NCBI RefSeq assembly: GCF_030553055.1
Contig: NZ_CP130713.1
Coordinates: 3,410,001 to 3,474,000 of the forward strand
DNA length: 64,000 nt
Reading direction: 5' to 3'
Origin: Streptomyces sp. XD-27
GTDB taxonomy: Bacteria > Actinomycetota > Actinomycetes > Streptomycetales > Streptomycetaceae
How positions within the stretch are numbered: position 1 is the stretch's first letter; every line of letters starts with the position of its first letter. This document shows, in pieces, positions 1-64,000 of this stretch. The notes beneath the pieces are model-generated. The model saw nothing but the letters and a program-made list of their open reading frames with translations. It was not told the DNA's origin and searched no databases. The position numbers and the translations under genes are program-made.

Positions 1-1
1 G

Positions 2-1102
2 GTCAACGACAGCGGCGGCATCCACGGCCGCGAGCTCAAGGTCCTCACCTGCAACGAACGCAACGACACGGTGTACGCCGCCCGCTGCGCGCGAGAGGCG
101 GCCGACGCCAAGGCCGTCGCGGTCGTCGGCTCCTACAGCCAGTACGGCCGCTCCGTCATGTCGCCGCTGGAGGTCGCGGGCATCCCCTACATCGGCGGGT
201 ACGGGGTCTCCGCGCAGGAGTTCAACAGCCCGATCTCGTACCCCGTCAACGGCGGCCAGGCCTCGCTGCTGGCGGGCAACGGGCGCCAGCTCGCCTCCGT
301 CTGCAAGCGCGTCTCCCTCGTCCGCCCCGACACCATCGCGGGCGACGAGCTGCCGAAGCTCTTCGACGCGGGGCTGGCGGACGGCGAGCGCGGCCCCGCC
401 ACCGACGTCCGGGCCCCCGAGGACGCCTCCGACTACACCCGGCAGGTGCAGCGCGCCCTGGACGGGGTCGGGGCGGACCCGCACCGGTACGGCACCGCCC
501 AGTACGGCACCGAGCTCGACCGGTCGGCGTGCGTCACCGCCGCGCTCGGCAAGCGGACGAACACCTTCTTCGACTCCTTCCGCCGCGTCCAGGAGGACAA
601 GCCCAGGGTGCGGATCGCCTCCGTCCTGGGCAGCGTCCGGCAATCCCTGGTGGACAGCACCGGCGGCAGCGAGAGCGCGCTGGAGGGCGCGTACGCCACC
701 GGCTGGTATCCGGCGGCGGACGATGCGCGGTGGGGCCCCATGTACCGCGTCATCAACCGGTACGCCTTCGACGACAACCGCATCGACGCGGCCGACCCCG
801 GCACGCAGACGACCTGGATCGCCTACACCGCGCTGCGGTCCGTCCTGAAGTCGCTCGACAAGGACGACATCAGCGCCCGCTCGGTCCGCAAGGCGCTCAA
901 CCGCGGCCACGAGGTCGACACCGGCGGCCTGACGCCCCCGCTGCGCTGGCGCTTCACCGACCTGCTGGCGGTCCCCGGCTACCCCCGGATCGTGAACGCC
1001 AACGTCACGTACCAGGTGGTACGCGACGGTCGGCTGGTGGCGGTCCGCGACGGCTTCGTCGACGTCACGAAGACGCTGGAAGACCACACGGGCGAGGGCT
1101 GA
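2..1102 (+). CDS. ABC transporter substrate-binding protein, branched-chain amino acid type (5' truncated by window)
   Basis: The reading frame is open from the first base, so the true start lies upstream of the window. The visible part opens with a periplasmic-binding-protein type 1 signature (NDSGGIHGRELKVL), then a ligand-domain stretch that places extracted residues around a V-G-S-Y-S loop. This matches Leu/Ile/Val-binding (LivJ-like) or extracellular receptor proteins, which capture small solutes outside the membrane. About 366 residues are visible, close to a full mature protein, so only the signal peptide and first strand are probably missing. It ends convergently with the next gene, with a hairpin terminator between them. 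The ligand is unknown. The family call is from recognised motifs, not from a search. Confidence 0.75.
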   Translation, partial: VNDSGGIHGRELKVLTCNERNDTVYAARCAREAADAKAVAVVGSYSQYGRSVMSPLEVAGIPYIGGYGVSAQEFNSPISYPVNGGQASLLAGNGRQLASVCKRVSLVRPDTIAGDELPKLFDAGLADGERGPATDVRAPEDASDYTRQVQRALDGVGADPHRYGTAQYGTELDRSACVTAALGKRTNTFFDSFRRVQEDKPRVRIASVLGSVRQSLVDSTGGSESALEGAYATGWYPAADDARWGPMYRVINRYAFDDNRIDAADPGTQTTWIAYTALRSVLKSLDKDDISARSVRKALNRGHEVDTGGLTPPLRWRFTDLLAVPGYPRIVNANVTYQVVRDGRLVAVRDGFVDVTKTLEDHTGEG

Positions 1103-1173
1103 CGCGGCGCGCTTCCGGCCCGGAGGGCCGGGATCGGGGTACGGGGACCGGGGCCGGGCTGCCGGGGGACCAG

Positions 1174-1201
1174 GGTCCGGGGCCCTGGCGGGCCCCGGAC
1201 C
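1174..1201. terminator. Bidirectional hairpin terminator
   Basis: Perfect 11-bp inverted repeat GGTCCGGGGCC / GGCCCCGGACC with a 6-base loop (1185-1190). It lies in the short gap between two convergent genes, so it can stop transcription from both sides. There is no U-tract, as is usual for Streptomyces terminators. Confidence 0.75.
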
Positions 1202-1209
1202 GGGTGGCG

Positions 1210-3153
1210 TCAGAGCTGCTCCGGCCTGCGCTCGGTCAGGCCGTACCGCTTCGCGATCGGGTTCCACAGCGCCGCGGCCTTCCGCTTCGCCGTGGTCGCC
1301 TGCCTGCTCGCTGTCTCGGCGGCGACCGTCTGGCCCGTGTTGCGCGCCCTGCCCTTGTGGCAGCCCTTCTTCCCGCCGACCTGGTCCGCCCACGCCGCGT
1401 AATGGTTGTCCGCCGACGCCGACGACTTCCACGCCGTGTTCAGCGCCTGGGTCAGCTGGGCGTGGTTGGGCAGCTTGTCCACGGAGATCCCGGCCAGCCG
1501 GGTCACCAGGGCGTTGCGCTGGCCCGCGGCGGCCCGCAGATCCGTGGCGGCCTTGGTCAGGTCCTTGCAGACCCTGATGTTCCCGACCGACCTGATGACC
1601 GACGCGCGGCTGTTGCCGCTGTCCGCGAGCAGCGTGTCCAGCGCCTTCGCCTGCTCCTTGACCGGGTCCGCGGTCGGCGACGCACTGGCCTCCGCGCTCT
1701 CGCCGGGCGTCGCGCTCGCGCCGGTCTTCTTCGTGTCGCCGTCGCCCTCGTCGTCCCCGCCGAGGCTGAGCGCGGCGCCCGCCGCCAGCCCGGCGACGGC
1801 GCAGGCCGCGACGACGATGCCGATCAGCGCGCCGCGGGAGACGCCGCGGCGCCGGGGCGAAGCGGCGTCGTCACCGTACGGGCTCGCGGCGTTCGCGCCG
1901 TAACCGGCGGGCGGCTCCATACGGTCGTCGAACACCGGCAGCTGCTGGGTGGAGTCGGCCGGTTCGGCACCGGGCCCCGGGCGGCGCCGTCGGCCCGGAA
2001 CAGGCCGTCGAACTCCGCGGGCGGCTGCCGGTCCTCCGGGCGGCCGGGGCGGATCGCGTACGGGCCGCCGGGCGGCCGGGGCGGCTGGTGCCCGCCGCCG
2101 GGCCCGCCGGCCGCCGGGATCGGGCCGGGCAGGACCTGCGTCTCCTCGGCCGCGCCGGGGCGGCGCCCTGCTGCTGCGGCGGCGGACCGGCCTGGGCGGC
2201 GGCGGCCTGAGCGGCGGCCTCCTGCGGGCGGATCCTGCGCAGTACGGTCGTGGATTCCGCGGGCGACTCGGCGTGCCGACCGCGCGGGGCGCGCTCGGGT
2301 GGCAGCGGGGTGGAGCCGGTCTGCGGTGCGCCCGTGGCGGCCGGGACGGGGGCTCCCTCGGGGGCAGCGGCACGGCCCCGGCCCGGGGTATACCGGCCGG
2401 GGGTATGAGCTGGGTCGCCTCGGCGTCGGACGCGGGGGCGCTCGCGGACGGGGGCGGGGTGTCGGCGGTGACAGGGCGCAGCACGGTGGTCTCCTCGCCG
2501 GGCCGCGGCGCGGGAGGCACCTGCCGCTGCGGCGGCTGCGGTTCGAGCCGCGGCAACGGCCGACTCACCTGCCCCGGCTGATCGGCCGGGCCCGCGTATC
2601 CGCCTTGGCCCGGCTGACTGGCCTGGCCGGCGTATCCGCCTTGCCCCGGCTGGCCGCCGTGGACCGGTGCGCCCGGCTGCTGGTGCGGCGGCAGTGACCG
2701 GCCCTGCTGCTGCCCGTACGGAGCGGGCGGTTGGGGCTGCGGCGCCTGCCCGTATGACTGCGCGCCCGGCTGCTGGGGCTGCCCCTGCTGGCCGTACGGG
2801 GACTCGGACTGCTGGCCGTACGGCGCGGGCTGGTCCCCGTACGACGACGCGGGTTCCTGTCCGTACTGCCCGGGCTGCTGCCCGTACGCGGACTGCCCGT
2901 GCGTCTGCTGCCCGTACGCCGCCTGTCCGTAGTCCGGCTGCGGTGCGTAGCCCGATGACTGCTGCGGGGCGGGAGCAGACGGCTGCTCCTGCCCCTGCGG
3001 GCCCCAGGGCGCACCCCACGGCTGGCCACCGGCCGGAGCCGCCTGCTGCTGCTCCGGGGCCCACTGGTCGCCGTGAGCGGGCAGCACGACGCCCTCATGC
3101 GCGGGCGGGACCGCAGGAGGCTGCGGCTCATTTCCCTGTCCGCTCTGCGTCAC
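1210..3153 (-). CDS. Q/P/G/Y-rich single-pass membrane protein, unknown function, with probable frameshifts in the middle
   Basis: As read, 647 residues. The N-terminal 200 residues are Gln/Pro/Gly/Tyr-rich with repeated YGQQ-type units. A single membrane helix follows at about 443-465 (GALIGIVVAACAVAGLAAGA). The C-terminal 180 residues are outside the membrane, helical, with two Cys. The middle (roughly residues 255-400) reads as Arg/Pro-rich nonsense. A neighbouring frame there gives a sensible acidic Pro/Ala-rich continuation (TGAPQTGSTPLPPERAPRG, then STTVLRRIRP), and a third frame continues with EETQVLPGPIPA before rejoining. The protein therefore needs three compensating one-base shifts, near 2350-2400, 2155-2170 and 1965-1985, all in G/C runs. 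Function is not recognised. The domain plan resembles Streptomyces membrane proteins with disordered cytosolic tails. Confidence 0.7.
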   Translation of the reverse strand: MTQSGQGNEPQPPAVPPAHEGVVLPAHGDQWAPEQQQAAPAGGQPWGAPWGPQGQEQPSAPAPQQSSGYAPQPDYGQAAYGQQTHGQSAYGQQPGQYGQEPASSYGDQPAPYGQQSESPYGQQGQPQQPGAQSYGQAPQPQPPAPYGQQQGRSLPPHQQPGAPVHGGQPGQGGYAGQASQPGQGGYAGPADQPGQVSRPLPRLEPQPPQRQVPPAPRPGEETTVLRPVTADTPPPSASAPASDAEATQLIPPAGIPRAGAVPLPPREPPSRPPRAHRRPAPPRCHPSAPRAVGTPSRPRNPRPYCAGSARRRPPLRPPPPRPVRRRSSRAPPRRGRGDAGPARPDPGGRRARRRAPAAPAARRPVRDPPRPPGGPAAARGVRRPVPGRRRRPGPGAEPADSTQQLPVFDDRMEPPAGYGANAASPYGDDAASPRRRGVSRGALIGIVVAACAVAGLAAGAALSLGGDDEGDGDTKKTGASATPGESAEASASPTADPVKEQAKALDTLLADSGNSRASVIRSVGNIRVCKDLTKAATDLRAAAGQRNALVTRLAGISVDKLPNHAQLTQALNTAWKSSASADNHYAAWADQVGGKKGCHKGRARNTGQTVAAETASRQATTAKRKAAALWNPIAKRYGLTERRPEQL

Positions 3154-3390
3154 CGGGACTCCTATGGCTAATGCGGAACTTACGGAATCGTCGGCTCACG
3201 CTACCGGGTCCCCGCCCCGCGCAGCGCTGGGGTGACCGCTCTGCCCCATTCCCTCCCTCCCCTGCCGCAGCCAGGCCGAGAACCCGGCGGAGGCGTGACA
3301 GCGGGCGCCCGGAAGCGCCGCCCCGAGGCGAAGCTCACACCGCACGACCAGGCGCGGCCGCGCCGCACGCGCTGCCCCTGCCCACGCGCC

Positions 3391-3435
3391 GGTGGGGCCC
3401 TTTCCACGCCCCTCGCGCGTGGAAAGGGCCCCACC
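3391..3435 (-). terminator. Strong hairpin terminator downstream of the NsdA-type gene
   Basis: Perfect 19-bp inverted repeat (GGTGGGGCCCTTTCCACGC at 3391-3409 and its complement at 3417-3435) with a 7-base loop. It lies about 50 bases past the stop codon of the leftward regulator gene. The rest of the 3154-3484 gap contains no supported gene and should carry the promoter of the gene ending at 1210. Confidence 0.85.
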
Positions 3436-3484
3436 GGACAACCACGACGCCCACCGACAGCCCACAGCCCCCGCCGGGAGGCGA

Positions 3485-4873
3485 CTACGCCGCGTAGACC
3501 TCCAAGCGCGCCCCGAACTCCCGCACCACCGGCTCGTCCCGGAACGGCTCCAGCCGCTGCCGGAAGTCGTCCAGGTACTCCGCGCCGCGGTTCGAGCGCA
3601 ACTGGCCCAGCAGGTCCACCGCACGCGTCCCGGCGTGACACGCCTGCTCCACGTCCCGCTGCTGGACATGCGCCGTGGCCAGCAGCAGCAGGCCGATCGC
3701 CCGCCGCCGCGCCCGGCCCTCCGCGAGCCCGTCCAGCGCCTCCTGCGCGCGGCGCCGCGCGGGCTCGGGCTGCCCCAGGTCGCGGTGGCAGTGGGCCAGC
3801 TCGTCGGCCAGGTACGCGTGGTCGAAGTGGCGGATCCACGGCGGATCGTCGCCGGAGTCCGCGGCGGCCTCGGCCCGTTCCAGCGCGGCCAGCGCCCGGC
3901 CCGCCGCGATCTGGCACGCGCGCGCGTCGCCCATCAGCGCGTGGCCGCGCGCCTCCGCCGCCAGGAACATCGCCTCCGCGCGCGGTGTCACATGCCCGCG
4001 CGCGCCCTCCTGCGCGGCCTTGGCCAACTGCGCGATCTCCCGCGGGTTACCCAGTTGGGCGGCGAGGTGGCTCATGCTGGCGGCCAGCACATAGCCGCCG
4101 TACCCGCGGTCCCCGGCGGCCTGGGCCAGCCGCAGCGCCTGGATGTAGTAGCGCTGCGCGAGACCCGCCTGGCCGGTGTCGACCGCCATGTATCCGGCCA
4201 GCTCGGTCAACCGGGCGACGGCGGCGAAGAGTTCACGGCCGACCGACTCCCGGTACGAACCGGCGAGCAGACCGGAGACCACACTGTTCAGATAGTGGAC
4301 GACGACCGGCCGCACATGCCCGCTTCCGTACCGGTGGTCCAACTCCACGATGGCCTCGGTGGTGGCCTGGACCGCCGCCACGTCCGACAGCCCCACCCGC
4401 GCCCCCGCCGACCGCGCGACCTGCGCGTCCGGGCCGGTGATCAGCCAGTCGCGGCTCGGCTCCACCAGCGCGGAGGCCGCCACCGTCGTCCCGCTGAGGA
4501 AGTCGCGGCGGCCGACGTCGCTGCGCCACAGCTCGCAGACCTGCTCGATGGCGCCCAGCACGGTGGGCGAGAACTGCATGCCCACCCCCGAGGCGAGGTT
4601 CTTGCCGTTGGCCATCCCGATCTCGTCGATCGTGACCGTACGGCCGAGTTTGCGGCCGAGCGCCTCGGCGATGATGCCCGGGGCGCGCCCGCGGGGCTGC
4701 TGACCGCGCAGCCAGCGGGCCACCGAGGTCTTGTCGTAGCGCAGATCGAGGCCGTGCTCGGCCCCGCACATGTTCACGCGGCGTGCGAGACCGGCGTTGG
4801 AGCAGCCGGCTTCCTGAATGAGCGCCTGCAGCCTTTCGTTCGGCTGCCGCGCCACAAGCGGCCTAGCGGCCAT
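3485..4873 (-). CDS. NsdA/NsdB-type regulator: N-terminal HTH plus tetratricopeptide-like repeats
   Basis: 462 residues from the ATG at 4873, which has a GGGGG-type ribosome site about 10 bases upstream. The frame is open further upstream but that part has no family character. Residues 10-75 look like a helix-turn-helix of the kind found in NsdA-family regulators (GLARRVNM... TSVARWLRGQQPRG). Residues 150-450 are all-alpha with TPR spacing (paired A/L-rich helices, for example YYIQALRLAQAAGDRGYGGY). NsdA and NsdB are negative regulators of development and antibiotic production in S. coelicolor, so a role in development is inferred. My recollection of NsdA itself differs in the N-terminus, so this is a family member rather than the ortholog. 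Confidence 0.75.
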   Translation of the reverse strand: MAARPLVARQPNERLQALIQEAGCSNAGLARRVNMCGAEHGLDLRYDKTSVARWLRGQQPRGRAPGIIAEALGRKLGRTVTIDEIGMANGKNLASGVGMQFSPTVLGAIEQVCELWRSDVGRRDFLSGTTVAASALVEPSRDWLITGPDAQVARSAGARVGLSDVAAVQATTEAIVELDHRYGSGHVRPVVVHYLNSVVSGLLAGSYRESVGRELFAAVARLTELAGYMAVDTGQAGLAQRYYIQALRLAQAAGDRGYGGYVLAASMSHLAAQLGNPREIAQLAKAAQEGARGHVTPRAEAMFLAAEARGHALMGDARACQIAAGRALAALERAEAAADSGDDPPWIRHFDHAYLADELAHCHRDLGQPEPARRRAQEALDGLAEGRARRRAIGLLLLATAHVQQRDVEQACHAGTRAVDLLGQLRSNRGAEYLDDFRQRLEPFRDEPVVREFGARLEVYAA

Positions 4874-4995
4874 GGCTCTACCCCCTGCGACTGCGGTGCG
4901 TTCGGGATGAACGCCGTCCCTGGTGATCACTGCCCAGCGGAAACTGCCCAGCGGAAATGCGGAGAATGCAGGACTTGCCCGCATTCACCCGCAGC

Positions 4996-5162
4996 GTGCA
5001 CGCGGTTCGTCCGGCGCCATGCGTACGGGTTCGACCCGCGCCGTACAGGCGAGTTCGACCCGCACCGTGCACACGGGTCCGCCCCGCGCCGTACATACGG
5101 GTTGGACCCGTGCCGTACAGACGAGTTCGGCCCGTGCCGTACATACGGGTTCGCCCCGTATC
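4996..5162. repeat. Seven tandem 24-bp units, each with a small hairpin
   Basis: Six complete 24-bp units start at 5019, 5043, 5067, 5091, 5115 and 5139. A 23-bp related unit precedes them at 4996. Consensus is GTACAnACGGGTTCGnCCCG plus 4 bases. The core CGGGTTCGACCCG is self-complementary (CGGGT / ACCCG around TCG), so each copy can form a mini hairpin. Apart from these repeats, 4874-5387 shows no gene; it should hold the divergent promoters of the NsdA-type and Prim-Pol-like genes. Confidence 0.85.
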
Positions 5163-5387
5163 GCGCATGCCGCCCAGGACGGGGGAGCCCCAAGGCCGCC
5201 GAGGGTTCGCAGCACGGCCGGAGGACAACTGGACTCCCGTCACGCGATGTGGCTACCCGCTCACGCCGCCGCAGCTGCCCGCGCGCCCCCGAAGATGCAC
5301 CCGTGCGCCCCGTGTGACCTGACGATGCTCCCCGCCCGACTCGCCCCGCGACCGTAACCCTTGCTGGCACGGCGAGTTGAGTTGAAC

Positions 5388-6059
5388 GTGGAAGAGAGCA
5401 TCGACGTCACCCGAACTCCGCAGATCCCCAAGCAGCGCGGCGACCTGCTGCTCGACGCCGCGGCGCGCTACGCCGAGGAACGGCACTGGGACGTGTCCCC
5501 CGGCACCTGGCTGGAACCCGGGGCGGGCATGGAGCGCTGCTCCTGCGGGGCCGCCGACTGCCCGTCCCCCGGCGCGCACCCCGCCCGCGACGACTGGGCG
5601 GCCCAGGCGACGGGCAGCGCGGTCGTGGCCCGCCGGATCTGGGGCAAGACCCCCCGCGCGTCGATCCTGCTGCCCACCGGCCGCTCCTTCGACGCCCTCG
5701 ACGTCCCCGAGACGGCGGGCTTCCTGGCACTGGCGCGCATGGAGCGGATGAACATCGAGCTCGGGCCGATCACCTGCACTCCGGACCGCCGGATGCACTT
5801 CTTCGTGCTGCCGGGCGCCGCGGTGAAGGTCCCCGACATGGTGCGCAAGCTCGGCTGGGCGCCGGCCTCGGTCGACCTGGTGCCACACGGCGAAGGCGAC
5901 TACGTGCTGGCGCCGCCGACCCGGGTCGGTTCCCGCGGCTCCGTCCAGTGGGCCCGCCGCCCGACCGTCAGCAACCGCTGGCTGCCGGACGCAGAGGAGC
6001 TGGTCAGCGCGCTGGCGTACGCGTGCGGCCGCGAGTCGGCGGCGTCCCGCGGCCGCTGA
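5388..6059 (+). CDS. Bifunctional DNA primase/polymerase (Prim-Pol-like) domain protein
   Basis: 223 residues from the GTG at 5388 (VEESIDVTRTPQ). A TTG at 5361 in the same frame is less likely. The sequence follows the actinobacterial Prim-Pol-like pattern: an N-terminal Cys-rich loop (CSCGAADCPSPGAHPA), a small-residue strand with ILLPTGRSFDALDVP, then MHFFVLPGA and a final WLPDAEEL segment. In true Prim-Pol enzymes an Asp-x-Asp/Glu metal site would follow the DALDVP-type strand; only DALD is present here, so catalysis is uncertain. Stand-alone copies are common in Streptomyces chromosomes and their job is not known. It lies just upstream of an ABC exporter on the same strand with an 81-base gap. 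Confidence 0.7.
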   Translation: MEESIDVTRTPQIPKQRGDLLLDAAARYAEERHWDVSPGTWLEPGAGMERCSCGAADCPSPGAHPARDDWAAQATGSAVVARRIWGKTPRASILLPTGRSFDALDVPETAGFLALARMERMNIELGPITCTPDRRMHFFVLPGAAVKVPDMVRKLGWAPASVDLVPHGEGDYVLAPPTRVGSRGSVQWARRPTVSNRWLPDAEELVSALAYACGRESAASRGR

Positions 6060-6140
6060 CGCCCTCACTCCCCGCACGTATGGTGGGCGGCGACGGGGGC
6101 GCGACCGGCCCCCGGTCGCGCACGTCGAAAGGCACCACTG

Positions 6141-6935
6141 GTGACAGCGAACACGGGGATGGAACACGAGTCCGCGGTCCGGATATCCGGGCTGTGGAAG
6201 CGATACGGAGAGCAGGTCGCCGTCGCGGGCGTCGATCTCGCGCTGCCCGCCGGCCGGTTCATCGGCCTGGTCGGGCCCAACGGCGCGGGCAAGACCACCA
6301 CCCTCTCCATGGTCACCGGTCTGCTCCGGCCCGATTCCGGCACCGTGGAGATCGCCGGTCACGACGTGTGGCGCGATCCGGTCGCGGTCAAGGCCCGGAT
6401 CGGCGTCCTCCCCGAGGGCCTGCGCCTGTTCGAGCGGCTCTCCGGGCGCGAGCTTCTCGCCTACACCGGGCGGCTGCGCGGCCTGCCGGGCGACGAGGTC
6501 GACAAGCGCGCCACCCAGCTGCTGGACGTCCTGGACCTGTCGGCCGCCCAGCACAAGCTGGTGGTGGACTACTCGACCGGCATGCGCAAGAAGATCGGCC
6601 TGGCGGCCGCCCTGCTGCACAACCCCGAAGTCCTCTTCCTGGACGAGCCGTTCGAGGGCGTCGACCCGGTGTCCGCGCAGACCATCCGCGGCGTTCTGGA
6701 GCGGTACACCGGCTCCGGGGCCACCGTCGTCTTCTCCAGCCATGTGATGGAGCTGGTGGAGTCCCTGTGCGACTGGGTGGCGGTGATGGCCGCCGGGCGC
6801 ATCCGCGCGCACGGGCCGCTGGCCGAGGTACGCGGCGACGCGCCGTCCCTCCAGGACGCCTTCCTGTCCCTGGTCGGCGCGGGAGACCTCGGCGCCGGCC
6901 ACGACCTCGACTGGCTCGGCGGCGGCGCCCGATGA
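6141..6935 (+). CDS. ABC transporter ATP-binding protein
   Basis: 264 residues. Walker A is GPNGAGKTTT (about residue 50). The Q-loop region follows, the signature is YSTGMRKKIGLAAALL (about 135-150) and Walker B is VLFLDEPFEGVDP. The switch His is in FSSHVMELVE. The layout is that of the small ABC-2 type exporter subunits (CcmA/DrrA-like). GTG start at 6141 follows a GAAAGG ribosome site. Its stop overlaps the start of the next gene by ATGA, so ATPase and permease are translationally coupled and form one exporter. The substrate cannot be read from the sequence. Confidence 0.92.
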   Translation: MTANTGMEHESAVRISGLWKRYGEQVAVAGVDLALPAGRFIGLVGPNGAGKTTTLSMVTGLLRPDSGTVEIAGHDVWRDPVAVKARIGVLPEGLRLFERLSGRELLAYTGRLRGLPGDEVDKRATQLLDVLDLSAAQHKLVVDYSTGMRKKIGLAAALLHNPEVLFLDEPFEGVDPVSAQTIRGVLERYTGSGATVVFSSHVMELVESLCDWVAVMAAGRIRAHGPLAEVRGDAPSLQDAFLSLVGAGDLGAGHDLDWLGGGAR

Positions 6936-8629
6936 GCACGTCCTCCCCCACCTCCATATCCGACGCCCCGGACCCGGCCGCCGCGTCCTTCTCGGGCGTA
7001 CCGGTCTCCGTCACCGTCCCCGTCTTCGTACGGTTGAAGCTGGCGCTGCTGCACAACGGACTGCGGCAGAACGGCCGCCGCCGGGCCGCGTACATCACCT
7101 CGATCGTGCTGACGGCCCTGTTCACCGCCCTCCAGCTGCTCGGCCTGATCGCGCTGCGCGGCCATGACCACGCGACCGCGCTCGTCACCACCGCCATAGC
7201 CGTCCTGGCGCTCGGCTGGGCCGTCATGCCGCTGTTCTTCTCCGCCGGCGACGAGACCCTCGACCCGAGCCGACTGGTGATGCTGCCGCTGCGGCCGGGC
7301 CCGCTCATGGTCGCCCTGCTGCTCTCCTCGCTGATCGGCGTCGGCCCGCTGTTCACCCTGACCATGGCCATCGGCTCGGTCGTCGCCGTCGCGCACGGCG
7401 GCGCCGCCGCGGCCGCCGGCGCGCTCGCCGTCGTCCTCGTCCTGCTGGTGTGCGTGGCCCTGGCCCGCGCCGTCGCCACCGCCAACCTGCGCCTGCTGAC
7501 CAGCCGCAAGGGGCGCGACCTGGCGCTGCTCAGCGGCCTGATCATCGCCGTCGGCTTCCAGTTCGTGAACCTCGGCATGCAGAAGCTGTCCGGCGAGAAC
7601 GGGCTCTCCACGCTCGAACCGGCCGCCGACGTGCTGCGCTGGGTGCCGCCCGCCGCCGCGATCGACGCCGTGTGGGGTATCGGCGACGGCGCGTACGGCA
7701 CGGCGCTGGGCCAACTCGCCCTGACCGCCGCCGCGCTGGTGCTGCTGCTGGTCTGGTGGCACCGCAGCCTCACCCGGCTCATGACCGCCGCGGACTCCTC
7801 CACCCTCCAGGCCGCCGAACCGGCACAGGGCGCGGGTGCGCGCGCGGGTGCGGCTACGGCCGCGGGCGCCGGTACGGGGGCGCGCGGCCTTGCCCGGCTG
7901 CTGCCCGCGGGCCGTACGGGCACGGTCATGGAGCGGACCTTCCGCTACGCCTGGCGCGATCCGAAGACGAAGACCGGCTGGGCCACTGCGCTGGTCGCCG
8001 GGCTCCTGCTCCCGGTCGTCTACGCCCTCCAGGGCAGCGGGGACATCTACGGGGCGTGCTGGGCGTGCGGGCTGCTGGGCATGCAGATGTACAACCAGTT
8101 CGGCCAGGACACCTCAGCGTTCTGGATGGTGGCGCAGACGATCACGGGACCGCGCGACGCCTACCTCGAACTGCGCGGCCGGGCCCTGGCGCTGGTGCTG
8201 GTGGGCGTGCCGTACGTCACCGCGGTGGTGGCCCTCGCGGCGGCCTTGCTCGACGGGTGGGCGGAGTTCCCCGAGGCACTCGGCATGACGTATGCCCTGC
8301 TCGGCGCCATGCTGGCCACCGGAGCCCTGTCCTCCGCCCTCTACCCGTACACCATCCCGCAGGACAGCGGCTTCAAGAACGTCCACCCGTCGCAGGCCTC
8401 CATGGGCACGCTGAGCATCTTCGGCGGCATGCTGCTGGGCGCGGTCCTGTGCCTCCCGGTGGTCGGCGTCACCATCTGGCTGCACGTGGCGGGCGCACAC
8501 GGCCTGCTGTGGCTGGTCCTGCCGCTGGGGCTGGCGTACGGCGCGGGGCTGACGGTGGCGGGACTGCGCCTGGCGGCGCCGAAGGTGGCCGAGAGGCTGC
8601 CGGAGATCCTGACGGCGGTCAGCAAGTAG
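6932..8629 (+). CDS. ABC-2 type exporter permease, large transmembrane protein
   Basis: 565 residues starting at the ATG that overlaps the ATPase stop. About 12 hydrophobic segments are visible, beginning with AAYITSIVLTALFTALQLLG and ending near LPLGLAYGAGLTVAGL, in two halves separated by an Ala/Gly-rich loop (about residues 290-320: AQGAGARAGAATAAGAG). This matches the large Streptomyces permeases of CcmA-type exporters. The TAG stop at 8627-8629 lies inside the first unit of a 29-bp tandem repeat, so the repeat array begins at the end of the gene. Substrate unknown. Confidence 0.85.
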   Translation: MSTSSPTSISDAPDPAAASFSGVPVSVTVPVFVRLKLALLHNGLRQNGRRRAAYITSIVLTALFTALQLLGLIALRGHDHATALVTTAIAVLALGWAVMPLFFSAGDETLDPSRLVMLPLRPGPLMVALLLSSLIGVGPLFTLTMAIGSVVAVAHGGAAAAAGALAVVLVLLVCVALARAVATANLRLLTSRKGRDLALLSGLIIAVGFQFVNLGMQKLSGENGLSTLEPAADVLRWVPPAAAIDAVWGIGDGAYGTALGQLALTAAALVLLLVWWHRSLTRLMTAADSSTLQAAEPAQGAGARAGAATAAGAGTGARGLARLLPAGRTGTVMERTFRYAWRDPKTKTGWATALVAGLLLPVVYALQGSGDIYGACWACGLLGMQMYNQFGQDTSAFWMVAQTITGPRDAYLELRGRALALVLVGVPYVTAVVALAAALLDGWAEFPEALGMTYALLGAMLATGALSSALYPYTIPQDSGFKNVHPSQASMGTLSIFGGMLLGAVLCLPVVGVTIWLHVAGAHGLLWLVLPLGLAYGAGLTVAGLRLAAPKVAERLPEILTAVSK

Positions 8630-8766
8630 GCGGCCGGTGCGGCGCGATACCCAGGTAGGCGGCCGGTGCGGCGCGATACCCAGGTAGACGGCCGGCGCGG
8701 CGCGATACCCAGGTAGACGGCCGGCGCGGCGCGATGCCTAGGTGGGCGGCCGGCGCGGCGGGCGCC
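8626..8766. repeat. 29-bp tandem repeat abutting a stop codon (4 full units plus a partial)
   Basis: Units start at 8626, 8655, 8684 and 8713, with a decayed copy at 8742. Each unit begins GTAGGCGGCCGG and ends GATACCCAG. The stop TAG of the exporter permease is part of unit one, so the array looks like a head-to-tail expansion starting at the gene end. Confidence 0.9.
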
Positions 8767-8802
8767 ACACACGTACTGCCGTCGGCGGCGGCATGCACAG
8801 GT

Positions 8803-8871
8803 TGGGGGAGGAGCACAAGGTCGCCCGGCGCGCGGGGGCGGGCACCCCGCGCGCCGCACACTCCTCCCCCA
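8803..8871. terminator. Nested long hairpin, possible terminator or 5' RNA structure
   Basis: An outer perfect 11-bp stem (TGGGGGAGGAG at 8803-8813, CTCCTCCCCCA at 8861-8871) encloses an inner perfect 12-bp stem (CGGCGCGCGGGG at 8826-8837, CCCCGCGCGCCG at 8845-8856). It lies between the exporter permease and the small secreted protein. It could terminate the exporter transcript or sit in the leader of the next gene. The rest of 8767-8972 holds no gene. Confidence 0.6.
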
Positions 8872-8972
8872 CCCACAGGGGTGGTTACCGTCTGATTCCG
8901 GGTGGACACAGTCACTTGCGTACGGATGTGCCGCAAAGGGCCCATCCGGCACCACCGCCAAGGAGAGATCGC

Positions 8973-9236
8973 ATGCGCCGCATCCTCACCGCCTGCGCCA
9001 CCGTCGCCGCGGCCGGAATGCTCATGCTCACCGGAGCCGCGCCATCGCACGCGGCCCAGGCCCACCACGCCGCCCCCGCCGGCTGTATCGACTTCAGCTT
9101 CGCGGCCTCTGTGGTCACGGGCCTCGCCGAGGCCTCGCTGATCGTCGAGGGCGCCGGCTGCGAGAGCCTCGTGATCGACGCCTCGGCCACGGGGGAAGCC
9201 GTCCGGGTGGACGGGGTGGGCCTCGTCGTCGGGTGA
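8973..9236 (+). CDS. Small secreted protein, unknown function
   Basis: 87 residues from the ATG at 8973, which has a perfect AAGGAGAG ribosome site 6 bases upstream. Longer in-frame extensions upstream run through the repeat and hairpin and are not believable. Residues 1-29 form a Sec signal peptide (MRRILTACATVAAAGMLMLT, then Ala-Pro-Ser-His-Ala cleavage). The mature part is about 58 residues with two Cys, likely disulfide bonded, and is Gly/Val rich. No family recognised. It stands alone, transcribed toward the convergent HATPase gene. Confidence 0.7.
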   Translation: MRRILTACATVAAAGMLMLTGAAPSHAAQAHHAAPAGCIDFSFAASVVTGLAEASLIVEGAGCESLVIDASATGEAVRVDGVGLVVG

Positions 9237-9318
9237 CCGGAGCACCCACCACCCGAGGGGCCGGGTCAGGCGCGCCCACCGCCGACCGCGGCCCTTCGCC
9301 ATACGCGGACCTCGGTAC

Positions 9319-9450
9319 GTACGCGGACGGTGCATGCGGGCCGCGATGCGTACGCCGCGGTGCCCGCCGGCCGCAAGGCGTACGCGGGCGGTGCGTGCGA
9401 GCCGGGACGCGTACGCGGGCGGTGCGTGCGAGCCGCGAAGCGTACGCGGG
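9319..9450. repeat. 30-31-bp tandem repeat abutting the HATPase stop codon
   Basis: Four units start at 9319, 9350, 9380 and 9411, with a further GTACGCGGG at 9442. Units begin GTACGCGGGCGGTGC and are 30-31 bp. The last copy touches the stop codon (CTA at 9451-9453 on the plus strand) of the leftward HATPase gene. Confidence 0.85.
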
Positions 9451-9867
9451 CTACGAGAGACACGAGGGCGTGGCGAGCGTGAACCACACCCCCTTGCCCT
9501 CCCGCCCACCCACCCCGAGCGGCGCACCCGGGCTGGTCCCCCACGCGTCGGCCAGCCCATCCACCAGCCGCAACCCACGCCCGCTCTCGCGCTCCACGCA
9601 CGTCGGCCGCAGCACGGGCTCGTCGCGGTTGCCGTCGTAGACGGTGATCCGCACTTCGCCGACCTCCACGGCGAGCCAGAGGAGCGACCCGAGCCCCGGG
9701 GCGTGCAGATACGCGTTGGTGGCGACTTCGGATGTACATAAGGCCGCGACGGGCGCCACATCCTCCAACCGCAGTCGCCGCAAGGCGGATTGGACGAAGT
9801 CGCGTGCGATGCGGGGCGAGGTTTCGAGGGGCGGGCAGTAGAGCGTGTACGAGTGTGGTCGATCCAT
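9451..9867 (-). CDS. ATP-binding (HATPase_c) anti-sigma / serine-kinase-like regulator
   Basis: 138 residues from the ATG at 9867, preceded by a GAGAGAAG ribosome site. The core is an RsbW/SpoIIAB-type GHKL ATPase: N-box SEVATNAYLHA with the expected Glu and Asn, then a D-G-N strand (VYDGNRDEPVL) and a G2-type loop SGRGLRLVDGLADAWG, followed by GKGVWFTL. Such small proteins accompany XRE and DUF397 genes in Streptomyces abaA- and whiJ-like clusters and are thought to influence development. Here it is divergent from an XRE gene across a 228-bp region carrying an inverted repeat. Confidence 0.85.
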   Translation of the reverse strand: MDRPHSYTLYCPPLETSPRIARDFVQSALRRLRLEDVAPVAALCTSEVATNAYLHAPGLGSLLWLAVEVGEVRITVYDGNRDEPVLRPTCVERESGRGLRLVDGLADAWGTSPGAPLGVGGREGKGVWFTLATPSCLS

Positions 9868-9990
9868 GCGGTGACTTCTCTCGTGAGGGACGAGTCTGCC
9901 GCGCCGGTGGCATCGCCAAAGCAGCACACGGCAGTTGGACAGCGAGACGCTGCCGCTACGCCACGTGTGGCGCGCACCACAGATAGTAGG

Positions 9991-10020
9991 GTTCAAGATG
10001 ACTCCGGAATAACCTTGAAC
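9991..10020. promoter_or_regulatory. Inverted repeat, candidate operator of the XRE regulator
   Basis: GTTCAAG (9991-9997) and CTTGAAC (10014-10020) form a perfect 7-bp inverted repeat with a 16-base spacer. It lies between the divergent HATPase and XRE genes, about 76 bases upstream of the XRE start. An autoregulatory operator is the natural reading, but no binding data exist. Confidence 0.5.
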
Positions 10021-10095
10021 AGGAACCTCCCCCGAACGAAGTGGACCGTGGGAAGCTGTGGCGTCACACTCGGTAGGACCTGAGGGAAGGAAGCC

Positions 10096-10950
10096 ATGCC
10101 GCCGAGGAGCACCCCAACGGCACGTCAGGAGCGCCTTGGTACGGAGCTGCGCAAGATGCGCGAGGCTGCGGCCGTAAGCGCCCGCGATGCGGCAAAGCTG
10201 CTCGGAGTCGACCCGGCGAAGATCAGCCACATCGAAGCAGGCCGCGTGGGCGTCAGCGAGGAACGCCTACGGCGCCTCGCGGCCTTCTACCAGTGCGGCG
10301 ACGAGGCGCTCATCGACGCGCTGGCGGCCATGACGTACGAGCAGCGAGGGCAGGGCTGGTGGGAGGACTACCGGGGGATCCTGCCCGCTCCGCTACGGGA
10401 CTTGGCGGAGATGGAGCACCACGCCACGTTTCTCCGGACGATCCAGATCACGCACTTCCCCGGGACGTTCCAGACCGAGGACTACGCACGCACGGTCTTC
10501 ACCTATGCGTTCCCGCCGCTTCCGCAAGCGGACATGGAGGCGCGGCTCGCGCATCGGATGGAACGCCAGAAGATCCTGCACCGCGATGAGCCACCGCCGT
10601 TCGATGCGCTCATCCACGAGACAGCACTGCGTATGCGGTTCGGCGGCCGGAAGGTGACACGCGCCCAGCTTGAACACCTCCAGAAGCTGAGCGAGCACCC
10701 GAACATCACCGTGCGAGTCATCCCCTTCGAGGTCGAAGACCCGATCGGCTCCGGTCATGCTATGCACTACACGGGCGGCCCCGTGCCGCAGCTCGACACA
10801 GTGCAGATCGACACCGCGCTCGGCATGGACTTCCTGCACGCCGAATCGCGCCTCAAGCGATGCCGCATGCTCTTCGAAGCGGTGAAGGGCGCGGCCCTCA
10901 GCAAGTCCGCGTCGCGAGACCTCATCCACTCAGTCATCAGAGAACTGTGA
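10096..10950 (+). CDS. XRE-family regulator with DUF5753 (WhiJ/AbaA-ORFA type)
   Basis: 284 residues. The N-terminal 70 residues form a Cro/C1 helix-turn-helix (LRKMREAAAVSARDAAKLLG, then DPAKISHIEAGRVGVSEERL). Residues 95-280 are the DUF5753 ligand-like domain typical of Streptomyces XRE proteins (ITHFPGTFQTEDYAR, LHRDEPPPFDALIHETALR). The family partners with DUF397 proteins; WhiJ in S. coelicolor is such a developmental repressor. The DUF397 gene follows 11 bases after the stop. An inverted repeat upstream suggests self-control. Confidence 0.92.
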   Translation: MPPRSTPTARQERLGTELRKMREAAAVSARDAAKLLGVDPAKISHIEAGRVGVSEERLRRLAAFYQCGDEALIDALAAMTYEQRGQGWWEDYRGILPAPLRDLAEMEHHATFLRTIQITHFPGTFQTEDYARTVFTYAFPPLPQADMEARLAHRMERQKILHRDEPPPFDALIHETALRMRFGGRKVTRAQLEHLQKLSEHPNITVRVIPFEVEDPIGSGHAMHYTGGPVPQLDTVQIDTALGMDFLHAESRLKRCRMLFEAVKGAALSKSASRDLIHSVIREL

Positions 10951-10961
10951 AAGGCCCGTCG

Positions 10962-11156
10962 ATGTCCACACGGCCGGACTGGCAGAAGTCCTCTTTCTCG
11001 CACGCCGATGGCGAATGCGTGGAACTGGCCATCACCGGAACCGCGGTCGCCCTCCGCGAAAGCGACGCCCCCGACGTCGTCATCGCCACAACCCCCCGCG
11101 CAATAGGCGCCCTCATACGCGCCACAAAGGCGGGCCGATTCGGTGCTCCCTCGTGA
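10962..11156 (+). CDS. DUF397 protein, partner of the XRE regulator
   Basis: 64 residues from the ATG at 10962. It has the diagnostic N-terminus (RPDWQKSSFSHADGECVELA) and the C-terminal DUF397 strand pattern VALRESDAPDVV. DUF397 proteins are small partners, possibly antitoxin- or co-regulator-like, of adjacent DUF5753 XRE proteins. The stop overlaps the GTG of the following cupin gene (GTGA), so three genes are coupled. Confidence 0.92.
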   Translation: MSTRPDWQKSSFSHADGECVELAITGTAVALRESDAPDVVIATTPRAIGALIRATKAGRFGAPS

Positions 11157-11551
11157 CGGACATGAGCGGGAATGACACCGTGTACGTCGGCAACGCGGGA
11201 CACGACGCCGCCCTCGACCGCGGGTGGCTGCTCGGGCATTTCAAGGAAGCCGGCGATCCCCGGCACAGCCAGGACGTGGAGATCAAGTGGGGCGTCCATC
11301 CCCGCGGGGACGAGCGGAAGCGGTGGGTCACCGGCGAGGAACGCACCGCTCTGCTCGTGTTGATCAGCGGGAGGTTCCGCGTCGAACTCCCCGGCCGCAG
11401 CGTCCTCCTGGCCGAACAGGGTGACTACGTCGTGTGGGGCAAGGGCGTCGACCATTCCTGGTACGCGGAGGAGGAGTCCGTCGTCCTGACGGTCCGCTGG
11501 CCGTCCGTACCCGGCTACGACGCCTCCGGCCCGGCCGCTCAGTCCAGGTAG
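11153..11551 (+). CDS. Cupin-fold protein
   Basis: 132 residues from the GTG at 11153, which overlaps the DUF397 stop as GTGA. An ATG at 11162 is an alternative. The C-terminal half is a small cupin barrel: LVLISGRFRVELPGRSVLLA, then GDYVVWGKGVDHSWYAEEES. The second conserved motif contains His; the first motif lacks the usual two His, so metal binding is doubtful. Coupling to the XRE/DUF397 pair suggests a sensor or small-molecule binding role in that module. The 3' end overlaps the convergent SH3 gene by 13 bases. Confidence 0.75.
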   Translation: MTDMSGNDTVYVGNAGHDAALDRGWLLGHFKEAGDPRHSQDVEIKWGVHPRGDERKRWVTGEERTALLVLISGRFRVELPGRSVLLAEQGDYVVWGKGVDHSWYAEEESVVLTVRWPSVPGYDASGPAAQSR

Positions 11552-11901
11552 CGGCCGTAGACCCAGCCGCGCGTCCCCTTCGAGATCCCCGACTTCGTCG
11601 TCTTCTGGATCTCGCCGTACGACCAGCTGCGGTCGAAGCCGTCAGGGCCGCTGCCGGCCCAGGTGCGGCAGAAGTAGCGGAACGAATCCCCCTTGTAGAG
11701 CGTGCCGCGCGTCTCGTACCGCTTTCCCGGGCCCTTGCGCAATTGCGCGCCATTCGTGTTGATCTTGAAACTCACGTCGAATGAGTCGTAACGACATGCA
11801 GACATGCCCACGGCGGCCGCGTTCGGGGCCATGGTGAAACCACCAGCCAGCGTCAGTGCCGTCGTGAGCGTCAATATCGAGGCTTTTGTTTTAACCTTCA
11901 C
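11539..11901 (-). CDS. Secreted SH3-like domain protein
   Basis: 120 residues. The signal peptide is residues 1-30 (ILTLTTALTLAGGFTMAP, cleavage near NAAA). The mature part reads as a bacterial SH3 (SH3b) domain: GAQLRKGPGKRYETRGTLYK, then W and GWVYGRYLD near the end, with two Cys. Such domains bind cell-wall peptides. It lies alone on the minus strand with its own AT-richer leader at 11902-11960, and overlaps the cupin gene tail-to-tail. Confidence 0.75.
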   Translation of the reverse strand: MKVKTKASILTLTTALTLAGGFTMAPNAAAVGMSACRYDSFDVSFKINTNGAQLRKGPGKRYETRGTLYKGDSFRYFCRTWAGSGPDGFDRSWSYGEIQKTTKSGISKGTRGWVYGRYLD

Positions 11902-12087
11902 GCGATCTCCCCCGCGCTGTGTTGTATCAGCCTGATCAGAGCCTAAGGTCCGACCTTAACACCGCTGGACTTCCTCGCCCCCGGGAAGTCCGAATGCCGG
12001 GAGCAGATCCGTGTACCGGATCTCGGTGAATGCCGTGACCGCCTTCTCACGGTCCGCTGTCAGGCCGGCCTCAGCCACCCAGGCTGC

Positions 12088-12129
12088 TTGTCCGGCCTGG
12101 TGCGACAGTTGTCGCACCAGGCCGGACAA
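12088..12129. terminator. Long perfect hairpin terminator
   Basis: Perfect 20-bp inverted repeat, TTGTCCGGCCTGGTGCGACA at 12088-12107 and its complement at 12110-12129, almost without loop. It lies 19 bases past the stop codon of the leftward secreted-protein gene at 12149. The remainder of 11902-12148 has no gene. Confidence 0.85.
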
Positions 12130-12148
12130 CGCGGAACGCGGAGCGTGC

Positions 12149-13177
12149 TCAGCGGTTGATCGTCTGGACTTCCCCGACCGTGACCGTGGTGGTCGTCCCG
12201 AAGGTGCCGTCGGGCAGCCTGTCGCCCGTGCCACCGCTGCCCTTCCAGGAGATCTCCCAGGTCAGGGTGGCCTTGAGCTGGAACGATCCGCCGCCGGTGG
12301 TGGACCGCAGGTAGTTCACGCCGCACGGCGGGTCCTGCTTGCCCTTGCCTTCGGTGTACGGGGTGCCGATGCTGCCGTCCTCGCTGATGGGGCAGTCCCC
12401 GGACGCGGGGAAAACCTCGGCGTCCTTGGTGCCCGGTTCGATGTGGAGGCTCTTCGGCTTGGCGGTGGTCTCGGCCCACAGGTCCTTACCCAGCGAGGCC
12501 TTGACGGTCACGGGCGTGAACTTCGCCTTGTCCAGCCAGATCCACGTCGGCAGGTTGACCGTCTGCTTGCCTGACGGGTTCATTGTGACCTTGGTGTCAG
12601 GGACGCGGATCTCGTCGTAGGCGTAGCCGGCGAGGATTTCGGGGGTGAGCGTTTCCGCCTTCGGCTTCTCACCGTTAAGTGCGAAGAACATGATCTCCTG
12701 GCAGGAATCCCACTCAACTTCGTCCTTGCGGTTGGGGTTGATCACGCCCCGATACCACTTGCCTTTGCCCTCTTGTGAGACAGCGTAATCCCCGTACTTG
12801 TTGTACTCGGACTTCTTCTCCATGAACCGCTCGAAGTTGACCCGCCCCCAGCTGACCGAGGGCGTTACGGGGATGGATCCGTTGTACGGGTCGATCTTCT
12901 CGACGGCGGCCTTGAGCTGCTTCGGGGTGGCCACCGGCTCGTACCAGCAGACCGGTGGCGTCCAGTTGCTGTTGGTGGGCGCGAGCCGAGTGTTGCCGCC
13001 GGATCCGCCGCCGGACCGGGTGATGGTCACCTTGGTCGCGGTAGCCGACAGGGTGGTTCCATCCGCCTCGCCCCGGGTCCCACCACCGCCGATGTCCGCG
13101 AAGGCCGGTGTACCGCAGGCCGCTATGACGGCCACCGCGAGCGTGACCGTGACGGCGAATCGACGTCCGTTGATCAT
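12149..13177 (-). CDS. Secreted protein, left copy of a duplicated cassette (unknown family)
   Basis: 342 residues from the ATG at 13177, which overlaps the lipoprotein stop as ATGA. A GTG at 13186 sits too close to the GAGGGGGA ribosome site. The signal peptide (residues 1-28) ends in FADI. It is clearly paralogous to the gene ending at 26271. Both share NWTPP-x-CWYEP, a central AYDE-(I/L)-x-VPDT strand, the block EPGTKDAEVxPASGxCPI, a DGSIGTPY motif, PPCGV-x-YLRST, LKATLTWEISW and the ending VQ(T/S)INR. Four Cys are conserved, suggesting disulfides. Function unknown; it is coupled to a lipoprotein and stands beside the Tad pilus genes. Confidence 0.85.
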   Translation of the reverse strand: MINGRRFAVTVTLAVAVIAACGTPAFADIGGGGTRGEADGTTLSATATKVTITRSGGGSGGNTRLAPTNSNWTPPVCWYEPVATPKQLKAAVEKIDPYNGSIPVTPSVSWGRVNFERFMEKKSEYNKYGDYAVSQEGKGKWYRGVINPNRKDEVEWDSCQEIMFFALNGEKPKAETLTPEILAGYAYDEIRVPDTKVTMNPSGKQTVNLPTWIWLDKAKFTPVTVKASLGKDLWAETTAKPKSLHIEPGTKDAEVFPASGDCPISEDGSIGTPYTEGKGKQDPPCGVNYLRSTTGGGSFQLKATLTWEISWKGSGGTGDRLPDGTFGTTTTVTVGEVQTINR

Positions 13178-13833
13178 GGCTGGCACTTCCCCCTCTGCGA
13201 TACCAGCGAGGTGGTCTGCCAGATTCCCTCACTGTTCTTCACAACGCCCGTCACATAGAGCACATAGCTCTTCGATGAGGGCTCAGTGCGGTCGATCTTG
13301 TCCGTCTTGATGTCCTTCGAGAACGCCTTGCTCTCATCGGTGCAGTATCGGAGTGTCGCGACATCATCGGACGTGAACTTGATGCGCGGATCGTAGTAGC
13401 GCAGCGTCCCGGTCAGGGTGTCGCCGTTCTTCTTGAACCCGGTGACCCATTCCCGGGCGCTCGCGAGCGCTGGGCCAATGTTGTAGAACCCCACCTCAGG
13501 TGCCTCAGGGTCCTGCTTGAAGATAGCCGAGTTCACCGCCAGTGCCTGGTACTTGCCGTCCAGCAGTACGGCGTTCTCCTTCGGGTCGTCCGACGTCCAG
13601 CCCTCGAAGACCGTTGTGAAGCCCTTCTCACCCTTCAGCTTCGGGCGCTTGGACGCCATGGGGTCGGATTCGGGGGACTTGGACGGGGACGGCGACTTGA
13701 TGCCGCCCCCCTCTGCACCCTCGATCTTGTCTGACTTCTTGCCGTCGCTGCCGCCGCCGCACGCGGTCAGCAGCAGGGCCGCGCTCGCGGCCAGTGCGGC
13801 GGCAGTGAGGAGGGGGCGGCGGGCCACGGGCAA
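13174..13833 (-). CDS. Lipoprotein, left copy of a duplicated cassette
   Basis: 219 residues. The lipobox is LLLTACGGG (Cys about 25), followed by a Ser/Pro/Lys linker. The folded part has FYNIGPALASAREWVTGF, LRYYDPRIKFTSDD and LRYCTDESKAFSKD, and ends GKCQP. The paralog at 24578-25234 keeps the same order (VTRYYDRKVTFVKDG, VTYCGDESKAYSKD, KKCQP). The shared Cys pair suggests one disulfide. Exported and anchored to the outer face of the membrane. It is coupled to the secreted partner downstream by ATGA. Function unknown. Confidence 0.85.
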   Translation of the reverse strand: MPVARRPLLTAAALAASAALLLTACGGGSDGKKSDKIEGAEGGGIKSPSPSKSPESDPMASKRPKLKGEKGFTTVFEGWTSDDPKENAVLLDGKYQALAVNSAIFKQDPEAPEVGFYNIGPALASAREWVTGFKKNGDTLTGTLRYYDPRIKFTSDDVATLRYCTDESKAFSKDIKTDKIDRTEPSSKSYVLYVTGVVKNSEGIWQTTSLVSQRGKCQP

Positions 13834-13994
13834 CTCCTGGAGGGAGAGGGGTTTTCAGACAAGAGAGACGCTACCTCCGTCGTGCCCGGTTCCGCTGTGG
13901 CCTTCACCATGTCATGGCCGCAACATCGGCGCCGGAGCGGCGGGCGTCCAGGTCCGCACGGGCCCGCCGATGTGCGTGCCGCGTGCGGAATCGG

Positions 13995-16991
13995 TCAGTT
14001 CGCCGCTGCTGCCTGCGGGCCGCGCCACGAGGGCAGGAGTTCGTCCAGCAGGGCTTCCGTGCGGGGCGGGAGGCCGCGGGCGCCGCCGTTCAGTTCGTGG
14101 TTGCGGGCCACCAGGCCGTCCGCCGTGGACCGCAGCAGGTCCGCGTCGCCCGTGGCGTGGGCCGCGCGCAGCAGCTCGTTCCACAGGCGCTCGTCGGCCG
14201 GGGCGGTGGTCAGGGCGGTGGTCAGGACCTCCATGGCGCGGGCCGGGGCGGATGCCTCCTGGTGGTGGGCGGCCAGCGCCAGCGCCACGTCCGCGACCAG
14301 CAGCGGCAGTTGGGCGTCGATGATCTCGTGGGTGAGCCAGGCGTATCGGCCCGCCGGGCGGTCGGCCAGCAGCGGGCCGCGGGCCAGGGCCAGGGCGTCG
14401 GTGAGCAGCCGCTCCCGGAGCTGGGCGCGCCGGGTGCCCCGACCCTGGGTCGCCTCGTAGTGCAGGGTCCGCAGCACGTCCAGGTCGGAGACCACGGACG
14501 GGGCCAGGGTGAGCCGGCCCGTCTCGTCCGTACGCAGGCGCGGCGCGCCGTCCGGGTCGGTGCCGAGCCAGCCGCGCAGCCGGTCGATCAGCGCGTCCCT
14601 GACGTCCTCGGTGGCGCCGCGCGGCCACAGGCCCGAGGCGAGCACGCGCGGGTGCACGCCCTCGCGGTGCAGCAGGAGCAGCGCCAGGGCCTCGTGCAGC
14701 AGCGGGCTGCGCTCGTCCTCGGGCGTCTCCAGGCCCATGACCTCGTACGGGCCGACCAGGCGGGCGTACACCGCGGGGCGGCCTCGCTCGGTGATGTCCA
14801 CCATGAACGGCGGGCGGGTGCCGGGCGCGCCGTCCGGGTCGGGCGTGGCGTCGGAGTCGGCCGCGGCGAACAGTTCCACGACGGCGCGGTGCTGGGCGGC
14901 GGGCAGCAGCTGAGCCGTCAGTTCCAGGCCGAGCAGCGGGGCGCGCAGCCGCCCGTCCGCGGTGATCTCCAGGGCCCAGGTGGCACCGGGCAGTTCGGCG
15001 CGCGACGTGCCGATCAGGTAGCCGATGCCCAGCCGACCGGAATCGGCGGCCAGTTCGGCGAGGGCCTCCGCCTGCGCGCCGGTGGGCTCGTCGGCGAGCA
15101 GCACCAGGTGCGGCGCGTGCTGGGTGTGCTCGGAACGGCCGGTGCGGCCGGTGAGCACCGAGTCATGTCCTGCCGCGCCGAGCGCCCCGCGCCGCTGCCG
15201 GGTCTCCGCCTGCATGGTCTCCACGAGCGCGGCGACGTTGTCCACATGCCGGACGCGGGTGGGGGCGAGCGCGCCGAGCTCCTGGCCGAAGCCGACGAGC
15301 GTGATGGTGAGCCGGTCGGACCAACCGTTGGTGGCCAGCTCGGCGGCGAGGGACGCCATGACGGCCGTACGGTCCGCCTCGGCGCCACTGAGCGAGACGA
15401 TGCCGGGCACAGCCTCCAGGTTGAGCAGCAGCCGGGCGTCGTCCAGGGTGCCGAGGCTGGCCAGGCCCGGGTACGGGGCGGCGGCGCCGTCCTCCGGGCG
15501 CGGCCGGATGTCGCCGCGCGAGACCCGCCAGAACGTCTGGTCCTGGCCCAGCTGCCACGGCGCGGGCGGTTCGCCCGCGGGTGCGGCGAGCTGGAGGTGG
15601 ATCTCACCGGTGGCGAGCCAGGCGGCGTAGACCACCGGCAGCTCGCGACCGGCCTCGGCGAGCTTGGCGGACAGCCCGCGCAGGGCGTTGTCGAGGTCCC
15701 GTACGGCCGCGGGGTCGGCGCCGACCAGCAGCGCGTCCTGTGCGTTGGCGGCCACGCCGGTGGGGGTGAAGTCGATCCCGCTGCCCAGGCCCACGGCGGA
15801 CAGCGCGGCCTGCCACAGCGTGGCGCGGCGGCGGCGCCCGAGCGCGGCGAGCAGCCCGGCCGCCAGCAGCGGCGCGCCGATGAGCGCCTCGGGGAGCCCG
15901 AACTCGTCGCCGGAGTCGGCGGCCACGGCCGTCTCACCTGGCTGCCCGGACTGGCCGGGCTGCTGCTCGCCCGGCTGCGGAAGCGGCTGCTCCTGCACCG
16001 GCGGCTTGGTGTGGATGTCGCCGACCGGGTCGGCCTGGCCCGGCCCGGGCTGCTCGACACCGCCGCCCTGCTCCTCGTGCCCGTGCGGGCTGTTGCGGTC
16101 GTACTCCTGGATCTGCTCGCGCACCTGGCGCGGGACCTCCGGCGCCTCCTCCGGCATCTCGACCAGGTCGCCGCCGTGCGCGTCGGCGGGCATCTCCATG
16201 ATCCAGCCCGGCCGGATCAGGCTGGCCTGGGAGAGCTTCGAACCGTCCGGCTGGAGCCGGTCCTTGTTGAGCTCGTAGATCTCCTTGTAACGAAGGCCGT
16301 CGTCCAGGTGGCGCTCGGCGATCTCCCACAGGGTGTCGTGATGGCGGCCCTCGGGCGGCTGGATGCGGTAGAACTTCGTGTTCTTCTCGGCCTTGGCCCC
16401 CTTGCCCGCCCGCTCCCCGCCGCCGGTGGGGTCCACCGCCCGCGGGCCCTGGGCGTGGTGGTCCACGTCCGCCTTCCCCCCGCCCGGCGTCTGCTCGGCG
16501 GCGGCGACCGTGCCCCGGTGGTTGGCGTCGTAGGCGTTGCCCAGTTGGGACAGTCCGGGGGCGAGGCTGGCGGCGCTAGCCCCGACCAGCAGCAGGGCCG
16601 CGACCAGCTGGCGCGCCAGCAGCTGGCTCGGGCCGGCGCCCGGGATCCGGGACGGCATGCCGACACCGGACAGTTCGGCCTTGCCCTCGACCAGGACACA
16701 GGCGGTGAACTGGGCCCAGGCCAGCCAGACGACGACCGTGAGCACCTTGATGAAGACCGTGGCCGTGATCGGCTCCCGGACGGTGTCCAGGGACGGCATC
16801 TCGTGCGGCAGCGGCCAGCCGACGAAGTACGCGAGCGAGCCGGGCACCCCGACGAGCAGCACGGCCAGCGCGATGAACGCGAGGAACGCCTTGACGAAAT
16901 CGCCGAACGTGCGCTGCGGGTTGTGGGGCAGCGGCCTCGGCTGTGGCCCCGAGGACGGGGCGTTTCGTGCGGTGCGTGCTGTGCGCGCCAT
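13995..16991 (-). CDS. LysM and BTAD domain membrane protein of the Tad pilus locus
   Basis: 998 residues from the ATG at 16991 with an AGGAAG ribosome site. Three membrane helices lie at about 30-52, 78-98 and 125-145. A LysM-like domain follows at about 210-265 (DTLWEIAERHLDDGLRYKEI, then LIRPGWIMEMP), then a Pro/Gln-rich linker, another membrane pair near 340 and a large cytosolic region. The last 250 residues match a bacterial transcriptional activator domain (BTAD) like that of SARPs, though no DNA-binding domain is evident. This type recurs with Streptomyces Tad clusters. It may sense or bind cell wall and scaffold the pilus machinery, which is inference. It is the last gene of the minus-strand locus. 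Confidence 0.8.
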   Translation of the reverse strand: MARTARTARNAPSSGPQPRPLPHNPQRTFGDFVKAFLAFIALAVLLVGVPGSLAYFVGWPLPHEMPSLDTVREPITATVFIKVLTVVVWLAWAQFTACVLVEGKAELSGVGMPSRIPGAGPSQLLARQLVAALLLVGASAASLAPGLSQLGNAYDANHRGTVAAAEQTPGGGKADVDHHAQGPRAVDPTGGGERAGKGAKAEKNTKFYRIQPPEGRHHDTLWEIAERHLDDGLRYKEIYELNKDRLQPDGSKLSQASLIRPGWIMEMPADAHGGDLVEMPEEAPEVPRQVREQIQEYDRNSPHGHEEQGGGVEQPGPGQADPVGDIHTKPPVQEQPLPQPGEQQPGQSGQPGETAVAADSGDEFGLPEALIGAPLLAAGLLAALGRRRRATLWQAALSAVGLGSGIDFTPTGVAANAQDALLVGADPAAVRDLDNALRGLSAKLAEAGRELPVVYAAWLATGEIHLQLAAPAGEPPAPWQLGQDQTFWRVSRGDIRPRPEDGAAAPYPGLASLGTLDDARLLLNLEAVPGIVSLSGAEADRTAVMASLAAELATNGWSDRLTITLVGFGQELGALAPTRVRHVDNVAALVETMQAETRQRRGALGAAGHDSVLTGRTGRSEHTQHAPHLVLLADEPTGAQAEALAELAADSGRLGIGYLIGTSRAELPGATWALEITADGRLRAPLLGLELTAQLLPAAQHRAVVELFAAADSDATPDPDGAPGTRPPFMVDITERGRPAVYARLVGPYEVMGLETPEDERSPLLHEALALLLLHREGVHPRVLASGLWPRGATEDVRDALIDRLRGWLGTDPDGAPRLRTDETGRLTLAPSVVSDLDVLRTLHYEATQGRGTRRAQLRERLLTDALALARGPLLADRPAGRYAWLTHEIIDAQLPLLVADVALALAAHHQEASAPARAMEVLTTALTTAPADERLWNELLRAAHATGDADLLRSTADGLVARNHELNGGARGLPPRTEALLDELLPSWRGPQAAAAN

Positions 16992-17117
16992 GGCGGGACT
17001 TCCTATGCCTTCGGTGGTCGCCGGGGGTGCGACAGATGCTGGTAGGACAAGAGTAGTCAGGGGCACTGACAGCCGGTACGGCCGAGCCGATCCGCCGACC
17101 GGTCGTCAGCTGGTCCG

Positions 17118-17645
17118 CTAGCCGGTCAGCGACTCGGCCTTCGCGGTGCCGCTCACCGTGATGGAGCCGCTGTAGAACAGGCCGGTCAGCACCGGTTTGT
17201 ACGTGAGCGTGATCTCGACCTCGACCGCTTGGGCGCTGGCACTGGTGCACCGGGCGGACGTGACGCCGTCTCCGGCCTCGCGGGCGAAGGTGCGGACCCT
17301 TTCGTCGCAGTTCTGGTAGAGGATGTACGCGTGCTCGCCCTTGCTGCGGCGCAGTTCCTCGATGTCCAGGTCCTGCGCCGCGTACCGGGCCGCCTGCTCC
17401 GCCAGATCGGCCGCGCGTTCGCGCTGCGAGATGGACATCCCGCCGTCCACGACGAACGCGGCCACCGCGAGGAACAGGACGGCGAAGACGATGACGGCGG
17501 CCGAGCCCGAACCGCGGTCCCCGCGCAGCCCCTGCCGCCGCTCCCGGCCGCCCCCGCGCAGCCGCTGCCGCCACTCCCGGCCGTCTCCGCGCAGCCGCTG
17601 CCGCCACTCCTCGACGCGCCTTCCGGCCGTCTTCCTGCCGCTCAT
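17118..17645 (-). CDS. TadG-like pilus assembly protein (N-terminal helix type)
   Basis: 175 residues. The basic N-terminus contains three imperfect copies of E-W-R-Q-R-L-R-G-type units. One membrane helix follows (SGSAAVIVFAVLFLAVAAFV), then VDGGMSISQRERAADLAEQA, which is the Flp-pilus-assembly TadG-like N-terminal signature. The C-terminal part lies outside the membrane and ends in two beta strands. It begins by ATGA overlap with the upstream TadE-like gene. Short compared with full TadG, which has a long vWA-like region. Likely a pseudopilin-like or pilus-associated membrane protein. Confidence 0.8.
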   Translation of the reverse strand: MSGRKTAGRRVEEWRQRLRGDGREWRQRLRGGGRERRQGLRGDRGSGSAAVIVFAVLFLAVAAFVVDGGMSISQRERAADLAEQAARYAAQDLDIEELRRSKGEHAYILYQNCDERVRTFAREAGDGVTSARCTSASAQAVEVEITLTYKPVLTGLFYSGSITVSGTAKAESLTG

Positions 17646-18154
17646 GTCGCCCTCTTGTGCGGGTCGATGGGTGACACGGCCCGGCCCTTGACCGTGCTGC
17701 CGATGCCCAGGCCCAACATGTCCAGTCCGCGGACCTCGCAGCTCACCTCGACCTTGAAGAAGCCGCCCGGCTGGAAGTCCGTGCCGGTGAACCGCACCGT
17801 GACCGCGCCCTTGCAGACGTCGCCGAGATCCGCCTCGGCCGCCTTGCGCGCCTCGCTCATCGCGACGGCGTAGGTGTGCTGGATGGAACCCGCGCGCGCG
17901 GCGTCCCGGGCCGCCCCGTCGACCGCGCCCCGCCCGTCCACCAGTTGCCCGAAAGCGACCAGGACCAGGATGAACAGGATCATCACCGGCGCGAGGATGA
18001 CCACCTCGATGGTGGACAGGCCCGCGTCCGCCGGCCGTCTGAGGCGGCCGGCCCACCGGCGCTTGAGCCGATTCCGAGCCGCCGCCGTCGTCGCCACCGT
18101 CGCCGACGCCTTCGTCACCGCCTTCGTCGCCGCACACGGCGTTCCACGGCTCAT
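17642..18154 (-). CDS. TadE-like pilus assembly protein 1
   Basis: 170 residues. The N-terminal basic cytosolic tail leads into the TadE motif LSTIEVVILAPVMILFILVL, one membrane helix with a conserved Glu five residues in, followed by an R-x-A-x-x-A-A-R helix (DGAARDAARAGS). The rest is extracellular. TadE-type minor pseudopilins prime or cap Flp pili and are processed by a TadV/prepilin-type peptidase; no peptidase gene is visible here. Overlaps both neighbours by ATGA. Confidence 0.85.
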   Translation of the reverse strand: MSRGTPCAATKAVTKASATVATTAAARNRLKRRWAGRLRRPADAGLSTIEVVILAPVMILFILVLVAFGQLVDGRGAVDGAARDAARAGSIQHTYAVAMSEARKAAEADLGDVCKGAVTVRFTGTDFQPGGFFKVEVSCEVRGLDMLGLGIGSTVKGRAVSPIDPHKRAT

Positions 18155-18705
18155 CCGAAGTCCTCGACGAAGCGCTCGACCGGGCCCTGCGACCGCGCGT
18201 GCACAGTGAAGTTCAAGCCCGGGAAGACGGTCGGCACCTTGGCCTCGACCTGCACGCCCACCGTGTTCTGCTCCGGCCGCACCGTCTTCACGTCCGGTCC
18301 GATCAGCAACTGGGGCCCAAGTTGGCGGATGTACGTACGGGCCTTGGCCTCCGCCTCGCCGCGCCAGCCGCCCGGATTCTCGTCCGCCGTCGCGCGCGCC
18401 TTGCGGGCGCCCGCCTGGGCCGCGGCCTGGGCCACGTGGTCGGCGAAGAAGTACAGCGCGAACTGCACCGTGGCGAAGATGAGGAAGAAGAGCACCGGCG
18501 TGAGCAGCACGAACTCGATCGCGGTCATGCCACTGTCGCTGGTGCGGCCCGCGCTGGTCCGGCCCGCGCTGGTCCGGCCCGCGCCCGTACGGCCCGCGCT
18601 CGTGCGCCGTACGCCGCCGTCCGCGCCCACGACCGCGCCGCCGTCGCCGCGGGCGGCGTCCAGCCTGCGGCGTACGGCGCGGTGCAGGGCACCCGTTCGT
18701 CTCAT
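18151..18705 (-). CDS. TadE-like pilus assembly protein 2, with in-frame repeat in its tail
   Basis: 184 residues. The TadE motif is MTAIEFVLLTPVLFFLIFAT, with the conserved Glu at position 5 of the motif, followed by AAAQAGARKARA. Before it, the cytosolic tail contains four to five 5-residue units R-T-S-A-G (coded by 15-bp repeats near 18540-18605). Those units lie N-terminal to the expected prepilin cleavage site, so they would not be in the mature pilus. The gene overlaps the next TadE-like gene by ATGA. Confidence 0.85.
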   Translation of the reverse strand: MRRTGALHRAVRRRLDAARGDGGAVVGADGGVRRTSAGRTGAGRTSAGRTSAGRTSDSGMTAIEFVLLTPVLFFLIFATVQFALYFFADHVAQAAAQAGARKARATADENPGGWRGEAEAKARTYIRQLGPQLLIGPDVKTVRPEQNTVGVQVEAKVPTVFPGLNFTVHARSQGPVERFVEDFG

Positions 18706-18741
18706 GCGCTCAGCTCAGTCCAAGGGTCGACGGTCAGCGGT

Positions 18742-18846
18742 CAGTGCGGCACAGCGTCCGTGTGGTGCGGCACGGCGTCAGCGCGGTGCCGCGAGGCGTC
18801 AGCGCGGTGCGGCACGGCATCAGCACGGTGCGACAGGGCGTCGGAC
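18742..18846. repeat. 21-bp tandem repeat abutting the Flp pilin stop codon
   Basis: Five units of exactly 21 bp start at 18742, 18763, 18784, 18805 and 18826, consensus CGGTGCGGCACGGCGTCAGCG. The array ends at the stop codon of the leftward pilin gene (18851). It fills most of the only sizeable gap between pilin and TadE-like genes. Confidence 0.9.
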
Positions 18847-18850
18847 GACG

Positions 18851-19102
18851 TCAGCACGTCTTCTCGGCGTTGGCGCCCTTGATGCAGTCGCCGACCTTGT
18901 TCGCGCCGTCGCTCAGCGCCGAGTTGATGATCGCGGCGACCACACCGACGATCGCGACCACGACCGCCGAGATGATCACCCACTCGACCGCGGAGGCGCC
19001 GCGGTCCAGCTCGCCCGAGCGCGCCCGGTCGATCCGGCCGCGCAGGAAGGTGACCAGGAAGTCCACGGCCGGCAGGCCGGTCATCCGAGATCCGAAGTTC
19101 AT
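18851..19102 (-). CDS. flp: Flp/Fap-type major pilin
   Basis: 83 residues. The Flp motif is RGASAVEWVIISAVVVAIVG: small residues, the conserved Glu before a long hydrophobic helix, then VVAAIINSALSDGANKVGDC. Two Cys near the C-terminus (DCIKGANAEKTC) may form a disulfide loop, unusual for a Flp pilin. Length fits the family. Strong placement at the head of the TadE genes supports it as the main pilus subunit. The usual prepilin site would be before the A-S-A-V-E stretch. Confidence 0.85.
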   Translation of the reverse strand: MNFGSRMTGLPAVDFLVTFLRGRIDRARSGELDRGASAVEWVIISAVVVAIVGVVAAIINSALSDGANKVGDCIKGANAEKTC

Positions 19103-19146
19103 GGTGGTGTCCTCTCAAACAGGTGGGGGAAGAAGTGGTGGGGTGG

Positions 19147-20079
19147 TCAGACCTGGAACACGCGCATCGCCGCGGGGAAGATGAGGAAGACCAGGAACCC
19201 CGCGCACAGCAGCAGCTGCGCTACCAGCATTGACTGCGACTTCTCTCCCGCACTCCCCTCGATCTCTGCCAGCTCCCGGTGCCGCATCGTTTCGGCCCGC
19301 GAGGCGAGCGACTCACGCACCTTGGCGCCGTCGTCCGCGACCAGTGCCAGCGAGGCAGAAAGGTCCTTAAGTTCCTCGACGCCAAGTTCCTCGCCAAGGT
19401 TCCCGAGTGCCTGCCACTGGCTGATCCCCGTGATACGGGCGTCCGCCAGCGTGTTGCGCACCCGGCGCAGCGCCCAGCCGTCGCTGATCTCGGCGGCCGC
19501 CATCAGCGCCTCCGGCAGGCCGCGGCCGCCCGCGAGGTTCATCGACACCAGGTCCAGATACGCGCCGATCACCCGCCGCAGGTCACGCCGCTTGTCCGCC
19601 GCGTCCCGCTTGACCTCCAGGTCCGGGAGCATGAAGAACAGGCCCGCGAAGAACAGCGCCAGCCACAGCGGGATCACCGGACTGCTGCCGAAACCCAGCG
19701 TCCATACGATCGCGAAGATGAACGGGCCGAAGAACAGCCCCGCGGCGGCCAGCAGCACCTTCGTCGCCAGGAACGCCTCCCAACTGCGCTCCAGCACGTT
19801 CAGGTCGGCCCGCAGCGACCGCTGCTCCCAGCCCTGCTGCAGATAGAAGTCGGCCACGCGCGCGCCGACCCGGGAGCGCAGCGAGTCGAGCCGGCCCTCG
19901 TCACCCGCCGGCTGCCGGTCCGCGGCCGCGTGCGCCGAGCCGCGCGCCCGCAGCGCGTCGATCTGCGCGACCCGCGCGACCGCGCCCCGCTTACGGGGCA
20001 TCAGCGCCCGTACGAGCACGTAGACACCGAGTCCGAAGACGGCACCGATCAGCACCGGCGCGGTCAGACTGCTGTTCAT
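19147..20079 (-). CDS. tadC: TadC-like type II/IV secretion inner-membrane platform protein
   Basis: 310 residues with a GspF-type domain: membrane helices at about 8-25, 110-130, 135-155 and 285-305, and the cytosolic signature RRVIGAYLDLVSMNLAGGRGLPEAL. ATG at 20079 overlaps the TadB stop (ATGA). TadB and TadC form the pilus platform that the CpaF ATPase acts on. Ends 45 bases before the pilin gene. Confidence 0.9.
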   Translation of the reverse strand: MNSSLTAPVLIGAVFGLGVYVLVRALMPRKRGAVARVAQIDALRARGSAHAAADRQPAGDEGRLDSLRSRVGARVADFYLQQGWEQRSLRADLNVLERSWEAFLATKVLLAAAGLFFGPFIFAIVWTLGFGSSPVIPLWLALFFAGLFFMLPDLEVKRDAADKRRDLRRVIGAYLDLVSMNLAGGRGLPEALMAAAEISDGWALRRVRNTLADARITGISQWQALGNLGEELGVEELKDLSASLALVADDGAKVRESLASRAETMRHRELAEIEGSAGEKSQSMLVAQLLLCAGFLVFLIFPAAMRVFQV

Positions 20080-21155
20080 CGCGGCGTCACCTCCCCCTCA
20101 CGCGATCCGGGACCGTACGCGGCCGGTCCGCCGCCACGGCCGCCGCCCGGCGCACCCGCCGGTCCGCCGCCCGCGGCCGGTCCTGCATAGCCGTGCGGCG
20201 CCGCCTGCGCCCCGGCCGCCTCCTGCCCCGGCCCCTGCCCCGACCGGGGCCGTACGAACTGCACGGCGGGCTCGTCCCGGGTCAGGAAGCGGTCCGGGGT
20301 CTCGATGCTGGACAGCTTGCGCAGCCACCAGAAGCCGAGCCCGAACAGCCCGCAGACGCAGGCCAGTACGAGCTGCCCGACCGCCGTGCCGTACGGCTTC
20401 ACGAAGTCCCGGTTGAAGATCGACAGGCCCAGCACGAACAGCACCGACACCGCGATGACGATCTGCACGCTGCGCCGGGTGCTGGCGCGCTGCGCCATGA
20501 CCCGCTGCCGCATGTCGACCTCCTCACGCGCCGACTTGGCCAGGGCGCCCAGCACCTCGCGCAGACCGGGGCCGCGCAGCCGCGCGTTGAGGATCAGTGC
20601 CGCGACGATGATGTCGGCCGAGGCGTCGTCGATCTCGTCGGCCAGGTGCTGCAGCGCGTCGGGCAGCGGCGTACGCGCGCGCAGCCGGTCCACCAGGGCG
20701 TCCAGGTGCGGACGCAGGGCCGGGGCCGCGGCCCGCGCCGACGCCGGGATGGCCTGCTCCAGGCCGACCGCGCCCGCGATGGTGTCGCGCAGCGACTCGG
20801 TCCAGGCGGCCAGCGCCTCGACGCGCCGCATCGCGGCCCGCTCCTCGGCGGCGCCGCCGAACAGCCGGTCCCAGAAGAAGACCAGGACGGCGCTGGCGGC
20901 GCCCATGACCGCCCATCGGGTCAGCAGCAGGACGACCAGGCCGACGCCGACGGCGAGCGAGCCGCGCCGGCTGACGAACCGGGCGAGTTCGGCGGACCGT
21001 TCGCTCGCCTTGGCCTTCTCGTGCGCCGGCTTCGCGGGCAGGCCGCGGAGGGCGACGACGAGCAGCGCGATGCCGCCGCCGACGACGACGCCGGACAGCA
21101 GCGCGTAGAGCACCGGCAGCGAGAGAAAGCCGCCCATCGAGGAAATGCCGTTCAT
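20076..21155 (-). CDS. tadB: TadB-like platform protein
   Basis: 359 residues. Membrane helices lie at about 15-35, 65-95 and two near 245-290. The GspF-like cytosolic domain includes VEALAAWTESLRDTIAGAVG and LEQAIPASARAAAPAL, the standard TadB signature. A C-terminal tail of about 55 residues is Gly/Pro/Ala-rich and probably disordered. Four bases after the CpaF stop; overlaps TadC by ATGA. Confidence 0.9.
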   Translation of the reverse strand: MNGISSMGGFLSLPVLYALLSGVVVGGGIALLVVALRGLPAKPAHEKAKASERSAELARFVSRRGSLAVGVGLVVLLLTRWAVMGAASAVLVFFWDRLFGGAAEERAAMRRVEALAAWTESLRDTIAGAVGLEQAIPASARAAAPALRPHLDALVDRLRARTPLPDALQHLADEIDDASADIIVAALILNARLRGPGLREVLGALAKSAREEVDMRQRVMAQRASTRRSVQIVIAVSVLFVLGLSIFNRDFVKPYGTAVGQLVLACVCGLFGLGFWWLRKLSSIETPDRFLTRDEPAVQFVRPRSGQGPGQEAAGAQAAPHGYAGPAAGGGPAGAPGGGRGGGPAAYGPGSREGEVTPR

Positions 21156-21159
21156 GCCC

Positions 21160-22467
21160 TCACCCCCAGGTCCCGGTCGGGCGGTAGCCGTACGCCGTCA
21201 GCTCGTCGATGCAGGAGATGGGCGCGTGCGGGACGACCCGGCCGTCGGCCGTCTCCGCGAACACCTCGCTCGACAGGACGCGGCCGTCCACGCCGTTGAC
21301 CTCCCGTACGGAGGTGACCATGCGCTGGAGCCGACCGCCCTGCAGATAGCTGTTCCGGCGTTCGATGAAGACGACGAAATTGACCGCGCCCGCCACGAGC
21401 ATCTGGCTGGCCTCGATGGGCAGCCGCTCACTGGCCTGGAGCGCGTACGTGGAAATACGGTTGAACACTTCGCTGGAACTGTTCGCGTGAATCGTGGACA
21501 GCGAACCGTCATTGCCCTGCGACATGGCGTTGAGCATCGTCACGATCTCGTCACCGAGAACCTCACCGACGATGACGCGGGAGGGGTTCATACGCAGCGA
21601 ACGGCGCACGAGCTCGGCCATGGATATCGAGCCCAGCCCCTCGGAATTGGGCAGCCGCTCCTCAAAGGCGACGACGTTCGGGTGCAGGTCGGGGAACTGG
21701 TCGAGTCCGAGCTCCAACGCCCGCTCCACGGTGATCAGACGCTCAGTGGGCGGAATCTCGTTCGCGAGCGCGCGCAGCAGCGTCGTCTTGCCGGCGTTCG
21801 TGGCCCCCGCGATCATGATGTTCTTACGGGCCCGTACGGCGCACGCGAGGAAGTTCCCCAGCTCCGGGGTGAGCGTCCCGTTCCCCACCAGGTCGGCCAT
21901 GAACACCTTGCCGAGGCGCGCCCGGCGGATGGATAGGGCGGGCCGCCGGGTCACGTCCATCACGGCGGAGAGCCGGGACCCGTCGGGAAGCCGCAGGTCG
22001 AGCTGCGGATTGGCGGAGTCGAACGGACGGGAGGACAGCCCGGAGTACGCGCCGAGGACCTGGATGAGCTCGACCAGCTCCTCGTCGGTCTCGGCGACCG
22101 GCTCGCCCTGCACCTCGCGGCCGTCGGAGTAGCCCACGAAGACCTGGTCGCAGCCGTTGATGTCGATGTTCTCGACATCGGGGTCGTCCAGCAGCGGCTG
22201 GAGCCGGCCGACGCCGAAGAGCGCGGCGTGCACCGCGGCGGCGTATTGCTCCTCGGTCTCCGCGTCCGGCGGCGTACGCCCGAAGTTGATCTCCGTACGG
22301 GCGTAGTCCTCCAGGATCTGGGCGATCACCGCGCGCGCGTACTGCCGCTCGTCCTCGGTGGACATCGGTGCCGCGCCCGACGCCTGGTCCACCCGCCGCT
22401 GCTCGGCGATGCGGTCGCCCGCGTCCTGCCGGAACCGCTTGACCAGCTGGTGGTCGACCGTGCTCAT
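21160..22467 (-). CDS. cpaF: CpaF/TadA-type pilus assembly ATPase
   Basis: 435 residues from the ATG at 22467, which overlaps the upstream stop as ATGA. A longer frame exists but has no ribosome site. The N-terminal helical domain has the CpaF block VGRLQPLLDDPDVENIDING. Walker A is GATNAGKTTLLRAL, then the Asp-box region and Walker B RMNPSRVIVGEVLGDE, then His-box GSLSTIHANSS. A cytosolic hexameric motor that drives Flp pilus extension and possibly retraction. Confidence 0.95.
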   Translation of the reverse strand: MSTVDHQLVKRFRQDAGDRIAEQRRVDQASGAAPMSTEDERQYARAVIAQILEDYARTEINFGRTPPDAETEEQYAAAVHAALFGVGRLQPLLDDPDVENIDINGCDQVFVGYSDGREVQGEPVAETDEELVELIQVLGAYSGLSSRPFDSANPQLDLRLPDGSRLSAVMDVTRRPALSIRRARLGKVFMADLVGNGTLTPELGNFLACAVRARKNIMIAGATNAGKTTLLRALANEIPPTERLITVERALELGLDQFPDLHPNVVAFEERLPNSEGLGSISMAELVRRSLRMNPSRVIVGEVLGDEIVTMLNAMSQGNDGSLSTIHANSSSEVFNRISTYALQASERLPIEASQMLVAGAVNFVVFIERRNSYLQGGRLQRMVTSVREVNGVDGRVLSSEVFAETADGRVVPHAPISCIDELTAYGYRPTGTWG

Positions 22468-23294
22468 CGGTACGCCCCCGGCCCGCCGGGCTGCGCCCAC
22501 GCGGCACCGTAGTTCTGATGCAGGTCACCGACGACCTTGCGGGCCGAACGGATCAGCAGCGACTTGTCCAGGCGGCCGCGCCGACGCCCGTTCAGCTGGG
22601 CGGCGCCGGCGGGGTCGTGGGCGATGACCCCGACCACCCGCGCGCCGCACTGCGCGGCCACGAGCATGTCGTTGACCTGCCCGGCCAGCTTGGCGCCCGT
22701 CCCGGAGTCGGCGATCAGCAGCACGCCGATGAGCGGCGTGCCCAGCTGCGCGGCCCCGCGGTGCGCGCCGTGCAGCTTGGCCGAAAGCGCCCCGGCACGG
22801 TCCCGGACGCGGGCCAGGTTCTCCGGCTCCGAGCGGGCCACCAGCAGCACCAGCGACGCCTGCGGGAACATGTCCACGACCACGGAGTCCGCGCCGACGC
22901 GCCCGCAGTCCGCGATGACGTCGGCGGGGCCGTGCGCGGACTGGGCGAGTCCGGCGAAGGCGTGCCCGAGGGTCGGCCACAGCCCGGTCAGCCCGGCCGA
23001 CTGCTCCGACGTCCCCAGCCCGACCAGCACCTCGAGGCCGCCGGACATCGGCTGCGCGTGGTCCCACAGCTGCTCGGCGGCCAGCCCGCGCCGCGCGGTG
23101 GCGGCGACGGACAGCATGCCCGTGTTGGGGTCCAACGGCCCACCGTGCGCCGCGACACCGCGGTACACCAGGTCCCCGCCGGCCGGATCCGCCTCGGCCA
23201 GCAGCGCACGCCGCGGCCAGACAGCGGAGATCGCGACGGCGGTCGTGGTGACGCCGGGCGAACCCTTGTCGGCGGCGAGAGCGATAAGCGCCAT
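22464..23294 (-). CDS. CpaE/TadZ-like ParA-type ATPase
   Basis: 276 residues. A deviant Walker A near the N-terminus reads AADKGSPGVTTTAVAIS and lacks the usual Lys after Gly, as expected for some TadZ/CpaE proteins and as seen in Streptomyces Tad clusters. The Walker A' region (EADPAGGDLVYRG) has the signature Asp, and ADVIADCGRVGADS matches Walker B. It is presumed to place the pilus machine at a site in the cell and probably binds ATP weakly. Start at 23294, 199 bases downstream of the CpaB-like gene across a tandem repeat. Confidence 0.8.
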   Translation of the reverse strand: MALIALAADKGSPGVTTTAVAISAVWPRRALLAEADPAGGDLVYRGVAAHGGPLDPNTGMLSVAATARRGLAAEQLWDHAQPMSGGLEVLVGLGTSEQSAGLTGLWPTLGHAFAGLAQSAHGPADVIADCGRVGADSVVVDMFPQASLVLLVARSEPENLARVRDRAGALSAKLHGAHRGAAQLGTPLIGVLLIADSGTGAKLAGQVNDMLVAAQCGARVVGVIAHDPAGAAQLNGRRRGRLDKSLLIRSARKVVGDLHQNYGAAWAQPGGPGAYR

Positions 23295-23370
23295 GTTCTT
23301 ACGTGTCCTCGTATCCCTCTGACGGTGCCTGCGACGGTGCCGGTGACGGCATCCGCGGTACGGCCGCTCG

Positions 23371-23492
23371 GCCGCCGCGTACGTGGTACGGAGCGGCTGC
23401 CCGGCTGCCGCGTACGTGGTACGGAGCTGCCGCCCGGCTGCCGCGTACGTGGTACGGAGCTGCCGCCCGGCTGCCGCGTACGTGGTACGGGG
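23371..23492. repeat. 33-bp tandem repeat abutting the CpaB-like stop codon
   Basis: Units of 33 bp start at 23371, 23404, 23437 and 23470 (last truncated). The shared core is GCTGCCGCGTACGTGGTACG. The last copy runs up to the stop codon at 23493 of the leftward CpaB-like gene. Such an array inside a pilus operon may separate expression of the pilus-secretion parts, but that is unproven. Confidence 0.9.
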
Positions 23493-24239
23493 TCACTCGC
23501 CGGCCGCGGGGACCTTGACGATGGCCACCTCGCCGGCGGCCGCGGCCTGCACCAGGGTGGCGGCCTGGCTCTTGTCCACGAGCAGGGAGACGGGGAGATC
23601 GGTGCTGCCGATGTCACCGCTGTTGCCGTCACCGACGTCCTGCACCCTGGCCGTCGGCGCGAGCATGGTGTCGGCGCCGCCACCGGATCCGCCCGAGGCG
23701 CCGGAGGACCCGGCGGAGCCGTTCGAACCGCCCTTGTTGTCGGCGTCGCTCACCCGGAAGGCGGTGACGGTGTCCCCCTGCGCCAGGTCCTTGGGGTACT
23801 GCCCGGCCTTGAGGGAGAGGCCCACGAGCACCTTGCCGTCGGGCAGGCCCTTGGAGTCCTCGGTCAGCATCGGACCGACGAGGAGCGAACCCGCCACGAT
23901 GTCCTTGGTGGCACGGTATTTCGCGATGGCGTCCCGCTGATCCCATTTCACATAGTCGATGCCGGAATCCTCGGCGACGAGAACGGATTCCATCGCGGAA
24001 TCGGGGATCTTCTTCCCGGCCGTCACGTCCTGCGTGATCTTCACGACCTCGATACGGTCGCCGGCCCGCAGCACGAGCACGGTCGCGCCCAGCGCGCCGA
24101 CGAGGATCAGCAGCACCGCCAACGCGGCCAGTGCAGGCTTGCGCTCACGGGGCGCGGACGGCAACCGCTCCCCGACCCCTTGAGCCGGCGCCGAGCTCCC
24201 CCTGCCGTGCGCCGCCCCCGTGCGCTCCTGGATCTTCAC
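23493..24239 (-). CDS. cpaB: CpaB/RcpC-like SAF domain protein of the Tad locus
   Basis: 248 residues. N-terminal cytosolic segment, a membrane helix (LAALAVLLILVGALGATVLV), then a SAF fold: VVKITQDVTAGKKIPDSAM and YRATKDIVAGSLLVGPML, and LSLKAGQYPKDLAQGDTV. A Gly/Ser linker follows, then a last globular segment. CpaB/RcpC anchors Tad pilus parts at the envelope. It is the first gene of the locus, so its promoter lies in 24240-24577. Confidence 0.85.
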   Translation of the reverse strand: MKIQERTGAAHGRGSSAPAQGVGERLPSAPRERKPALAALAVLLILVGALGATVLVLRAGDRIEVVKITQDVTAGKKIPDSAMESVLVAEDSGIDYVKWDQRDAIAKYRATKDIVAGSLLVGPMLTEDSKGLPDGKVLVGLSLKAGQYPKDLAQGDTVTAFRVSDADNKGGSNGSAGSSGASGGSGGGADTMLAPTARVQDVGDGNSGDIGSTDLPVSLLVDKSQAATLVQAAAAGEVAIVKVPAAGE

Positions 24240-24577
24240 GCCAACGCTCCCGCAAGTAATGTCCGAATTCAGGGATTTACCCCGCTACAGCCCCGCCGCA
24301 GCCCCACTCGCGCGACTCACGCGACTCACGTGCCCGATGCACGCCCCTGCGCTCTTAGGTCGCCGAACCGAGGACTGTCAAGTCATCGCACCGTATCAGG
24401 GGCACATAAACGCCTCAAGGCGCGCGGGTTCCAGCCATGCTCCGCCAGGGGCTCGACCCCCCGCCTCCACTTATCCACAGGCGTTGATGCCGTCCGACGC
24501 CTGTCAGCCATCCGTGCCATCATCGATGGACTTTGCTTATCGGACACCCAATCGGACGCCCATAGGAGATAGGGAAG
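24240..24577. other. Divergent promoter region between the Tad locus and the right lipoprotein cassette
   Basis: 338 bases without a gene. It should hold the Tad promoter (leftward) and the lipoprotein promoter (rightward). A perfect TTATCCACA sits near 24473, matching a DnaA box, but it is single. I saw no tandem repeat or strong hairpin here. Confidence 0.6.
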
Positions 24578-25234
24578 TTGAAAACGCACACACGCACGAT
24601 GGCGAGCCTGGCAGCACTCCTGACCGCCGCATCACTGGCCCTGACGGCGTGCGGCGGTGACTCGAAGTCCGACGGCAAGGACAAGATCGACGGCGCGAAG
24701 AACACTCCGACGGCGGCGGCACCGACCACGACGGCGCCGGGGGACGGGATCAAGCGGCCGGAGATCAAGCTTCCGGGTGACGTGAAGAACGTCTTCGAGC
24801 CCAAGCAGACCGGGGACCCGAAGCAGGACGCGGTGCTGGCCGACAACGAGCGTGCCATCAACTCCATCGACGAAGCCATCACTAAGGGCAAGGGTGACCA
24901 CCTCGGCCTCAAGTTCTATTCAAAGGGCAGCGCCCTGGTTGAGGCTACGCGATACATCCAGAGCTTCTACGCTGCCGACACGACCTTCGTCGGCGTTACT
25001 CGCTACTACGACCGTAAGGTCACCTTCGTCAAGGATGGGGCAGCGGTCGTCACTTATTGTGGCGACGAAAGCAAGGCGTACAGCAAAGACCGCAAGACGA
25101 AGAAGGTGACGAAAGCATCGCCTTCCCCCAGCGATTACACCTTCTACAGCGAACGCATGGAGAAGAACAAGTTGGGCGTGTGGCAGTCGTCCAACGTCAT
25201 CTCAGAGGAGGCTTCCAAGAAGTGCCAGCCTTGA
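24578..25234 (+). CDS. Lipoprotein, right copy of the duplicated cassette
   Basis: 218 residues. Lipobox LALTACGGD (Cys about 26), a Thr/Pro/Ala linker, then the same folded body as the gene at 13174-13833: FYSKGSALVEATRYIQSFYA, VTRYYDRKVTFVKDG, VVTYCGDESKAYSKD and the ending KKCQP. Transcribed rightward, away from the Tad locus, mirroring the left copy. The ORF begins near TTG/ATG choices just after AGGGAAG; the exact start is not certain. Function unknown. Confidence 0.85.
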   Translation: MKTHTRTMASLAALLTAASLALTACGGDSKSDGKDKIDGAKNTPTAAAPTTTAPGDGIKRPEIKLPGDVKNVFEPKQTGDPKQDAVLADNERAINSIDEAITKGKGDHLGLKFYSKGSALVEATRYIQSFYAADTTFVGVTRYYDRKVTFVKDGAAVVTYCGDESKAYSKDRKTKKVTKASPSPSDYTFYSERMEKNKLGVWQSSNVISEEASKKCQP

Positions 25235-26271
25235 TCAGTTCGCCGCCGCGCAAGGCCACAGTCGTCGCCTTGTCCTTGGCCGTAGCAGTGATTCCGTCGA
25301 CTGCTGTCGCAGGCGGCAAGGCTCCTGGCGGCCACCGGGGAAGTGGCAAAGGGACCGCGAATGGACCTTCGGTAGCGGCCGAGGTACAGGTGTCCGGCGT
25401 GAAGAAGACCGTCAATGGAAATCCAGGATCCGGCAAGTCCGGCGCCCTGACCCCCAAGGACACCAACTGGACGCCTCCCGCCTGCTGGTACGAGCCGAAG
25501 TTCTCCCCCAAGGAAGTCAAGTCCTTGATCGAAGGCTTGGAGAAGTCCAAGTTTCCGTTCAACATCGGCCCCATCATGAGTAAGGCGTACAAGGCCCTCT
25601 TCCAGACGGACAAGTACGAGGACTACAACATGGCCAAGCAAGGCAAGGGCATGTTCTGGACCTCGGTGATCAACCCGGCCCGCAAGGACGACCCCGAGGC
25701 GATGTCCTGCGACAAGCCGCCCTTCTGGGTCGATGAAGGGCAAACGCCCGACGAACCTCTCGCCGTCTCGCCCGAGATCCTCGCCCAGTACGCGTACGAC
25801 GAGCTCCCGGTGCCCGACACCGACATCACCATGAGCCCCGACGGCAAGCAGACCGTCAACGTCGACACCTGGGTCTGGCTCGACAAGGCCAGGTTCAAGC
25901 CGGTCTCCGTCACCGCCAGCCTCCCCGATACCGGGCTCTCCGCGACCACCACCGCCAAGCCCGTCTCCCTCACCCTGGAACCCGGCACCAAGGACGCTGA
26001 GGTGCACCCCGCCTCCGGCTCCTGCCCGATCAACCAGAAGGACGGCAGCATCGGCACGCCGTACTCCGAGGACAAGGAAGGCCAGACGCCGCCCTGCGGG
26101 GTCACCTATCTCCGCTCCACCGCCAACTCCGGACCGCACAAGCTCAAGGCGACGCTCACCTGGGAGATCTCCTGGACGAGCACCACCGGCGAGGGCGGCA
26201 AGCTCCCCAGCGGCAGCTTCGGCACAACCACGGACATCACCGTCCAGGAAGTCCAGTCCATCAACCGCTGA
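25222..26271 (+). CDS. Secreted protein, right copy of the duplicated cassette
   Basis: 349 residues from the GTG at 25222, which has GAGGAGG 10 bases upstream and overlaps the lipoprotein by 13 bases. A TTG at 25231 would recreate the ATGA-type overlap of the left copy. Signal peptide residues 1-25 (AVAVIPSTAVAGG). Shares with the left copy NWTPPACWYEP, AYDELPVPDT, EPGTKDAEVHPASGSCPI, DGSIGTPY, PPCGVTYLRST, LKATLTWEISW and VQSINR. Likely a disulfide-bonded beta-rich exoprotein. Confidence 0.85.
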   Translation: MPALISSPPRKATVVALSLAVAVIPSTAVAGGKAPGGHRGSGKGTANGPSVAAEVQVSGVKKTVNGNPGSGKSGALTPKDTNWTPPACWYEPKFSPKEVKSLIEGLEKSKFPFNIGPIMSKAYKALFQTDKYEDYNMAKQGKGMFWTSVINPARKDDPEAMSCDKPPFWVDEGQTPDEPLAVSPEILAQYAYDELPVPDTDITMSPDGKQTVNVDTWVWLDKARFKPVSVTASLPDTGLSATTTAKPVSLTLEPGTKDAEVHPASGSCPINQKDGSIGTPYSEDKEGQTPPCGVTYLRSTANSGPHKLKATLTWEISWTSTTGEGGKLPSGSFGTTTDITVQEVQSINR

Positions 26272-26344
26272 GTCCGCGAGGCCACCGGCACCAGCACCGG
26301 CACCCTGGACGGCAGAGCCGAACCGACCGAACCGAGAAGCAGAG

Positions 26345-26986
26345 ATGACCTCCGGCACAGGAACACCAGCATCGGACACCGACCCGGTACCGACCCGTAC
26401 CCCACCGCGCCCCCAGGCATCGCGCCGCTGGCCCGCGACCCTGGGTGTCGCGCTGCTGACCCCGATCGCCCTCATCGGGTGCTCTTGGCTCGCAGTAAGC
26501 GACGGCACGGTCAAGATGATGACGGGCGTGTTCCTCGGCCTGGTGGTCCTTGTCACCGCCTGGGTGATGTGCGGTTCGGGCCCGGGAGCGCTGGTGGCCG
26601 CCAGCGGCTTCGCCTTCATGCTCTGCATCGGCTGGACCCTGAACGACTACGTTCTGTACCACTGGGGAGTGGAACACCGCGCGGTCATCATCAAGGTCGA
26701 GAAGACACACAGCCGCAGCACTGACAAATGGTATTGCACCGCCATCCGGTCGGATCACGGCAGGCGCGTAACCTACGAGTTCGGCGAGACGTCTGGCTGC
26801 GAAGGCCACTTCAAGCCATTCCGAAGCGTCATCGTCGTAGAAGACCCGACGGGCTGGCTCAGCCCCTCCCTCAGCACCGGCCTCTCCAAGCCGGGCACTC
26901 CAGAGGTCGCGGCGTGCGCCGGATCAGCCGCCGCAATGGAGGGATTCATCCTCTACGGCAGACTCCGGCGCCGCCGCATTCCTTGA
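26345..26986 (+). CDS. Membrane protein, unknown function
   Basis: 213 residues. A Pro/Thr-rich cytosolic start is followed by three hydrophobic helices (about 32-50, 58-75, 82-100), then a soluble part with two Cys (KWYCTAIRSDHG, GETSGCEGHF) that looks like a small beta fold facing outward. A last hydrophobic bit (EVAACAGSAAAMEGFIL) precedes an Arg-rich tail. No family recognised. It is 73 bases after the secreted cassette gene and 39 bases before a short membrane ORF, all rightward, so may share their operon. Confidence 0.65.
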   Translation: MTSGTGTPASDTDPVPTRTPPRPQASRRWPATLGVALLTPIALIGCSWLAVSDGTVKMMTGVFLGLVVLVTAWVMCGSGPGALVAASGFAFMLCIGWTLNDYVLYHWGVEHRAVIIKVEKTHSRSTDKWYCTAIRSDHGRRVTYEFGETSGCEGHFKPFRSVIVVEDPTGWLSPSLSTGLSKPGTPEVAACAGSAAAMEGFILYGRLRRRRIP

Positions 26987-27025
26987 TCGGCCGCTCGATC
27001 TCCTCACCCAGAAAGCAGGAGCACC

Positions 27026-27328
27026 ATGATGAAGCCGAAGGAGCAAAGCAGGGCAATACAGCTCGTCGGCCATCCGTCGGCCACCGGTGACTGGTGCAGA
27101 ATCGAGACCATCCCACGACCCCCGAAGGATGTGCATGCCGCGGCGGGCAGGGGACGTCTGCGGCCCGGCTTCATGCCGCCGATGCAGTTGCTTTCCTACA
27201 TCCTGGCGGCACCCTTCGTCCTCGGCTTCTTCGCCATCGCCCTCGTCTTCGAGGCCATCCCGGAACTCGTCCTCCGATATCTCTTCTCCACAGAGAAGCG
27301 CCGCGAAGAGGATCGCCAGCACGGATGA
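27026..27328 (+). CDS. N-terminal half of a split two-part membrane protein
   Basis: 100 residues from the ATG at 27026 with an AGGAG site. Hydrophobic segment MQLLSYILAAPFVLGFFAIA. Matches the first half of the fused gene at 37048-37776: GDWCRIETIPRPP versus GEWCEIGAIPKPP, then GRLRPGF versus GPLKPGF and (E/G)KRRE. Its stop overlaps the next start by ATGA. In the fused paralog the two parts are continuous, so this is either a genuine split gene with coupled translation or one base has been lost or gained. Confidence 0.75.
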   Translation: MMKPKEQSRAIQLVGHPSATGDWCRIETIPRPPKDVHAAAGRGRLRPGFMPPMQLLSYILAAPFVLGFFAIALVFEAIPELVLRYLFSTEKRREEDRQHG

Positions 27329-27726
27329 AGGAGGAACGTCGTGCGGCGGATATCAAAGAGCACCGGTTGGACGAGGTCTTCGACGGCGACTGGAGCGCGG
27401 CAGCCGGTCAGCTCCTCCTGCGCTGGTACAGCGATTCCCGCCACCACACCCGACTCGCCCTGCTGGCCCCCGGCCGTATCGTCCTGGCCGCGCCCCGGAA
27501 GCGCGTGTGGCGGAAGCCTGCCAGAAAGATGGAGATCGTCGCTGAGCTCCCGGGTGATCAGGCGACCATCGAGGACCCATTGAACGGCAGGTGGGAGCTC
27601 AGGAAGTTCCGCATCCGGTTCCGCGACGGCTCCTGGCTGGTCCTCACCGCCCAAACCGACATATCAGAGATTGATGTGGTTCTCCGCACGCACTCGCCCG
27701 AAGAAGACCTGCCCATACACTTCTGA
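27325..27726 (+). CDS. C-terminal half of the split membrane protein (cytosolic domain)
   Basis: 133 residues. It begins at the ATG that overlaps the previous stop. Contains HRLDEVFDGDWSAAAGQLLL, ALLAPGRIVLAAPRKRV, a D-Q-A-T-I-E-D-P-L-N strand and FRIRFRDGSWLVLTAQT, all matching residues 110-240 of the gene at 37048-37776. Likely a small alpha/beta soluble domain. Function unknown; the paralogous copy lies in the EssC-type secretion block. Confidence 0.75.
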   Translation: MKEERRAADIKEHRLDEVFDGDWSAAAGQLLLRWYSDSRHHTRLALLAPGRIVLAAPRKRVWRKPARKMEIVAELPGDQATIEDPLNGRWELRKFRIRFRDGSWLVLTAQTDISEIDVVLRTHSPEEDLPIHF

Positions 27727-27798
27727 CGCACCGAGTGACGACTTGTCATCGGCGACACGGCAATGAGGGCGGCCCGGACCCATTGAAGGGGAACAGTC

Positions 27799-29082
27799 GT
27801 GAGCACCTTTCGAACAATGCCCCACAAGAGGCGGTGGGCTGTCGTTGCGGCAGCGACTGTAGCGCTTGTCGGAGCTTCCGGCATCTATCTCACCACCCGG
27901 CCCCAAGATGCGGATCCGCTCTCCGCCGAGTTCGTCCTCGGCGGTGGAACAGCCACCTCCGGTGCCGGAAGCCGGGTGGAGATCAAGGGCACCTTCTCTG
28001 CCCTGGCCGTGGATCGGCACGACCGCGTCTCGCTCTTCACCTACGACGGCGAACGCACCATCATGTGGCAGCAAGCAAAGTCCGGACAGGCAAAGAGGGT
28101 TCCTATACGAGGCATGGGCCCGGAGGACGCAGAACAGGCAGCCGTCACCCCGGACGGATCCGTCTATCTGGCTACCGGCGACCTATGGAAGGTGCGCTCT
28201 GATGGCCGCGCTGAGAAGATCGTCGACACCTCCAAGTGTGGAAAGTCCACACCACGCGCTACGAAGCTAGCCGACTTCTGCATGGATGAGGTCACAGGAG
28301 TCGCCGTGGCCGACGACGGAACGATCTACATCGGCGATCGCGACCGCTACAGTGCGGCCAACTTCGTCCATGCTATCCAGCATGACCGCATTTCACTTGT
28401 CGCAGGACGCGAAGCCATCGGAAGCGAGTCCCGTAGGCCGGACAATCCCGCCGTACGCCGCGGCTACGATCCGACCAAGGGGACGAAGGCAACGGACGTG
28501 CTGGTGACAGATCCTCTGGACGCAGGCCTCGTGGCAACGAGCGATAAGGACGTCTACTGGAAGACGGGGCCGAGTATCGTCCGAATCAACCAGGACGGCA
28601 CTCTGTCCCCGATCGTCGCCGGCCGCGACCCGAAGAAGATCTCCGACTACGACCCTTACGAAGACTTGGGCAAGCCTTTCACGACCACGGGAAGAGCCGT
28701 GGACAGCGCAGTCGAGACGTTGGCGGGACGCTCTCATCGAGGAGACCTCGTCGCAGCACCGGGAGGCGGGCCCCTCTACTACGCTGCCGGGCCAGGAGTG
28801 TCTGGGCCCGCGCACGACGGGCCCTTCCGCTGGGGCGGCGATCGCTCCACCTCTCAACAGCAGATCCTCGACAAGGCACAGGCGAACACCGAGGCCGAGG
28901 AGCGAAAAGTCGTCTACCGCGTGGCGGGCGGCAACGTCACGGCGGTTACGGGCGGAGTGAACGCCATCACCGCTTCCCGTTCCTACCTGTACCTCGCGAT
29001 CGAATCCAACGTCACTGGTCCGGTGGACTCTGCGAAGAACTGGCAGACCGCCGTACTCAGGATTCACATGCCCGAGCAGTGA
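27799..29082 (+). CDS. Membrane-anchored beta-propeller-like protein, unknown function
   Basis: 427 residues from the GTG at 27799 (GAAGGGGA site). An N-terminal signal anchor (AVVAAATVALVGASGIYLTT) is followed by an extracellular body with NHL/propeller-style strands: TFSALAVDRHDRVSLFTYDG, AAVTPDGSVYLATG, TGVAVADDGTIYIG, STSQQQILDK and a late KVVYRVAGGNVTAVTGG. Repeated V-x-x-D-G-x-x-Y/L-x-x blades suggest a 5-6 bladed fold. It ends 4 bases before the convergent 698-residue gene. Possibly an envelope sensor or binding protein; this is inference. Confidence 0.65.
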   Translation: MSTFRTMPHKRRWAVVAAATVALVGASGIYLTTRPQDADPLSAEFVLGGGTATSGAGSRVEIKGTFSALAVDRHDRVSLFTYDGERTIMWQQAKSGQAKRVPIRGMGPEDAEQAAVTPDGSVYLATGDLWKVRSDGRAEKIVDTSKCGKSTPRATKLADFCMDEVTGVAVADDGTIYIGDRDRYSAANFVHAIQHDRISLVAGREAIGSESRRPDNPAVRRGYDPTKGTKATDVLVTDPLDAGLVATSDKDVYWKTGPSIVRINQDGTLSPIVAGRDPKKISDYDPYEDLGKPFTTTGRAVDSAVETLAGRSHRGDLVAAPGGGPLYYAAGPGVSGPAHDGPFRWGGDRSTSQQQILDKAQANTEAEERKVVYRVAGGNVTAVTGGVNAITASRSYLYLAIESNVTGPVDSAKNWQTAVLRIHMPEQ

Positions 29083-29086
29083 CCGC

Positions 29087-31183
29087 TCATCCCGTCTTGT
29101 CTTTTTCTTCGGTCTGGCCAGGCCAATCCCAAGAGTTGCGGCCATCCGCAAAGGGCTCGTAGATCTTGTGCACAACGGCCGGATCCTGAAGCCACTCACT
29201 ATATGCCGTACGCTGCGTAGGCGTCATAGATTCCTTGATCGATCCATCTCGGTTCAAGAAGTTCCGGTCAGGGTCTCCCTTGATGTACGTGCCCGGGTCT
29301 CCGCTGTACACCTTTTCCGTGCCGTCGACCTGACGTACGGTCACTTCTGGAATCACATGGCGGTCAAATCCAGAGCCATTTCTGCCCTGACCTCCTGCCA
29401 GCAAGTCATTGGCCTGCCTCTGGTAGGAAGCTTGCCAACTGGTGTCGATCGTGGCCTTCTCGACTTCCTTTATCTGGCGATTCAACTCAGCGGGCGCATC
29501 CTTCTCGTCTACATGGAATCCTTCTTTGATCCAGCCTGTGAGGATACCCGATCCCATAGTGTAGGCAATACCGATGGCGGCGCCCTTCATTCCGGCCATG
29601 CCCGCTCCCGCAGTTCCTCCCATGGCCACTGTAGTGGCATGGTCAATGAGACCGTCACGGTACGCATTAGTCTCCGCTATCCACTTATCCCGATCCATTT
29701 CGAGTTCGCCACTCGCGGTCCGCATATTTTCGAAGTAGAACTGCATCATCAAGCCCTTCCGAGAGGACAGATAACGCATTGAATCGGGCGTACTGCGGTC
29801 CCGATCGACGTTGTTCTCCTGGTGGGCAATCTTTTTCTCGTACCCTTGGAATAGAGCTCCCAGGACTCCTGCAGCCTGTGGGTCACGGCCAGCCTCGACC
29901 ATGAACTCTCCCCACAGCTCTCGGGAAATCTCCAGACCTCCCCTCCTTCCATCTTGCGCCTTAAAGAAGGTTCTTTCGTCCCAATCCTTTCCGCCCTTCC
30001 AGAGATCACCCCCAGCCGGCGATGTAATGCCATATTCGACATCCTTCCAGTAGGCCGTCATAATGCTTGCATAGAGCTCACCGGTACCGTCGATGGGGTG
30101 GAGGCCCTTGAGGCTTCCCTTTCGATGCTTATAGTTCTCGTAAATAAGCCAGGCCGCATTCTTCTCGGCCAGTCTGGGATGTGCCCTCTTCAAGGTAACC
30201 GAGCCGGCGGACAACACGCTGAAGAACGCCTTCTCGCGCTGGGAAGGCCAGTTCTCTCCAGTGTTGTAGAGCCCGTGCTGGACCACCTCATGATTGTGGT
30301 CCGTCCACTCGCCGGCCGCCTCGGGGTTCTTCGAGATGGCGTCGAGCAACTGAGTGTAGCCGTCCTTGCTCCACTCCCCCGGAGCGTTGCTGTCACCTTC
30401 CATCCATCGATTCTCGTCAGTCCTGCGATCCTTGTCGTAGACGCGGTCTCCCAGCGCGACGAGGAAATCCTTGCCGTGTTTCCCGCCCTTCAGGAAGGGC
30501 GTCAGCCGGTCGGGGCGAAACCCGTCGTATTCATCTATCGAAAATTTATCGAACCACTTATCCCAAGCTTGCTGCCTGGCTTTCGTTGATTTCCCTTCAA
30601 AAGCAACCTGCGTGTAGGTTCCAAACGTATCGGCGATTACCTTGCGATCTTTTTCGCGCTGCTCCGGGTCGTCCTCGTAGTGATCGTTCATCCGGTCGCC
30701 CATCTGCAGCGACAGCAGGTTCAGCCACTCAGGCCCCAGGCGGTCGTAGAAGGCCTTCACATAGTCCCCGTCAGCCCGATACTCGTTCAATCGGGCGAAC
30801 ATCTCAGGGGTGATGTCGCCGCCGCTCTCCAACTTCTCCCGGAACTCGTCACCGAGTTTCTTCCCGTTACGTTGCGACTGCGCCGTCTGTCCGACGAGCT
30901 TCTCGTCGATCTGCACCATGCCTTTGCGCCCCGGGTACTTCTTGTCCGCGGCGATGGCCAGATGGTGACGGCGTTGCAGCATGGGTAGCTGGTCATCTGC
31001 CCAGCCGGCGATGGCGAGCAATCCGACCAATTCCTTGGTGTCGATCCCGTACCGGGTGAAGCTCGCCTTGATCGAGGTAGCGCTCGCCCTGAGCCGGTCT
31101 TTGTCCTTCTTGAATGAAGCGATTGTGGTTTCAAGGAGCTCGGGGTCGATTCCAGAGAAACCGCTACCTGCACTCTTACCCAT
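29087..31183 (-). CDS. Large alpha-helical protein, DUF6571-like, candidate type VII-associated protein
   Basis: 698 residues from the ATG at 31183 with a GGGGAGA site. Long amphipathic helices (SFKKDKDRLRASATSIKASF, then RRHHLAIAADKKYPG) start the protein. Acidic/basic helical repeats continue, and a Gly/Ala-rich hydrophobic stretch sits near residue 530 (GGTAGAGMAGMKGAAIGIAY). The C-terminus is a soluble tail. The overall plan resembles DUF6571 proteins, which are actinobacterial and of unknown role; I recall this by pattern, not by search. Next to a W-x-G protein (31234-31575), so a secreted substrate or partner role is plausible. Confidence 0.6.
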   Translation of the reverse strand: MGKSAGSGFSGIDPELLETTIASFKKDKDRLRASATSIKASFTRYGIDTKELVGLLAIAGWADDQLPMLQRRHHLAIAADKKYPGRKGMVQIDEKLVGQTAQSQRNGKKLGDEFREKLESGGDITPEMFARLNEYRADGDYVKAFYDRLGPEWLNLLSLQMGDRMNDHYEDDPEQREKDRKVIADTFGTYTQVAFEGKSTKARQQAWDKWFDKFSIDEYDGFRPDRLTPFLKGGKHGKDFLVALGDRVYDKDRRTDENRWMEGDSNAPGEWSKDGYTQLLDAISKNPEAAGEWTDHNHEVVQHGLYNTGENWPSQREKAFFSVLSAGSVTLKRAHPRLAEKNAAWLIYENYKHRKGSLKGLHPIDGTGELYASIMTAYWKDVEYGITSPAGGDLWKGGKDWDERTFFKAQDGRRGGLEISRELWGEFMVEAGRDPQAAGVLGALFQGYEKKIAHQENNVDRDRSTPDSMRYLSSRKGLMMQFYFENMRTASGELEMDRDKWIAETNAYRDGLIDHATTVAMGGTAGAGMAGMKGAAIGIAYTMGSGILTGWIKEGFHVDEKDAPAELNRQIKEVEKATIDTSWQASYQRQANDLLAGGQGRNGSGFDRHVIPEVTVRQVDGTEKVYSGDPGTYIKGDPDRNFLNRDGSIKESMTPTQRTAYSEWLQDPAVVHKIYEPFADGRNSWDWPGQTEEKDKTG

Positions 31184-31233
31184 ATGAGATCTCCCCGTGA
31201 CGTTTTCTGCGATTCGTCGAGCAAGTTCCGTGA

Positions 31234-31575
31234 TCAGTAACCGCGCAGGTCGAGCTGAATCAGTTTGGCGTCGGCGATGGGAACCTTCTCGGGAGTTTCA
31301 TCGATCTTGGCCTGTACCGCCGGGATCAGCTTCTCAAGCAGCTGCACCATGTGCGTGCGTCGCGCGGCGATGTCCGAATGCCATTTGTCGGCTGTTTTGC
31401 CGACCCATGCCTTATCTTCCTCCGCCTTCCCTTCTCCGACCCGCTTGGCAGTCGTCTTCAGGAGCTCCTTGAGGTCTTTCAGCTCCTCCTGGAGGTTCTG
31501 CTTCAACCTCACAAGGTGTGTTCGGTATGGGTTGTCGACCTTGGGTACTTCATCGGACTTGCCGTTCTCGCCCAT
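31234..31575 (-). CDS. Small helical W-x-G protein (ESAT-6/WXG100-like) A
   Basis: 113 residues from the ATG at 31575 (GGAGGG site). Two long helices with a turn at A-W-V-G-K-T: RLKQNLQEELKDLKELLKTT before it and ADKWHSDIAARRTHMVQLLE after it. This is the helix-turn-helix layout of WXG100 substrates, with W-x-G in the turn. Charge-rich like its neighbours. Lies directly upstream of the 698-residue gene, same strand, so the pair may be exported together. Confidence 0.65.
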   Translation of the reverse strand: MGENGKSDEVPKVDNPYRTHLVRLKQNLQEELKDLKELLKTTAKRVGEGKAEEDKAWVGKTADKWHSDIAARRTHMVQLLEKLIPAVQAKIDETPEKVPIADAKLIQLDLRGY

Positions 31576-31653
31576 CGAGCCCTCCCCTCCTCTGCGCCGT
31601 ATTAGCAGAGCACATGTAGGGGCCGCAGACCAGAGAATTCGCAAACTTGATAC

Positions 31654-33860
31654 TCAGACCGCAGGAAGTCCGTAGAATCTGTCCGAGTGTGTAACTAGCA
31701 GCCGTCGGCCTACCGAAGTGACGTGCCACTCTCCGTCGTCGTGCACTCCGTCATTGAAGGTCCAGCGGAGCTTGCCGTTCTCGGCGTCGAAAGCGTAGAT
31801 CCCGCCGGAATCGAAGAAGGTGGCTCCGTAGACCGAGTCACCGGCCCTCACGAACTCCATCGGCGCCGGGCGTTGACCGAGGTCGTCCGCTTTCCACAGC
31901 TTCTTGCCGCGCCCCGCGTCGACGGCCCACACACCGCCGTTCTGGACCGAGGCGTAGATCGTGCTGCCGACCAGCGTGAGCGGCGAGTTGAACGGGTTCT
32001 TGTGCTCGCTGGGGAGCGCCCAGCGCTGGTGGCCCTTCTTCAAGTCAAAGGCCCGTATCGACGCACCGCTGATGATGACCTTGTCACGGTGGACCATCGG
32101 CCGCCATGCGGTGTTGTCGCCCACCGGCTTGGTCCACAGCTGCTCTCCGTCTGAGGCTCTGCGCACCGTGAGGTTATAGAGATCGTCCGTGTACACCACG
32201 TGCCGGCCATCGCTCGTCGCCTGGACCTCCCAAACACCGGAGCCCTCGCTGCGCGGCTTGCGCCACACCACCTCACGGCTCTTGATGTCAACCGCCGCGA
32301 TCACTGTTGGTGTCTTCGTGGGGTCTTCGGTGAGGACGTTGGCGATGACGTAGACGCGCTTGTCATCGGCCGCGACCGGCCACGGCTGGTCGTACTTTCC
32401 ACCCAGCCGGCTCCGCCACGCCTCCTTGCCCGTGGCCGGGTCGATCCCGATGAAGTCCCCGTCGTACTTGGGACTCCGGAAGAACAGCAAGTTGTTGCTG
32501 AGGATCAACTCGGCGCCTGGCCCTGCAACGTTCGGCTCCGCCCACTTGCGTTGACCGGTGACGACATCGTGCGCGATCAGCGGATCGCCACTGATCACCA
32601 TGAGATTGCCGATCACCATGGGGCGAACCCCGTAATTGAGGCTCAGTGGCTTCGCGCGCTCGTCCCACAGGGCTTTGGGACTGGTACCGGCCGGCGGAGT
32701 GGTGAAGTCCGCCTCGGAGAGCACCTTGGTGTCGTCTTTGGAGGGCCGGGACTTGTCCTCCGCATCGCTGCCCCGCGTCACCGCCCACGCGACCGCCCCA
32801 CCAGCCGCAAGCACGCCCGCACCGGCGCCGAGCGCGAGGAACCTGCGCCGTGAAGGAGCGGACGACACCGGTGAGGACGGCGTCTGCGCCAATGGCTTGC
32901 GAGAAGGCGCCGTGGCGGTCGCCTGGTCGAGGACGGTCGGCGTACGCAGTGGCTCCTCGCCCATTCGCAGCGGACTGTCGAGGTCCAGGACCGCCGCGGC
33001 GTGCCGGGCGATCGTGGATGCGACCGGTCCCGGGAGCCAGTTGTGCAGCGCCGTCTCAATCCCACCCGGCGCGAGTTCTGAGACCAGGAACTCGGGGCGG
33101 GCCGTTCCTCGGGGTTCTTGGCGAGGCATGCTCCCACGAGGGGACGCAGCGGCTCAGGCACCCCCGATAGTTCGGCTTCTCCGTGGACGACCTGATACAG
33201 CAGCCCCGCCGCCGAGCCGTGGCCGAACGGCTGCTGTGCAGTGGCCGCGTACGCCATCACGACGCCCAGCGAGAACACGTCGCCCTGCGGCCCGGCCACC
33301 TGGCCACTCGCCTGCTCCGGCGGGATGAATCCGGGCGAGCCGACCACCACTCCGGTACTGGTCATCCGCGCCCCGTCGACTGCGCGCGCAATCCCGAAGT
33401 CGATGACCCGCGGGCCGTCGGCAGCCAGCAACACATTCGACGGTTTGAGATCTCGATGGACCAGGCCGGCGCCGTGGATGACCGAGAGAGCGGAGGCCAG
33501 TCCCGCGCCCAGCGCGCGTACGGACTCCTCGGGAAGTGCCCCGTGCTCGGCGATGACGTCGTCGAGGGACGGGCCGAGCACGTAAGCGGTCGCCAGCCAC
33601 GGCAGATCCGCCTCGGTGTCAGCGTCCACCACGGGGGCGGTGTACGCCCCCGACACGGCACGCACGATGTCTACCTCGAGCCGGAAGCGGCTCCGGAACT
33701 CCACGTCCTCGGCCAGTTCCGGCCGTACGACCTTGACCGCGACGGTACGCCCACTGGGCGACCGGGCCAGGTAGACGCGTCCCATACCGCCGGCACCCAG
33801 ACGCGCAAGCAGCCGGTAGGGACCCACAACGTGGGGATCCTCCACCTGCAACGGCCGCAC
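31654..33860 (-). pseudogene. Receptor-like Ser/Thr protein kinase with PQQ-propeller domain, one-base frameshift
   Basis: The kinase part starts at the ATG at 33860. It has GAGGMGRVYLAR, catalytic Lys in VAVKVV, HRDLKPSN and DFGIARAVDG, so all catalytic residues are intact. At residue about 255 (ACLAKNPEERPAP) the frame is lost. The next frame continues with PEFLVSELAPGG, a membrane helix (RRRFLALGAGAGVLAAGGAV) and an extracellular PQQ-type beta-propeller with repeated strand pairs to the end at 31654. A missing C in a C-run near 33105 would restore one 735-residue protein of a well-known Streptomyces class. Read as is, kinase and propeller are separate. FHA in the nearby EssC-type protein could be a downstream partner. 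Confidence 0.85.
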
Positions 33861-34125
33861 CCCGAAACCACCCCATCCCTCGCGTGCACTGTCGTCACAC
33901 CCGGGCCATGAGCCTACTGCGGACTGCCGTGGCTCCAGGGCGCCGGATCCTCCCCGGGCCCCTTTGTCGCATACACGAACGCGGCAGCTGTCGCAGTTCC
34001 CACGCTCCCGGCCCAGGTGCTCGCTGACAGCTCAAACCGCTAGGCTCGGCGCTCGCCATGGTGCCCGCCGTGGCACGAGGAGGAATGAACCTGCTCGCGG
34101 GGCAGGCAGAGGGGGAGGAGCGACG

Positions 34126-34839
34126 GTGGTGTTCGGTCGACGCAGGACAGAGCAGGAGCCACCAGTGCCCGCAGTCGACTGGGCAACCGTGCGGAAGTTC
34201 TCCATCGGCAGCATTGAACGACCTGCCACGAAGCAGCGGAAGAGCCCCGTTTTCGGGCGCTGGGCCATCCGGGTCCCCAAGGGCGGTGGCAATTCCCAAG
34301 TGTTTGCGCCCTGCGCCTACTTCGCGCCCGGCTCCCACCCGCCCCTTGACTACAGCACTCGCAATCGGGGTCGGAACATCGCCCGACTGTACGAAGACAG
34401 CGAAGGCGAGCGACTGCTGTGCTTCGTCGATGAGGCCGTGGAGTCGAACGGTGAACGTCACCACCAGGTACGGGACGGGCAGGGTGAAGTGATCGGCACA
34501 CTCCGTCGGGTGCCGCCGACGAAGCGGCTGCTCCGGCACACGTGGCGAATCGACCAGCCCGGCCACCCTGAGATCGCGGGACGCCACGAGTGGGCATCGA
34601 CGGAGGACGCCAAGGAGTTCGCGGCCCTCGCGGCCGAGAAGGTCGTCATCGGGTTCTTGGACTCGCTGGCCAACATCGGTGGGGAAGGCGGGGACCAGCC
34701 TTCCAAGGGACGCCCACTGATCTGGAAGGCAGACGACGAACTCGTCATGACCTCCGAAGCCAGCAAGAACATCCGTATCCGGGCGGATTGGCTGGACCGA
34801 CGCCTCGCCTTCGCCTTCGCCATGCTGGGTGACCGCTGA
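34126..34839 (+). CDS. Unknown soluble protein, possibly LURP-one-like beta barrel
   Basis: 237 residues from the GTG at 34126; a second GTG at 34129 is possible. A GGGGAGGAG site precedes. The middle (LYEDSEGERLLCFVDEAVES and VRDGQGEVIGTLRRV, then HTWRIDQPG) has the strand rhythm of LURP-one/tubby-like proteins, in which a D-x-x-G turn precedes an exposed strand. I am not sure of this family. It stands between two minus-strand genes, divergent from the kinase gene over a 265-base region (33861-34125) with no other gene. Confidence 0.55.
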   Translation: MVFGRRRTEQEPPVPAVDWATVRKFSIGSIERPATKQRKSPVFGRWAIRVPKGGGNSQVFAPCAYFAPGSHPPLDYSTRNRGRNIARLYEDSEGERLLCFVDEAVESNGERHHQVRDGQGEVIGTLRRVPPTKRLLRHTWRIDQPGHPEIAGRHEWASTEDAKEFAALAAEKVVIGFLDSLANIGGEGGDQPSKGRPLIWKADDELVMTSEASKNIRIRADWLDRRLAFAFAMLGDR

Positions 34840-34904
34840 CCCACAACCAAGGCTGGAACAGCGGGGCAGCTCACCATGCTGCCCCGCCTAGTACGGCGAT
34901 GTGA

Positions 34905-35759
34905 TCAGCCGCTCGCGGGCGTGGCTGCCGCTCCGTTCTCGGCAGTGTCATCACCCTGCTCCGTCTGGAGCTCACCTACCACCGCGTCAGTGCGCTGGCG
35001 GAGCGCGCGGATCCGGTCCACCGTCTTCACGTCAAGACTTCCCGGGTCGGCGGACAGCACCGGCACGCCCTTCGCCTGAGCAGTGGCCACCAGGCTGTAC
35101 GCCACATCCATCTGCTGTGCGAGAAGCGCGGTGGAAAAGAGGTTGGCGCGCAACGCCTTCTCTCTGCCGAGCATGCCGCGGTAGGTGATCTCGCAGGCGA
35201 CGTTCATGCTCTCCAGCCGCTGATCGCTTGCCTGCTCCAGTGCGGCGAGTGCGACGGTCGCCAGACCCTCGACAACCTTTGTCACGGCCCATTTGCGTCC
35301 CGGAATCGGGGGCAACATCCCGCGAATTCGGTCGATCTCGGCGTCAAGCGCCTCGGTCGTCATCGCGCTGAAGGCGTCGTGCAGTTGCAGCCGCACAACC
35401 TTCTCCCAGGGGATGTCCTCGCCGTCGAAGCCGACCGACTCCGGGCCGAACCGCAGCGCACCGATCCCGTCCAGCGAGCGCAGAGCCTTCGCGGTCACCC
35501 CGGGAACCCTAGGATGGCTGCAGACCAGGGCGCCGAGGGAGAATTCCCACTGCTCGTGGGCCGGTGCGGCAGGAGCGGGCAAGGCACCCAGGACACGGCG
35601 CACCCATTCACCGGACGCGTCAAGCCCTGAACGGCCCGCGCCTGCAGCCGCGCTCGTGATGTTCTTGCCCGCCTCGGTGGCGGCCGATGTGAGAACCTCG
35701 CCGAAGCCGCGAAGACGGCCCCGTACCTCCATGATGATCGCTTCATCCCTCTCGTTCAA
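34905..35759 (-). CDS. Unknown protein, helical C-terminal half
   Basis: 284 residues. The N-terminal 60 residues are Ala/Gly-rich amphipathic helices (TSAATEAGKNITSAAAGAGR). A beta segment follows (ALRSLDGIGALRFGPESVGF, DGEDIPWEKVVRLQLHD), which looks like a PH-like half. A long helix pair comes next, with MEVRGRLRGF a possible alternative start. The C-terminal tail is Asp/Glu/Ala-rich and disordered. The layout (helical tail, PH-like, helical) would fit a membrane-recruited adaptor. No known family. Next to the W-x-G protein at 35807. Confidence 0.55.
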   Translation of the reverse strand: MNERDEAIIMEVRGRLRGFGEVLTSAATEAGKNITSAAAGAGRSGLDASGEWVRRVLGALPAPAAPAHEQWEFSLGALVCSHPRVPGVTAKALRSLDGIGALRFGPESVGFDGEDIPWEKVVRLQLHDAFSAMTTEALDAEIDRIRGMLPPIPGRKWAVTKVVEGLATVALAALEQASDQRLESMNVACEITYRGMLGREKALRANLFSTALLAQQMDVAYSLVATAQAKGVPVLSADPGSLDVKTVDRIRALRQRTDAVVGELQTEQGDDTAENGAAATPASG

Positions 35760-35806
35760 TCTGCTGACAGTAATCGGCCCATTGCCCCGCCGGACCGTTG
35801 GCGCGT

Positions 35807-36073
35807 CTAATCCCCGCCCTTGTCCTTCTCCTTGTCCGCCTCTTCCTTCGCAACCTTGGCACGTATCCGAGTCATCTCGTCCTTCGCGTGCTGGAGCGCT
35901 TCTCTGATCTCCTTGCTACGTGCGGCCCATTCTTTTCGGAACCGCTCCCCAGCAGGGCCACGCCAGTTCTTGTTCGCCGCGTACCTATTGACGGCGCCAA
36001 GCGTCCTTTCCAGCTCATCCGCGTACTTCTTCAGATTGCGGATGTCGTTGTCACAATCGGAAAGTCTGCTCAT
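35807..36073 (-). CDS. Small helical W-x-G protein (WXG100-like) B
   Basis: 88 residues. Helix 1 DCDNDIRNLKKYADELERTL, turn NWRGPAGERFRKEW, helix 2 SKEIREALQHAKDEMTRIRA, and a Lys/Asp/Glu tail. W-R-G in the turn matches WXG100. Tail ends EKDKGGD; such charged tails often carry the Y-x-x-x-[D/E] signal, but it is not clear here. It lies between unknown genes of the EssC-type block. Confidence 0.7.
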   Translation of the reverse strand: MSRLSDCDNDIRNLKKYADELERTLGAVNRYAANKNWRGPAGERFRKEWAARSKEIREALQHAKDEMTRIRAKVAKEEADKEKDKGGD

Positions 36074-36098
36074 ACCCAGAACCCCTCAACCGCATCTA

Positions 36099-37055
36099 TT
36101 ACGACTGTTCAGGAAGCTTCAGCAGGCCGGCGATCTTACGGCCCAAGGTCTTCGCACCGACGGCCTGCGCGAGAATACCCTTCGGTGAATTAGGTTCGTC
36201 GACGGTTACAGTCCACAGGTCACGATCAGTAGCGTAAGTCAGCACGAGAGCGCCGTCGGAGTCAGCGAGTACCATCAACCGGCCGATCACCAAGGAGTTG
36301 TCGATCACCTTCTGCAGCGGCTGGCCCACATTATCGCTGTCCAGGGCATTCGGATCGAGTTTCTGAGTCCGCCCGTCTCGGTCGGCGATACCGAACGGGT
36401 CGACCAGTGCCTGAATAAGCTGGGCGGCGTCTTCGGAAGAATTGGTGAGCGAGAAGAGATGGAGGCCACCAGTGGTCACCCGCTCGACCATGAAGAGCTC
36501 CGCCGAGTGGATGTAGACGAGGGCATACGCTGTGCCGGCGCTGGTGGTCAACTCCGCCGCCAGCGCCCGCTCCGCGCTGCGGCGCAGATTGAGTACAAGA
36601 GCGGCTTCTTCAGTCATCCGAATGTCTACGGGCGTCCGTACATCGGGATCATTCTCGGAGCCGTCGGCCTCCTGCTGACGCATCAAGTCGTAGAGTTCTT
36701 CGACATTGGTGAGCTCGATGAGCCCCCGCGAGACCAGAGAGCGCAGGGCCGTGGACATTGCCATGGCCCGTTCTTTCGCAGTCAACCGAGACATGTGCGG
36801 GGAGGGGACCAGTCCCTCCTCCCCCTCCTGCGTCATCGGGTCGATAACAGCGAGCTCTTCATCTGTAAGACGGAGGATCGCGCGGTTCCCCCCACCGGCA
36901 TCGGCCAAGCCTTGAGCCAGCTTCCTGCGCGCCTCAGCGAGATCCTCAGCAGAATCGACTGCTTCACTTTCCATCTGGGCCACCAAGATACTAGACCTTT
37001 CGATACTCGTTATAAAATGCCGCACACCTTCACCAGGCGAAGATAATTCAGGCAT
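36099..37055 (-). CDS. Unknown protein, possible EspG-like or binding protein in the secretion block
   Basis: 318 residues. Mixed alpha/beta: helical start (MESEAVDSAEDLAEARRKLA), then beta strands with RLTDEELAVIDPM, an AMSTALRSLVSRGLIEL helix, and late strands LVIGRLMVLADSDGALVLTY then ATDRDLWTVTVDEP. The pattern of one N-terminal helical region and a late W-x-V-x strand resembles EspG-type chaperones of ESX systems, but similarity is weak and I would not transfer the name. Overlaps the upstream gene (37048) by 8 bases, so coupled. Confidence 0.55.
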   Translation of the reverse strand: MPELSSPGEGVRHFITSIERSSILVAQMESEAVDSAEDLAEARRKLAQGLADAGGGNRAILRLTDEELAVIDPMTQEGEEGLVPSPHMSRLTAKERAMAMSTALRSLVSRGLIELTNVEELYDLMRQQEADGSENDPDVRTPVDIRMTEEAALVLNLRRSAERALAAELTTSAGTAYALVYIHSAELFMVERVTTGGLHLFSLTNSSEDAAQLIQALVDPFGIADRDGRTQKLDPNALDSDNVGQPLQKVIDNSLVIGRLMVLADSDGALVLTYATDRDLWTVTVDEPNSPKGILAQAVGAKTLGRKIAGLLKLPEQS

Positions 37056-37776
37056 TTATACGCACCGGCAGATTTTCACTGTTTCCGGCGTCAAACTTCC
37101 GCATTACCTTCAGGCACGTATGGATATCGCTCGGCATATCAGCTGCAGTGAGCACCAGCCAAGAGCCGTCGAAGAAACGAATCCGGAACTTTCCGGTATC
37201 CCCTTCGCCGTGCAGCGGATCCTCGATCACCGCCTGCTCGCCGGTCATTTCAGCCACGATGCGCATCTTCTTCACAGCACCTGTGACGACTCGCTTGGGA
37301 GGTGCCGCGATGACGATCCGTCCGGGCGCGAGGAGCACCAGCCGCTTGGGGTGAGAAGATTGCCCATACCAGTGCAAGAGCAACTGTCCAGCCGCAGCGT
37401 TCCAGTCCCCATCAAAGACCTCGTTGAGCCTATGGGAGGCGACGGCAGATTCTTCCCGGTTCTGCTCTTGTTCCAGTGCGCGTGCCGCCTCTCTGCGCTT
37501 CCCTGCACGAAAGGGGTAGGTGAGCCCGTAGAGGATGACCTCCAAAACGACTTCCACAGCCGCGAAGAATCCGAAGAACAACAGGATTGGCGAGACCAAG
37601 ATGTATCCGAGGACTCCGCCAGGGCCGATGAAACCCGGCTTGAGCGGCCCTTTTCCTGCCTGTTCATGAATACCCTCTGGAGGCTTCGGAATGGCGCCGA
37701 TCTCACACCATTCACCAGCTGCCAACCGACCCCCAAGCAGCTCTTCCGCTCTACGCTTGTGAGCACTTTTCAGCAT
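37048..37776 (-). CDS. Membrane-anchored protein, fused paralog of the split pair at 27026-27726
   Basis: 242 residues. The first 45 residues are soluble (GEWCEIGAIPKPPEG). Two hydrophobic helices follow (VLGYILVSPILLFFGFFAAV and VVLEVILYGLTYPF). An Arg/Glu linker leads to the soluble domain HRLNEVFDGDWNAAAGQLLL, LVLLAPGRIVIAAPPKRV, FRIRFFDGSWLVLTA. The same two regions are separate genes at 27026-27328 and 27325-27726. The two-copy presence, once split, indicates a duplicated function in this block. Overlaps the 36099 gene by 8 bases. Confidence 0.7.
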   Translation of the reverse strand: MLKSAHKRRAEELLGGRLAAGEWCEIGAIPKPPEGIHEQAGKGPLKPGFIGPGGVLGYILVSPILLFFGFFAAVEVVLEVILYGLTYPFRAGKRREAARALEQEQNREESAVASHRLNEVFDGDWNAAAGQLLLHWYGQSSHPKRLVLLAPGRIVIAAPPKRVVTGAVKKMRIVAEMTGEQAVIEDPLHGEGDTGKFRIRFFDGSWLVLTAADMPSDIHTCLKVMRKFDAGNSENLPVRINA

Positions 37777-37837
37777 GACTCAAACCTTCACATTTCGGTA
37801 CGCCAGCTGACCCGCCAGATATTTTTGCCACCTACGG

Positions 37838-38911
37838 TCACCCGATGCCGAATAGCTTTTTCGCTGGACCCGGAATTCGCTTACTCACCTCGTTTTTCGC
37901 CCAATCCTTTGCCCCCTCAACCTTATCCTTACCCCAGTTATATCCATCTTCGACTTTATCCTTGCTCCAGTTATACCCGTCTTCGGCTTTGTCCTTACTC
38001 CAGTTGTACGCCGTTTTCGCTCCCGATTTGATATCATCTCCCCATTTATCCCAAGCCCAGCTCCCCAAGAAATAGGCTCCGGCTGCACCCAAAGCAATCC
38101 AGCCAACAACAGGAATTACGGAAGCGGCAGCCGCGGCGCCTCCCCACATTCCATACATCACGGCACCAGAACCAGCCACCTGCACAAGCCCCATGAACCG
38201 ATCCGCAGTACCATAGAGCCCGTCATGACTGGGGAAGACAAGCTCCTTGAGCCCTGTAACAAAAGACAGAGGCACGAACGCCTTGTCGAGAAAACCTTTA
38301 CCTGGTGCCTTGTTCAGCCACTTGAGCCACTTAGCCTTGCTCAACCATGACATCAAACCCCAGGGCTTCGTGTAAATTTTTCGAGCTTCATCGAACTTGT
38401 CGAGAGCCTTTAGATAGTCCCCCCTGAACACCTCGCTGAGATCAAGCAATGACTTCGCCGTCCGTACACCCTTTGCCTCCTCCCAAACGGTCTTCATCCT
38501 CCTATATGCAGCTATCCCCTTACCAATGGACATCCCCTTCGCGAGAGCCAATGCATCCTTCCTCAATTGAGGGTCTTGGAGCTTCTCGGCGCCAGCGATC
38601 AAATCTTTCTTGATCTGCTCCTTGTTCTTCTCCGCCCATTCCCAGGTCTTCACCACGCCCAAATATGCCGCCATCATGACGACATATTCAGGATCGGCCC
38701 CCAAGATACCGAGCCGGTGCCGAATGTCCTTGCTCTGCCCCGACCCCCATGTGGTTTGTGCGGGGAACCTCGAAAGCTTCCCGGGAGATCCTCCCCATTT
38801 GGCCACGATGCCTCGGACAAGCTCACCTTGAACGGTGAGTGCGGTACCCGTTACGTCAAGGGACGCGGCGAGGCTCCGTACCTCCGTCGTCTCCATTCCC
38901 TTAATGGCCAT
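37838..38911 (-). CDS. Membrane/effector-like protein with a C-terminal amphipathic repeat
   Basis: 357 residues from the ATG at 38911 (GGGGAGAG site). The start is METTEVRSLAASLDVTGT. Middle: helices, with YLGVVKTWEWAEKNKEQIKK and DYLKALDKFDEARKIYTK. A hydrophobic segment sits at about 265-300 (SVIPVVGWIALGAAGAYFLG). The C-terminus has three units of about 11 residues (YNWSKDKAEDG, YNWSKDKVEDG, YNWGKDKVEG) that form an amphipathic helix array. This layout (helical head, hydrophobic middle, charged tail) is often seen for LXG or ESX-type substrates, but no toxin domain is recognised. GC is low here compared with the window. Confidence 0.6.
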   Translation of the reverse strand: MAIKGMETTEVRSLAASLDVTGTALTVQGELVRGIVAKWGGSPGKLSRFPAQTTWGSGQSKDIRHRLGILGADPEYVVMMAAYLGVVKTWEWAEKNKEQIKKDLIAGAEKLQDPQLRKDALALAKGMSIGKGIAAYRRMKTVWEEAKGVRTAKSLLDLSEVFRGDYLKALDKFDEARKIYTKPWGLMSWLSKAKWLKWLNKAPGKGFLDKAFVPLSFVTGLKELVFPSHDGLYGTADRFMGLVQVAGSGAVMYGMWGGAAAAASVIPVVGWIALGAAGAYFLGSWAWDKWGDDIKSGAKTAYNWSKDKAEDGYNWSKDKVEDGYNWGKDKVEGAKDWAKNEVSKRIPGPAKKLFGIG

Positions 38912-39681
38912 GCCTCTCCCCGTGTGGTCTCGAATCGTTCCCGGTATTGCATTGGGCCCATGGCCGACGACCCGCGCCCCAGGTGCGTGGCGCAACGTCA
39001 CCCGCCACTCTGACGAGGCGTGGTCACCGGCCATCAGCACAGTGGTGGCAGCCTCAACACAACATCTATCGCTGTGTGGTGGGTATAGGAAGCCAGACGC
39101 TACCTCTCGTAGGCCCGGTTCCGGCATCCCCTCCAACCAAGCGATGGTCTCACTCAGCACGATGCGGCTGCAATCACGTATGACGATCCTGACAAAGACG
39201 GCAAACCGGTGTGCCCGAGGATGGCCAAGTCCACTGCGGGGGCCGCCATTCAGCACCGTTCGGGCGCGCACTCAGCTGGGATCCTGTGTAACGTCTCCGC
39301 TACCATCCCGTCCCGACTCTGAAACCAACAGCACCGGCCTGTTTCACGAGTTCCCTCGAATGCATTTCCGTCAAATGCATACCAAAATGGGCTATTTGCC
39401 AGCCTTCCTTCTGGCTAGATGACAGAACCGTTGCCGACTACCCAGGAGGAACCGGGGCGAGTCCGACAGGGCAGTGCCGCCAGCCGCTCTCCCAGGGTTG
39501 CCCCTCCTTGGGTTAACGCACCCGGTCCTCATATGCTGAGTTGATTCAGCTGACGCTAGACTGCGTCACCGGTCGCAGTAGTTGACCGCATCTCATAGCG
39601 GATGACGGGTACTGCGAGATTGGGATAACGTCGAAGAGGTGACGGATCGTCCGTCCACCTCTGATGCACGGGGAGGCGCAT
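38912..39681. other. Low-GC intergenic region, no supported gene
   Basis: 770 bases. The reading frame of the 37838 gene stays open upstream to 39271, with a protein-like stretch (CCVEAATTVLMAGDHASSEW) but no start with a ribosome site. It could be a remnant or an unrecognised gene. GC is clearly lower than elsewhere. A plus-strand leader to the WXG100 gene lies at 39540-39681. Confidence 0.5.
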
Positions 39682-39948
39682 ATGGGCTTCAAGGGCGCGG
39701 ACACCGAACTGCTCCGGGGGCTCTCCGGAACGTTCAAGACCCAGCACACGAACCTGAGCCAGTTGATCACGGCCATCAACAACGGCACGAAGAACAGCGA
39801 TTCCTTCTGGAAGGGCGGCCGTGCGAACAACTTCCGCGACCAGTGGGACCAGCTGAAGCCGCAGCTGGACAAGTTCCTGGTGTCGCTTGACGGTGCGCGC
39901 AAGGAGACCGACGCGGCCGCTCGGGACAACGACACCGCGAACGACTGA
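39682..39948 (+). CDS. WXG100 family protein C (ESAT-6-like)
   Basis: 88 residues from the ATG at 39682 (GGGGAGG site 6 bases upstream). Helix 1 TELLRGLSGTFKTQHTNLSQ, turn DSFWKGGRANNFRDQWDQ, helix 2 LKPQLDKFLVSLDGARKETD. W-K-G in the turn, correct position and length for WXG100 (about 100 residues). Strong hairpin terminator follows at once. Convergent with the EssC-type ATPase gene, which is its likely secretion motor. Confidence 0.85.
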   Translation: MGFKGADTELLRGLSGTFKTQHTNLSQLITAINNGTKNSDSFWKGGRANNFRDQWDQLKPQLDKFLVSLDGARKETDAAARDNDTAND

Positions 39949-39977
39949 CGCTGCCTCTGCGCTGCGCAGCACTCTCA

Positions 39978-40017
39978 GCTGGGGCCGGGCGACCACGAAA
40001 GGTCGCCCGGCCCCAGC
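39978..40017. terminator. Bidirectional hairpin terminator
   Basis: Perfect 17-bp inverted repeat GCTGGGGCCGGGCGACC (39978-39994) and its complement (40001-40017) with loop ACGAAA. It lies between the convergent WXG100 and EssC-type genes. Confidence 0.9.
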
Positions 40018-40045
40018 CACTTTTGTGCCTACCTTGTTTCCGGCC

Positions 40046-43000
40046 TCAGTCTGGGAATACCGCTTGCACCTGCATGGGCTCGCCACCGTGTACGAAGAGA
40101 CCACGTCCGGTCGGGCCACCGCCGATACTCGAAGGCAGGCGGAGGTTGAACACCTCACCGTCCGATGAACCACGCGGCGACAGGAGGAATCCGGTCCGGG
40201 AACGGCGTGCTTCCACCGCGAAGCCGCGGTATTGAGAGGAAAGTGTGTCAACGGCACCGGCGGCGATCAGACCGACGCCGCCATCCATACCACGCCGGAT
40301 CACTCCTTCCAACGGCTCGTCGATTGGCGTGTCATAGAGCAGTTCGGCGTCGTCGATCACAACGACATAGTTGCCCTTGGCTTTCTCGGTGAGCTCTTCT
40401 AGATCACCGTCTGTGCTATCCGCGCCGAGCATGCCGAGCACGCCTGGTGCACTCTCCAGGTCGCGCAGGGGAGAACGCCGGGGAGTGATGAGAATGAGTT
40501 CGGTGCCCTGCCGCAGAAGCGAGTGGGCGGCTGTCAATAGCGTGCTCGACCGCCCGGACTTCGGCGGGCCAGCGATGACAAAGCCCGGCCCGGACTCCTC
40601 CAAGTCCACTCCGATGGGCTGCAGTTCGTCCCCGCCGACGGCGACCATCGCCCACAGGGGGGATGGCGCCTGGAAGTCCGGCTGCAGTTCCATGGCCTCG
40701 GTGACAGTGATCCGTGCAGGCAGGTTGTCGACCCGCATCGGCCTCTGATTGGGTTCCGGACGCGCATGCACACGAGCGGCTTCCCTGCCGATCGCCTGCA
40801 GGGCCGCTACCTGCGCCTGTCCGGAAGGATCCTCGGCGAGCAACGCGATCTGGCTCTCCTGCACGCCGTGGTCGGTCGCCCGCAGAGCGCGTCCCGGGGA
40901 CATGTTCTTGGGGACGTCCCGCGCGTTGAGACCGGCGTAGGAGTAGTCGGCCGGATCAGCCAGGCGCAGCACGAGACGGTCCGCGAACGACGTGGACACC
41001 TGACCGCTGAAGCCACTGCGGTCGGATGTCATGACCACCTTGACTCCGACGGCAGCACCTTCTCGGAAGATGCGTGACGCGGCATCGATCAGCCGACCGT
41101 ATTCGTAGTTCTCGAATGCGTCCTTGAAGGCGTCCCAACCGTCCAGCAGCAGAACCATCCACGGGAAGCGCTCCGATGGAGCGGCCGCGGCTCGTTGTTC
41201 TGCCGCACTGGAGGCACCCTGCTCGGCGAGAAGTGTCTGTCGATGGGTGACCTCACCCAGCAGCCGCGTCAGCAGCCGGCTGACGCGCTCAGCTTGGTCT
41301 CGCGTGACGATCGCTCCGCAGTGCGGCAGCGCGGTGAGGGGCAGCAGTGCGTTTGCGCCGCAGTCGATGCCGTAGATGTGGACATCGCTGGGCGAGTTCT
41401 CCCGCGCGAGGGAGCCCGCTATGGTCCGCAGAGCCGTGGACCGGCCGGACCGTGGTCCGCCCGCGATGAGCAGGTGCTCGCCATCCGCGAGGTCGACCGC
41501 CAGTGGGGCACGCGACTGGAGGGCAGGCAGGTCGGTGATGCCGAAGGGCGCGGGACGTACCGTGTCGGCGCCCGGAGCGGCCGGCCGCCGCGGCGGCACG
41601 TCCGCCAAGGTGACGTGCTCCGGGATCGGGGGCAGCCACGGGCTACGCGGCGTAGGGAAGGCCAGTTGCTCGGATCCCGCGCGAACCGCGTCCACTAGGA
41701 CGGCGAGGTCGGTCACCATCGTGCCGTCGTCGCCGTCGCCCTGAGCTGCCTTGGGCAGCGGGCGGGCATACGCGTTCCAGTTCAGGTCGTGCAGAACGGT
41801 CTGTGGCGCCGAACCGAGGGCAGGACGGCGGCCACCGATACGAGCCGACTGGACGCCGACGAGCGACTGCGATCCAGATCGCACATAGCAGCGACCGGGT
41901 GTCGACTTCGCGATGGCTGCGGACTCCGGCGCGTCGATGACGTCTCGGGACTCGTCGACGTCGGTGACCCGGAGCGCGATGCGCAGGTTGGTGTTGGCCC
42001 GGATGTCGGCACTGACTACGCCTGCGGGGCGCTGAGTGGCCAGCATGAGGTGGACGCCCAGCGATCGACCACGCCGTGCGATGTCCACGAGGCCCGCGAT
42101 GAAGTCGGGAAGTTCGGCGACCAGTGATGCGAACTCGTCAATGATGAGGACGAGCCGCGGCATGGGCTCCAGTGCCGGGCGGAGCTTCCTGGCATCGTTG
42201 TAGTCCTCGATGTCCTTGGTGGCCGCGTCGAAGAGGATCTCCTCCCGGCGCTTCAGCTCCGCCGCGAGCGAGGCGAGGGCTCGCTCTGTGAGGTGCGCGT
42301 CCAGGTCGCTGACCATGCCGACGGTGTGCGGCAGCCGCGCACAGTCTTGGAAGGCGCTGCCGCCCTTGTAGTCGATCAGAACGAAGTTGAGAGCGTCCGG
42401 TGTGTTGGCGACGGCGAGCGAAGCGATGATCGTCTGGAGCAGCTCCGACTTACCGGCGCCGGTGGTACCCGCGATGAGCGCGTGGGGGCCGTCCCGCCGG
42501 ATGTCCAGGGCGAAGGGGCCGTCCGCGGAGATGCCGATCGCCGCACTCGTGGTGGAACCGCCCCGCTGCCAGATCGCGGCGATGTCGCCACCGGTGGGGT
42601 CCGGCATCCCGAGGAGGTTAAGCAGCCGCGCCGCGGTGGGCAGCGCGCTGTCGGCGTCGTCGCGGCTCACGTCTCGTACGGGAGCGAGTGCCCGAGCCAC
42701 ACGCTCGCACCAGGACACCGAGACCTGGTCGGCGAGCACATCGCCGGCGGCTTCGAACCCTCCGCCTCGGAGGTGCACTGTGCTCGGGGTATCCGGAGTC
42801 CAGCAGACAGCGGTGCTGCACTCCTCGGGAAGGACGCGCTCGTCCTCGTCCACACAGATCGCATAGATGCCGTGGCGTGGCCCCTCTTGAAGAAGTTGAG
42901 GGACGCCAGGCACCCGACGGAGCAGACGCGCGCCGTCCAGCACGATGAGGATGGAGGGATCCGGCCGGAGGCTCTTCATGGATCGTGCCGAGTCCGCGAC

Positions 43001-44500
43001 TGCCTGCCGTCGGTTCAGCTCGTTGAGGACTTCGTTCACTCGCCGGGAGATCGTCTCCGGGTCCGTGCCGATGAGCGCGACGCACTCCTGTCCCTGCTGG
43101 GGTGAGGTGTGCGGCAGCCAGTGCGTCCACTGCCAGTTGGCGGCGGCATCTCCTACAGAGGAAAGCACCACCATGGAAAGGTCACGCGGGCTGTGCAGCA
43201 GGGCTGCCTGGGCCGCAAGCCAGCGGGCGGTGGCAGCGGCCCGTCGGCGATCACCCGCGACACCGACAACCCCCAGCTTCGCGAAGGGCAAGATCACGGG
43301 AACGTTGCTCAGAAGCGGCGGCTCGGGAGGATCGACGTCGACAGGTCCACCGCTTGCGTACCGCAGCTCGATGTCAGCCGGAAGCGCACCAAAGCCGACC
43401 CGCAATTGCATGGCATCCGTGTCCGTGAGCCTCCGTTCCCACAACCGACGGCGCGGTCCGGTGGCGAAGAGGAGCAGCTGGGCGGGATCCGGGAACTGCA
43501 GGCGCCGGTTGTGCTGATCGATCTGGCCGAGGCGGACGACTTCGGCTTCCTGAGCAGCCTTCTTCTCCTTGTACTCCTTCACTGCGACGCGATGCCGCTT
43601 CTTTCCATGCCGGGCATCGCTGGCCCACTGCCCCAAAATCATCAGGGGAGACATGAGACAGAAGAGCAGCATGTAGACCTGTTTGGTGAAGAAGTACATC
43701 GCCACGCCGAAGACCAACGGGAGCAACATGGAGATGAGCTGGAACCGCGCGCCCTCCCCCTTGACGGGCTCTACGGGTACGACCAGCCGGGGGCGCTGCT
43801 GAGGTGACATCAGCCGAGGGGGGCGGTTGTAGGCGAGACCGCCCTCCCCGGTGGGAGACAGGTGTGCGTCAGGTTGGGTGGGGGTGTCGAGGGTGAAGAG
43901 AGAGTCACCTACGCGAAGCAGGCCGCCGAGCGGCCACTCCTGGCTGTTCTCCAGAGGCTGGTCATCCAGGGTCGCCGGCACGTTGTGCTGCGGGGCGACC
44001 TCCACTCGGCCTTGGGCGTCGATGGTCATCCGGACGGCCACTTCGGCCAATGCGGGATCCCCCACCGACACCGTGCAGGAAGGCCCTGATCCGATGGTGC
44101 TCGCGCCGATGGACAGCCGCGCGACGCGCCCGGCCCCCGGGCCGCCGCAGACGCGCACCTCATACCTGCCGCTCGGTTCGCTGTGGGCCAGAAGCGGCCC
44201 GATGGCATCGTCGACAGAAACCCGCATACCATCACGCAGCACGGACTTGGCGGGCATGGTGGGGTCGCAACGCCATCCGTCGGCCCAGAGATCGGCGCCC
44301 CCGGCGGGTGCCTGACCGGGACGTGCGAGAGAGAGTAGAGCCCTGGCAGCGGGCGTCTGCTTGACCTGCGCGAAGGGGCTGTTCGATGACCGCAGGCTCA
44401 GCGCCTCCGCGACATCGGCGACGGACGCACCGTCGTCGAAGTCGATCACGGCGTCCTGGGCCTCGGCCCCCTCCCGGGCCAACGTGACCAGCACTCGCAT
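40046..44500 (-). CDS. EssC-type type VII secretion motor: FHA + three FtsK/SpoIIIE ATPase domains
   Basis: 1484 residues from the ATG at 44500 (GGGAGAGG site). The N-terminal 90 residues look ubiquitin-like (RVLVTLAREGAEAQDAVIDF, ASVADVAEAL). FHA-like domain at about 110-200. Two membrane helices are near 265-305 (FQLISMLLPLVFGVAMYFF and VYMLLFCLMSPLMILGQWA). The three FtsK-like ATPase domains have P-loops GTTGAGKSELLQT (first, canonical), GGPRSGRSTALRT and GPPKSGRSSTLLT (second and third, Lys replaced by Arg). Length and domain order match Firmicutes EssC (about 1480) rather than mycobacterial EccC, which lacks FHA. Convergent with a WXG100 gene, so an export role is likely. EccB, EccD, EccE and MycP are not in the window. 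Confidence 0.9.
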   Translation of the reverse strand: MRVLVTLAREGAEAQDAVIDFDDGASVADVAEALSLRSSNSPFAQVKQTPAARALLSLARPGQAPAGGADLWADGWRCDPTMPAKSVLRDGMRVSVDDAIGPLLAHSEPSGRYEVRVCGGPGAGRVARLSIGASTIGSGPSCTVSVGDPALAEVAVRMTIDAQGRVEVAPQHNVPATLDDQPLENSQEWPLGGLLRVGDSLFTLDTPTQPDAHLSPTGEGGLAYNRPPRLMSPQQRPRLVVPVEPVKGEGARFQLISMLLPLVFGVAMYFFTKQVYMLLFCLMSPLMILGQWASDARHGKKRHRVAVKEYKEKKAAQEAEVVRLGQIDQHNRRLQFPDPAQLLLFATGPRRRLWERRLTDTDAMQLRVGFGALPADIELRYASGGPVDVDPPEPPLLSNVPVILPFAKLGVVGVAGDRRRAAATARWLAAQAALLHSPRDLSMVVLSSVGDAAANWQWTHWLPHTSPQQGQECVALIGTDPETISRRVNEVLNELNRRQAVADSARSMKSLRPDPSILIVLDGARLLRRVPGVPQLLQEGPRHGIYAICVDEDERVLPEECSTAVCWTPDTPSTVHLRGGGFEAAGDVLADQVSVSWCERVARALAPVRDVSRDDADSALPTAARLLNLLGMPDPTGGDIAAIWQRGGSTTSAAIGISADGPFALDIRRDGPHALIAGTTGAGKSELLQTIIASLAVANTPDALNFVLIDYKGGSAFQDCARLPHTVGMVSDLDAHLTERALASLAAELKRREEILFDAATKDIEDYNDARKLRPALEPMPRLVLIIDEFASLVAELPDFIAGLVDIARRGRSLGVHLMLATQRPAGVVSADIRANTNLRIALRVTDVDESRDVIDAPESAAIAKSTPGRCYVRSGSQSLVGVQSARIGGRRPALGSAPQTVLHDLNWNAYARPLPKAAQGDGDDGTMVTDLAVLVDAVRAGSEQLAFPTPRSPWLPPIPEHVTLADVPPRRPAAPGADTVRPAPFGITDLPALQSRAPLAVDLADGEHLLIAGGPRSGRSTALRTIAGSLARENSPSDVHIYGIDCGANALLPLTALPHCGAIVTRDQAERVSRLLTRLLGEVTHRQTLLAEQGASSAAEQRAAAAPSERFPWMVLLLDGWDAFKDAFENYEYGRLIDAASRIFREGAAVGVKVVMTSDRSGFSGQVSTSFADRLVLRLADPADYSYAGLNARDVPKNMSPGRALRATDHGVQESQIALLAEDPSGQAQVAALQAIGREAARVHARPEPNQRPMRVDNLPARITVTEAMELQPDFQAPSPLWAMVAVGGDELQPIGVDLEESGPGFVIAGPPKSGRSSTLLTAAHSLLRQGTELILITPRRSPLRDLESAPGVLGMLGADSTDGDLEELTEKAKGNYVVVIDDAELLYDTPIDEPLEGVIRRGMDGGVGLIAAGAVDTLSSQYRGFAVEARRSRTGFLLSPRGSSDGEVFNLRLPSSIGGGPTGRGLFVHGGEPMQVQAVFPD

Positions 44501-44606
44501 TGGGATGCGCCTCTCCCTTTGATCTCGCACCTGCCCTGATGCAACGCACCGGGCCATCGAGGCTATCCCGTGGCTGGATCCGCGGAGAAGAGGGGTTGGC
44601 CAGCCG

Positions 44607-45062
44607 CTATTCCGTCTTCTCTTCGTAGAGGAGTACCGGCATCCCGGGAGCAAATGCCTGGACCGACAACACAAGGCGTCCGGGGTCGATGCGCCAAAGG
44701 TTTATGGCCCGGCTGGCCAGGAAGAGCTCGTGTTCGACGTGCGGTGCCAGACGGGCCGTCTGTTGTGGCCCAAGGTTCCGGTTGGGTCCGGGAAGGGGCG
44801 GCGCACCGGGTCGGCGCCTGACGCCCACATAGCTCATCGGGGAGAGCCCGGCCGTTTCGTGCTGCCACAACACCACAGCTTCGATGTCCTGCCACGGCAC
44901 GAAGGCGGTCTGGCTCTTGTAACGGGCAGGCGCTCCGCCCAGGGTGACGCCCGTTTCATCGACGCGGAAGGCGACGAGCCGTTTCCAACCGGCGCCGCCG
45001 AGAAGCTGGAATGGCGACCGGGTGAAGTACTCCTCGTACACCGGATGATTGACATCACTCAT
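44607..45062 (-). CDS. Small PH-like or unknown protein
   Basis: 151 residues from the ATG at 45062. Beta-rich: WKRLVAFRVDETGVTLGGAP, QTAFVPWQDIEAVVLWQHET, ASRAINLWRIDPGRLVLSVQ, ending PVLLYEEKTE. The seven-strand rhythm with W-x-D-I-x-x-V resembles bacterial PH-like (bPH) proteins. A conjoined longer frame continues upstream into the hydrolase only because of the frameshift there, so it is a separate gene. Function unknown. Confidence 0.65.
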   Translation of the reverse strand: MSDVNHPVYEEYFTRSPFQLLGGAGWKRLVAFRVDETGVTLGGAPARYKSQTAFVPWQDIEAVVLWQHETAGLSPMSYVGVRRRPGAPPLPGPNRNLGPQQTARLAPHVEHELFLASRAINLWRIDPGRLVLSVQAFAPGMPVLLYEEKTE

Positions 45063-45165
45063 AAGACTCACACTACTCACGCGAAAGGCGCGCCGCCGGT
45101 GCCCCCTGCCGCAGGCGGGGCCTGACGCCGGGGCGGGCCGTGCTCGCGTCGGTGCGCGACCGCGA

Positions 45166-46037
45166 CTACGCGGGCACCGCCGTCGCGAGGAAGGACTCCA
45201 CCGCGCGGCGCCAGCCCTCCGGTTGGTCGTAGTGGAGGAGGTGGCCGGCGTCGGGGACCTCCGCGTACTCCCCGCGGGGAGGACCCGGACCATCTCCTGG
45301 GCCTCGGCGCGGCCCAGTTCGCCGTCCAGGCCGCGGATGACCAGGGTGGGGCAGGTGACCTGGGCCAGCTCTTCCCAGTGGGCGTCGTGGACCCAGGTCT
45401 CACGGGACGTCAGCATCTGGCGGCGGGAGAAGGCCGGGCGCCAGCCGTCGGAGCGCTCGGTCATGACCTCGGCGTAGAACTCGCCGCGGGAGGGGTTGGG
45501 GCGCTCCAGGCAGGGATCGTCCTCGCCGAACCATTTGCGGACGTCGGCGAGCGTGGCGAAGGGCAGCGGCCAGGAGGCGAACCACTCCGCCCACTCGCGC
45601 TGGGAGGCGGCGCCCAGGGCGGAGGCGCGCATGTCGCTGATCACCAGGGCCCGGACGAGGCCGGGGCGGCGGGCGGCGAGCTGCCAGGCGGTGAGGGCGC
45701 CCATCGAGTGGCCGATGAGGATGGCCGGGGCGAGCCCGAGCTGGACGACGGCGGACTCGGCGTCGGCCACGTACGCCTCGCGGGTGTACGGCCCTTCGGG
45801 TGGTTTCTCGCTGCGGCCGTGGCCGCGCTGGTCCAGGGCGACCGCGCGGTGCCGGGCGGCGAGCCAGCGGGCCGTCCCGGCCCAGTGGGCCGCGCGGCCC
45901 ATCAGCCCATGGAGCAGCAGCACTCCGGGGTCCGGCCGCCCCGTGTCATCACCCGCCCCGGTCTTGGGCGGGTCGGTGAACTCCCAGGCAGCAAGCCGCA
46001 CACCGCCGGCTCCGGTGACGTCGATACGCCGCGCCAT
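45166..46037 (-). CDS. Alpha/beta hydrolase, with one-base frameshift near the C-terminus
   Basis: About 290 residues from the ATG at 46037 (CCAGGA site). Standard fold: oxyanion VLLLHGLMGRAAHW, nucleophile elbow ILIGHSMGALTAW (Ser), GHGRSEKPP, then CPTLVIRGLDGELG (Asp region). As written, the frame breaks after MVRVLPAG. Adding one G in a GGGG run near 45285 gives EYAEVPDAGHLLHYDQPEGW with catalytic His, ending at the TAG at 45166. So the catalytic His is outside the open frame as sequenced. Likely an esterase, epoxide hydrolase or lactonase; substrate unknown. Confidence 0.8.
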
Positions 46038-46341
46038 GTGTCCTGGCACCCCCATTCCGGTCTCATCGAGCCCTGTACACCTCAGGCTATCGAACGACTA
46101 TTCGAACACGGGGTTTTGTCGCCCAACACCCCTCGTTCGAGTGACGGCTCTTCAGGAATGTTCGCCTCCGCATAGGGGAGACAGCTAACGGGAGGCGGAC
46201 GGCTCGGGGAAGGGAGTCCGCCGGAGGCGACCTTGAGAGCTCGGGGCTTCGGGTCGCCACCGCCTCCGGCGGCAGGGCGCGCAGCGCGGGTCCGGTCGCC
46301 GGAGGTGCCAAAGGGGAGAACCGGGGGGACATGGGGAGGCG

Positions 46342-46371
46342 AGGCCCCGGCGACACAGCGCGCCGGGGCCT
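46342..46371. terminator. Hairpin terminator with T-rich flank
   Basis: 11-bp inverted repeat AGGCCCCGGCG (46342-46352) and complement (46361-46371), loop 8 bases, followed on the plus strand by a TTGTTGTTGT stretch. It sits in the 46038-46516 gap, which has no gene, between the outward start of the hydrolase and the stop of the DmdR gene. Confidence 0.7.
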
Positions 46372-46447
46372 TGTTGTTGTCCGGGGGGTGTTTTCCGCGG
46401 GGGTGTGCCCCGGGGTGGTGTTGCCCCGGGGCGGTGTCGTCCGGCGT

Positions 46448-46517
46448 CAGTGCCGTGTCATGCGTCAGCGCCGTGCCATGCGTCAGCGCGTGTCATGCGT
46501 CCCCGCGTGTCATGCGT
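46448..46517. repeat. 17-18-bp tandem repeat abutting the DmdR stop codon
   Basis: Units at 46448, 46466, 46484 and 46501, consensus CAGCGCCGTGTCATGCGT. The next CAGCGC overlaps the last codons and stop of the leftward DmdR gene (stop TCA on plus strand at 46517-46519). The unit appears to derive from the gene end. Confidence 0.8.
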
Positions 46518-47209
46518 CAGCGCTTCGCCACGAACACGTGCGACGCGATCTCCGTCTCCAGCTCCGCGGCCTCGCCGCCGCTGCCCACCAGCACGCCGCC
46601 CGCCGACTCCGTCACGCTGACGACCGAGCCCGGCTGCACACCGGCCCGGCGCAGCGTGTACATCAGCTGCGCGTCCGTCTGGATCGGCTCGCCGATCCGG
46701 CGCACGACCACGGTCTTGCCCTCGGCGCCCGGGTCCAGCTCGGTGAGGCTCACCATGCTCTCGTCCAGGAACGGGTCCGCCTCGGCCTTCTCACCCAGCT
46801 CCTCCAGGCCGGGGATCGGGTTCCCGTACGGCGACTCGGTCGGGTGGCGCAGCAGCTCCAGCACGCGGCGCTCCACCGCCTCGCTCATCACGTGCTCCCA
46901 GCGGCAGGCCTCGGCGTGCACCTGCTCCCACTCCAGCCCGATGACGTCGACCAGCAGGCACTCGGCGAGGCGGTGCTTGCGCATCACGCGGGTGGCCAGC
47001 CGCCGGCCCTCGTCCGTCAGCTCCAGGTGCCGGTCACCGGCCACCTGGACCAGCCCGTCTCGCTCCATGCGCGCCACTGTCTGGCTGACCGTCGGGCCGC
47101 TCTGGTCGAGCCGCTCGGCGATACGGGCGCGCATGGGGACCACACCTTCCTCTTCGAGTTCGAGGATGGTGCGGAGATACATCTCCGTGGTGTCGATCAG
47201 TCCGGACAT
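46517..47209 (-). CDS. dmdR1: DtxR/IdeR family iron-dependent repressor (DmdR1 type)
   Basis: 230 residues, the length I recall for DmdR1. N-terminal winged helix (MSGLIDTTEMYLRTILELEE, then RLDQSGPTVSQTVARMERDG recognition helix). Metal residues: Met10 in TTEM, His79-area H-R-L-A-E-C, and Cys-x-x-Glu-His in EACRWEHVMS. C-terminal SH3-like FeoA domain (KTVVVRRIGEPIQTDAQLMY). Binds Fe(II) and represses siderophore and iron genes. I saw no iron box directly upstream. The adjacent SIS gene supports DmdR1 rather than DmdR2. In S. coelicolor an antisense gene (adm) overlaps dmdR1. Confidence 0.85.
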   Translation of the reverse strand: MSGLIDTTEMYLRTILELEEEGVVPMRARIAERLDQSGPTVSQTVARMERDGLVQVAGDRHLELTDEGRRLATRVMRKHRLAECLLVDVIGLEWEQVHAEACRWEHVMSEAVERRVLELLRHPTESPYGNPIPGLEELGEKAEADPFLDESMVSLTELDPGAEGKTVVVRRIGEPIQTDAQLMYTLRRAGVQPGSVVSVTESAGGVLVGSGGEAAELETEIASHVFVAKR

Positions 47210-47428
47210 GCGTGCCCCTCAGATGTGTCGTGCGGTGGCCCTGTCCTCAATTCTGACGCATCCCACTGACAAGAGGGCTCCGTCGGGCCCCATCGGCCCA
47301 CGTCGGCCCTGCGCACGCCCACGCGCGTCGGCCCGCACGGTGAACTCCGTATTGACAGAGCGCTGGTCCAGACCGCAACGTGATCCGCGCCACCAGCGTA
47401 CGTACCCCACGGAAAGGCCCCGGCCGGG

Positions 47429-48184
47429 ATGAGCGAGAGCACGTTGAGCGGGCGGTACTTCGACGCCGCGATCGGCCTGCTGCGGCGGGTACGGGACGAG
47501 GAAGCCGACGCCATCGCTACCGCGGGCGCCCTGGTCGCGGACACCGTCGCCGCAGGTGGGCGGCTTTTCGTCTTCGGCGCCGGCCACTCCTCACTGCCCG
47601 CGCAGGACGTCGTCTACCGGGCGGGCGGCCTCGCCCTGGTGAACCTGCTGCCCGTACCCGGCGTGACCGGCGTCGACGTCGTTCCCGCCACCCTCGGCAG
47701 CGCGCTGGAGCGGGTCGACGGGCTCGCCGCCGCCGTCCTGGACACGTCCCCCGCGCGCGCGGGCGATCTGCTGATCGTGATCTCACTCTCCGGACGCAAC
47801 GCCCTGCCCGTGGAAATGGCGCAGAACGCGCGGGCACTCGGCCTGAAAGTGATCGGCGTGACCTCGGTCGTCTACGCCTCCGGCACCGCGTCCCGGCACG
47901 CCTCGGGCACGTTCCTCAAGGACCACTGCGATCTGGTCCTCGACAGCAAGATCCCCATCGGGGACGCGGAACTGACCGCCGAGGGGGTGGGTGCCCCCTT
48001 CGGGCCGGCGTCCACGGTCGTCACCAGCGCCCTGATGCAGGCCGTCATGGCCACGGCCGCGGGCGAGCTCGCCGACCGCGGCATCGAACCGCCGCTGCTG
48101 CGGTCGGGGAACGTGGACGGCGGGCACGAGTGGAACGGGCGCGTCATGAGCGAGTACGCGGATCGGATCTTCTTCCGGCACTAG
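47429..48184 (+). CDS. SIS domain sugar-phosphate isomerase/binding protein
   Basis: 251 residues. Sugar isomerase (SIS) fold: GRLFVFGAGHSSLPAQDVVY binds the phosphate, DLLIVISLSGRNALPVEMAQ is the second motif with SLSG, and ALGLKVIGVTSV follows. The C-terminal helix and EWNGRVMSEYADRIFF end the protein. Probably acts on an aminosugar or phosphosugar; similar proteins are annotated as phosphoheptose isomerase-like. Divergent from dmdR1 over 219 bases (47210-47428). Confidence 0.85.
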   Translation: MSESTLSGRYFDAAIGLLRRVRDEEADAIATAGALVADTVAAGGRLFVFGAGHSSLPAQDVVYRAGGLALVNLLPVPGVTGVDVVPATLGSALERVDGLAAAVLDTSPARAGDLLIVISLSGRNALPVEMAQNARALGLKVIGVTSVVYASGTASRHASGTFLKDHCDLVLDSKIPIGDAELTAEGVGAPFGPASTVVTSALMQAVMATAAGELADRGIEPPLLRSGNVDGGHEWNGRVMSEYADRIFFRH

Positions 48185-48199
48185 CTGAGAGACCGGCGG

Positions 48200-50098
48200 T
48201 CAGCCCGGGTGTCGGGCCGCGTCCAGTTGCCGGGCCAGGTCCAGCGCCGCCGCCACCCGCACCGACACGTCCTCCGCGTACACCGCGTCCGCCCGGTCGA
48301 ACGGGCGGCGGCTCGGGCCGCGCAGGAAGGTCGCCACGCCCAGCGTGCGGCCCCGGCTGCGCAGCACCGCACACAGCCCGTGCACCGTCCCCTCCGGCCA
48401 CTTCCGGGCCTGCGCCCACTGCGCGGCGGCCGCGCCGTCCAGCCGCGCCGAGGTGGCGCGCACCGAACCGCAGCGCTCGGCCGCCTGGAGCGCCGGATGG
48501 CCGTCCATGTACGGCACGGGAATGCCGCCCCAGAACACCGGCCGGCAGGGGCACGGCCCCAGGTCCGACGCCCCGGTCGGCGTCGCCGCGGCCCGTACGA
48601 GGCGGATCGCCGCGGGCGGCGGCAGGTGTCCGGCGTACGGCGCCGGTGCGGGCACGGGCGTGGATGCGGGCGGGGGTGCGGGCGTGGCCGGGGGTGCGGG
48701 CGTGGCCGGGGGTGCGGGCGGGGGTGTCGGTGAGGGTCCGGCTGCGGATGAGGGTCCGGGTCCAGGTCCGGGTCCGGCTTCCGGGTACTGCGGGAGCGGT
48801 CCGGGCGGCCCTTCCGGTGCGTACGAGTGGCCCTCCGCCGATTCCGGTCCCTCCGAGGTGCACGGGGCTTCCGGTGGCCTCGAAGGCCACGGTCCGTGCG
48901 GGCGGGCGTGGGGCGTACCCGAGTGGTGGGGCGTACCCGAGTGTGGGTGTGGGTGCGTATGGAGCCGGGTCGGCTCCAGAACCAGGTCGATCAGCGCGTG
49001 GTCCGCGAAGCCCGCGAGTGCGAATTCCAGCTGCACGGTGGCCGCCTCCACCGGGTCCTCGCACTCCGCCGCCGCCCGGGCCGCCCGGTGCAGCTGGCTG
49101 CTGCGGAACCGCATCCGCGAGCTCTCCTGTTCCGCCAGCTTGGCCTCGGTAACGTCCAGGAACATCCAGGCCACGCCGAGCGGGGCCGGCTCCTCCGCGA
49201 GCGGGGAGGCCAGCCGCAGGAAGCCGCTGCGCCAGCATCGGCGCTCGCCGCCGCCGTCATCGCCTCCGGTCGTCCCGTGTCCGGACGTCCCGTGTCCGGT
49301 CGCCCCGTCTCCGGACGTCCCGACGGCAGGGGGCCGCCCCGGGCGCCGCACGGGCTCCGGTCCGGCCGCGGGCCCGCCGGTCCCCCTCTCGCCGCCGCCC
49401 CGCAGCGTCACCCACAGCTCCGCGGGGGCCGGCGGCGTGCCCTCGGCCAGCACATGTTCCAGCGCGCTCTCCAGCTCCTCGACGCCCTGGCTGAGCACGT
49501 CCCCCAGCGGACGGCCCAGGAGTGTCGCGCGGCCGGCGCGCAGCGCGTGCGCCGCCTGTGCGTTGACCACCGCCGGGCGCAGGTCGGCGTCGACCACGAT
49601 CACGCCCCACGCCGCGTCGTCCAGCAGCGCCTCGCTCAGCGCGATGGCCCGCTCCAGGTCGATCTGGCTGTGCACCTCGCTGAAGGCGCAGTAGACCCCG
49701 GCGGGCGGGCCGTCCGCGGGCCGCACGGCGCTGCACTGCGTACGGACCAGGACCCGGCCGCCTTCCTTGGCCAGCAGCGGGAACTCGTGCACCTGGCGGC
49801 CGGGCCCCGCCATGACGGCCGTCAGCCGCGCCTCCACCTCGCGGGCGTCCGCGTCGCGCACCGCCCAGCCCCGCAGCCCGCGCCTGCCGACGGCCTCCGC
49901 CGCCGACCAGCCGAGGATGCGCTCGGCCTCGCGGTTCCAGTGGGTGACCGTGCCGTCCGCGTCGAACGCGCAGAGCGCCGCGTCCATGCCGTCCAGCAGC
50001 GCCGCGAGCAGGTGGGAGTCACCGGGTTCGGCCTCGCTGTCACCGTCGGGCACGGCGGACGCCGGGCGGGCGGGTTCGGAGCGGTGCGAAGCGGTCAC
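48200..50098 (-). CDS. PAS-PAS-GAF sensor-type protein, no output domain
   Basis: 632 residues from the GTG at 50098 (AGGGGG site). PAS 1 at about 35-150 (AALCAFDADGTVTHWNREAE, ILGWSAAEAVGRRG). PAS 2 is at about 155-335 with a low-complexity Gly/Thr insert. Then comes a His/Pro-rich stretch of about 120 residues (coded by repeats at 48640-48800, including PATPAPPATPAPP). The C-terminal GAF-like part (CGSVRATSARLDGAAAAQW, VAAALDLARQLDAARHPG). No kinase or phosphatase domain, unlike many Streptomyces PAS proteins with SpoIIE output. Light, redox or ligand sensing is inferred only. Confidence 0.7.
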   Translation of the reverse strand: MTASHRSEPARPASAVPDGDSEAEPGDSHLLAALLDGMDAALCAFDADGTVTHWNREAERILGWSAAEAVGRRGLRGWAVRDADAREVEARLTAVMAGPGRQVHEFPLLAKEGGRVLVRTQCSAVRPADGPPAGVYCAFSEVHSQIDLERAIALSEALLDDAAWGVIVVDADLRPAVVNAQAAHALRAGRATLLGRPLGDVLSQGVEELESALEHVLAEGTPPAPAELWVTLRGGGERGTGGPAAGPEPVRRPGRPPAVGTSGDGATGHGTSGHGTTGGDDGGGERRCWRSGFLRLASPLAEEPAPLGVAWMFLDVTEAKLAEQESSRMRFRSSQLHRAARAAAECEDPVEAATVQLEFALAGFADHALIDLVLEPTRLHTHPHPHSGTPHHSGTPHARPHGPWPSRPPEAPCTSEGPESAEGHSYAPEGPPGPLPQYPEAGPGPGPGPSSAAGPSPTPPPAPPATPAPPATPAPPPASTPVPAPAPYAGHLPPPAAIRLVRAAATPTGASDLGPCPCRPVFWGGIPVPYMDGHPALQAAERCGSVRATSARLDGAAAAQWAQARKWPEGTVHGLCAVLRSRGRTLGVATFLRGPSRRPFDRADAVYAEDVSVRVAAALDLARQLDAARHPG

Positions 50099-50322
50099 CA
50101 GAGACCCCCTGCTGTACGCGGCTGCCTGAGCTGCACATGCGGGTGCTGCCGCACATGCCGCGCGCTATTGAACTCGAACGTGACACGGGCCACATCACGT
50201 TCGGCGAAATCGTTGCCGGGGCGAAGAGACGGCGAAGAGATCCAGCCATCGGAAAAAGGGGTTGTGGCGGTGCGGGGCCGTTCTTAAGGTGGCCGTACAC
50301 GAGAAGGGAGGTGGTTCGGCAC

Positions 50323-50361
50323 ATGTATGGAAACCGGACGCGTGAGGTGGCTGCGGGCTAG
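50323..50361 (+). CDS. Candidate 12-residue small ORF with strong ribosome site
   Basis: ATG at 50323 follows AAGGGAGGTGG (10 bases upstream), an almost perfect Shine-Dalgarno. The frame MYGNRTREVAAG stops at 50361. It lies in the 50099-50610 gap between divergent starts and the PdxH stop. A leader peptide or small protein is possible, but nothing rightward follows closely. No other gene seen in this gap. Confidence 0.4.
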   Translation: MYGNRTREVAAG

Positions 50362-50547
50362 CGGCCCTCAGCACCGTGTGCGGTGCCGGCGGACGCCGGC
50401 CCAATCCCAAGCAGTCACCCGACCCGCGGGCTCGCCGGTACGTCCGGCCGGTTCCCTCCCCGGAGGGATACAAGCCCGCGGGTCGTCTGCGTCTTCCGAT
50501 GGATGCGGTGGGTCCGCGCGGTCCGCGTCGCCGCCTTCCGGCCCGCG

Positions 50548-50610
50548 ACGCCCCGTACGGCGTACGTCCGGACGCCCGGACGCCCGGACGCCCCGTACGG
50601 CGTACGCCCC
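50548..50610. repeat. Short repeat abutting the PdxH stop codon
   Basis: Two 24-bp units (GACGCCCCGTACGGCGTACG plus 4 bases) at 50548-50571 and 50588-50610 enclose two 8-bp GACGCCCG copies. It ends exactly at the pdxH stop (CTA at 50611-50613). Same habit as arrays at 8626, 9319, 18742, 23371 and 46448. Confidence 0.75.
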
Positions 50611-51336
50611 CTACGGGCAGAGGCGTTCCACGCGCCAGGACGCCGTGCCCTCCCCCGGGCCGCCCGCCTCGCGTACGTAGCGCAGGCGGTCGTGGAGGCG
50701 GTTCTCCCGGCCCTGCCAGAACTCCACCTCTTCGGGCACCACCCGGAACCCGCCCCACTCCGGCGGCACCGGCACCTGCTCCTGCGGGTAGCGCGCCGCC
50801 AGCTCCGCGTACCGCCGGTCCAGCTCCTCGCGGGAGCCGATCACCGTGGACTGCGCGCTGGCCCACGCGCCCAGCTGCGAGCCGTGCGGCCGGGTGCGGA
50901 AGTACGCCGCCGTCTCGTCCCGCCCCGTGCGCTCCGCGACCCCGTTCACGATCACCTGGCGGGCCAGCGGGTGCCACGGGAAGAGCAGCGAGACCTGCGG
51001 GTTCGCGGCCAGGTCGCGGCCCTTGCGGGAGCCGTAGTTCGTAAAGAAGACGAAGCCGTGCTCGTCGTAGGACTTCAGCAGCACCGTGCGCGTGCTGGGC
51101 CGCCCCTGCGGGTCCGCCGTGGAGACGACCATCGCGTTGGGCTCGGGCAGCCCGCTCTCCACGGCCTGGATGAACCAGCGGGCGAACTGCTCGTACGGGC
51201 TCTCCGCGAGGTCCGTCTCGGCCAGCCCCTCCGAGCGGTACGCCTTGCGCATCGCGGCAGGGTCGATCGTCAGTCCGGCGAACGGGTCGTGCGAGTCGAT
51301 CGGTTCGTCTTGAGGCACGCGCTTATCTTGCAGCAT
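50611..51336 (-). CDS. pdxH: Pyridoxamine 5'-phosphate oxidase
   Basis: 241 residues as ATG at 51336; a GTG at 51318 ([10 protein letters not shown]) is possible and neither has a strong ribosome site. FMN and substrate motifs: [50 protein letters not shown], then [19 protein letters not shown]. The PdxH C-terminus has [18 protein letters not shown], with W-R-E-R near the end. Oxidises PNP/PMP to PLP. Next to a PAS gene and citrate synthase; same neighbour pair is recalled from S. coelicolor. Confidence 0.95.
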
Positions 51337-51682
51337 CGCCCGCGCGGGTCGGGGATGATCTCACCGGCTACCGCCGGTTTCCCCTGCGCCTGCCCGGTTT
51401 CACCTGCGCCTGCCCGGCTTCATCGGCTTCTGCTTGTGCCCCGCAACCACCTCGGATAACCCTCCCGCCGCAAATGGCCCCGTGTGCCGCTTGTCACGCT
51501 TCCCGTCACGTCCCCGACCCCGCAGAATCTTTGCTGGCCCGCTGTGGCCTGAAGGACACCGGCCGCTATCGTGTCCGCCCCGAATGCCTCGGCCCACCGG
51601 ACCGCGAGTCGCCCGAGGCGACCGCGTAGCCGCTGTCGACCGTCGACCCCACCATGTCGACCACATCATGAGGAGCCGCCTG

Positions 51683-52783
51683 ATGTCCGACTTCGTGCCT
51701 GGACTCGAAGGAGTGATCGCGTTCGAGACGGAGATCGCCGAACCCGACAAGGAGGGCGGCGCGCTCCGCTACCGCGGCGTCGACATCGAGGACCTCGTGG
51801 GCCATGTGTCCTTCGGGAACGTGTGGGGCCTGCTGGTCGACGGCGCGTTCAACCCCGGCCTGCCGCCCGCCGAGCCGTTCCCCATCCCGGTGCACTCCGG
51901 CGACATCCGGGTCGACGTGCAGTCGGCGCTGGCCATGCTCGCGCCCGTATGGGGCCTGAAACCGCTGCTGGACATCGACGTGGAGCAGGCCCGCGACGAC
52001 CTGGCGCGGGCCGCCGTCATGGCGCTGTCCTACGTCGCCCAGTCGGCGCGCGGCCAGGGGCTGCCGATGGTGCCGCAGAAGGAGATCGACAAGGCGGAGA
52101 CCGTCGTGGAGCGCTTCATGCGGCGCTGGCGCGGCGAGCCCGACCCCAAGCACGTGGCCGCCGTCGACGCCTACTGGACCTCGGCCGCCGAGCACGGCAT
52201 GAACGCCTCCACGTTCACCGCCCGCGTGATCGCCTCGACCGGCGCGGACGTCGCCGCGGCGCTCTCGGGCGCGGTCGGCGCCATGTCCGGACCGCTGCAC
52301 GGCGGCGCGCCGTCCCGCGTCCTCGGCATGATCGAGGAGATCGAGCGCACCGGGGACGCCGTCGCGTACGTCAAGCAGGCCCTGGACCGGGGCGAGCGGC
52401 TGATGGGCTTCGGCCACCGCGTCTACCGCGCCGAGGACCCGCGCGCGCGGGTGCTGCGCCGCACCGCCCGCGAGCTGGGCGCGCCGCGCTTCGAGATCGC
52501 CGAGGCGCTGGAGAACGCCGCGCTGGAGGAGCTGCACAACCGGCGGCCGGACCGGGTGTTGGCCACCAACGTCGAGTTCTGGGCCGCCATCGTGCTGGAC
52601 TTCGCCGAGGTCCCGGCGCACATGTTCACGTCGATGTTCACGTGTGCCCGTACGGCCGGGTGGAGCGCGCACATCCTGGAGCAGAAGCGGACGGGGCGGC
52701 TGGTGCGGCCGTCGGCGCGGTATGTGGGGCCGGGTGTGCGTGCTCCGCGGGAGATCGAGGGGTACGAGGACATCGCCGGCTGA
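51683..52783 (+). CDS. Citrate synthase (short actinobacterial type)
   Basis: 366 residues from the ATG at 51683 with AGGAG 7 bases upstream. Citrate synthase motifs: ALRYRGVDIEDL, AAEHGMNASTFTARVIAST (first active-site His), GPLHGGAPSRVLGMIEEI, GFGHRVYRAEDPRARVL (second active-site His), then FTCARTAGWSAHILEQ. Condenses oxaloacetate and acetyl-CoA; 2-methylcitrate activity is possible for this short class. The upstream 346 bases hold the promoter and short GCGCCTGCCC repeats near 51376-51420, no gene. Confidence 0.92.
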   Translation: MSDFVPGLEGVIAFETEIAEPDKEGGALRYRGVDIEDLVGHVSFGNVWGLLVDGAFNPGLPPAEPFPIPVHSGDIRVDVQSALAMLAPVWGLKPLLDIDVEQARDDLARAAVMALSYVAQSARGQGLPMVPQKEIDKAETVVERFMRRWRGEPDPKHVAAVDAYWTSAAEHGMNASTFTARVIASTGADVAAALSGAVGAMSGPLHGGAPSRVLGMIEEIERTGDAVAYVKQALDRGERLMGFGHRVYRAEDPRARVLRRTARELGAPRFEIAEALENAALEELHNRRPDRVLATNVEFWAAIVLDFAEVPAHMFTSMFTCARTAGWSAHILEQKRTGRLVRPSARYVGPGVRAPREIEGYEDIAG

Positions 52784-52799
52784 GGGCATCCCCGGGCCC

Positions 52800-53633
52800 T
52801 CAGGCGGACGGATCGGATCCGGCCAGCGCGGCGTCCACGATGCGCGCCCACTGGTCCACGATCCGGTCGCGGCGCGCCGCGTCGTCGGTGAGCAGGTTCG
52901 CCAGCCCCAGGCCGCGACCCATGTCCAGCAGCCCCTGCACGGTCTCGCGCACCCCCGGCACGCTCTCGTCCGCGCCCAGCAGCCGCACCGCCGTACGGTG
53001 CGTCTCCCGGCCGACCCTGGACTCCAGGTCGATGACGCGCCGACCGAGCTGCTCCTCGTTCGAGGCCGCCACCCACAGCTGGAGGGCGGCCCGGAACAGC
53101 GGGCCGGTGTAGAGGTCGACCAGCTCCTCCACGATCGTCCGGGTACGGGCGATCGATCCGGCCGGCGGCAGGTCGTGGGCGAGCGCCCGCAACGCCGCCG
53201 ACCGCTGCTCGGCGACGTGCTCCACCGCCGCCGTGAAGAGGTCCTCGCGGGTGGGGAAGTGGTGCTGTGCCGCGCCGCGCGACACCCCGGCCCGCTCCGC
53301 GACCACGGTCACCGTGGATCCGGCCCAGCCGTGCTCGGCCAGGCACTCCACGGCGGCGGACAGCAGACGTCGGCGGGTGGCCCGGCTGCGGTCCTGCTTG
53401 GGGGCGCGCTCCTGGTGGGGGATGCGGCCCGGGGCGGGGTCCTGGCCGGGGGCACGGTCCTGGCCGGGGACGGCAGCGGCGTGTCCGGCCCCCGCGTGTC
53501 CGGCCCCGGCGTGTCCGATCCCGGCGTGTCCGGCCCCCGCGTGGTCGGTCCCGGCGTGGCCAGTCCCGGCCTGTCCGGTCCCGGCCTGTCCGGTCCCGGC
53601 GGCACGGTCGTCGGCCGGGGTCACAACACCCAT
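52800..53633 (-). CDS. TetR-family regulator with expanded N-terminal repeat
   Basis: 277 residues. Residues 1-55 are a repeat of A-G-T-G-Q, A-G-T-G-H, A-G-A-G-H units coded by 15-bp repeats (about 53475-53610). The TetR DNA-binding domain begins near 80: RRRLLSAAVECLAEHGWAGS, TVVAERAGVSRGAAQHHF. The ligand domain follows. Start ATG at 53633 overlaps the enoyl-CoA hydratase by 13 bases, so the regulator is last in that operon. Controls presumed acyl-CoA genes upstream. An internal start after the repeat would give a standard-length TetR. Confidence 0.85.
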   Translation of the reverse strand: MGVVTPADDRAAGTGQAGTGQAGTGHAGTDHAGAGHAGIGHAGAGHAGAGHAAAVPGQDRAPGQDPAPGRIPHQERAPKQDRSRATRRRLLSAAVECLAEHGWAGSTVTVVAERAGVSRGAAQHHFPTREDLFTAAVEHVAEQRSAALRALAHDLPPAGSIARTRTIVEELVDLYTGPLFRAALQLWVAASNEEQLGRRVIDLESRVGRETHRTAVRLLGADESVPGVRETVQGLLDMGRGLGLANLLTDDAARRDRIVDQWARIVDAALAGSDPSA

Positions 53634-54364
53634 GCGGGATCCCGTCGTTCGAGGAAGGCGGTCACGCCCTCGCGCGCGTCGGCCGACCCGAACAGCCGCA
53701 GCGACTCGTCGGCGAGCCGCGCCCCGTCGCGGGCGAAGGCATCCCGCACCCTAGCCGTGAGCAGTTCCTTCGTCGCCGCCAGGGCGCTCGGCGCCGACCG
53801 GCGCAGACCGTCGAGTACGGGCGCGAGCGCCTCGTCCACGTCGCCGTTCGCCTCCGCGACCCGCGTCACCAGCCCCATACGGGCGGCCTCCGCCGCGTCG
53901 AAGCGCTCGCCCGTGAGGCAGTAGCGGGCGGCGGCGCGCGGGTCGAGCCGTGGGAGCAGCGGCAGCGAGATGACGGCCGGGGCCACCCCGATGCGTACCT
54001 CCGTGAAGGCGAAGTCCGCGGTCCGCGACGCCACCGCGATGTCGCAGGCGCCGACCAGACCGAGCCCACCGGCCCGCACGCGCCCTTCGATCCGGGCGAC
54101 CACCGGCTTCGGCAGGGTGACGATCCGCCGCAGCAGGTCGACGAAGGTCTGCGGCTCGGGTGGCTGCCTGAGGTCGGCGCCCGCGCTGAACGTGGTGCCG
54201 GTGTGGGTGAGGACGATCGCCCGTACGTCCCCGTCCTCGCCGCAGGCCAGCAGCTCCTCACCCAAGTGGCCGACCAGCGGCGCCGACAGGGCGTTGCGGT
54301 TGTGCGGGGAGTCGAGTGCGAGGGTGACGACCCCGCGCTCGTCCCGCCGCCTGACCATCCTCAT
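53621..54364 (-). CDS. Enoyl-CoA hydratase/isomerase
   Basis: 247 residues. Crotonase fold: oxyanion-hole strand SPHNRNALSAPLVGHL, then RAIVLTHTGTTFSAGADLRQ, and AGGLGLVGACDIAVASRTAD. The Gly pair of the oxyanion hole is present. The usual first catalytic Glu in the G-A-x-x-x-E motif is not evident, and EVRIGVAPAVISLPLLP carries the other. Substrate within the branched acyl-CoA path. 43 bases after the dehydrogenase. Confidence 0.9.
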   Translation of the reverse strand: MRMVRRRDERGVVTLALDSPHNRNALSAPLVGHLGEELLACGEDGDVRAIVLTHTGTTFSAGADLRQPPEPQTFVDLLRRIVTLPKPVVARIEGRVRAGGLGLVGACDIAVASRTADFAFTEVRIGVAPAVISLPLLPRLDPRAAARYCLTGERFDAAEAARMGLVTRVAEANGDVDEALAPVLDGLRRSAPSALAATKELLTARVRDAFARDGARLADESLRLFGSADAREGVTAFLERRDPAWVL

Positions 54365-54407
54365 GTGTCCTCCATCGGGTGACTCCGGCCGGGGTTCGTG
54401 GCGGCGG

Positions 54408-55571
54408 TCAGTACGACTTGGGCAGCCCCAACGTCTGGTGTGAGACGAAGTTCAGGATCATCTCGCGGCTCACCGGCGCGATCCGCGCCACCCGCGCCGC
54501 CGTGATCAGCGAGGCCAGGCCGAACTCGGTGGTCAGGCCGTTGCCGCCGAGGGTGTGCACCGCCTGGTCCACGGCCTTCACGGCGGCCTCCCCCGCGGCG
54601 TACTTCGCCATGTTCGCCGCCTCGCCCGCGCCCATGTCGTCGCCCGCGTCGTACAGCCGCGCCGCCTTCTCCGTCATCAACCGGGCCAGTTCCAGCTCGA
54701 TGTGCGCCTGCGCGAGGGGGTGGGCGACGGCCTGGTGGGCGCCGATCGGCTCCTTCCACACGGTGCGGGTACGGGCGTACTCGACGGCCTGGCCGAGCGC
54801 GTACCGGCCCATGCCGATCGCGAACGCGGCCGTCATGATCCGCTCCGGGTTGAGCCCCGCGAAGAGCTGGAGCAGCCCCGCGTCCTCGTCGCCGACCAGC
54901 GCGTCGGCGGGCAGCCGTACGTCGTCCAGCACCAGCTCGAACTGCTTCTCCGGGGCCTCCACCTCCATGGGGATGCGGCGGTGGGAGAAGCCGGGGGCGT
55001 CGCGGGGGACGGCGAACAGGCAGGGCTTGAGCCTGCCGGTGCGGGCGTCCTCCGTGCGGCCGACGATGAGCGTCGCGTCGGCGACGTCCACCCCGGAGAT
55101 GAAGACCTTGCGGCCGGTGAGCAGCCAGTCCTCGCCGTCGCGGCGGGCGGTGGTGGTGATGCGGTGCGCGTTGGAACCGGCGTCCGGCTCGGTGATGCCG
55201 AAGGCCATACGGAGGCTGCCGTCCGCGAGGCCGGGGAGCCACCGCCGCTTCTGCGCCTCCGTGCCGAAGCGGGAGATGACGGTGCCGCAGATGGCGGGCG
55301 AGACGACGAGGAGGAGCAGCGGGCAGCCGGCGGCGCCCAGTTCCTCCAGGACGATGGAGAGCTCGGCGATGCCGCCGCCTCCGCCGCCGTACGCCTCGGG
55401 CAGGTTGACGCCGAGATAGCCGAGCTTGCCCGCCTCGGCCCACAGCTCGTCGGGGTGCTTGCCGTCGCGGACGACGGCGGTGAAGTACGCGCGGCCGTAG
55501 CGCTTACCGAGCGCGGCGACGGCCTCGCGCAGCGCCTTGTGCTCCGGGTTCTCGATGGTGGTGCTGGTCAT
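54408..55571 (-). CDS. Acyl-CoA dehydrogenase
   Basis: 387 residues from the ATG at 55571, which overlaps the carboxylase stop as ATGA. Motifs: LGVNLPEAYGGGGGGIAELS, FGITEPDAGSNAHRITTTAR, SGVDVADATLIVGRTED, LNPERIMTAAFAIGMGRYAL. Late VHTLGGNGLTTEFGLASL and RIAPVSREMILNFV. FAD-dependent oxidation, likely isovaleryl- or citronellyl-CoA-type given the neighbours. Catalytic base position not firmly placed. Confidence 0.9.
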   Translation of the reverse strand: MTSTTIENPEHKALREAVAALGKRYGRAYFTAVVRDGKHPDELWAEAGKLGYLGVNLPEAYGGGGGGIAELSIVLEELGAAGCPLLLLVVSPAICGTVISRFGTEAQKRRWLPGLADGSLRMAFGITEPDAGSNAHRITTTARRDGEDWLLTGRKVFISGVDVADATLIVGRTEDARTGRLKPCLFAVPRDAPGFSHRRIPMEVEAPEKQFELVLDDVRLPADALVGDEDAGLLQLFAGLNPERIMTAAFAIGMGRYALGQAVEYARTRTVWKEPIGAHQAVAHPLAQAHIELELARLMTEKAARLYDAGDDMGAGEAANMAKYAAGEAAVKAVDQAVHTLGGNGLTTEFGLASLITAARVARIAPVSREMILNFVSHQTLGLPKSY

Positions 55572-57745
55572 CCGGGGACTCCCTCCCTCTCGGTTGCAGG
55601 TTGTGCGACTACGGGTTGTGCGACTACGGGTTCGACGACCGCCAGGAGCGTGCCGACCTCGACCTGGCGGCCGGGTACGACGTGGAGCGCGGTGAGGATG
55701 CCGGCGGCCGGCGCGGTGATCTTGTGCTCCATCTTCATGGCCTCCAGCCACAGCAGCGGCCGGCCCTGCTCGACCGGGTCGCCTTCGGCGAGGCCGTCGG
55801 CCACCCGTACGACCGTGCCGGGCATGGGCGCCAGCAGGGAGCCTGGGGCGGCGGCCGACCCGGGGTCGGGGAAGCGCGGCAGCGCGGTGAGGATGTGGGC
55901 GCCGGTGGGGGTGTCGACGTGGACGCGGTCGCCGTAGGCGGTGACCGCGTAGGCGCGGACGACGCCCGCCGCCTCCAGCGTCACGCGGTCGCGGGTCGCC
56001 TCGATCACGCGGACATCGGGGAGATCGGAGAGATCGGGGAGACCAGGGTGGCCGACTGCGGCCAGGCCGTGCCGCGTGCGGTGGTAGCGGATCTCGTGGA
56101 CGGTGCCGTCGGGTTCGCTCCGGTACGTCTTGGACTGCGGCTGGGAGGGGACGTTGCGCCAGCCACCGAGGCGGCGGGCGAGACGGGCGCCGGGGCCGGG
56201 CGTGGCGTCCGCCAGGGCGGCGGCGAGGGCCGCGAGCCGGGAGTCCGGGGCCGTGGCGCTGACCAGGTCAGGCAGGTGCCGGTCGTAGAAACCGGTGTCG
56301 TGGCGGGCCTGGACGAACTCCGGGTGGCGCAGCGACCGTACGAGCAGGTCCCGGTTGGTGACCGGGCCGTGGATCCGGGCCTGCTCCAGCGCGCGGGCGA
56401 GGCGGCGCACGGCTTCGGCGCGGGTCGGCGCCCAAGCGATGACCTTGGCCAGCATCGGGTCGTAGTACGGACCGACCTCGTCGCCGTCGCCGTATCCCGC
56501 GTCGATCCGGAGCCCGGGGCGGCCCGTGGCCGGGTCGGCACCACCCCGGCCCGTGGTCGCGTCAGCACCACCCCGGCCCGTGGCCTGGTCGGCGCCCCCC
56601 ACCTCCAGCCGGTGCAGCACGCCCGTCTGCGGGCGCCAGTCCGCCGCCGGGTCCTCCGCATACAGCCGGGCCTCCACCGCGTGGCCGCCGGGCTCCGGCG
56701 GGGCGTCCGGCAGCTTCTCGCCCTCGGCGATGCGCAGTTGCCAGGCGACCAGGTCCAGGCCGTGGACCGCCTCGGTCACCGGGTGCTCGACCTGGAGCCG
56801 GGTGTTCATCTCCAGGAAGTGGGCCCGCTCCCGGCCTCCTGGGACTGGCTGGCCCCCGGGCACTGGCTGGCCCCCGGGGCACGGGGCGGAGCCCCCGCGC
56901 GCGGCGGAAGCCGCGTCCGGTCCGTGGCCGAGGTGTGGGGGCGCGGCGGCCCCCGCCACCAGGAACTCCACCGTGCCCGCGCCCTCGTACCCCACCGCCC
57001 GTGCCGCCGCCACCGCGTCGCGGCACAGCGTCTGCCGCAGTTCGTCGCTCAGCCCCGGCGCCGGGGCCTCCTCGATGACCTTCTGGTGGCGGCGCTGGAG
57101 CGAGCAGTCGCGCGTGCCGAGCGCCCAGACCGTGCCGTACGCGTCCGCGAGGACCTGCACCTCCACATGGCGGCCGCCCTCGATGTACGGCTCGACGAAC
57201 ACCTCGCCGTCCCCGAACGCGCTCGCCGCCTCCGCCCGCGCCGCCGCCAACGCCCCGTCGAGCTCGCCCAGTTCGCGTACGACGCGCATCCCGCGACCGC
57301 CGCCGCCCGCCGCCGCCTTCACCAGGACCGGCAGGTCGTCCTCGGTGACGGCGGCGGCGGTGAGGGGCGCGATCCCCATCAGCTCCTTGGCGCGGGTCTT
57401 GGACGCCATCGCCTCGATCGCGCCCGGCGGCGGGCCGACCCACAGCAGCCCGGCGTCCCGCACGGCCCGCGCGAACTCCGCGTTCTCGGAGAGGAAGCCG
57501 TACCCGGGGTGGACGGCGTCGGCCCCGGCGGCGAGGGCGGCGCGGACGATCAGATCGCCGCGCAGATACGTGTCGGCGGGCGCGCTGCCCGGCAGGCGTA
57601 CGGCCGCGTCGGCCTCGCGGACGTGCGGCGCGCCCGCGTCCGGGTCGGCGTACACCGCGACCGTCGCGATGCCGAGTTCCCGGCACGTACGGAAGACGCG
57701 GCGGGCGATCTCGCCGCGGTTGGCGACAAGCAGGGAGTTGATCAT
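55568..57745 (-). CDS. Acyl-CoA carboxylase alpha chain: biotin carboxylase + BCCP, with repeat insertions
   Basis: 725 residues from the ATG at 57745. Biotin carboxylase N-domain (INSLLVANRGEIARRVFRTC). ATP-grasp: LVKAAAGGGGRGMRVV and EVFVEPYIEGGRHVEVQV. Between GTVEFLVAG and FLEMNTRLQVEHPVTE sits about 45 extra residues (Ala/Gly/Pro, three PGGQPVPGG-type units), where relatives have a short loop. A second insert (GGADQATGR, GGADATTGR, GGADPATGR) lies near 380-410. C-terminal BCCP ends with LWLEAMKMEHKITAP, biotin Lys in AMKM. Pairs with the carboxyltransferase at 57784. Confidence 0.92.
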   Translation of the reverse strand: MINSLLVANRGEIARRVFRTCRELGIATVAVYADPDAGAPHVREADAAVRLPGSAPADTYLRGDLIVRAALAAGADAVHPGYGFLSENAEFARAVRDAGLLWVGPPPGAIEAMASKTRAKELMGIAPLTAAAVTEDDLPVLVKAAAGGGGRGMRVVRELGELDGALAAARAEAASAFGDGEVFVEPYIEGGRHVEVQVLADAYGTVWALGTRDCSLQRRHQKVIEEAPAPGLSDELRQTLCRDAVAAARAVGYEGAGTVEFLVAGAAAPPHLGHGPDAASAARGGSAPCPGGQPVPGGQPVPGGRERAHFLEMNTRLQVEHPVTEAVHGLDLVAWQLRIAEGEKLPDAPPEPGGHAVEARLYAEDPAADWRPQTGVLHRLEVGGADQATGRGGADATTGRGGADPATGRPGLRIDAGYGDGDEVGPYYDPMLAKVIAWAPTRAEAVRRLARALEQARIHGPVTNRDLLVRSLRHPEFVQARHDTGFYDRHLPDLVSATAPDSRLAALAAALADATPGPGARLARRLGGWRNVPSQPQSKTYRSEPDGTVHEIRYHRTRHGLAAVGHPGLPDLSDLPDVRVIEATRDRVTLEAAGVVRAYAVTAYGDRVHVDTPTGAHILTALPRFPDPGSAAAPGSLLAPMPGTVVRVADGLAEGDPVEQGRPLLWLEAMKMEHKITAPAAGILTALHVVPGRQVEVGTLLAVVEPVVAQPVVAQPATEREGVPG

Positions 57746-57783
57746 TTTCGCCTCACATCCGGGATCGCCGGGGACACTTCGCC

Positions 57784-59382
57784 TCACATCCGGAAGACGC
57801 CGAAGCCGCCGCGCGCGCCCTCGACCGGGGCCGTATGGATGGCGGACAGGCACAGGCCGAGGACGGTCCGGGTGTCGCGGGGGTCGATGACCCCGTCGTC
57901 GTAGAGCCGCCCGGACAGGAACAGCGGCAGCGACTCGGCTTCGATCTGCTGCTCGACCATGGCGCGCAGCGCGGCGTCCGCGTCCTCGTCGTACGGCTGC
58001 CCCTTGGCGGCGGCGGAGGCGCGGGCGACGATGGACAGCACCCCGGCGAGCTGCTGCGGGCCCATGACGGCCGACTTGGCGCTGGGCCAGGCGAACAGGA
58101 AGCGGGGGTCGTAGGCGCGGCCGCACATGCCGTAGTGACCGGCTCCGTACGAGGCGCCCATCAGCACGCTCAGATGCGGGACCCGCGAGTTCGACACCGC
58201 GTTGATCATCATCGCGCCGTGCTTGATGATGCCGCCCTGCTCGTAGTCGCGGCCGACCATGTAGCCGGTGGTGTTGTGCAGGAAGAGCAGCGGGATGTCG
58301 CGCTGGTTGGCGAGCTGGATGAACTGGGCGGCCTTCTGGGACTCGGCGCTGAACAGCACGCCCTGGGCGTTGGCGAGGACGCCGACCGGGTAGCCGTGGA
58401 GCTCCGCCCAGCCGGTCGTCAGGCTCGGGCCGTACAGCGGCTTGAACTCGTCGAAGTCGGACCCGTCGACGATCCGGGCGATGACCTCGCGCGGATCGAA
58501 GGGGACCTTGAGGTCGGCGGGGACGATGCCCAGGAGCTCGTCCTCGTCGTACTTCGGCGGCTGGGCGGGGGCCGGTTCGGAGTGGGCCTTGCGCCAGTTG
58601 AGCCGGGCGACGACCCGGCGGGCCTGGCGCAGCGCGTCGGGCTCGTCCACGGCGAAGTGGTCGGCGAGGCCCGAGACGCGGGCGTGCATCCCGGCGCCGC
58701 CGAGGGACTCGTCGTCGCTCTCCTCGCCGGTGGCCATCTTCACCAGGGGCGGCCCGCCGAGGAAGACCTTGGACCGCTCCTTGACCATGATCACGTGGTC
58801 GGACATGCCGGGGATGTACGCGCCTCCGGCGGTGGAGTTGCCGAAGACGACGGCGACGGTGGGGATGCCCGCGGCGGAGAGCCGGGTGAGGTCCCGGAAC
58901 AGCGCCCCGCCGGGGATGAAGATCTCCTTCTGGCTGGGGAGGTCGGCGCCGCCGGACTCGACGAGGCTGACGACGGGGAGGCGGTTGGCGCGGGCGATCT
59001 CGTTGGCCCGCAGGGCCTTCTTGAGCGTCCAGGGGTTGCTCGCGCCGCCGCGTACGGTCGGGTCGTTGGCGGTGACCAGGCATTCGACGCCTTCGACGAC
59101 GCCGATGCCGGTGACGAGGGAGGCGCCCACCGGGTGGTCGCTGCCCCATGCGGCCAGCGGGGACAGCTCCAGGAACGGGGTGTCGGGGTCCAGGAGGAGC
59201 TCGATCCGCTCGCGGGCGAGCAGCTTGCCGCGCTCGCGGTGGCGCGCCACGTACTTCTCGCCGCCTCCGCCGAGCGCCTTGGCGTGCTCGGCCTCGATGC
59301 CGGCGAGCGCGGCGAGCATGGCGGCGCGGTCGCGGGCGTAGTCCGGGCTCGCGGGGTCGAGCGCGGAGCTGAGGACGGTCAT
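57784..59382 (-). CDS. Acyl-CoA carboxylase beta chain (carboxyltransferase)
   Basis: 532 residues. Two crotonase-like halves: LVESGGADLPSQKEIF, FGNSTAGGAYIPGMSDHVIM, VFLGGPPLVKMATGEE; later PVGVLANAQGVLFSAESQKA, LLFLHNTTGYMVGRDYEQGG, GASYGAGHYGMCGRAYDPRF. Matches methylcrotonyl-, geranyl- or propionyl-CoA carboxylase beta. MCC/GCC class favoured by neighbouring AtuA. 38 bases before the alpha-chain start. Confidence 0.93.
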   Translation of the reverse strand: MTVLSSALDPASPDYARDRAAMLAALAGIEAEHAKALGGGGEKYVARHRERGKLLARERIELLLDPDTPFLELSPLAAWGSDHPVGASLVTGIGVVEGVECLVTANDPTVRGGASNPWTLKKALRANEIARANRLPVVSLVESGGADLPSQKEIFIPGGALFRDLTRLSAAGIPTVAVVFGNSTAGGAYIPGMSDHVIMVKERSKVFLGGPPLVKMATGEESDDESLGGAGMHARVSGLADHFAVDEPDALRQARRVVARLNWRKAHSEPAPAQPPKYDEDELLGIVPADLKVPFDPREVIARIVDGSDFDEFKPLYGPSLTTGWAELHGYPVGVLANAQGVLFSAESQKAAQFIQLANQRDIPLLFLHNTTGYMVGRDYEQGGIIKHGAMMINAVSNSRVPHLSVLMGASYGAGHYGMCGRAYDPRFLFAWPSAKSAVMGPQQLAGVLSIVARASAAAKGQPYDEDADAALRAMVEQQIEAESLPLFLSGRLYDDGVIDPRDTRTVLGLCLSAIHTAPVEGARGGFGVFRM

Positions 59383-59404
59383 GGCGTCTCCTCATGCGTA
59401 TGGC

Positions 59405-61246
59405 TCACAACAGGACCTCCGGTATGTCCAGGTGGCGGGAGCGCAGCCACTCCCCCACCGCCTTGGCCTGCGGGTCGAAGCGGGCCTGTGCGGCGACGCC
59501 TTCGCCGAGCAGCCCGTCGACGGTGAAATTGAGCGCGCGCAGATTCGGCAGGACGTGCCGTACGACGGGGAACGGGGCGGTCTCCGGGAGCAGTTCACGG
59601 AACCGGTCGACGGTGAGGGCGTGGGCCAGCCAGCGCCAGGCGTCGTCGGTACGGGCCCATACGCCGACGTTGGCCGAACCGCCCTTGTCCCCGCTGCGGG
59701 CCCCGGCGACCAGGCCGAGGGGGGCGCGGCGGACCGGCCCGGCGGGCAAGGGCTCGGGCAGCGGCGGGGCGTCGGCCTCGACGAGGGCACGGGTGGCGGG
59801 CGGCGGGGGAACCGCGATCCGCTGTCCGTCCGGCAGTACGGCGGTGTGCGGCACGCTCGCCGCGTCGACGTACACCGCGTCGAACACGCCGTACGGGGTG
59901 CCGTCGCCGGGCGGGGCGGTCAGGTGGAAGCCCGGGTAGCCCGCGAGGGCCAGCTCGACGGCGGCGGCGCCGACGGCCCGGCCCACCACCGCGGGATCGC
60001 GGTCGCGGACGACCAGCCGCAGCAGCGCGCTCGCCTCCGCCTGGACGTCCGCGTCGGCGCGGTCCGTACGGGCCAGGGTCCAGCGCGCCTCGGCCGGGCG
60101 GCGCGGGGTGAGCGCGCGCTCCATCTGCTCGCGTACGAGGGCGGCCTTGGCGTCGATGTCGAGGCCGGTGAGGACGAAGACGACCTCGTTGCGCCAGCCG
60201 CCGAGCCGGGTGAGGCCGACTTTCGTACGCGGCGGCGGGGCCTCGCCGCGTACGCCGTCGACCCGTACCCGGTCCGCGCCGTCCTGGGTCAGCGTCGCGG
60301 TGTCGAGCCGGGCGGTGACGTCGGGGCCGGGATAGCGCGCGCCCGCCGTCTCGTACAGGAGCTGGGCGGTGACGGTGCCGACCGTGACCGCGCCGCCGGT
60401 GCCGGGGTGCTTGGTGATGACGGCGTGGCCGTCGGCGTGGAGTTCGGCGAGCGGGAAGCCGGGGCGGGTCACGTCGTGCTCGCGGAAGAAGGCGTAGTTC
60501 CCGCCGGTGGCCTGGGTGCCGCATTCGAGGACGTGCCCGGCGACGACGGCTCCGGCGAGGGCGTCCCAGGCGTCGGGCGCCCAGCCGAAGTGGGCGGCGG
60601 CGGGGCCGGTGACGAGCGCGGCGTCGGTGACCCGGCCGGTGACGACGATGTCGGCCCCGGCCCGCAGACACCGGGCGATACCGGCACCGCCGAGGTAGGC
60701 GTTGACGGTGAGCGGGTCCGCGCCGCGGGAGGCCGCCGTGCCGGTGAGCGGGTCCGGGCCGTGGGGAGACGCCCTGCCGGTGAGCGGGTCCGCGCCGCCC
60801 CAGCCCTCGGCCTGGGCGCGGGCGCGCAGGTCGTCGCCCTCGACGTGGGCGACCCGCACGGCGATGCCGAGCCGGTCGGCCAGCTCCCGCACGGCGTCGG
60901 CGAGCCCGGCCGGATTGAGGCCACCGGCGTTGGTGACGATCCGTACGCCGCGCTCGGCGGCGAGCCCCAGGGTCTGTTCGAGCTGGCGCAGAAAGGTCTT
61001 CGCGTAGCCGCGGGCCGGGTCCTTCGCGCGGTCCCTGCCGAGGATGAGCAGGGTCAGTTCGGCGAGGTAGTCGCCGGTGAGCACGTCGAGGGGCCCGCCG
61101 GTGAGCATCTCCCGTACGGCGTCGAAGCGGTCGCCGTAGAAGCCGGAGGCGTTGCCGATCCGGAGCGGCGGGGGCGGAGGCGGCGGGGCCGCGGAAGCGG
61201 GCGAGGACGCGGAGGCGGGGGCGGGGGCGGAGGCGGACGCGGTCAT
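59405..61246 (-). CDS. AtuA-family (DUF1446) protein, acyclic terpene or branched acid catabolism
   Basis: 613 residues. The AtuA core begins at [20 protein letters not shown], then [20 protein letters not shown] and [20 protein letters not shown]. It continues [20 protein letters not shown] and [21 protein letters not shown] repeat insert ([28 protein letters not shown]) at about residues 160-190 enlarges one loop. The N-terminal 25 residues are Ala/Ser-Pro rich. Atu proteins are needed for citronellol/geranyl-CoA degradation in Pseudomonas; the reaction is unknown. ATG overlaps the next gene by ATGA. Confidence 0.85.
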
Positions 61247-62067
61247 ATGGCACCCCGTTCCTCACCGGCAGCCCGACCCGTACCGGTCCGCCGGGCCCGC
61301 CCCGCCCCCGGCGGTCCCGCGAAGGCCTGGGCGATGTCCAACCAGCGGTCGGCGTCCGCCCCCTCGGCCCGTACGGCGACGTTGTCGCGGTGCGCGCGCT
61401 GCGTCACCAGCAGGCAGAAGTCGAGAGCAGGGCCGGTGACCAGCTGCGCCGCGTCCTCAGGCCCGTACGCCCACACCGTGCCGTCGGGCGCGGTCAGTTC
61501 GACGCGGAACTCCTCGGCCGGCGGCTCCAGGCCGCGCACCGCGTACGCGTAGTCCCGCGCCCGAACCCCGATCCGGGCCACGTGCCGCAGCCGCGCCGTC
61601 GGCTCGCGCCGCACGCCGAGCGCGTCGGCGACGTCCTGGCCGTGCGCCCAGGTCTCCATCAGCCGGGCGGTGGCCATGGACAGGACACTCATCGGCGGCC
61701 CGTACCAGGGCAGCCGGGTACGGGGCGGCTGGGCGCCGAGCACCCGCAGCAGCCGGGCGCGGCCCGCGCGCCACCGGCGCAGGAGTTCGGCGGGCGGCAG
61801 CACCGCCCCGGCCGCCGCGCCCTCGTCCACGAACGTCCCCGGCGCGGCGGCGGCGCGCTCGGCCTCCCGCGCGAACCCGGCCGGGTCGGTGGCGGCTTGG
61901 ACCGCGCGTTCGTCGGTCCAGGTCAGGTGGGCGATCTGATGGGCGATCGTCCAGCCGGGGGCGGGCGTCGCCAGGGCCCAGGCGCCGTCATCGAGCGCGG
62001 CGACCAAGGCGTCCAGCTCCTCCGCTTCGGCGGCCAGATCGCCGAGTACGACTGCCGGTTCGGGCAC
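61243..62067 (-). CDS. TIGR03084-type DinB/mycothiol-maleylpyruvate isomerase-fold protein
   Basis: 274 residues from the GTG at 62067 (AGGGGAG site). DinB-like four-helix start: [39 protein letters not shown], where His residues supply a metal site. [20 protein letters not shown] carries another His. The TIGR03084 family is found with AtuA genes in actinobacteria. First gene of the acyl-CoA operon. Role unknown, maybe thiol-dependent isomerisation. Confidence 0.85.
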
Positions 62068-62114
62068 GGTGCGCTCCCCTCGTCGGGGGCAGAGCCTGGC
62101 AGTCGACCTGAAAA

Positions 62115-62137
62115 CAATCAAGCATGATTGCATGATT
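62115..62137. promoter_or_regulatory. AT-rich inverted and direct repeat upstream of the acyl-CoA operon
   Basis: CAATCA (62115-62120) and TGATTG (62125-62130) form an inverted repeat; GCATGATT is directly repeated at 62122-62129 and 62130-62137. It lies about 48 bases upstream of the TIGR03084 start. A TetR operator or promoter part is plausible. Confidence 0.4.
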
Positions 62138-62187
62138 TTCAGTCAGCAAAAGTCAACCTGACGCCACGCCAGATCCATCGTCATGCC

Positions 62188-62213
62188 GGAATAATCCCTT
62201 ATAAGGTGATTCC
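62188..62213. promoter_or_regulatory. Palindrome upstream of the small secreted gene
   Basis: GGAAT (62188-62192) and ATTCC (62209-62213) flank the palindrome CTTATAAG (62198-62205). It lies 39 bases upstream of the ATG at 62252. A TATAAG-type -10 with an overlapping operator is possible. Confidence 0.35.
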
Positions 62214-62251
62214 CATCTGTCGCTCTTTTCCCATGGAAAGGGACCTGCACC

Positions 62252-62596
62252 ATGCGCTTCCGCAATGTCGTGACCGTCTCCGCCACGGCGCTCGCGCTCG
62301 GCCTGTCGCTGTCGGGCTCGGCCACCGCCGCCGACGGCGAGTTCATCTACAGCTACACGGCCGAGGACGGCACCGAGCGCCACGCGCTGCTGGTGGACCC
62401 GCCCTCAGGCGAGTGCATCAACCTGCCGGAGGTCCAAGGCGCGGATATGGATCCGGCCGACACCCCGCTCAACCGGACCACCACCTCCGTGAAGGTCTAC
62501 GCCGACCAGGGCTGCCAGGGCACGGCCTACCTCATCCGGCCCAACGGCACGGGCGGCACCCACCGGCTGAAGGTGCGGTCCGTGCAGTTCGTCTAA
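62252..62596 (+). CDS. Small secreted protein, unknown function
   Basis: 114 residues from the ATG at 62252 (GAAAGGGA site). Signal peptide 1-27 (VTVSATALALGLSLSGSATA, cleavage before ADG). The mature 87 residues hold two Cys (PSGECINLPEV, ADQGCQGTAY) and beta-rich stretches. No family recognised; similar small exoproteins are common in Streptomyces. Convergent with the protease gene, strong hairpin between. Confidence 0.75.
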   Translation: MRFRNVVTVSATALALGLSLSGSATAADGEFIYSYTAEDGTERHALLVDPPSGECINLPEVQGADMDPADTPLNRTTTSVKVYADQGCQGTAYLIRPNGTGGTHRLKVRSVQFV

Positions 62597-62624
62597 CTGC
62601 TCGCCAGCCGTTCGCCGGAACGGC

Positions 62625-62655
62625 GTGGGCCCCCGGCGTCACGCCGGGGGCCCAC
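62625..62655. terminator. Bidirectional hairpin terminator
   Basis: 15-bp inverted repeat GTGGGCCCCCGGCGT (62625-62639) and complement (62641-62655) around a single base. It lies between the convergent secreted-protein and protease genes. Confidence 0.9.
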
Positions 62656-62678
62656 ACCTATCGGTTCAGCGGATCAGA

Positions 62679-63581
62679 TCAACGGCGGCCGAGCAGCCGC
62701 TTGATCTTCTTGCCCTGCTCGGACTCGCTCAGCGTCTTCCACAGCTTGTCGGAGCTGACCGAGGTGTAGACGCCGGGGGCGCCCTGCGCGGCGCAGCCCT
62801 CACCGTAGGAGACGATGCCGATCTGGTACGGGGTGGCGCGGCCCGGCACCGTACGGAACAGCGGGCCGCCGCTGTCGCCCTGGCAGGAGTCCTTGCCCTC
62901 GACGCCCGCGCAGATGTTCACCTTGGCGTCGTACTCGTTGTAGCTGATCTTGCACTCGTCGTGCGAGACGAGCGGCACCTTCACCTCGCGCAGCCGGTCC
63001 GGGAAGTTCGGCATGTCGGTGTCGGTGTTGCCCCAGCCGGTGACCGTGGCCTTGGCTCCGGGCCGGATGAGCGCGTCGGTGCCCTGCGTGGGCAGCTTGA
63101 TCGGGGCGATGCCCTTGACCGGCTTGTCCAGCATGAGGAACGCCATGTCGTAGGCGGGGTCCTTGGCGTAGCGCGGGTGGACGGTGATGTCGAAGACGTT
63201 GCGCACCTGGCCCTGCTTGGAGTCGGAGAGCACGGTGCGGCCGACCGCGACCTGCATGCCCTCCGGCGTCTCGCCGTCCACGCAGTGGGCGGCGGTCATG
63301 ATCACGTTCGGGTTGATCAGGCTGCCACCGCAGAACTGCCGGTCCAGGGCGCTGCCCTTGCCCTTGCTGAGCAGGGCGGCCATGAACGGGTACTTGTCCT
63401 TCGGCGTCTCGGTGCCGCCGATGATGGGCTTGATGATGCGCTGGCCGTCGGGCTTGGCCGGGGTGGAACCGGCGGCGAAGGCGGTGGAGGCGGCGGTGCC
63501 CACCAGCGCCAGCGCGGCCCCGACTGCCGCCGTACCGACGGATATGCGCTGGGCGCGGCGGCTGTGCAGAGAAAGTCGCAT
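62679..63581 (-). CDS. Secreted trypsin-like serine protease (S1 family)
   Basis: 300 residues from the ATG at 63581 (GAGGAAGA site). Twin-Arg-like basic start and signal peptide (GTAAVGAALALVGTAASTAF). The pro-segment leads to IIGGTETPKDKYPFMAALL. Catalytic triad His in VIMTAAHCVDG, Asp in AYDMAFLMLD, Ser in CQGDSGGPLF. Disulfide Cys pairs as in chymotrypsin fold. Exoprotease. Upstream 63582-63923 (342 bases) holds the promoter and no gene. Confidence 0.93.
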   Translation of the reverse strand: MRLSLHSRRAQRISVGTAAVGAALALVGTAASTAFAAGSTPAKPDGQRIIKPIIGGTETPKDKYPFMAALLSKGKGSALDRQFCGGSLINPNVIMTAAHCVDGETPEGMQVAVGRTVLSDSKQGQVRNVFDITVHPRYAKDPAYDMAFLMLDKPVKGIAPIKLPTQGTDALIRPGAKATVTGWGNTDTDMPNFPDRLREVKVPLVSHDECKISYNEYDAKVNICAGVEGKDSCQGDSGGPLFRTVPGRATPYQIGIVSYGEGCAAQGAPGVYTSVSSDKLWKTLSESEQGKKIKRLLGRR

Positions 63582-63923
63582 GGGGGTTGTCTTCCTCGTG
63601 GCTGTAGGAGATCCGGGCAGCACGGAATAGCGGCGCGAGGCCGGACGGGGCTGCGGACGGAAACGACGCACGGCACATTAGAAGTGCCTTCGGTCACGCG
63701 TCAATGAATCCGGCATGCGTAACTTCTCTGCACGTCCCGGCACTTCCCGGGCATCGCCTGGGCCAATTTCTCAGACGCGAGAACGCGGTTGCGGGTTCAT
63801 CGACTCCCGGACTTTCTTCGCGCCGAAATAGCGAGCAGGTCCGACCACGTGTGAGATTGACCCAAGGTTTTGGCACCCAAATGACCTACTCAGCGGGTCA
63901 CTCCAGACCGTAGGCTCGTGATC

Positions 63924-64000
63924 ATGAACGAGGAGACAACCACCGAATCCACGACCACGGCGCCTCTCCAGGCGCTGCTGACCCGCTGCGCGGACGCCGA
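63924..64000 (+). CDS. Start of an unidentified gene (3' truncated by window)
   Basis: ATG at 63924 opens a frame (MNEETTTESTTTAPLQALLT, then R-C-A-D-A) to the window end. A Thr/Glu-rich start and the length visible are not enough to name it. A GTG at 63919 is out of this frame. No strong ribosome site seen. Confidence 0.4.
   Translation, partial: MNEETTTESTTTAPLQALLTRCADA

Follow-up and report, generated by a model that had tools for sequence, protein, structure and literature searches.

A lipoprotein–exoprotein gene pair as a very probable extracytoplasmic part of actinobacterial Tad pili

INTRODUCTION

Descriptions of actinobacterial Tad systems usually rely on the genes that are known from Gram-negative bacteria. 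Three tad operons were counted in Streptomyces avermitilis (PMC3244431), and in Micrococcus luteus a CpaB homolog matters for transformation; the word 'lipoprotein' was not found in the excerpts of the latter work (PMC4322843, PMC8467076). The Tad plasmids of Cutibacterium acnes encode an exported 30.7-kDa protein (APS60_12625 of p09-9), called hypothetical by the authors, which mass spectrometry detected in the sheared and secreted fractions together with TadE2 (PMC5696575). The Kil system of Myxococcus is a Tad pilus having interchangeable tips (PMC12075869).

Here we describe two genes, lip and exo, that accompany the Tad genes of Streptomyces sp. XD-27. A literature search, confined to open papers other than preprints and to their listings and opening lines of abstracts, found no LIP- or EXO-like family described in Tad loci.

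RESULTS

Two lip–exo pairs flank a Tad operon

We analysed a 64,000-nucleotide stretch of the chromosome (the window), in which a Tad operon on the minus strand (13995–24239) is flanked by two lip–exo pairs. The operon begins with a CpaB/RcpC-like (SAF) gene (23493–24239), which itself has no direct Pfam match but the profile of which matches annotated SAF-domain genes. The next gene, for a CpaE/TadZ-like ATPase (22464–23294), also has no Pfam match and was assigned from its position and from a profile that hits the gene in the equivalent place of annotated Tad operons. These are followed by the CpaF/TadA ATPase (21160–22500; Pfam T2SSE, 1e-27), TadB (20076–21155; T2SSF, 2.2e-11), TadC (19147–20079; T2SSF, 3.7e-09), an 83-aa candidate for the Flp-type major pilin (18851–19102; sequence, size and position, no Pfam match), a TadE minor pilin (18151–18705; TadE, 1.3e-13), a TadE-like minor pilin (17642–18154; TadE, 3.4e-09) and a TadG-like pseudopilin (17118–17641, the 5′ limit being approximate; Pfam Tad PF13400, 1e-07), all on the minus strand. 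Hence the components by which a Tad locus is recognized are present, namely the TadA/CpaF ATPase, two TadB/TadC platform proteins and the TadE/TadG-type minor pilins, together with the Flp candidate, counted by size and position only. The last gene of the cluster (13995–17066, minus) codes for a LysM plus BTAD-like protein (BTAD, 9.8e-05; LysM, 0.0095, below the cut-off), whose relatives are annotated LysM proteins ending plasmid Tad operons; such a gene also occurs outside Streptomyces.

The left pair, lipL (13174–13833) and exoL (12149–13177), lies on the minus strand at the 3′ end of the operon, after this LysM/BTAD gene. The start of exoL was placed at the ATG at 13177; a longer GTG frame begins at 13186. 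The right pair, lipR (24578–25234) and exoR (25231–26271), is on the plus strand. In both pairs the lip stop codon and the exo start overlap. ExoL and ExoR are 50% identical (342 positions compared), and LipL and LipR 37% (221 positions). An earlier note on this DNA had located the pairs at 12149–13833 (minus) and 24578–26271 (plus) and had taken them for paralogs in both genes; these identities bear this out, and the endings KCQP and VQ(T/S)INR and the motifs DGSIGTPY and LKATLTWEISW that it listed are all present. The note had also called the pairs mirrored and outward-facing, which is correct for the orientation; however, the left pair is on the same strand as the Tad operon and downstream of it, and only the right pair is divergent. 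A search of the 7.55-Mb genome gave no third copy of either gene, the next matches having E values of 1.57 (EXO) and 0.027 (LIP).

LIP and EXO fall outside the described families

Neither LIP nor EXO has a family in Pfam, NCBIfam or PADLOC, where LIP gave only weak leader matches below the cut-off. Judged by eye, the leader of EXO is Sec-like and that of LIP lipoprotein-like. Sequence searches against solved structures returned no convincing relative of either protein, and no VirB8 match for LIP. The mature part of LipR was modelled as an NTF2-like fold. The C-terminal half of EXO gave a weak structural match to PKD/Ig-like domains, so that this half of ExoR is possibly of that type, while the fold searches with EXO gave nothing above noise; among the top rows listed for LIP and EXO there was no Kil-type pilin. 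The N-terminal part of EXO is poorly conserved. No EXO was found in the phage records (tblastn with exoR, E ≤ 1e-5). In databases the two gene families are hidden under labels such as 'hypothetical', 'enoyl reductase' and 'ATP/GTP-binding protein'. We concluded that LIP–EXO is an undescribed two-gene module, of which the pairs in the window are old members.

The pairs are old paralogs

The earlier note had offered, as one possibility, that a duplication trapped the Tad locus between inverted arms. Put as a rival explanation, the pairs would be the functionally meaningless arms of a recent inverted duplication. In nucleotide sequence the arms are 73% identical along a 503-bp stretch at the exo 3′ ends, which could be read in this sense. 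As the match comprises no more than these 503 bp and three short pieces, the arms are old paralogs and not a recent inverted repeat, and at just 50% (exo) and 37% (lip) the protein identities also speak against a recent copy. In the EXO tree, exoL and exoR do not group as sisters; the rows nearest to exoR are copies from other genomes that occupy the same divergent position. Of 196 rows this tree holds 154, the distant Streptomyces copies having been thinned at random to roughly one half; since long branches meet in it and many are without support, we used only these two features. Moreover, bracketing recurs: among the EXO matches listed, copies are found on both sides of Tad in 14 of the 40 genomes with a nearby copy. 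A recent inverted duplication is contradicted by the tree and by this recurrence, and we rejected it as extremely improbable; the right pair represents an old, divergently placed paralog.

EXO tracks the Tad type of the window in Streptomyces

The earlier note had suggested a pilus-linked function, for which surface adhesion, polymer binding and self-recognition are speculative candidates, and had asked whether homologs co-occur with Tad loci. In 199 Streptomyces genomes the agreement was exact: a strong EXO match and the Tad type of the window occurred together in 51 and were jointly missing from the other 148, EXO being found in 51/51 genomes with this Tad type and in 0/148 without it. On an rpoBC tree of 80 of these genomes (46 of the 51 positive and 34 negative), the shared pattern requires at least 13 switches. 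In the divergent Streptomyces Tad loci, LIP–EXO precedes the Tad genes in the same operon (12/12). This co-presence, together with the position of the module inside Tad operons elsewhere, strongly supports the link to the pilus.

Genomes with the Tad type of the window have a single CpaF of that type and from one to at least ten EXO matches; 150 of the matches were listed and up to 10 candidates scored per genome, so that copy numbers near ten are lower bounds. All the EXO distance counts refer to the 150 matches listed, because further EXO matches exist beyond these.

Weak EXO matches only (6e-7 to 4e-19) were observed in 18 further genomes. Seven of them carry the divergent CpaF, and the loci were examined in these seven and in one (G067) of the other 11; at the cut-off, none of these 11 gave a CpaF match. 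For some EXO copies no Tad genes were found. As far as tested, apart from these 11 weak-EXO genomes, we did not see the homologs spread widely without Tad, nor did the pairs turn out to be recent tandem copies of a housekeeping family unrelated to pili.

The module lies within Tad operons in other genera and on plasmids

EXO is present in 46 of the 137 genera sampled. Across the class, EXO and CpaF were found together in 115 genomes, EXO only in 26, CpaF only in 6 and neither in 247, with CpaF searched by one sequence. We opened 40 loci outside Streptomyces, hand-picked from the matches listed at one or two per genus; 34 of them contain tadA/B/C, and in most LIP–EXO is within the Tad operon itself. 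The gene order Tad–LysM/BTAD–LIP–EXO of the left pair recurs in all eight downstream-type loci checked outside Streptomyces.

In all four Streptomycetaceae plasmid loci that were opened the module stands within the Tad operon, and these plasmid operons are compact. After one Kitasatospora plasmid operon comes a gene for an A24 peptidase. On one Cutibacterium plasmid the module is likewise in the Tad operon, in which TadE genes are followed by LysM/BTAD, LIP and EXO. Read through the gene order, the product at the EXO position fits the exported protein found by mass spectrometry in the published work, and these proteomics data together with the gene order fit an export of EXO to the surface.

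Thus, LIP–EXO is conserved inside the Tad operons of many actinobacteria and plasmids, and its presence tracks Tad. Because of the co-occurrence, the position in Tad operons, the plasmid loci and the Cutibacterium mass spectrometry, LIP–EXO very probably belongs to actinobacterial Tad pili as an extracytoplasmic component.

Type VII genes neighbour the module in Streptomyces

In Streptomyces, LIP–EXO is amplified and often stands first in operons of putative type VII effectors. The window holds a type VII secretion island with an EccC-type FtsK/SpoIIIE ATPase (40046–44674, minus; Pfam FtsK_SpoIIIE, 2e-63) and a WXG100 protein (39664–39948, plus; Pfam WXG100, 1.1e-08). Nearer to exoR are the genes for a putative 698-aa effector (29087–31183, minus), which shares 43% over its N-terminal 135 aa with the protein directly after EXO in another locus (L068), and for its small WXG-like partner (31234–31644, minus), which has no Pfam WXG100 match and shares 37% identity with the gene that immediately follows EXO in locus L061.

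LIP–EXO could accordingly be an accessory of type VII effectors (a chaperone, an immunity protein or a cell-wall adaptor) that is near Tad only because the EccC island and Tad lie next to each other. Of the 42 genomes that have EccC and CpaF on one contig, 40 indeed have them within 35 kb, and a 449-aa WXG-like family occurs in 37 of the 199 genomes, 35 of which are strong-EXO genomes. Among the matches listed, 28 of the 67 copies of this family lie within 2 kb of EXO, and of 30 tight pairs of EXO with a 449-aa WXG-like gene, 25 have the latter downstream and in the same orientation. A list of effector candidates, from which short matches, mostly in frames of about 500–1600 aa, were left out, has 67 of its 69 rows in EXO genomes; the other two are in the genomes G001 (79% complete) and G086, with no EXO at E ≤ 1e-5.

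However, EccC relatives are also present in 11 of 40 EXO-negative genomes, and LIP–EXO is inside the Tad operon in each of the 12 divergent loci as well as in most of the opened loci of other genera. The 40 loci outside Streptomyces match the EccC profile in one case and the WXG100 profile in none, so that, by these two profiles, no constant tie to type VII effectors is apparent there. On plasmids LIP–EXO is in compact Tad operons, and four operons list no EccC or WXG100 gene beside it. A first reading of the neighbourhoods, in which LIP–EXO belonged to the type VII effectors and not to Tad, was reversed by the divergent Tad operons, the loci outside the genus and the plasmids, and we consider the accessory role quite improbable.

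DISCUSSION

The explanation that in our judgement probably accounts best for the whole is that LIP–EXO is an extracytoplasmic Tad module with surface-exposed, alternative EXO parts. LIP, the NTF2-like lipoprotein, would be placed next to CpaB at the base of the pilus, on the membrane's outer face, and would hold the exported EXO. EXO would exit with the pilus or cap it, its conserved C-terminal half docking to the apparatus and its variable N-terminal part being exposed on the cell surface. We infer that the biochemical role of LIP–EXO is that of a surface-exposed cap, tip or adaptor. Several pairs in one genome would provide alternative surface specificities for one pilus machine, and those encoded together with candidate type VII effectors of the WXG100 type could tie the release of effectors to contact. 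The multiplication of LIP–EXO around the pilus genes and beside likely type VII toxins suggests exchangeable surface parts of one pilus.

In bacteria that lack an outer membrane, LIP–EXO might instead take, as a fixed structural element, the place of the secretin/pilotin part known from Gram-negative Tad systems, guiding the pilus through the wall without a role in recognition. At least ten EXO matches in some genomes stand against one CpaF of the window's type, and the N-terminal part of EXO is poorly conserved. For these two reasons alternative surface parts fit better than one fixed channel, and we regard the fixed replacement as rather unlikely.

Under the preferred reading of an extracytoplasmic module with alternative EXO parts, two gene families are newly assigned to actinobacterial Tad systems, and they are direct targets for studying the passage of a monoderm Tad pilus through the wall and its exit from it. 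The surface protein published for a Cutibacterium plasmid can be reread as a factor that is probably linked to the pilus, and with the type VII genes beside it the amplified module of Streptomyces offers a case in which the exchange of pilus parts can be tested.

When compared with known systems, the window has the genes for CpaB, CpaE, CpaF, TadB, TadC, the Flp candidate, TadE, the TadE-like and the TadG-like proteins in common with Tad (type IVc, Flp) systems, to which it adds the LysM/BTAD gene and the LIP–EXO module; a secretin gene was not noticed in it. Through its modelled fold, LIP may resemble the NTF2-like proteins of the VirB8 family of type IV secretion in having a membrane-held extracytoplasmic NTF2-like domain; it differs by the lipoprotein leader, and the likeness is one of fold. 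The C. acnes Tad plasmids are alike in gene order: a related plasmid has TadE–LysM/BTAD–LIP–EXO, and the exported 30.7-kDa protein is at the EXO position, but the plasmid record has one EXO place and no amplification of the Streptomyces type was seen.

The Kil system (PMC12075869) is alike in having one Tad pilus with several paralogous accessory gene sets elsewhere in the genome and a second secretion-like system, which is T3SS* in Kil and a type VII island here. The tips of Kil are minor pilins, whereas the leaders, judged by eye, are Sec-like in EXO and lipoprotein-like in LIP, and the models of the two proteins point to other folds. It is a speculative and very doubtful further step that the Streptomyces Tad pilus, the neighbouring EccC island and the many LIP–EXO modules are one contact-dependent weapon, in which each pair would be an exchangeable recognition part of the single pilus and the pairs at the head of WXG100/effector operons would direct the release of their own effector. 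If true, this would be a monoderm counterpart of the Myxococcus Kil pilus with its T3SS*.

The Tad locus in the window and its two LIP-EXO pairs

The window, part of a genome of 7.55 Mb, carries a minus-strand Tad operon (24239 to 13995), which was recognised by sequence, position and Pfam matches and has the order CpaB-like, CpaE-like, CpaF, TadB, TadC, Flp candidate, TadE, TadE-like, TadG-like and LysM/BTAD protein. The CpaF matched T2SSE (1e-27), and both TadB and TadC matched T2SSF. The LysM/BTAD protein (13995-17066) that ends the operon was also observed on plasmids and outside Streptomyces. On each flank lies a two-gene module, LIP-EXO, of a lipoprotein (LIP) and its putatively exported partner (EXO), whose reading frames overlap at the lip stop and exo start. 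The lipL-exoL pair (12149-13833, minus strand) follows immediately after the end of the operon on the same strand, and the lipR-exoR pair (24578-26271, plus strand) is divergent from the operon start. The earlier note had described two paralogous pairs on either side of Tad, and this was confirmed, with positions verified and protein identities of 37% (LIP) and 50% (EXO). No third copy of LIP or EXO was found in a search of the 7.55-Mb genome. Further left, 10096-10950 encodes a helix-turn-helix regulator; out of 41 neighbourhoods compared, six have its cluster, one of them being the window.

EXO and Tad in Streptomyces

LIP-EXO goes with Tad, both in distribution and in gene order. In a survey of 199 Streptomyces genomes (EXO cut-off E <= 1e-5), EXO was matched in 69, strongly in 51 (E < 1e-69) and weakly in 18. 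The strong-EXO genomes had 1-10 matches each, where the high counts are lower bounds, at most 10 candidates having been scored per genome. CpaF of the window Tad type (85-100% identity) was present in 51 of the 199 genomes, and these were the same 51 as those with strong EXO, which supports the link between the pairs and the pilus that the earlier note had suggested. When these genomes were searched separately, CpaF was found in 51/51 with a single match each, and the window type was absent from all 40 EXO-negative genomes searched. EXO and CpaF had identical presence patterns in the 80 of the 199 genomes that were placed on an rpoB-rpoC tree; the joint pattern required 15 changes on that tree, and well-supported branches force 13 or more of these.

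Among 150 listed EXO copies, 61 were <40 kb from CpaF, 40 shared its contig but were >100 kb from it, and the other 49 were on different contigs. Linkage is not the whole reason for the co-occurrence, because many listed copies are this distant or on other contigs. Both EXO matches of one genome (G010) were >100 kb from CpaF, and so were all EXO among the matches listed for four others (G088, 3 of 5 matches listed; G184, 3 of 6; G105, 5 of 8; G047, 3 of 7).

Place, orientation and age of the pairs

Of the 51 genomes, 40 had at least one listed EXO match no further than 40 kb from CpaF, and 14 of these 40 had copies on both sides of Tad; therefore, the bracketing of Tad by pairs, which had been noticed in the window, recurs elsewhere. 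Of the CpaB-side copies listed, 38/41 were oriented away from Tad; on the opposite side (n = 20), 5 listed copies ran with the Tad direction and 15 against it. The only three listed CpaB-side copies co-directional with the Tad operon were those of G037, G156 and G090, and in two of these (loci L101 of G037 and L051 of G090) EXO lay directly ahead of CpaB, an arrangement shared with the divergent Tad loci.

The five sequences closest to exoR in a tree of 154 EXO sequences come from other genomes, where all are in the corresponding divergent position, and the smallest well-supported set with exoR comprised 35 sequences, 16 of them downstream and co-directional. The exoL was placed apart from exoR: it formed a well-supported set with a single other sequence, an upstream copy, and the sequence nearest to it was that of L175. 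From this placement, the window pairs are, as judged by sequence, old paralogs. Three loci (L075, L078 and L080) had, in tandem next to a pair, additional LIP copies that lacked an EXO partner; in L080, three LIP were called ahead of one EXO. More LIP-like stretches were noted as well.

Divergent Tad loci and other actinobacteria

Seven more genomes, all among the 18 with weak EXO, had only a divergent CpaF (47-51% identity). We opened 12 divergent-type loci, seven from these genomes and five from genomes also having the window type, and all 12 had a homolog of EXO (profile E 2e-16 to 5e-26) on the Tad strand ahead of the first recognised Tad gene. This first gene was CpaB in six loci, and either CpaE or CpaF in the remaining six. 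A lipoprotein-like frame overlapped the EXO start, with a lipobox-like motif in 9/12. These lipoproteins matched the LIP sequence profile weakly (3/12 at E <= 0.11); in profile-profile comparison the probability was 96% (115 columns), and the two sets were bridged by a LIP from a Kitasatospora plasmid (E 6e-42).

With a profile from both EXO sets, EXO was found in 46 of 137 genera of the class (141/394 genomes), and CpaF (E <= 1e-60) was present in 121; 115 genomes had both, 26 EXO only, 6 CpaF only and 247 neither. Tad loci are present in G285, G390, G425, G505 and G475, all counted as EXO-only; some of the EXO-only genomes are threshold effects. For G067 and G293, no Tad genes were found with EXO within the stretch opened. 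In L331 (G067) and L337 (G457), LIP-EXO lies within about 14 kb of the contig end and Tad genes were not found in the opened stretch; these pairs are perhaps remains of linear-plasmid Tad operons.

CpaF, TadB or TadC was nearby in 34 of 40 EXO loci outside Streptomyces; of the other six, one had TadE genes only, one was cut by the contig end and four had none nearby. A LIP-like gene was present in 35/40. By position, two orders dominated: LIP-EXO-CpaB-CpaE-CpaF-TadB-TadC (25 EXO sequences) and TadE genes-LysM/BTAD-LIP-EXO (9), the latter being the arrangement on the left side in the window. The LysM/BTAD gene lay in between in 8/8 loci of the second order that were checked (all but L225, which showed no LIP).

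Plasmids and a published Cutibacterium protein

In PLSDB, the window sequence retrieved 50 plasmid records with EXO (46 from Streptomyces; E <= 1e-5) and a more distant EXO query 230 (E <= 0.01); the window sequence found no EXO in phage records at E <= 1e-5. All four Streptomycetaceae plasmid loci opened had a compact Tad operon including LIP-EXO. The one Cutibacterium acnes plasmid opened had the order TadB-TadC-TadE genes-LysM/BTAD-LIP-EXO, in which EXO was matched with E 7e-20 and the match to LIP was weak (E 6e-5). These five loci raise the question of a role of the Tad operons in plasmid transfer. Several of the opened EXO-bearing actinobacterial plasmids are linear.

In the report on the related plasmid p09-9 (PMC5696575), TadE1-TadE4 are APS60_12595 to 12610, and APS60_12625 is a signal-peptide protein of 30.7 kDa, found together with TadE2 in secreted and mechanically sheared fractions of two plasmid-positive strains. 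Three genes past TadE4 in this numbering is the EXO position by the gene order of the Cutibacterium plasmid, whose EXO has 301 residues and 31.9 kDa (neighbours 109.8, 22.0 and 35.9 kDa). Order, size and leader suggest that APS60_12625 is the EXO of p09-9.

Type VII neighbours

To the right of the Tad locus, the window contains a type VII island (29087-44674) with an EccC ATPase, WXG100 and WXG-like genes and a 698-aa effector-like protein, and within it a putative effector pair (29087-31644). The 698-aa protein has a conserved N-terminal and a divergent C-terminal part, and its first 135 residues are 43% shared with the product encoded right after EXO in L068. A setting similar to that of the window, with EccC and a WXG100-type gene, was seen in L042 and L043. 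By eye, two genes that resemble each other (27026-27328 and 37048-37776) lie on the two sides of the effector region of the window; the former gene looks shortened by a frame change, the expected continuation being in the adjacent frame.

A common Streptomyces order in the 41 neighbourhoods (40 loci and the window) was LIP-EXO, a small WXG-like gene, a 449-aa protein and then one or two more genes. Members of the 449-aa family were present in 15/41 neighbourhoods and in 37 of the 199 genomes, 35 of which are strong-EXO genomes. Among the matches listed, 28/67 copies were within 2 kb of EXO, and 25/30 tight pairs had the 449-aa gene downstream on the same strand. Its first ~140 residues match the start of ~1500-residue frames. 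In 42 genomes EccC and CpaF shared a contig, and in 40 of these the distance between them was no more than 35 kb. EccC relatives also occurred in 11/40 EXO-negative genomes, and therefore the type VII part does not require LIP-EXO.

Interpretation and comparison with known systems

EXO is probably exported and surface-exposed. We propose that LIP would be anchored at the pilus base close to CpaB and that EXO would be a cap, tip or sleeve protein with its variable part outward; multiplication of LIP-EXO in Streptomyces could then provide several surfaces for one pilus.

Neither LIP nor EXO is described by any of the family models searched, and our searches of open-access journal literature turned up no account of either protein in a Tad locus. 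Public labels of EXO homologs ('enoyl reductase', 'ATP/GTP-binding protein') match neither model nor context. Tad pili themselves are known; what is new is an actinobacterial lipoprotein-exoprotein module of these pili, amplified in Streptomyces.

The nearest published parallel that we found is the Kil system, whose pilus has interchangeable tips (PMC12075869). The Kil tips are minor pilins, whereas LIP and EXO give no sign of that. We do not class LIP-EXO as a member of the Kil system, but by analogy it may perhaps act like it.
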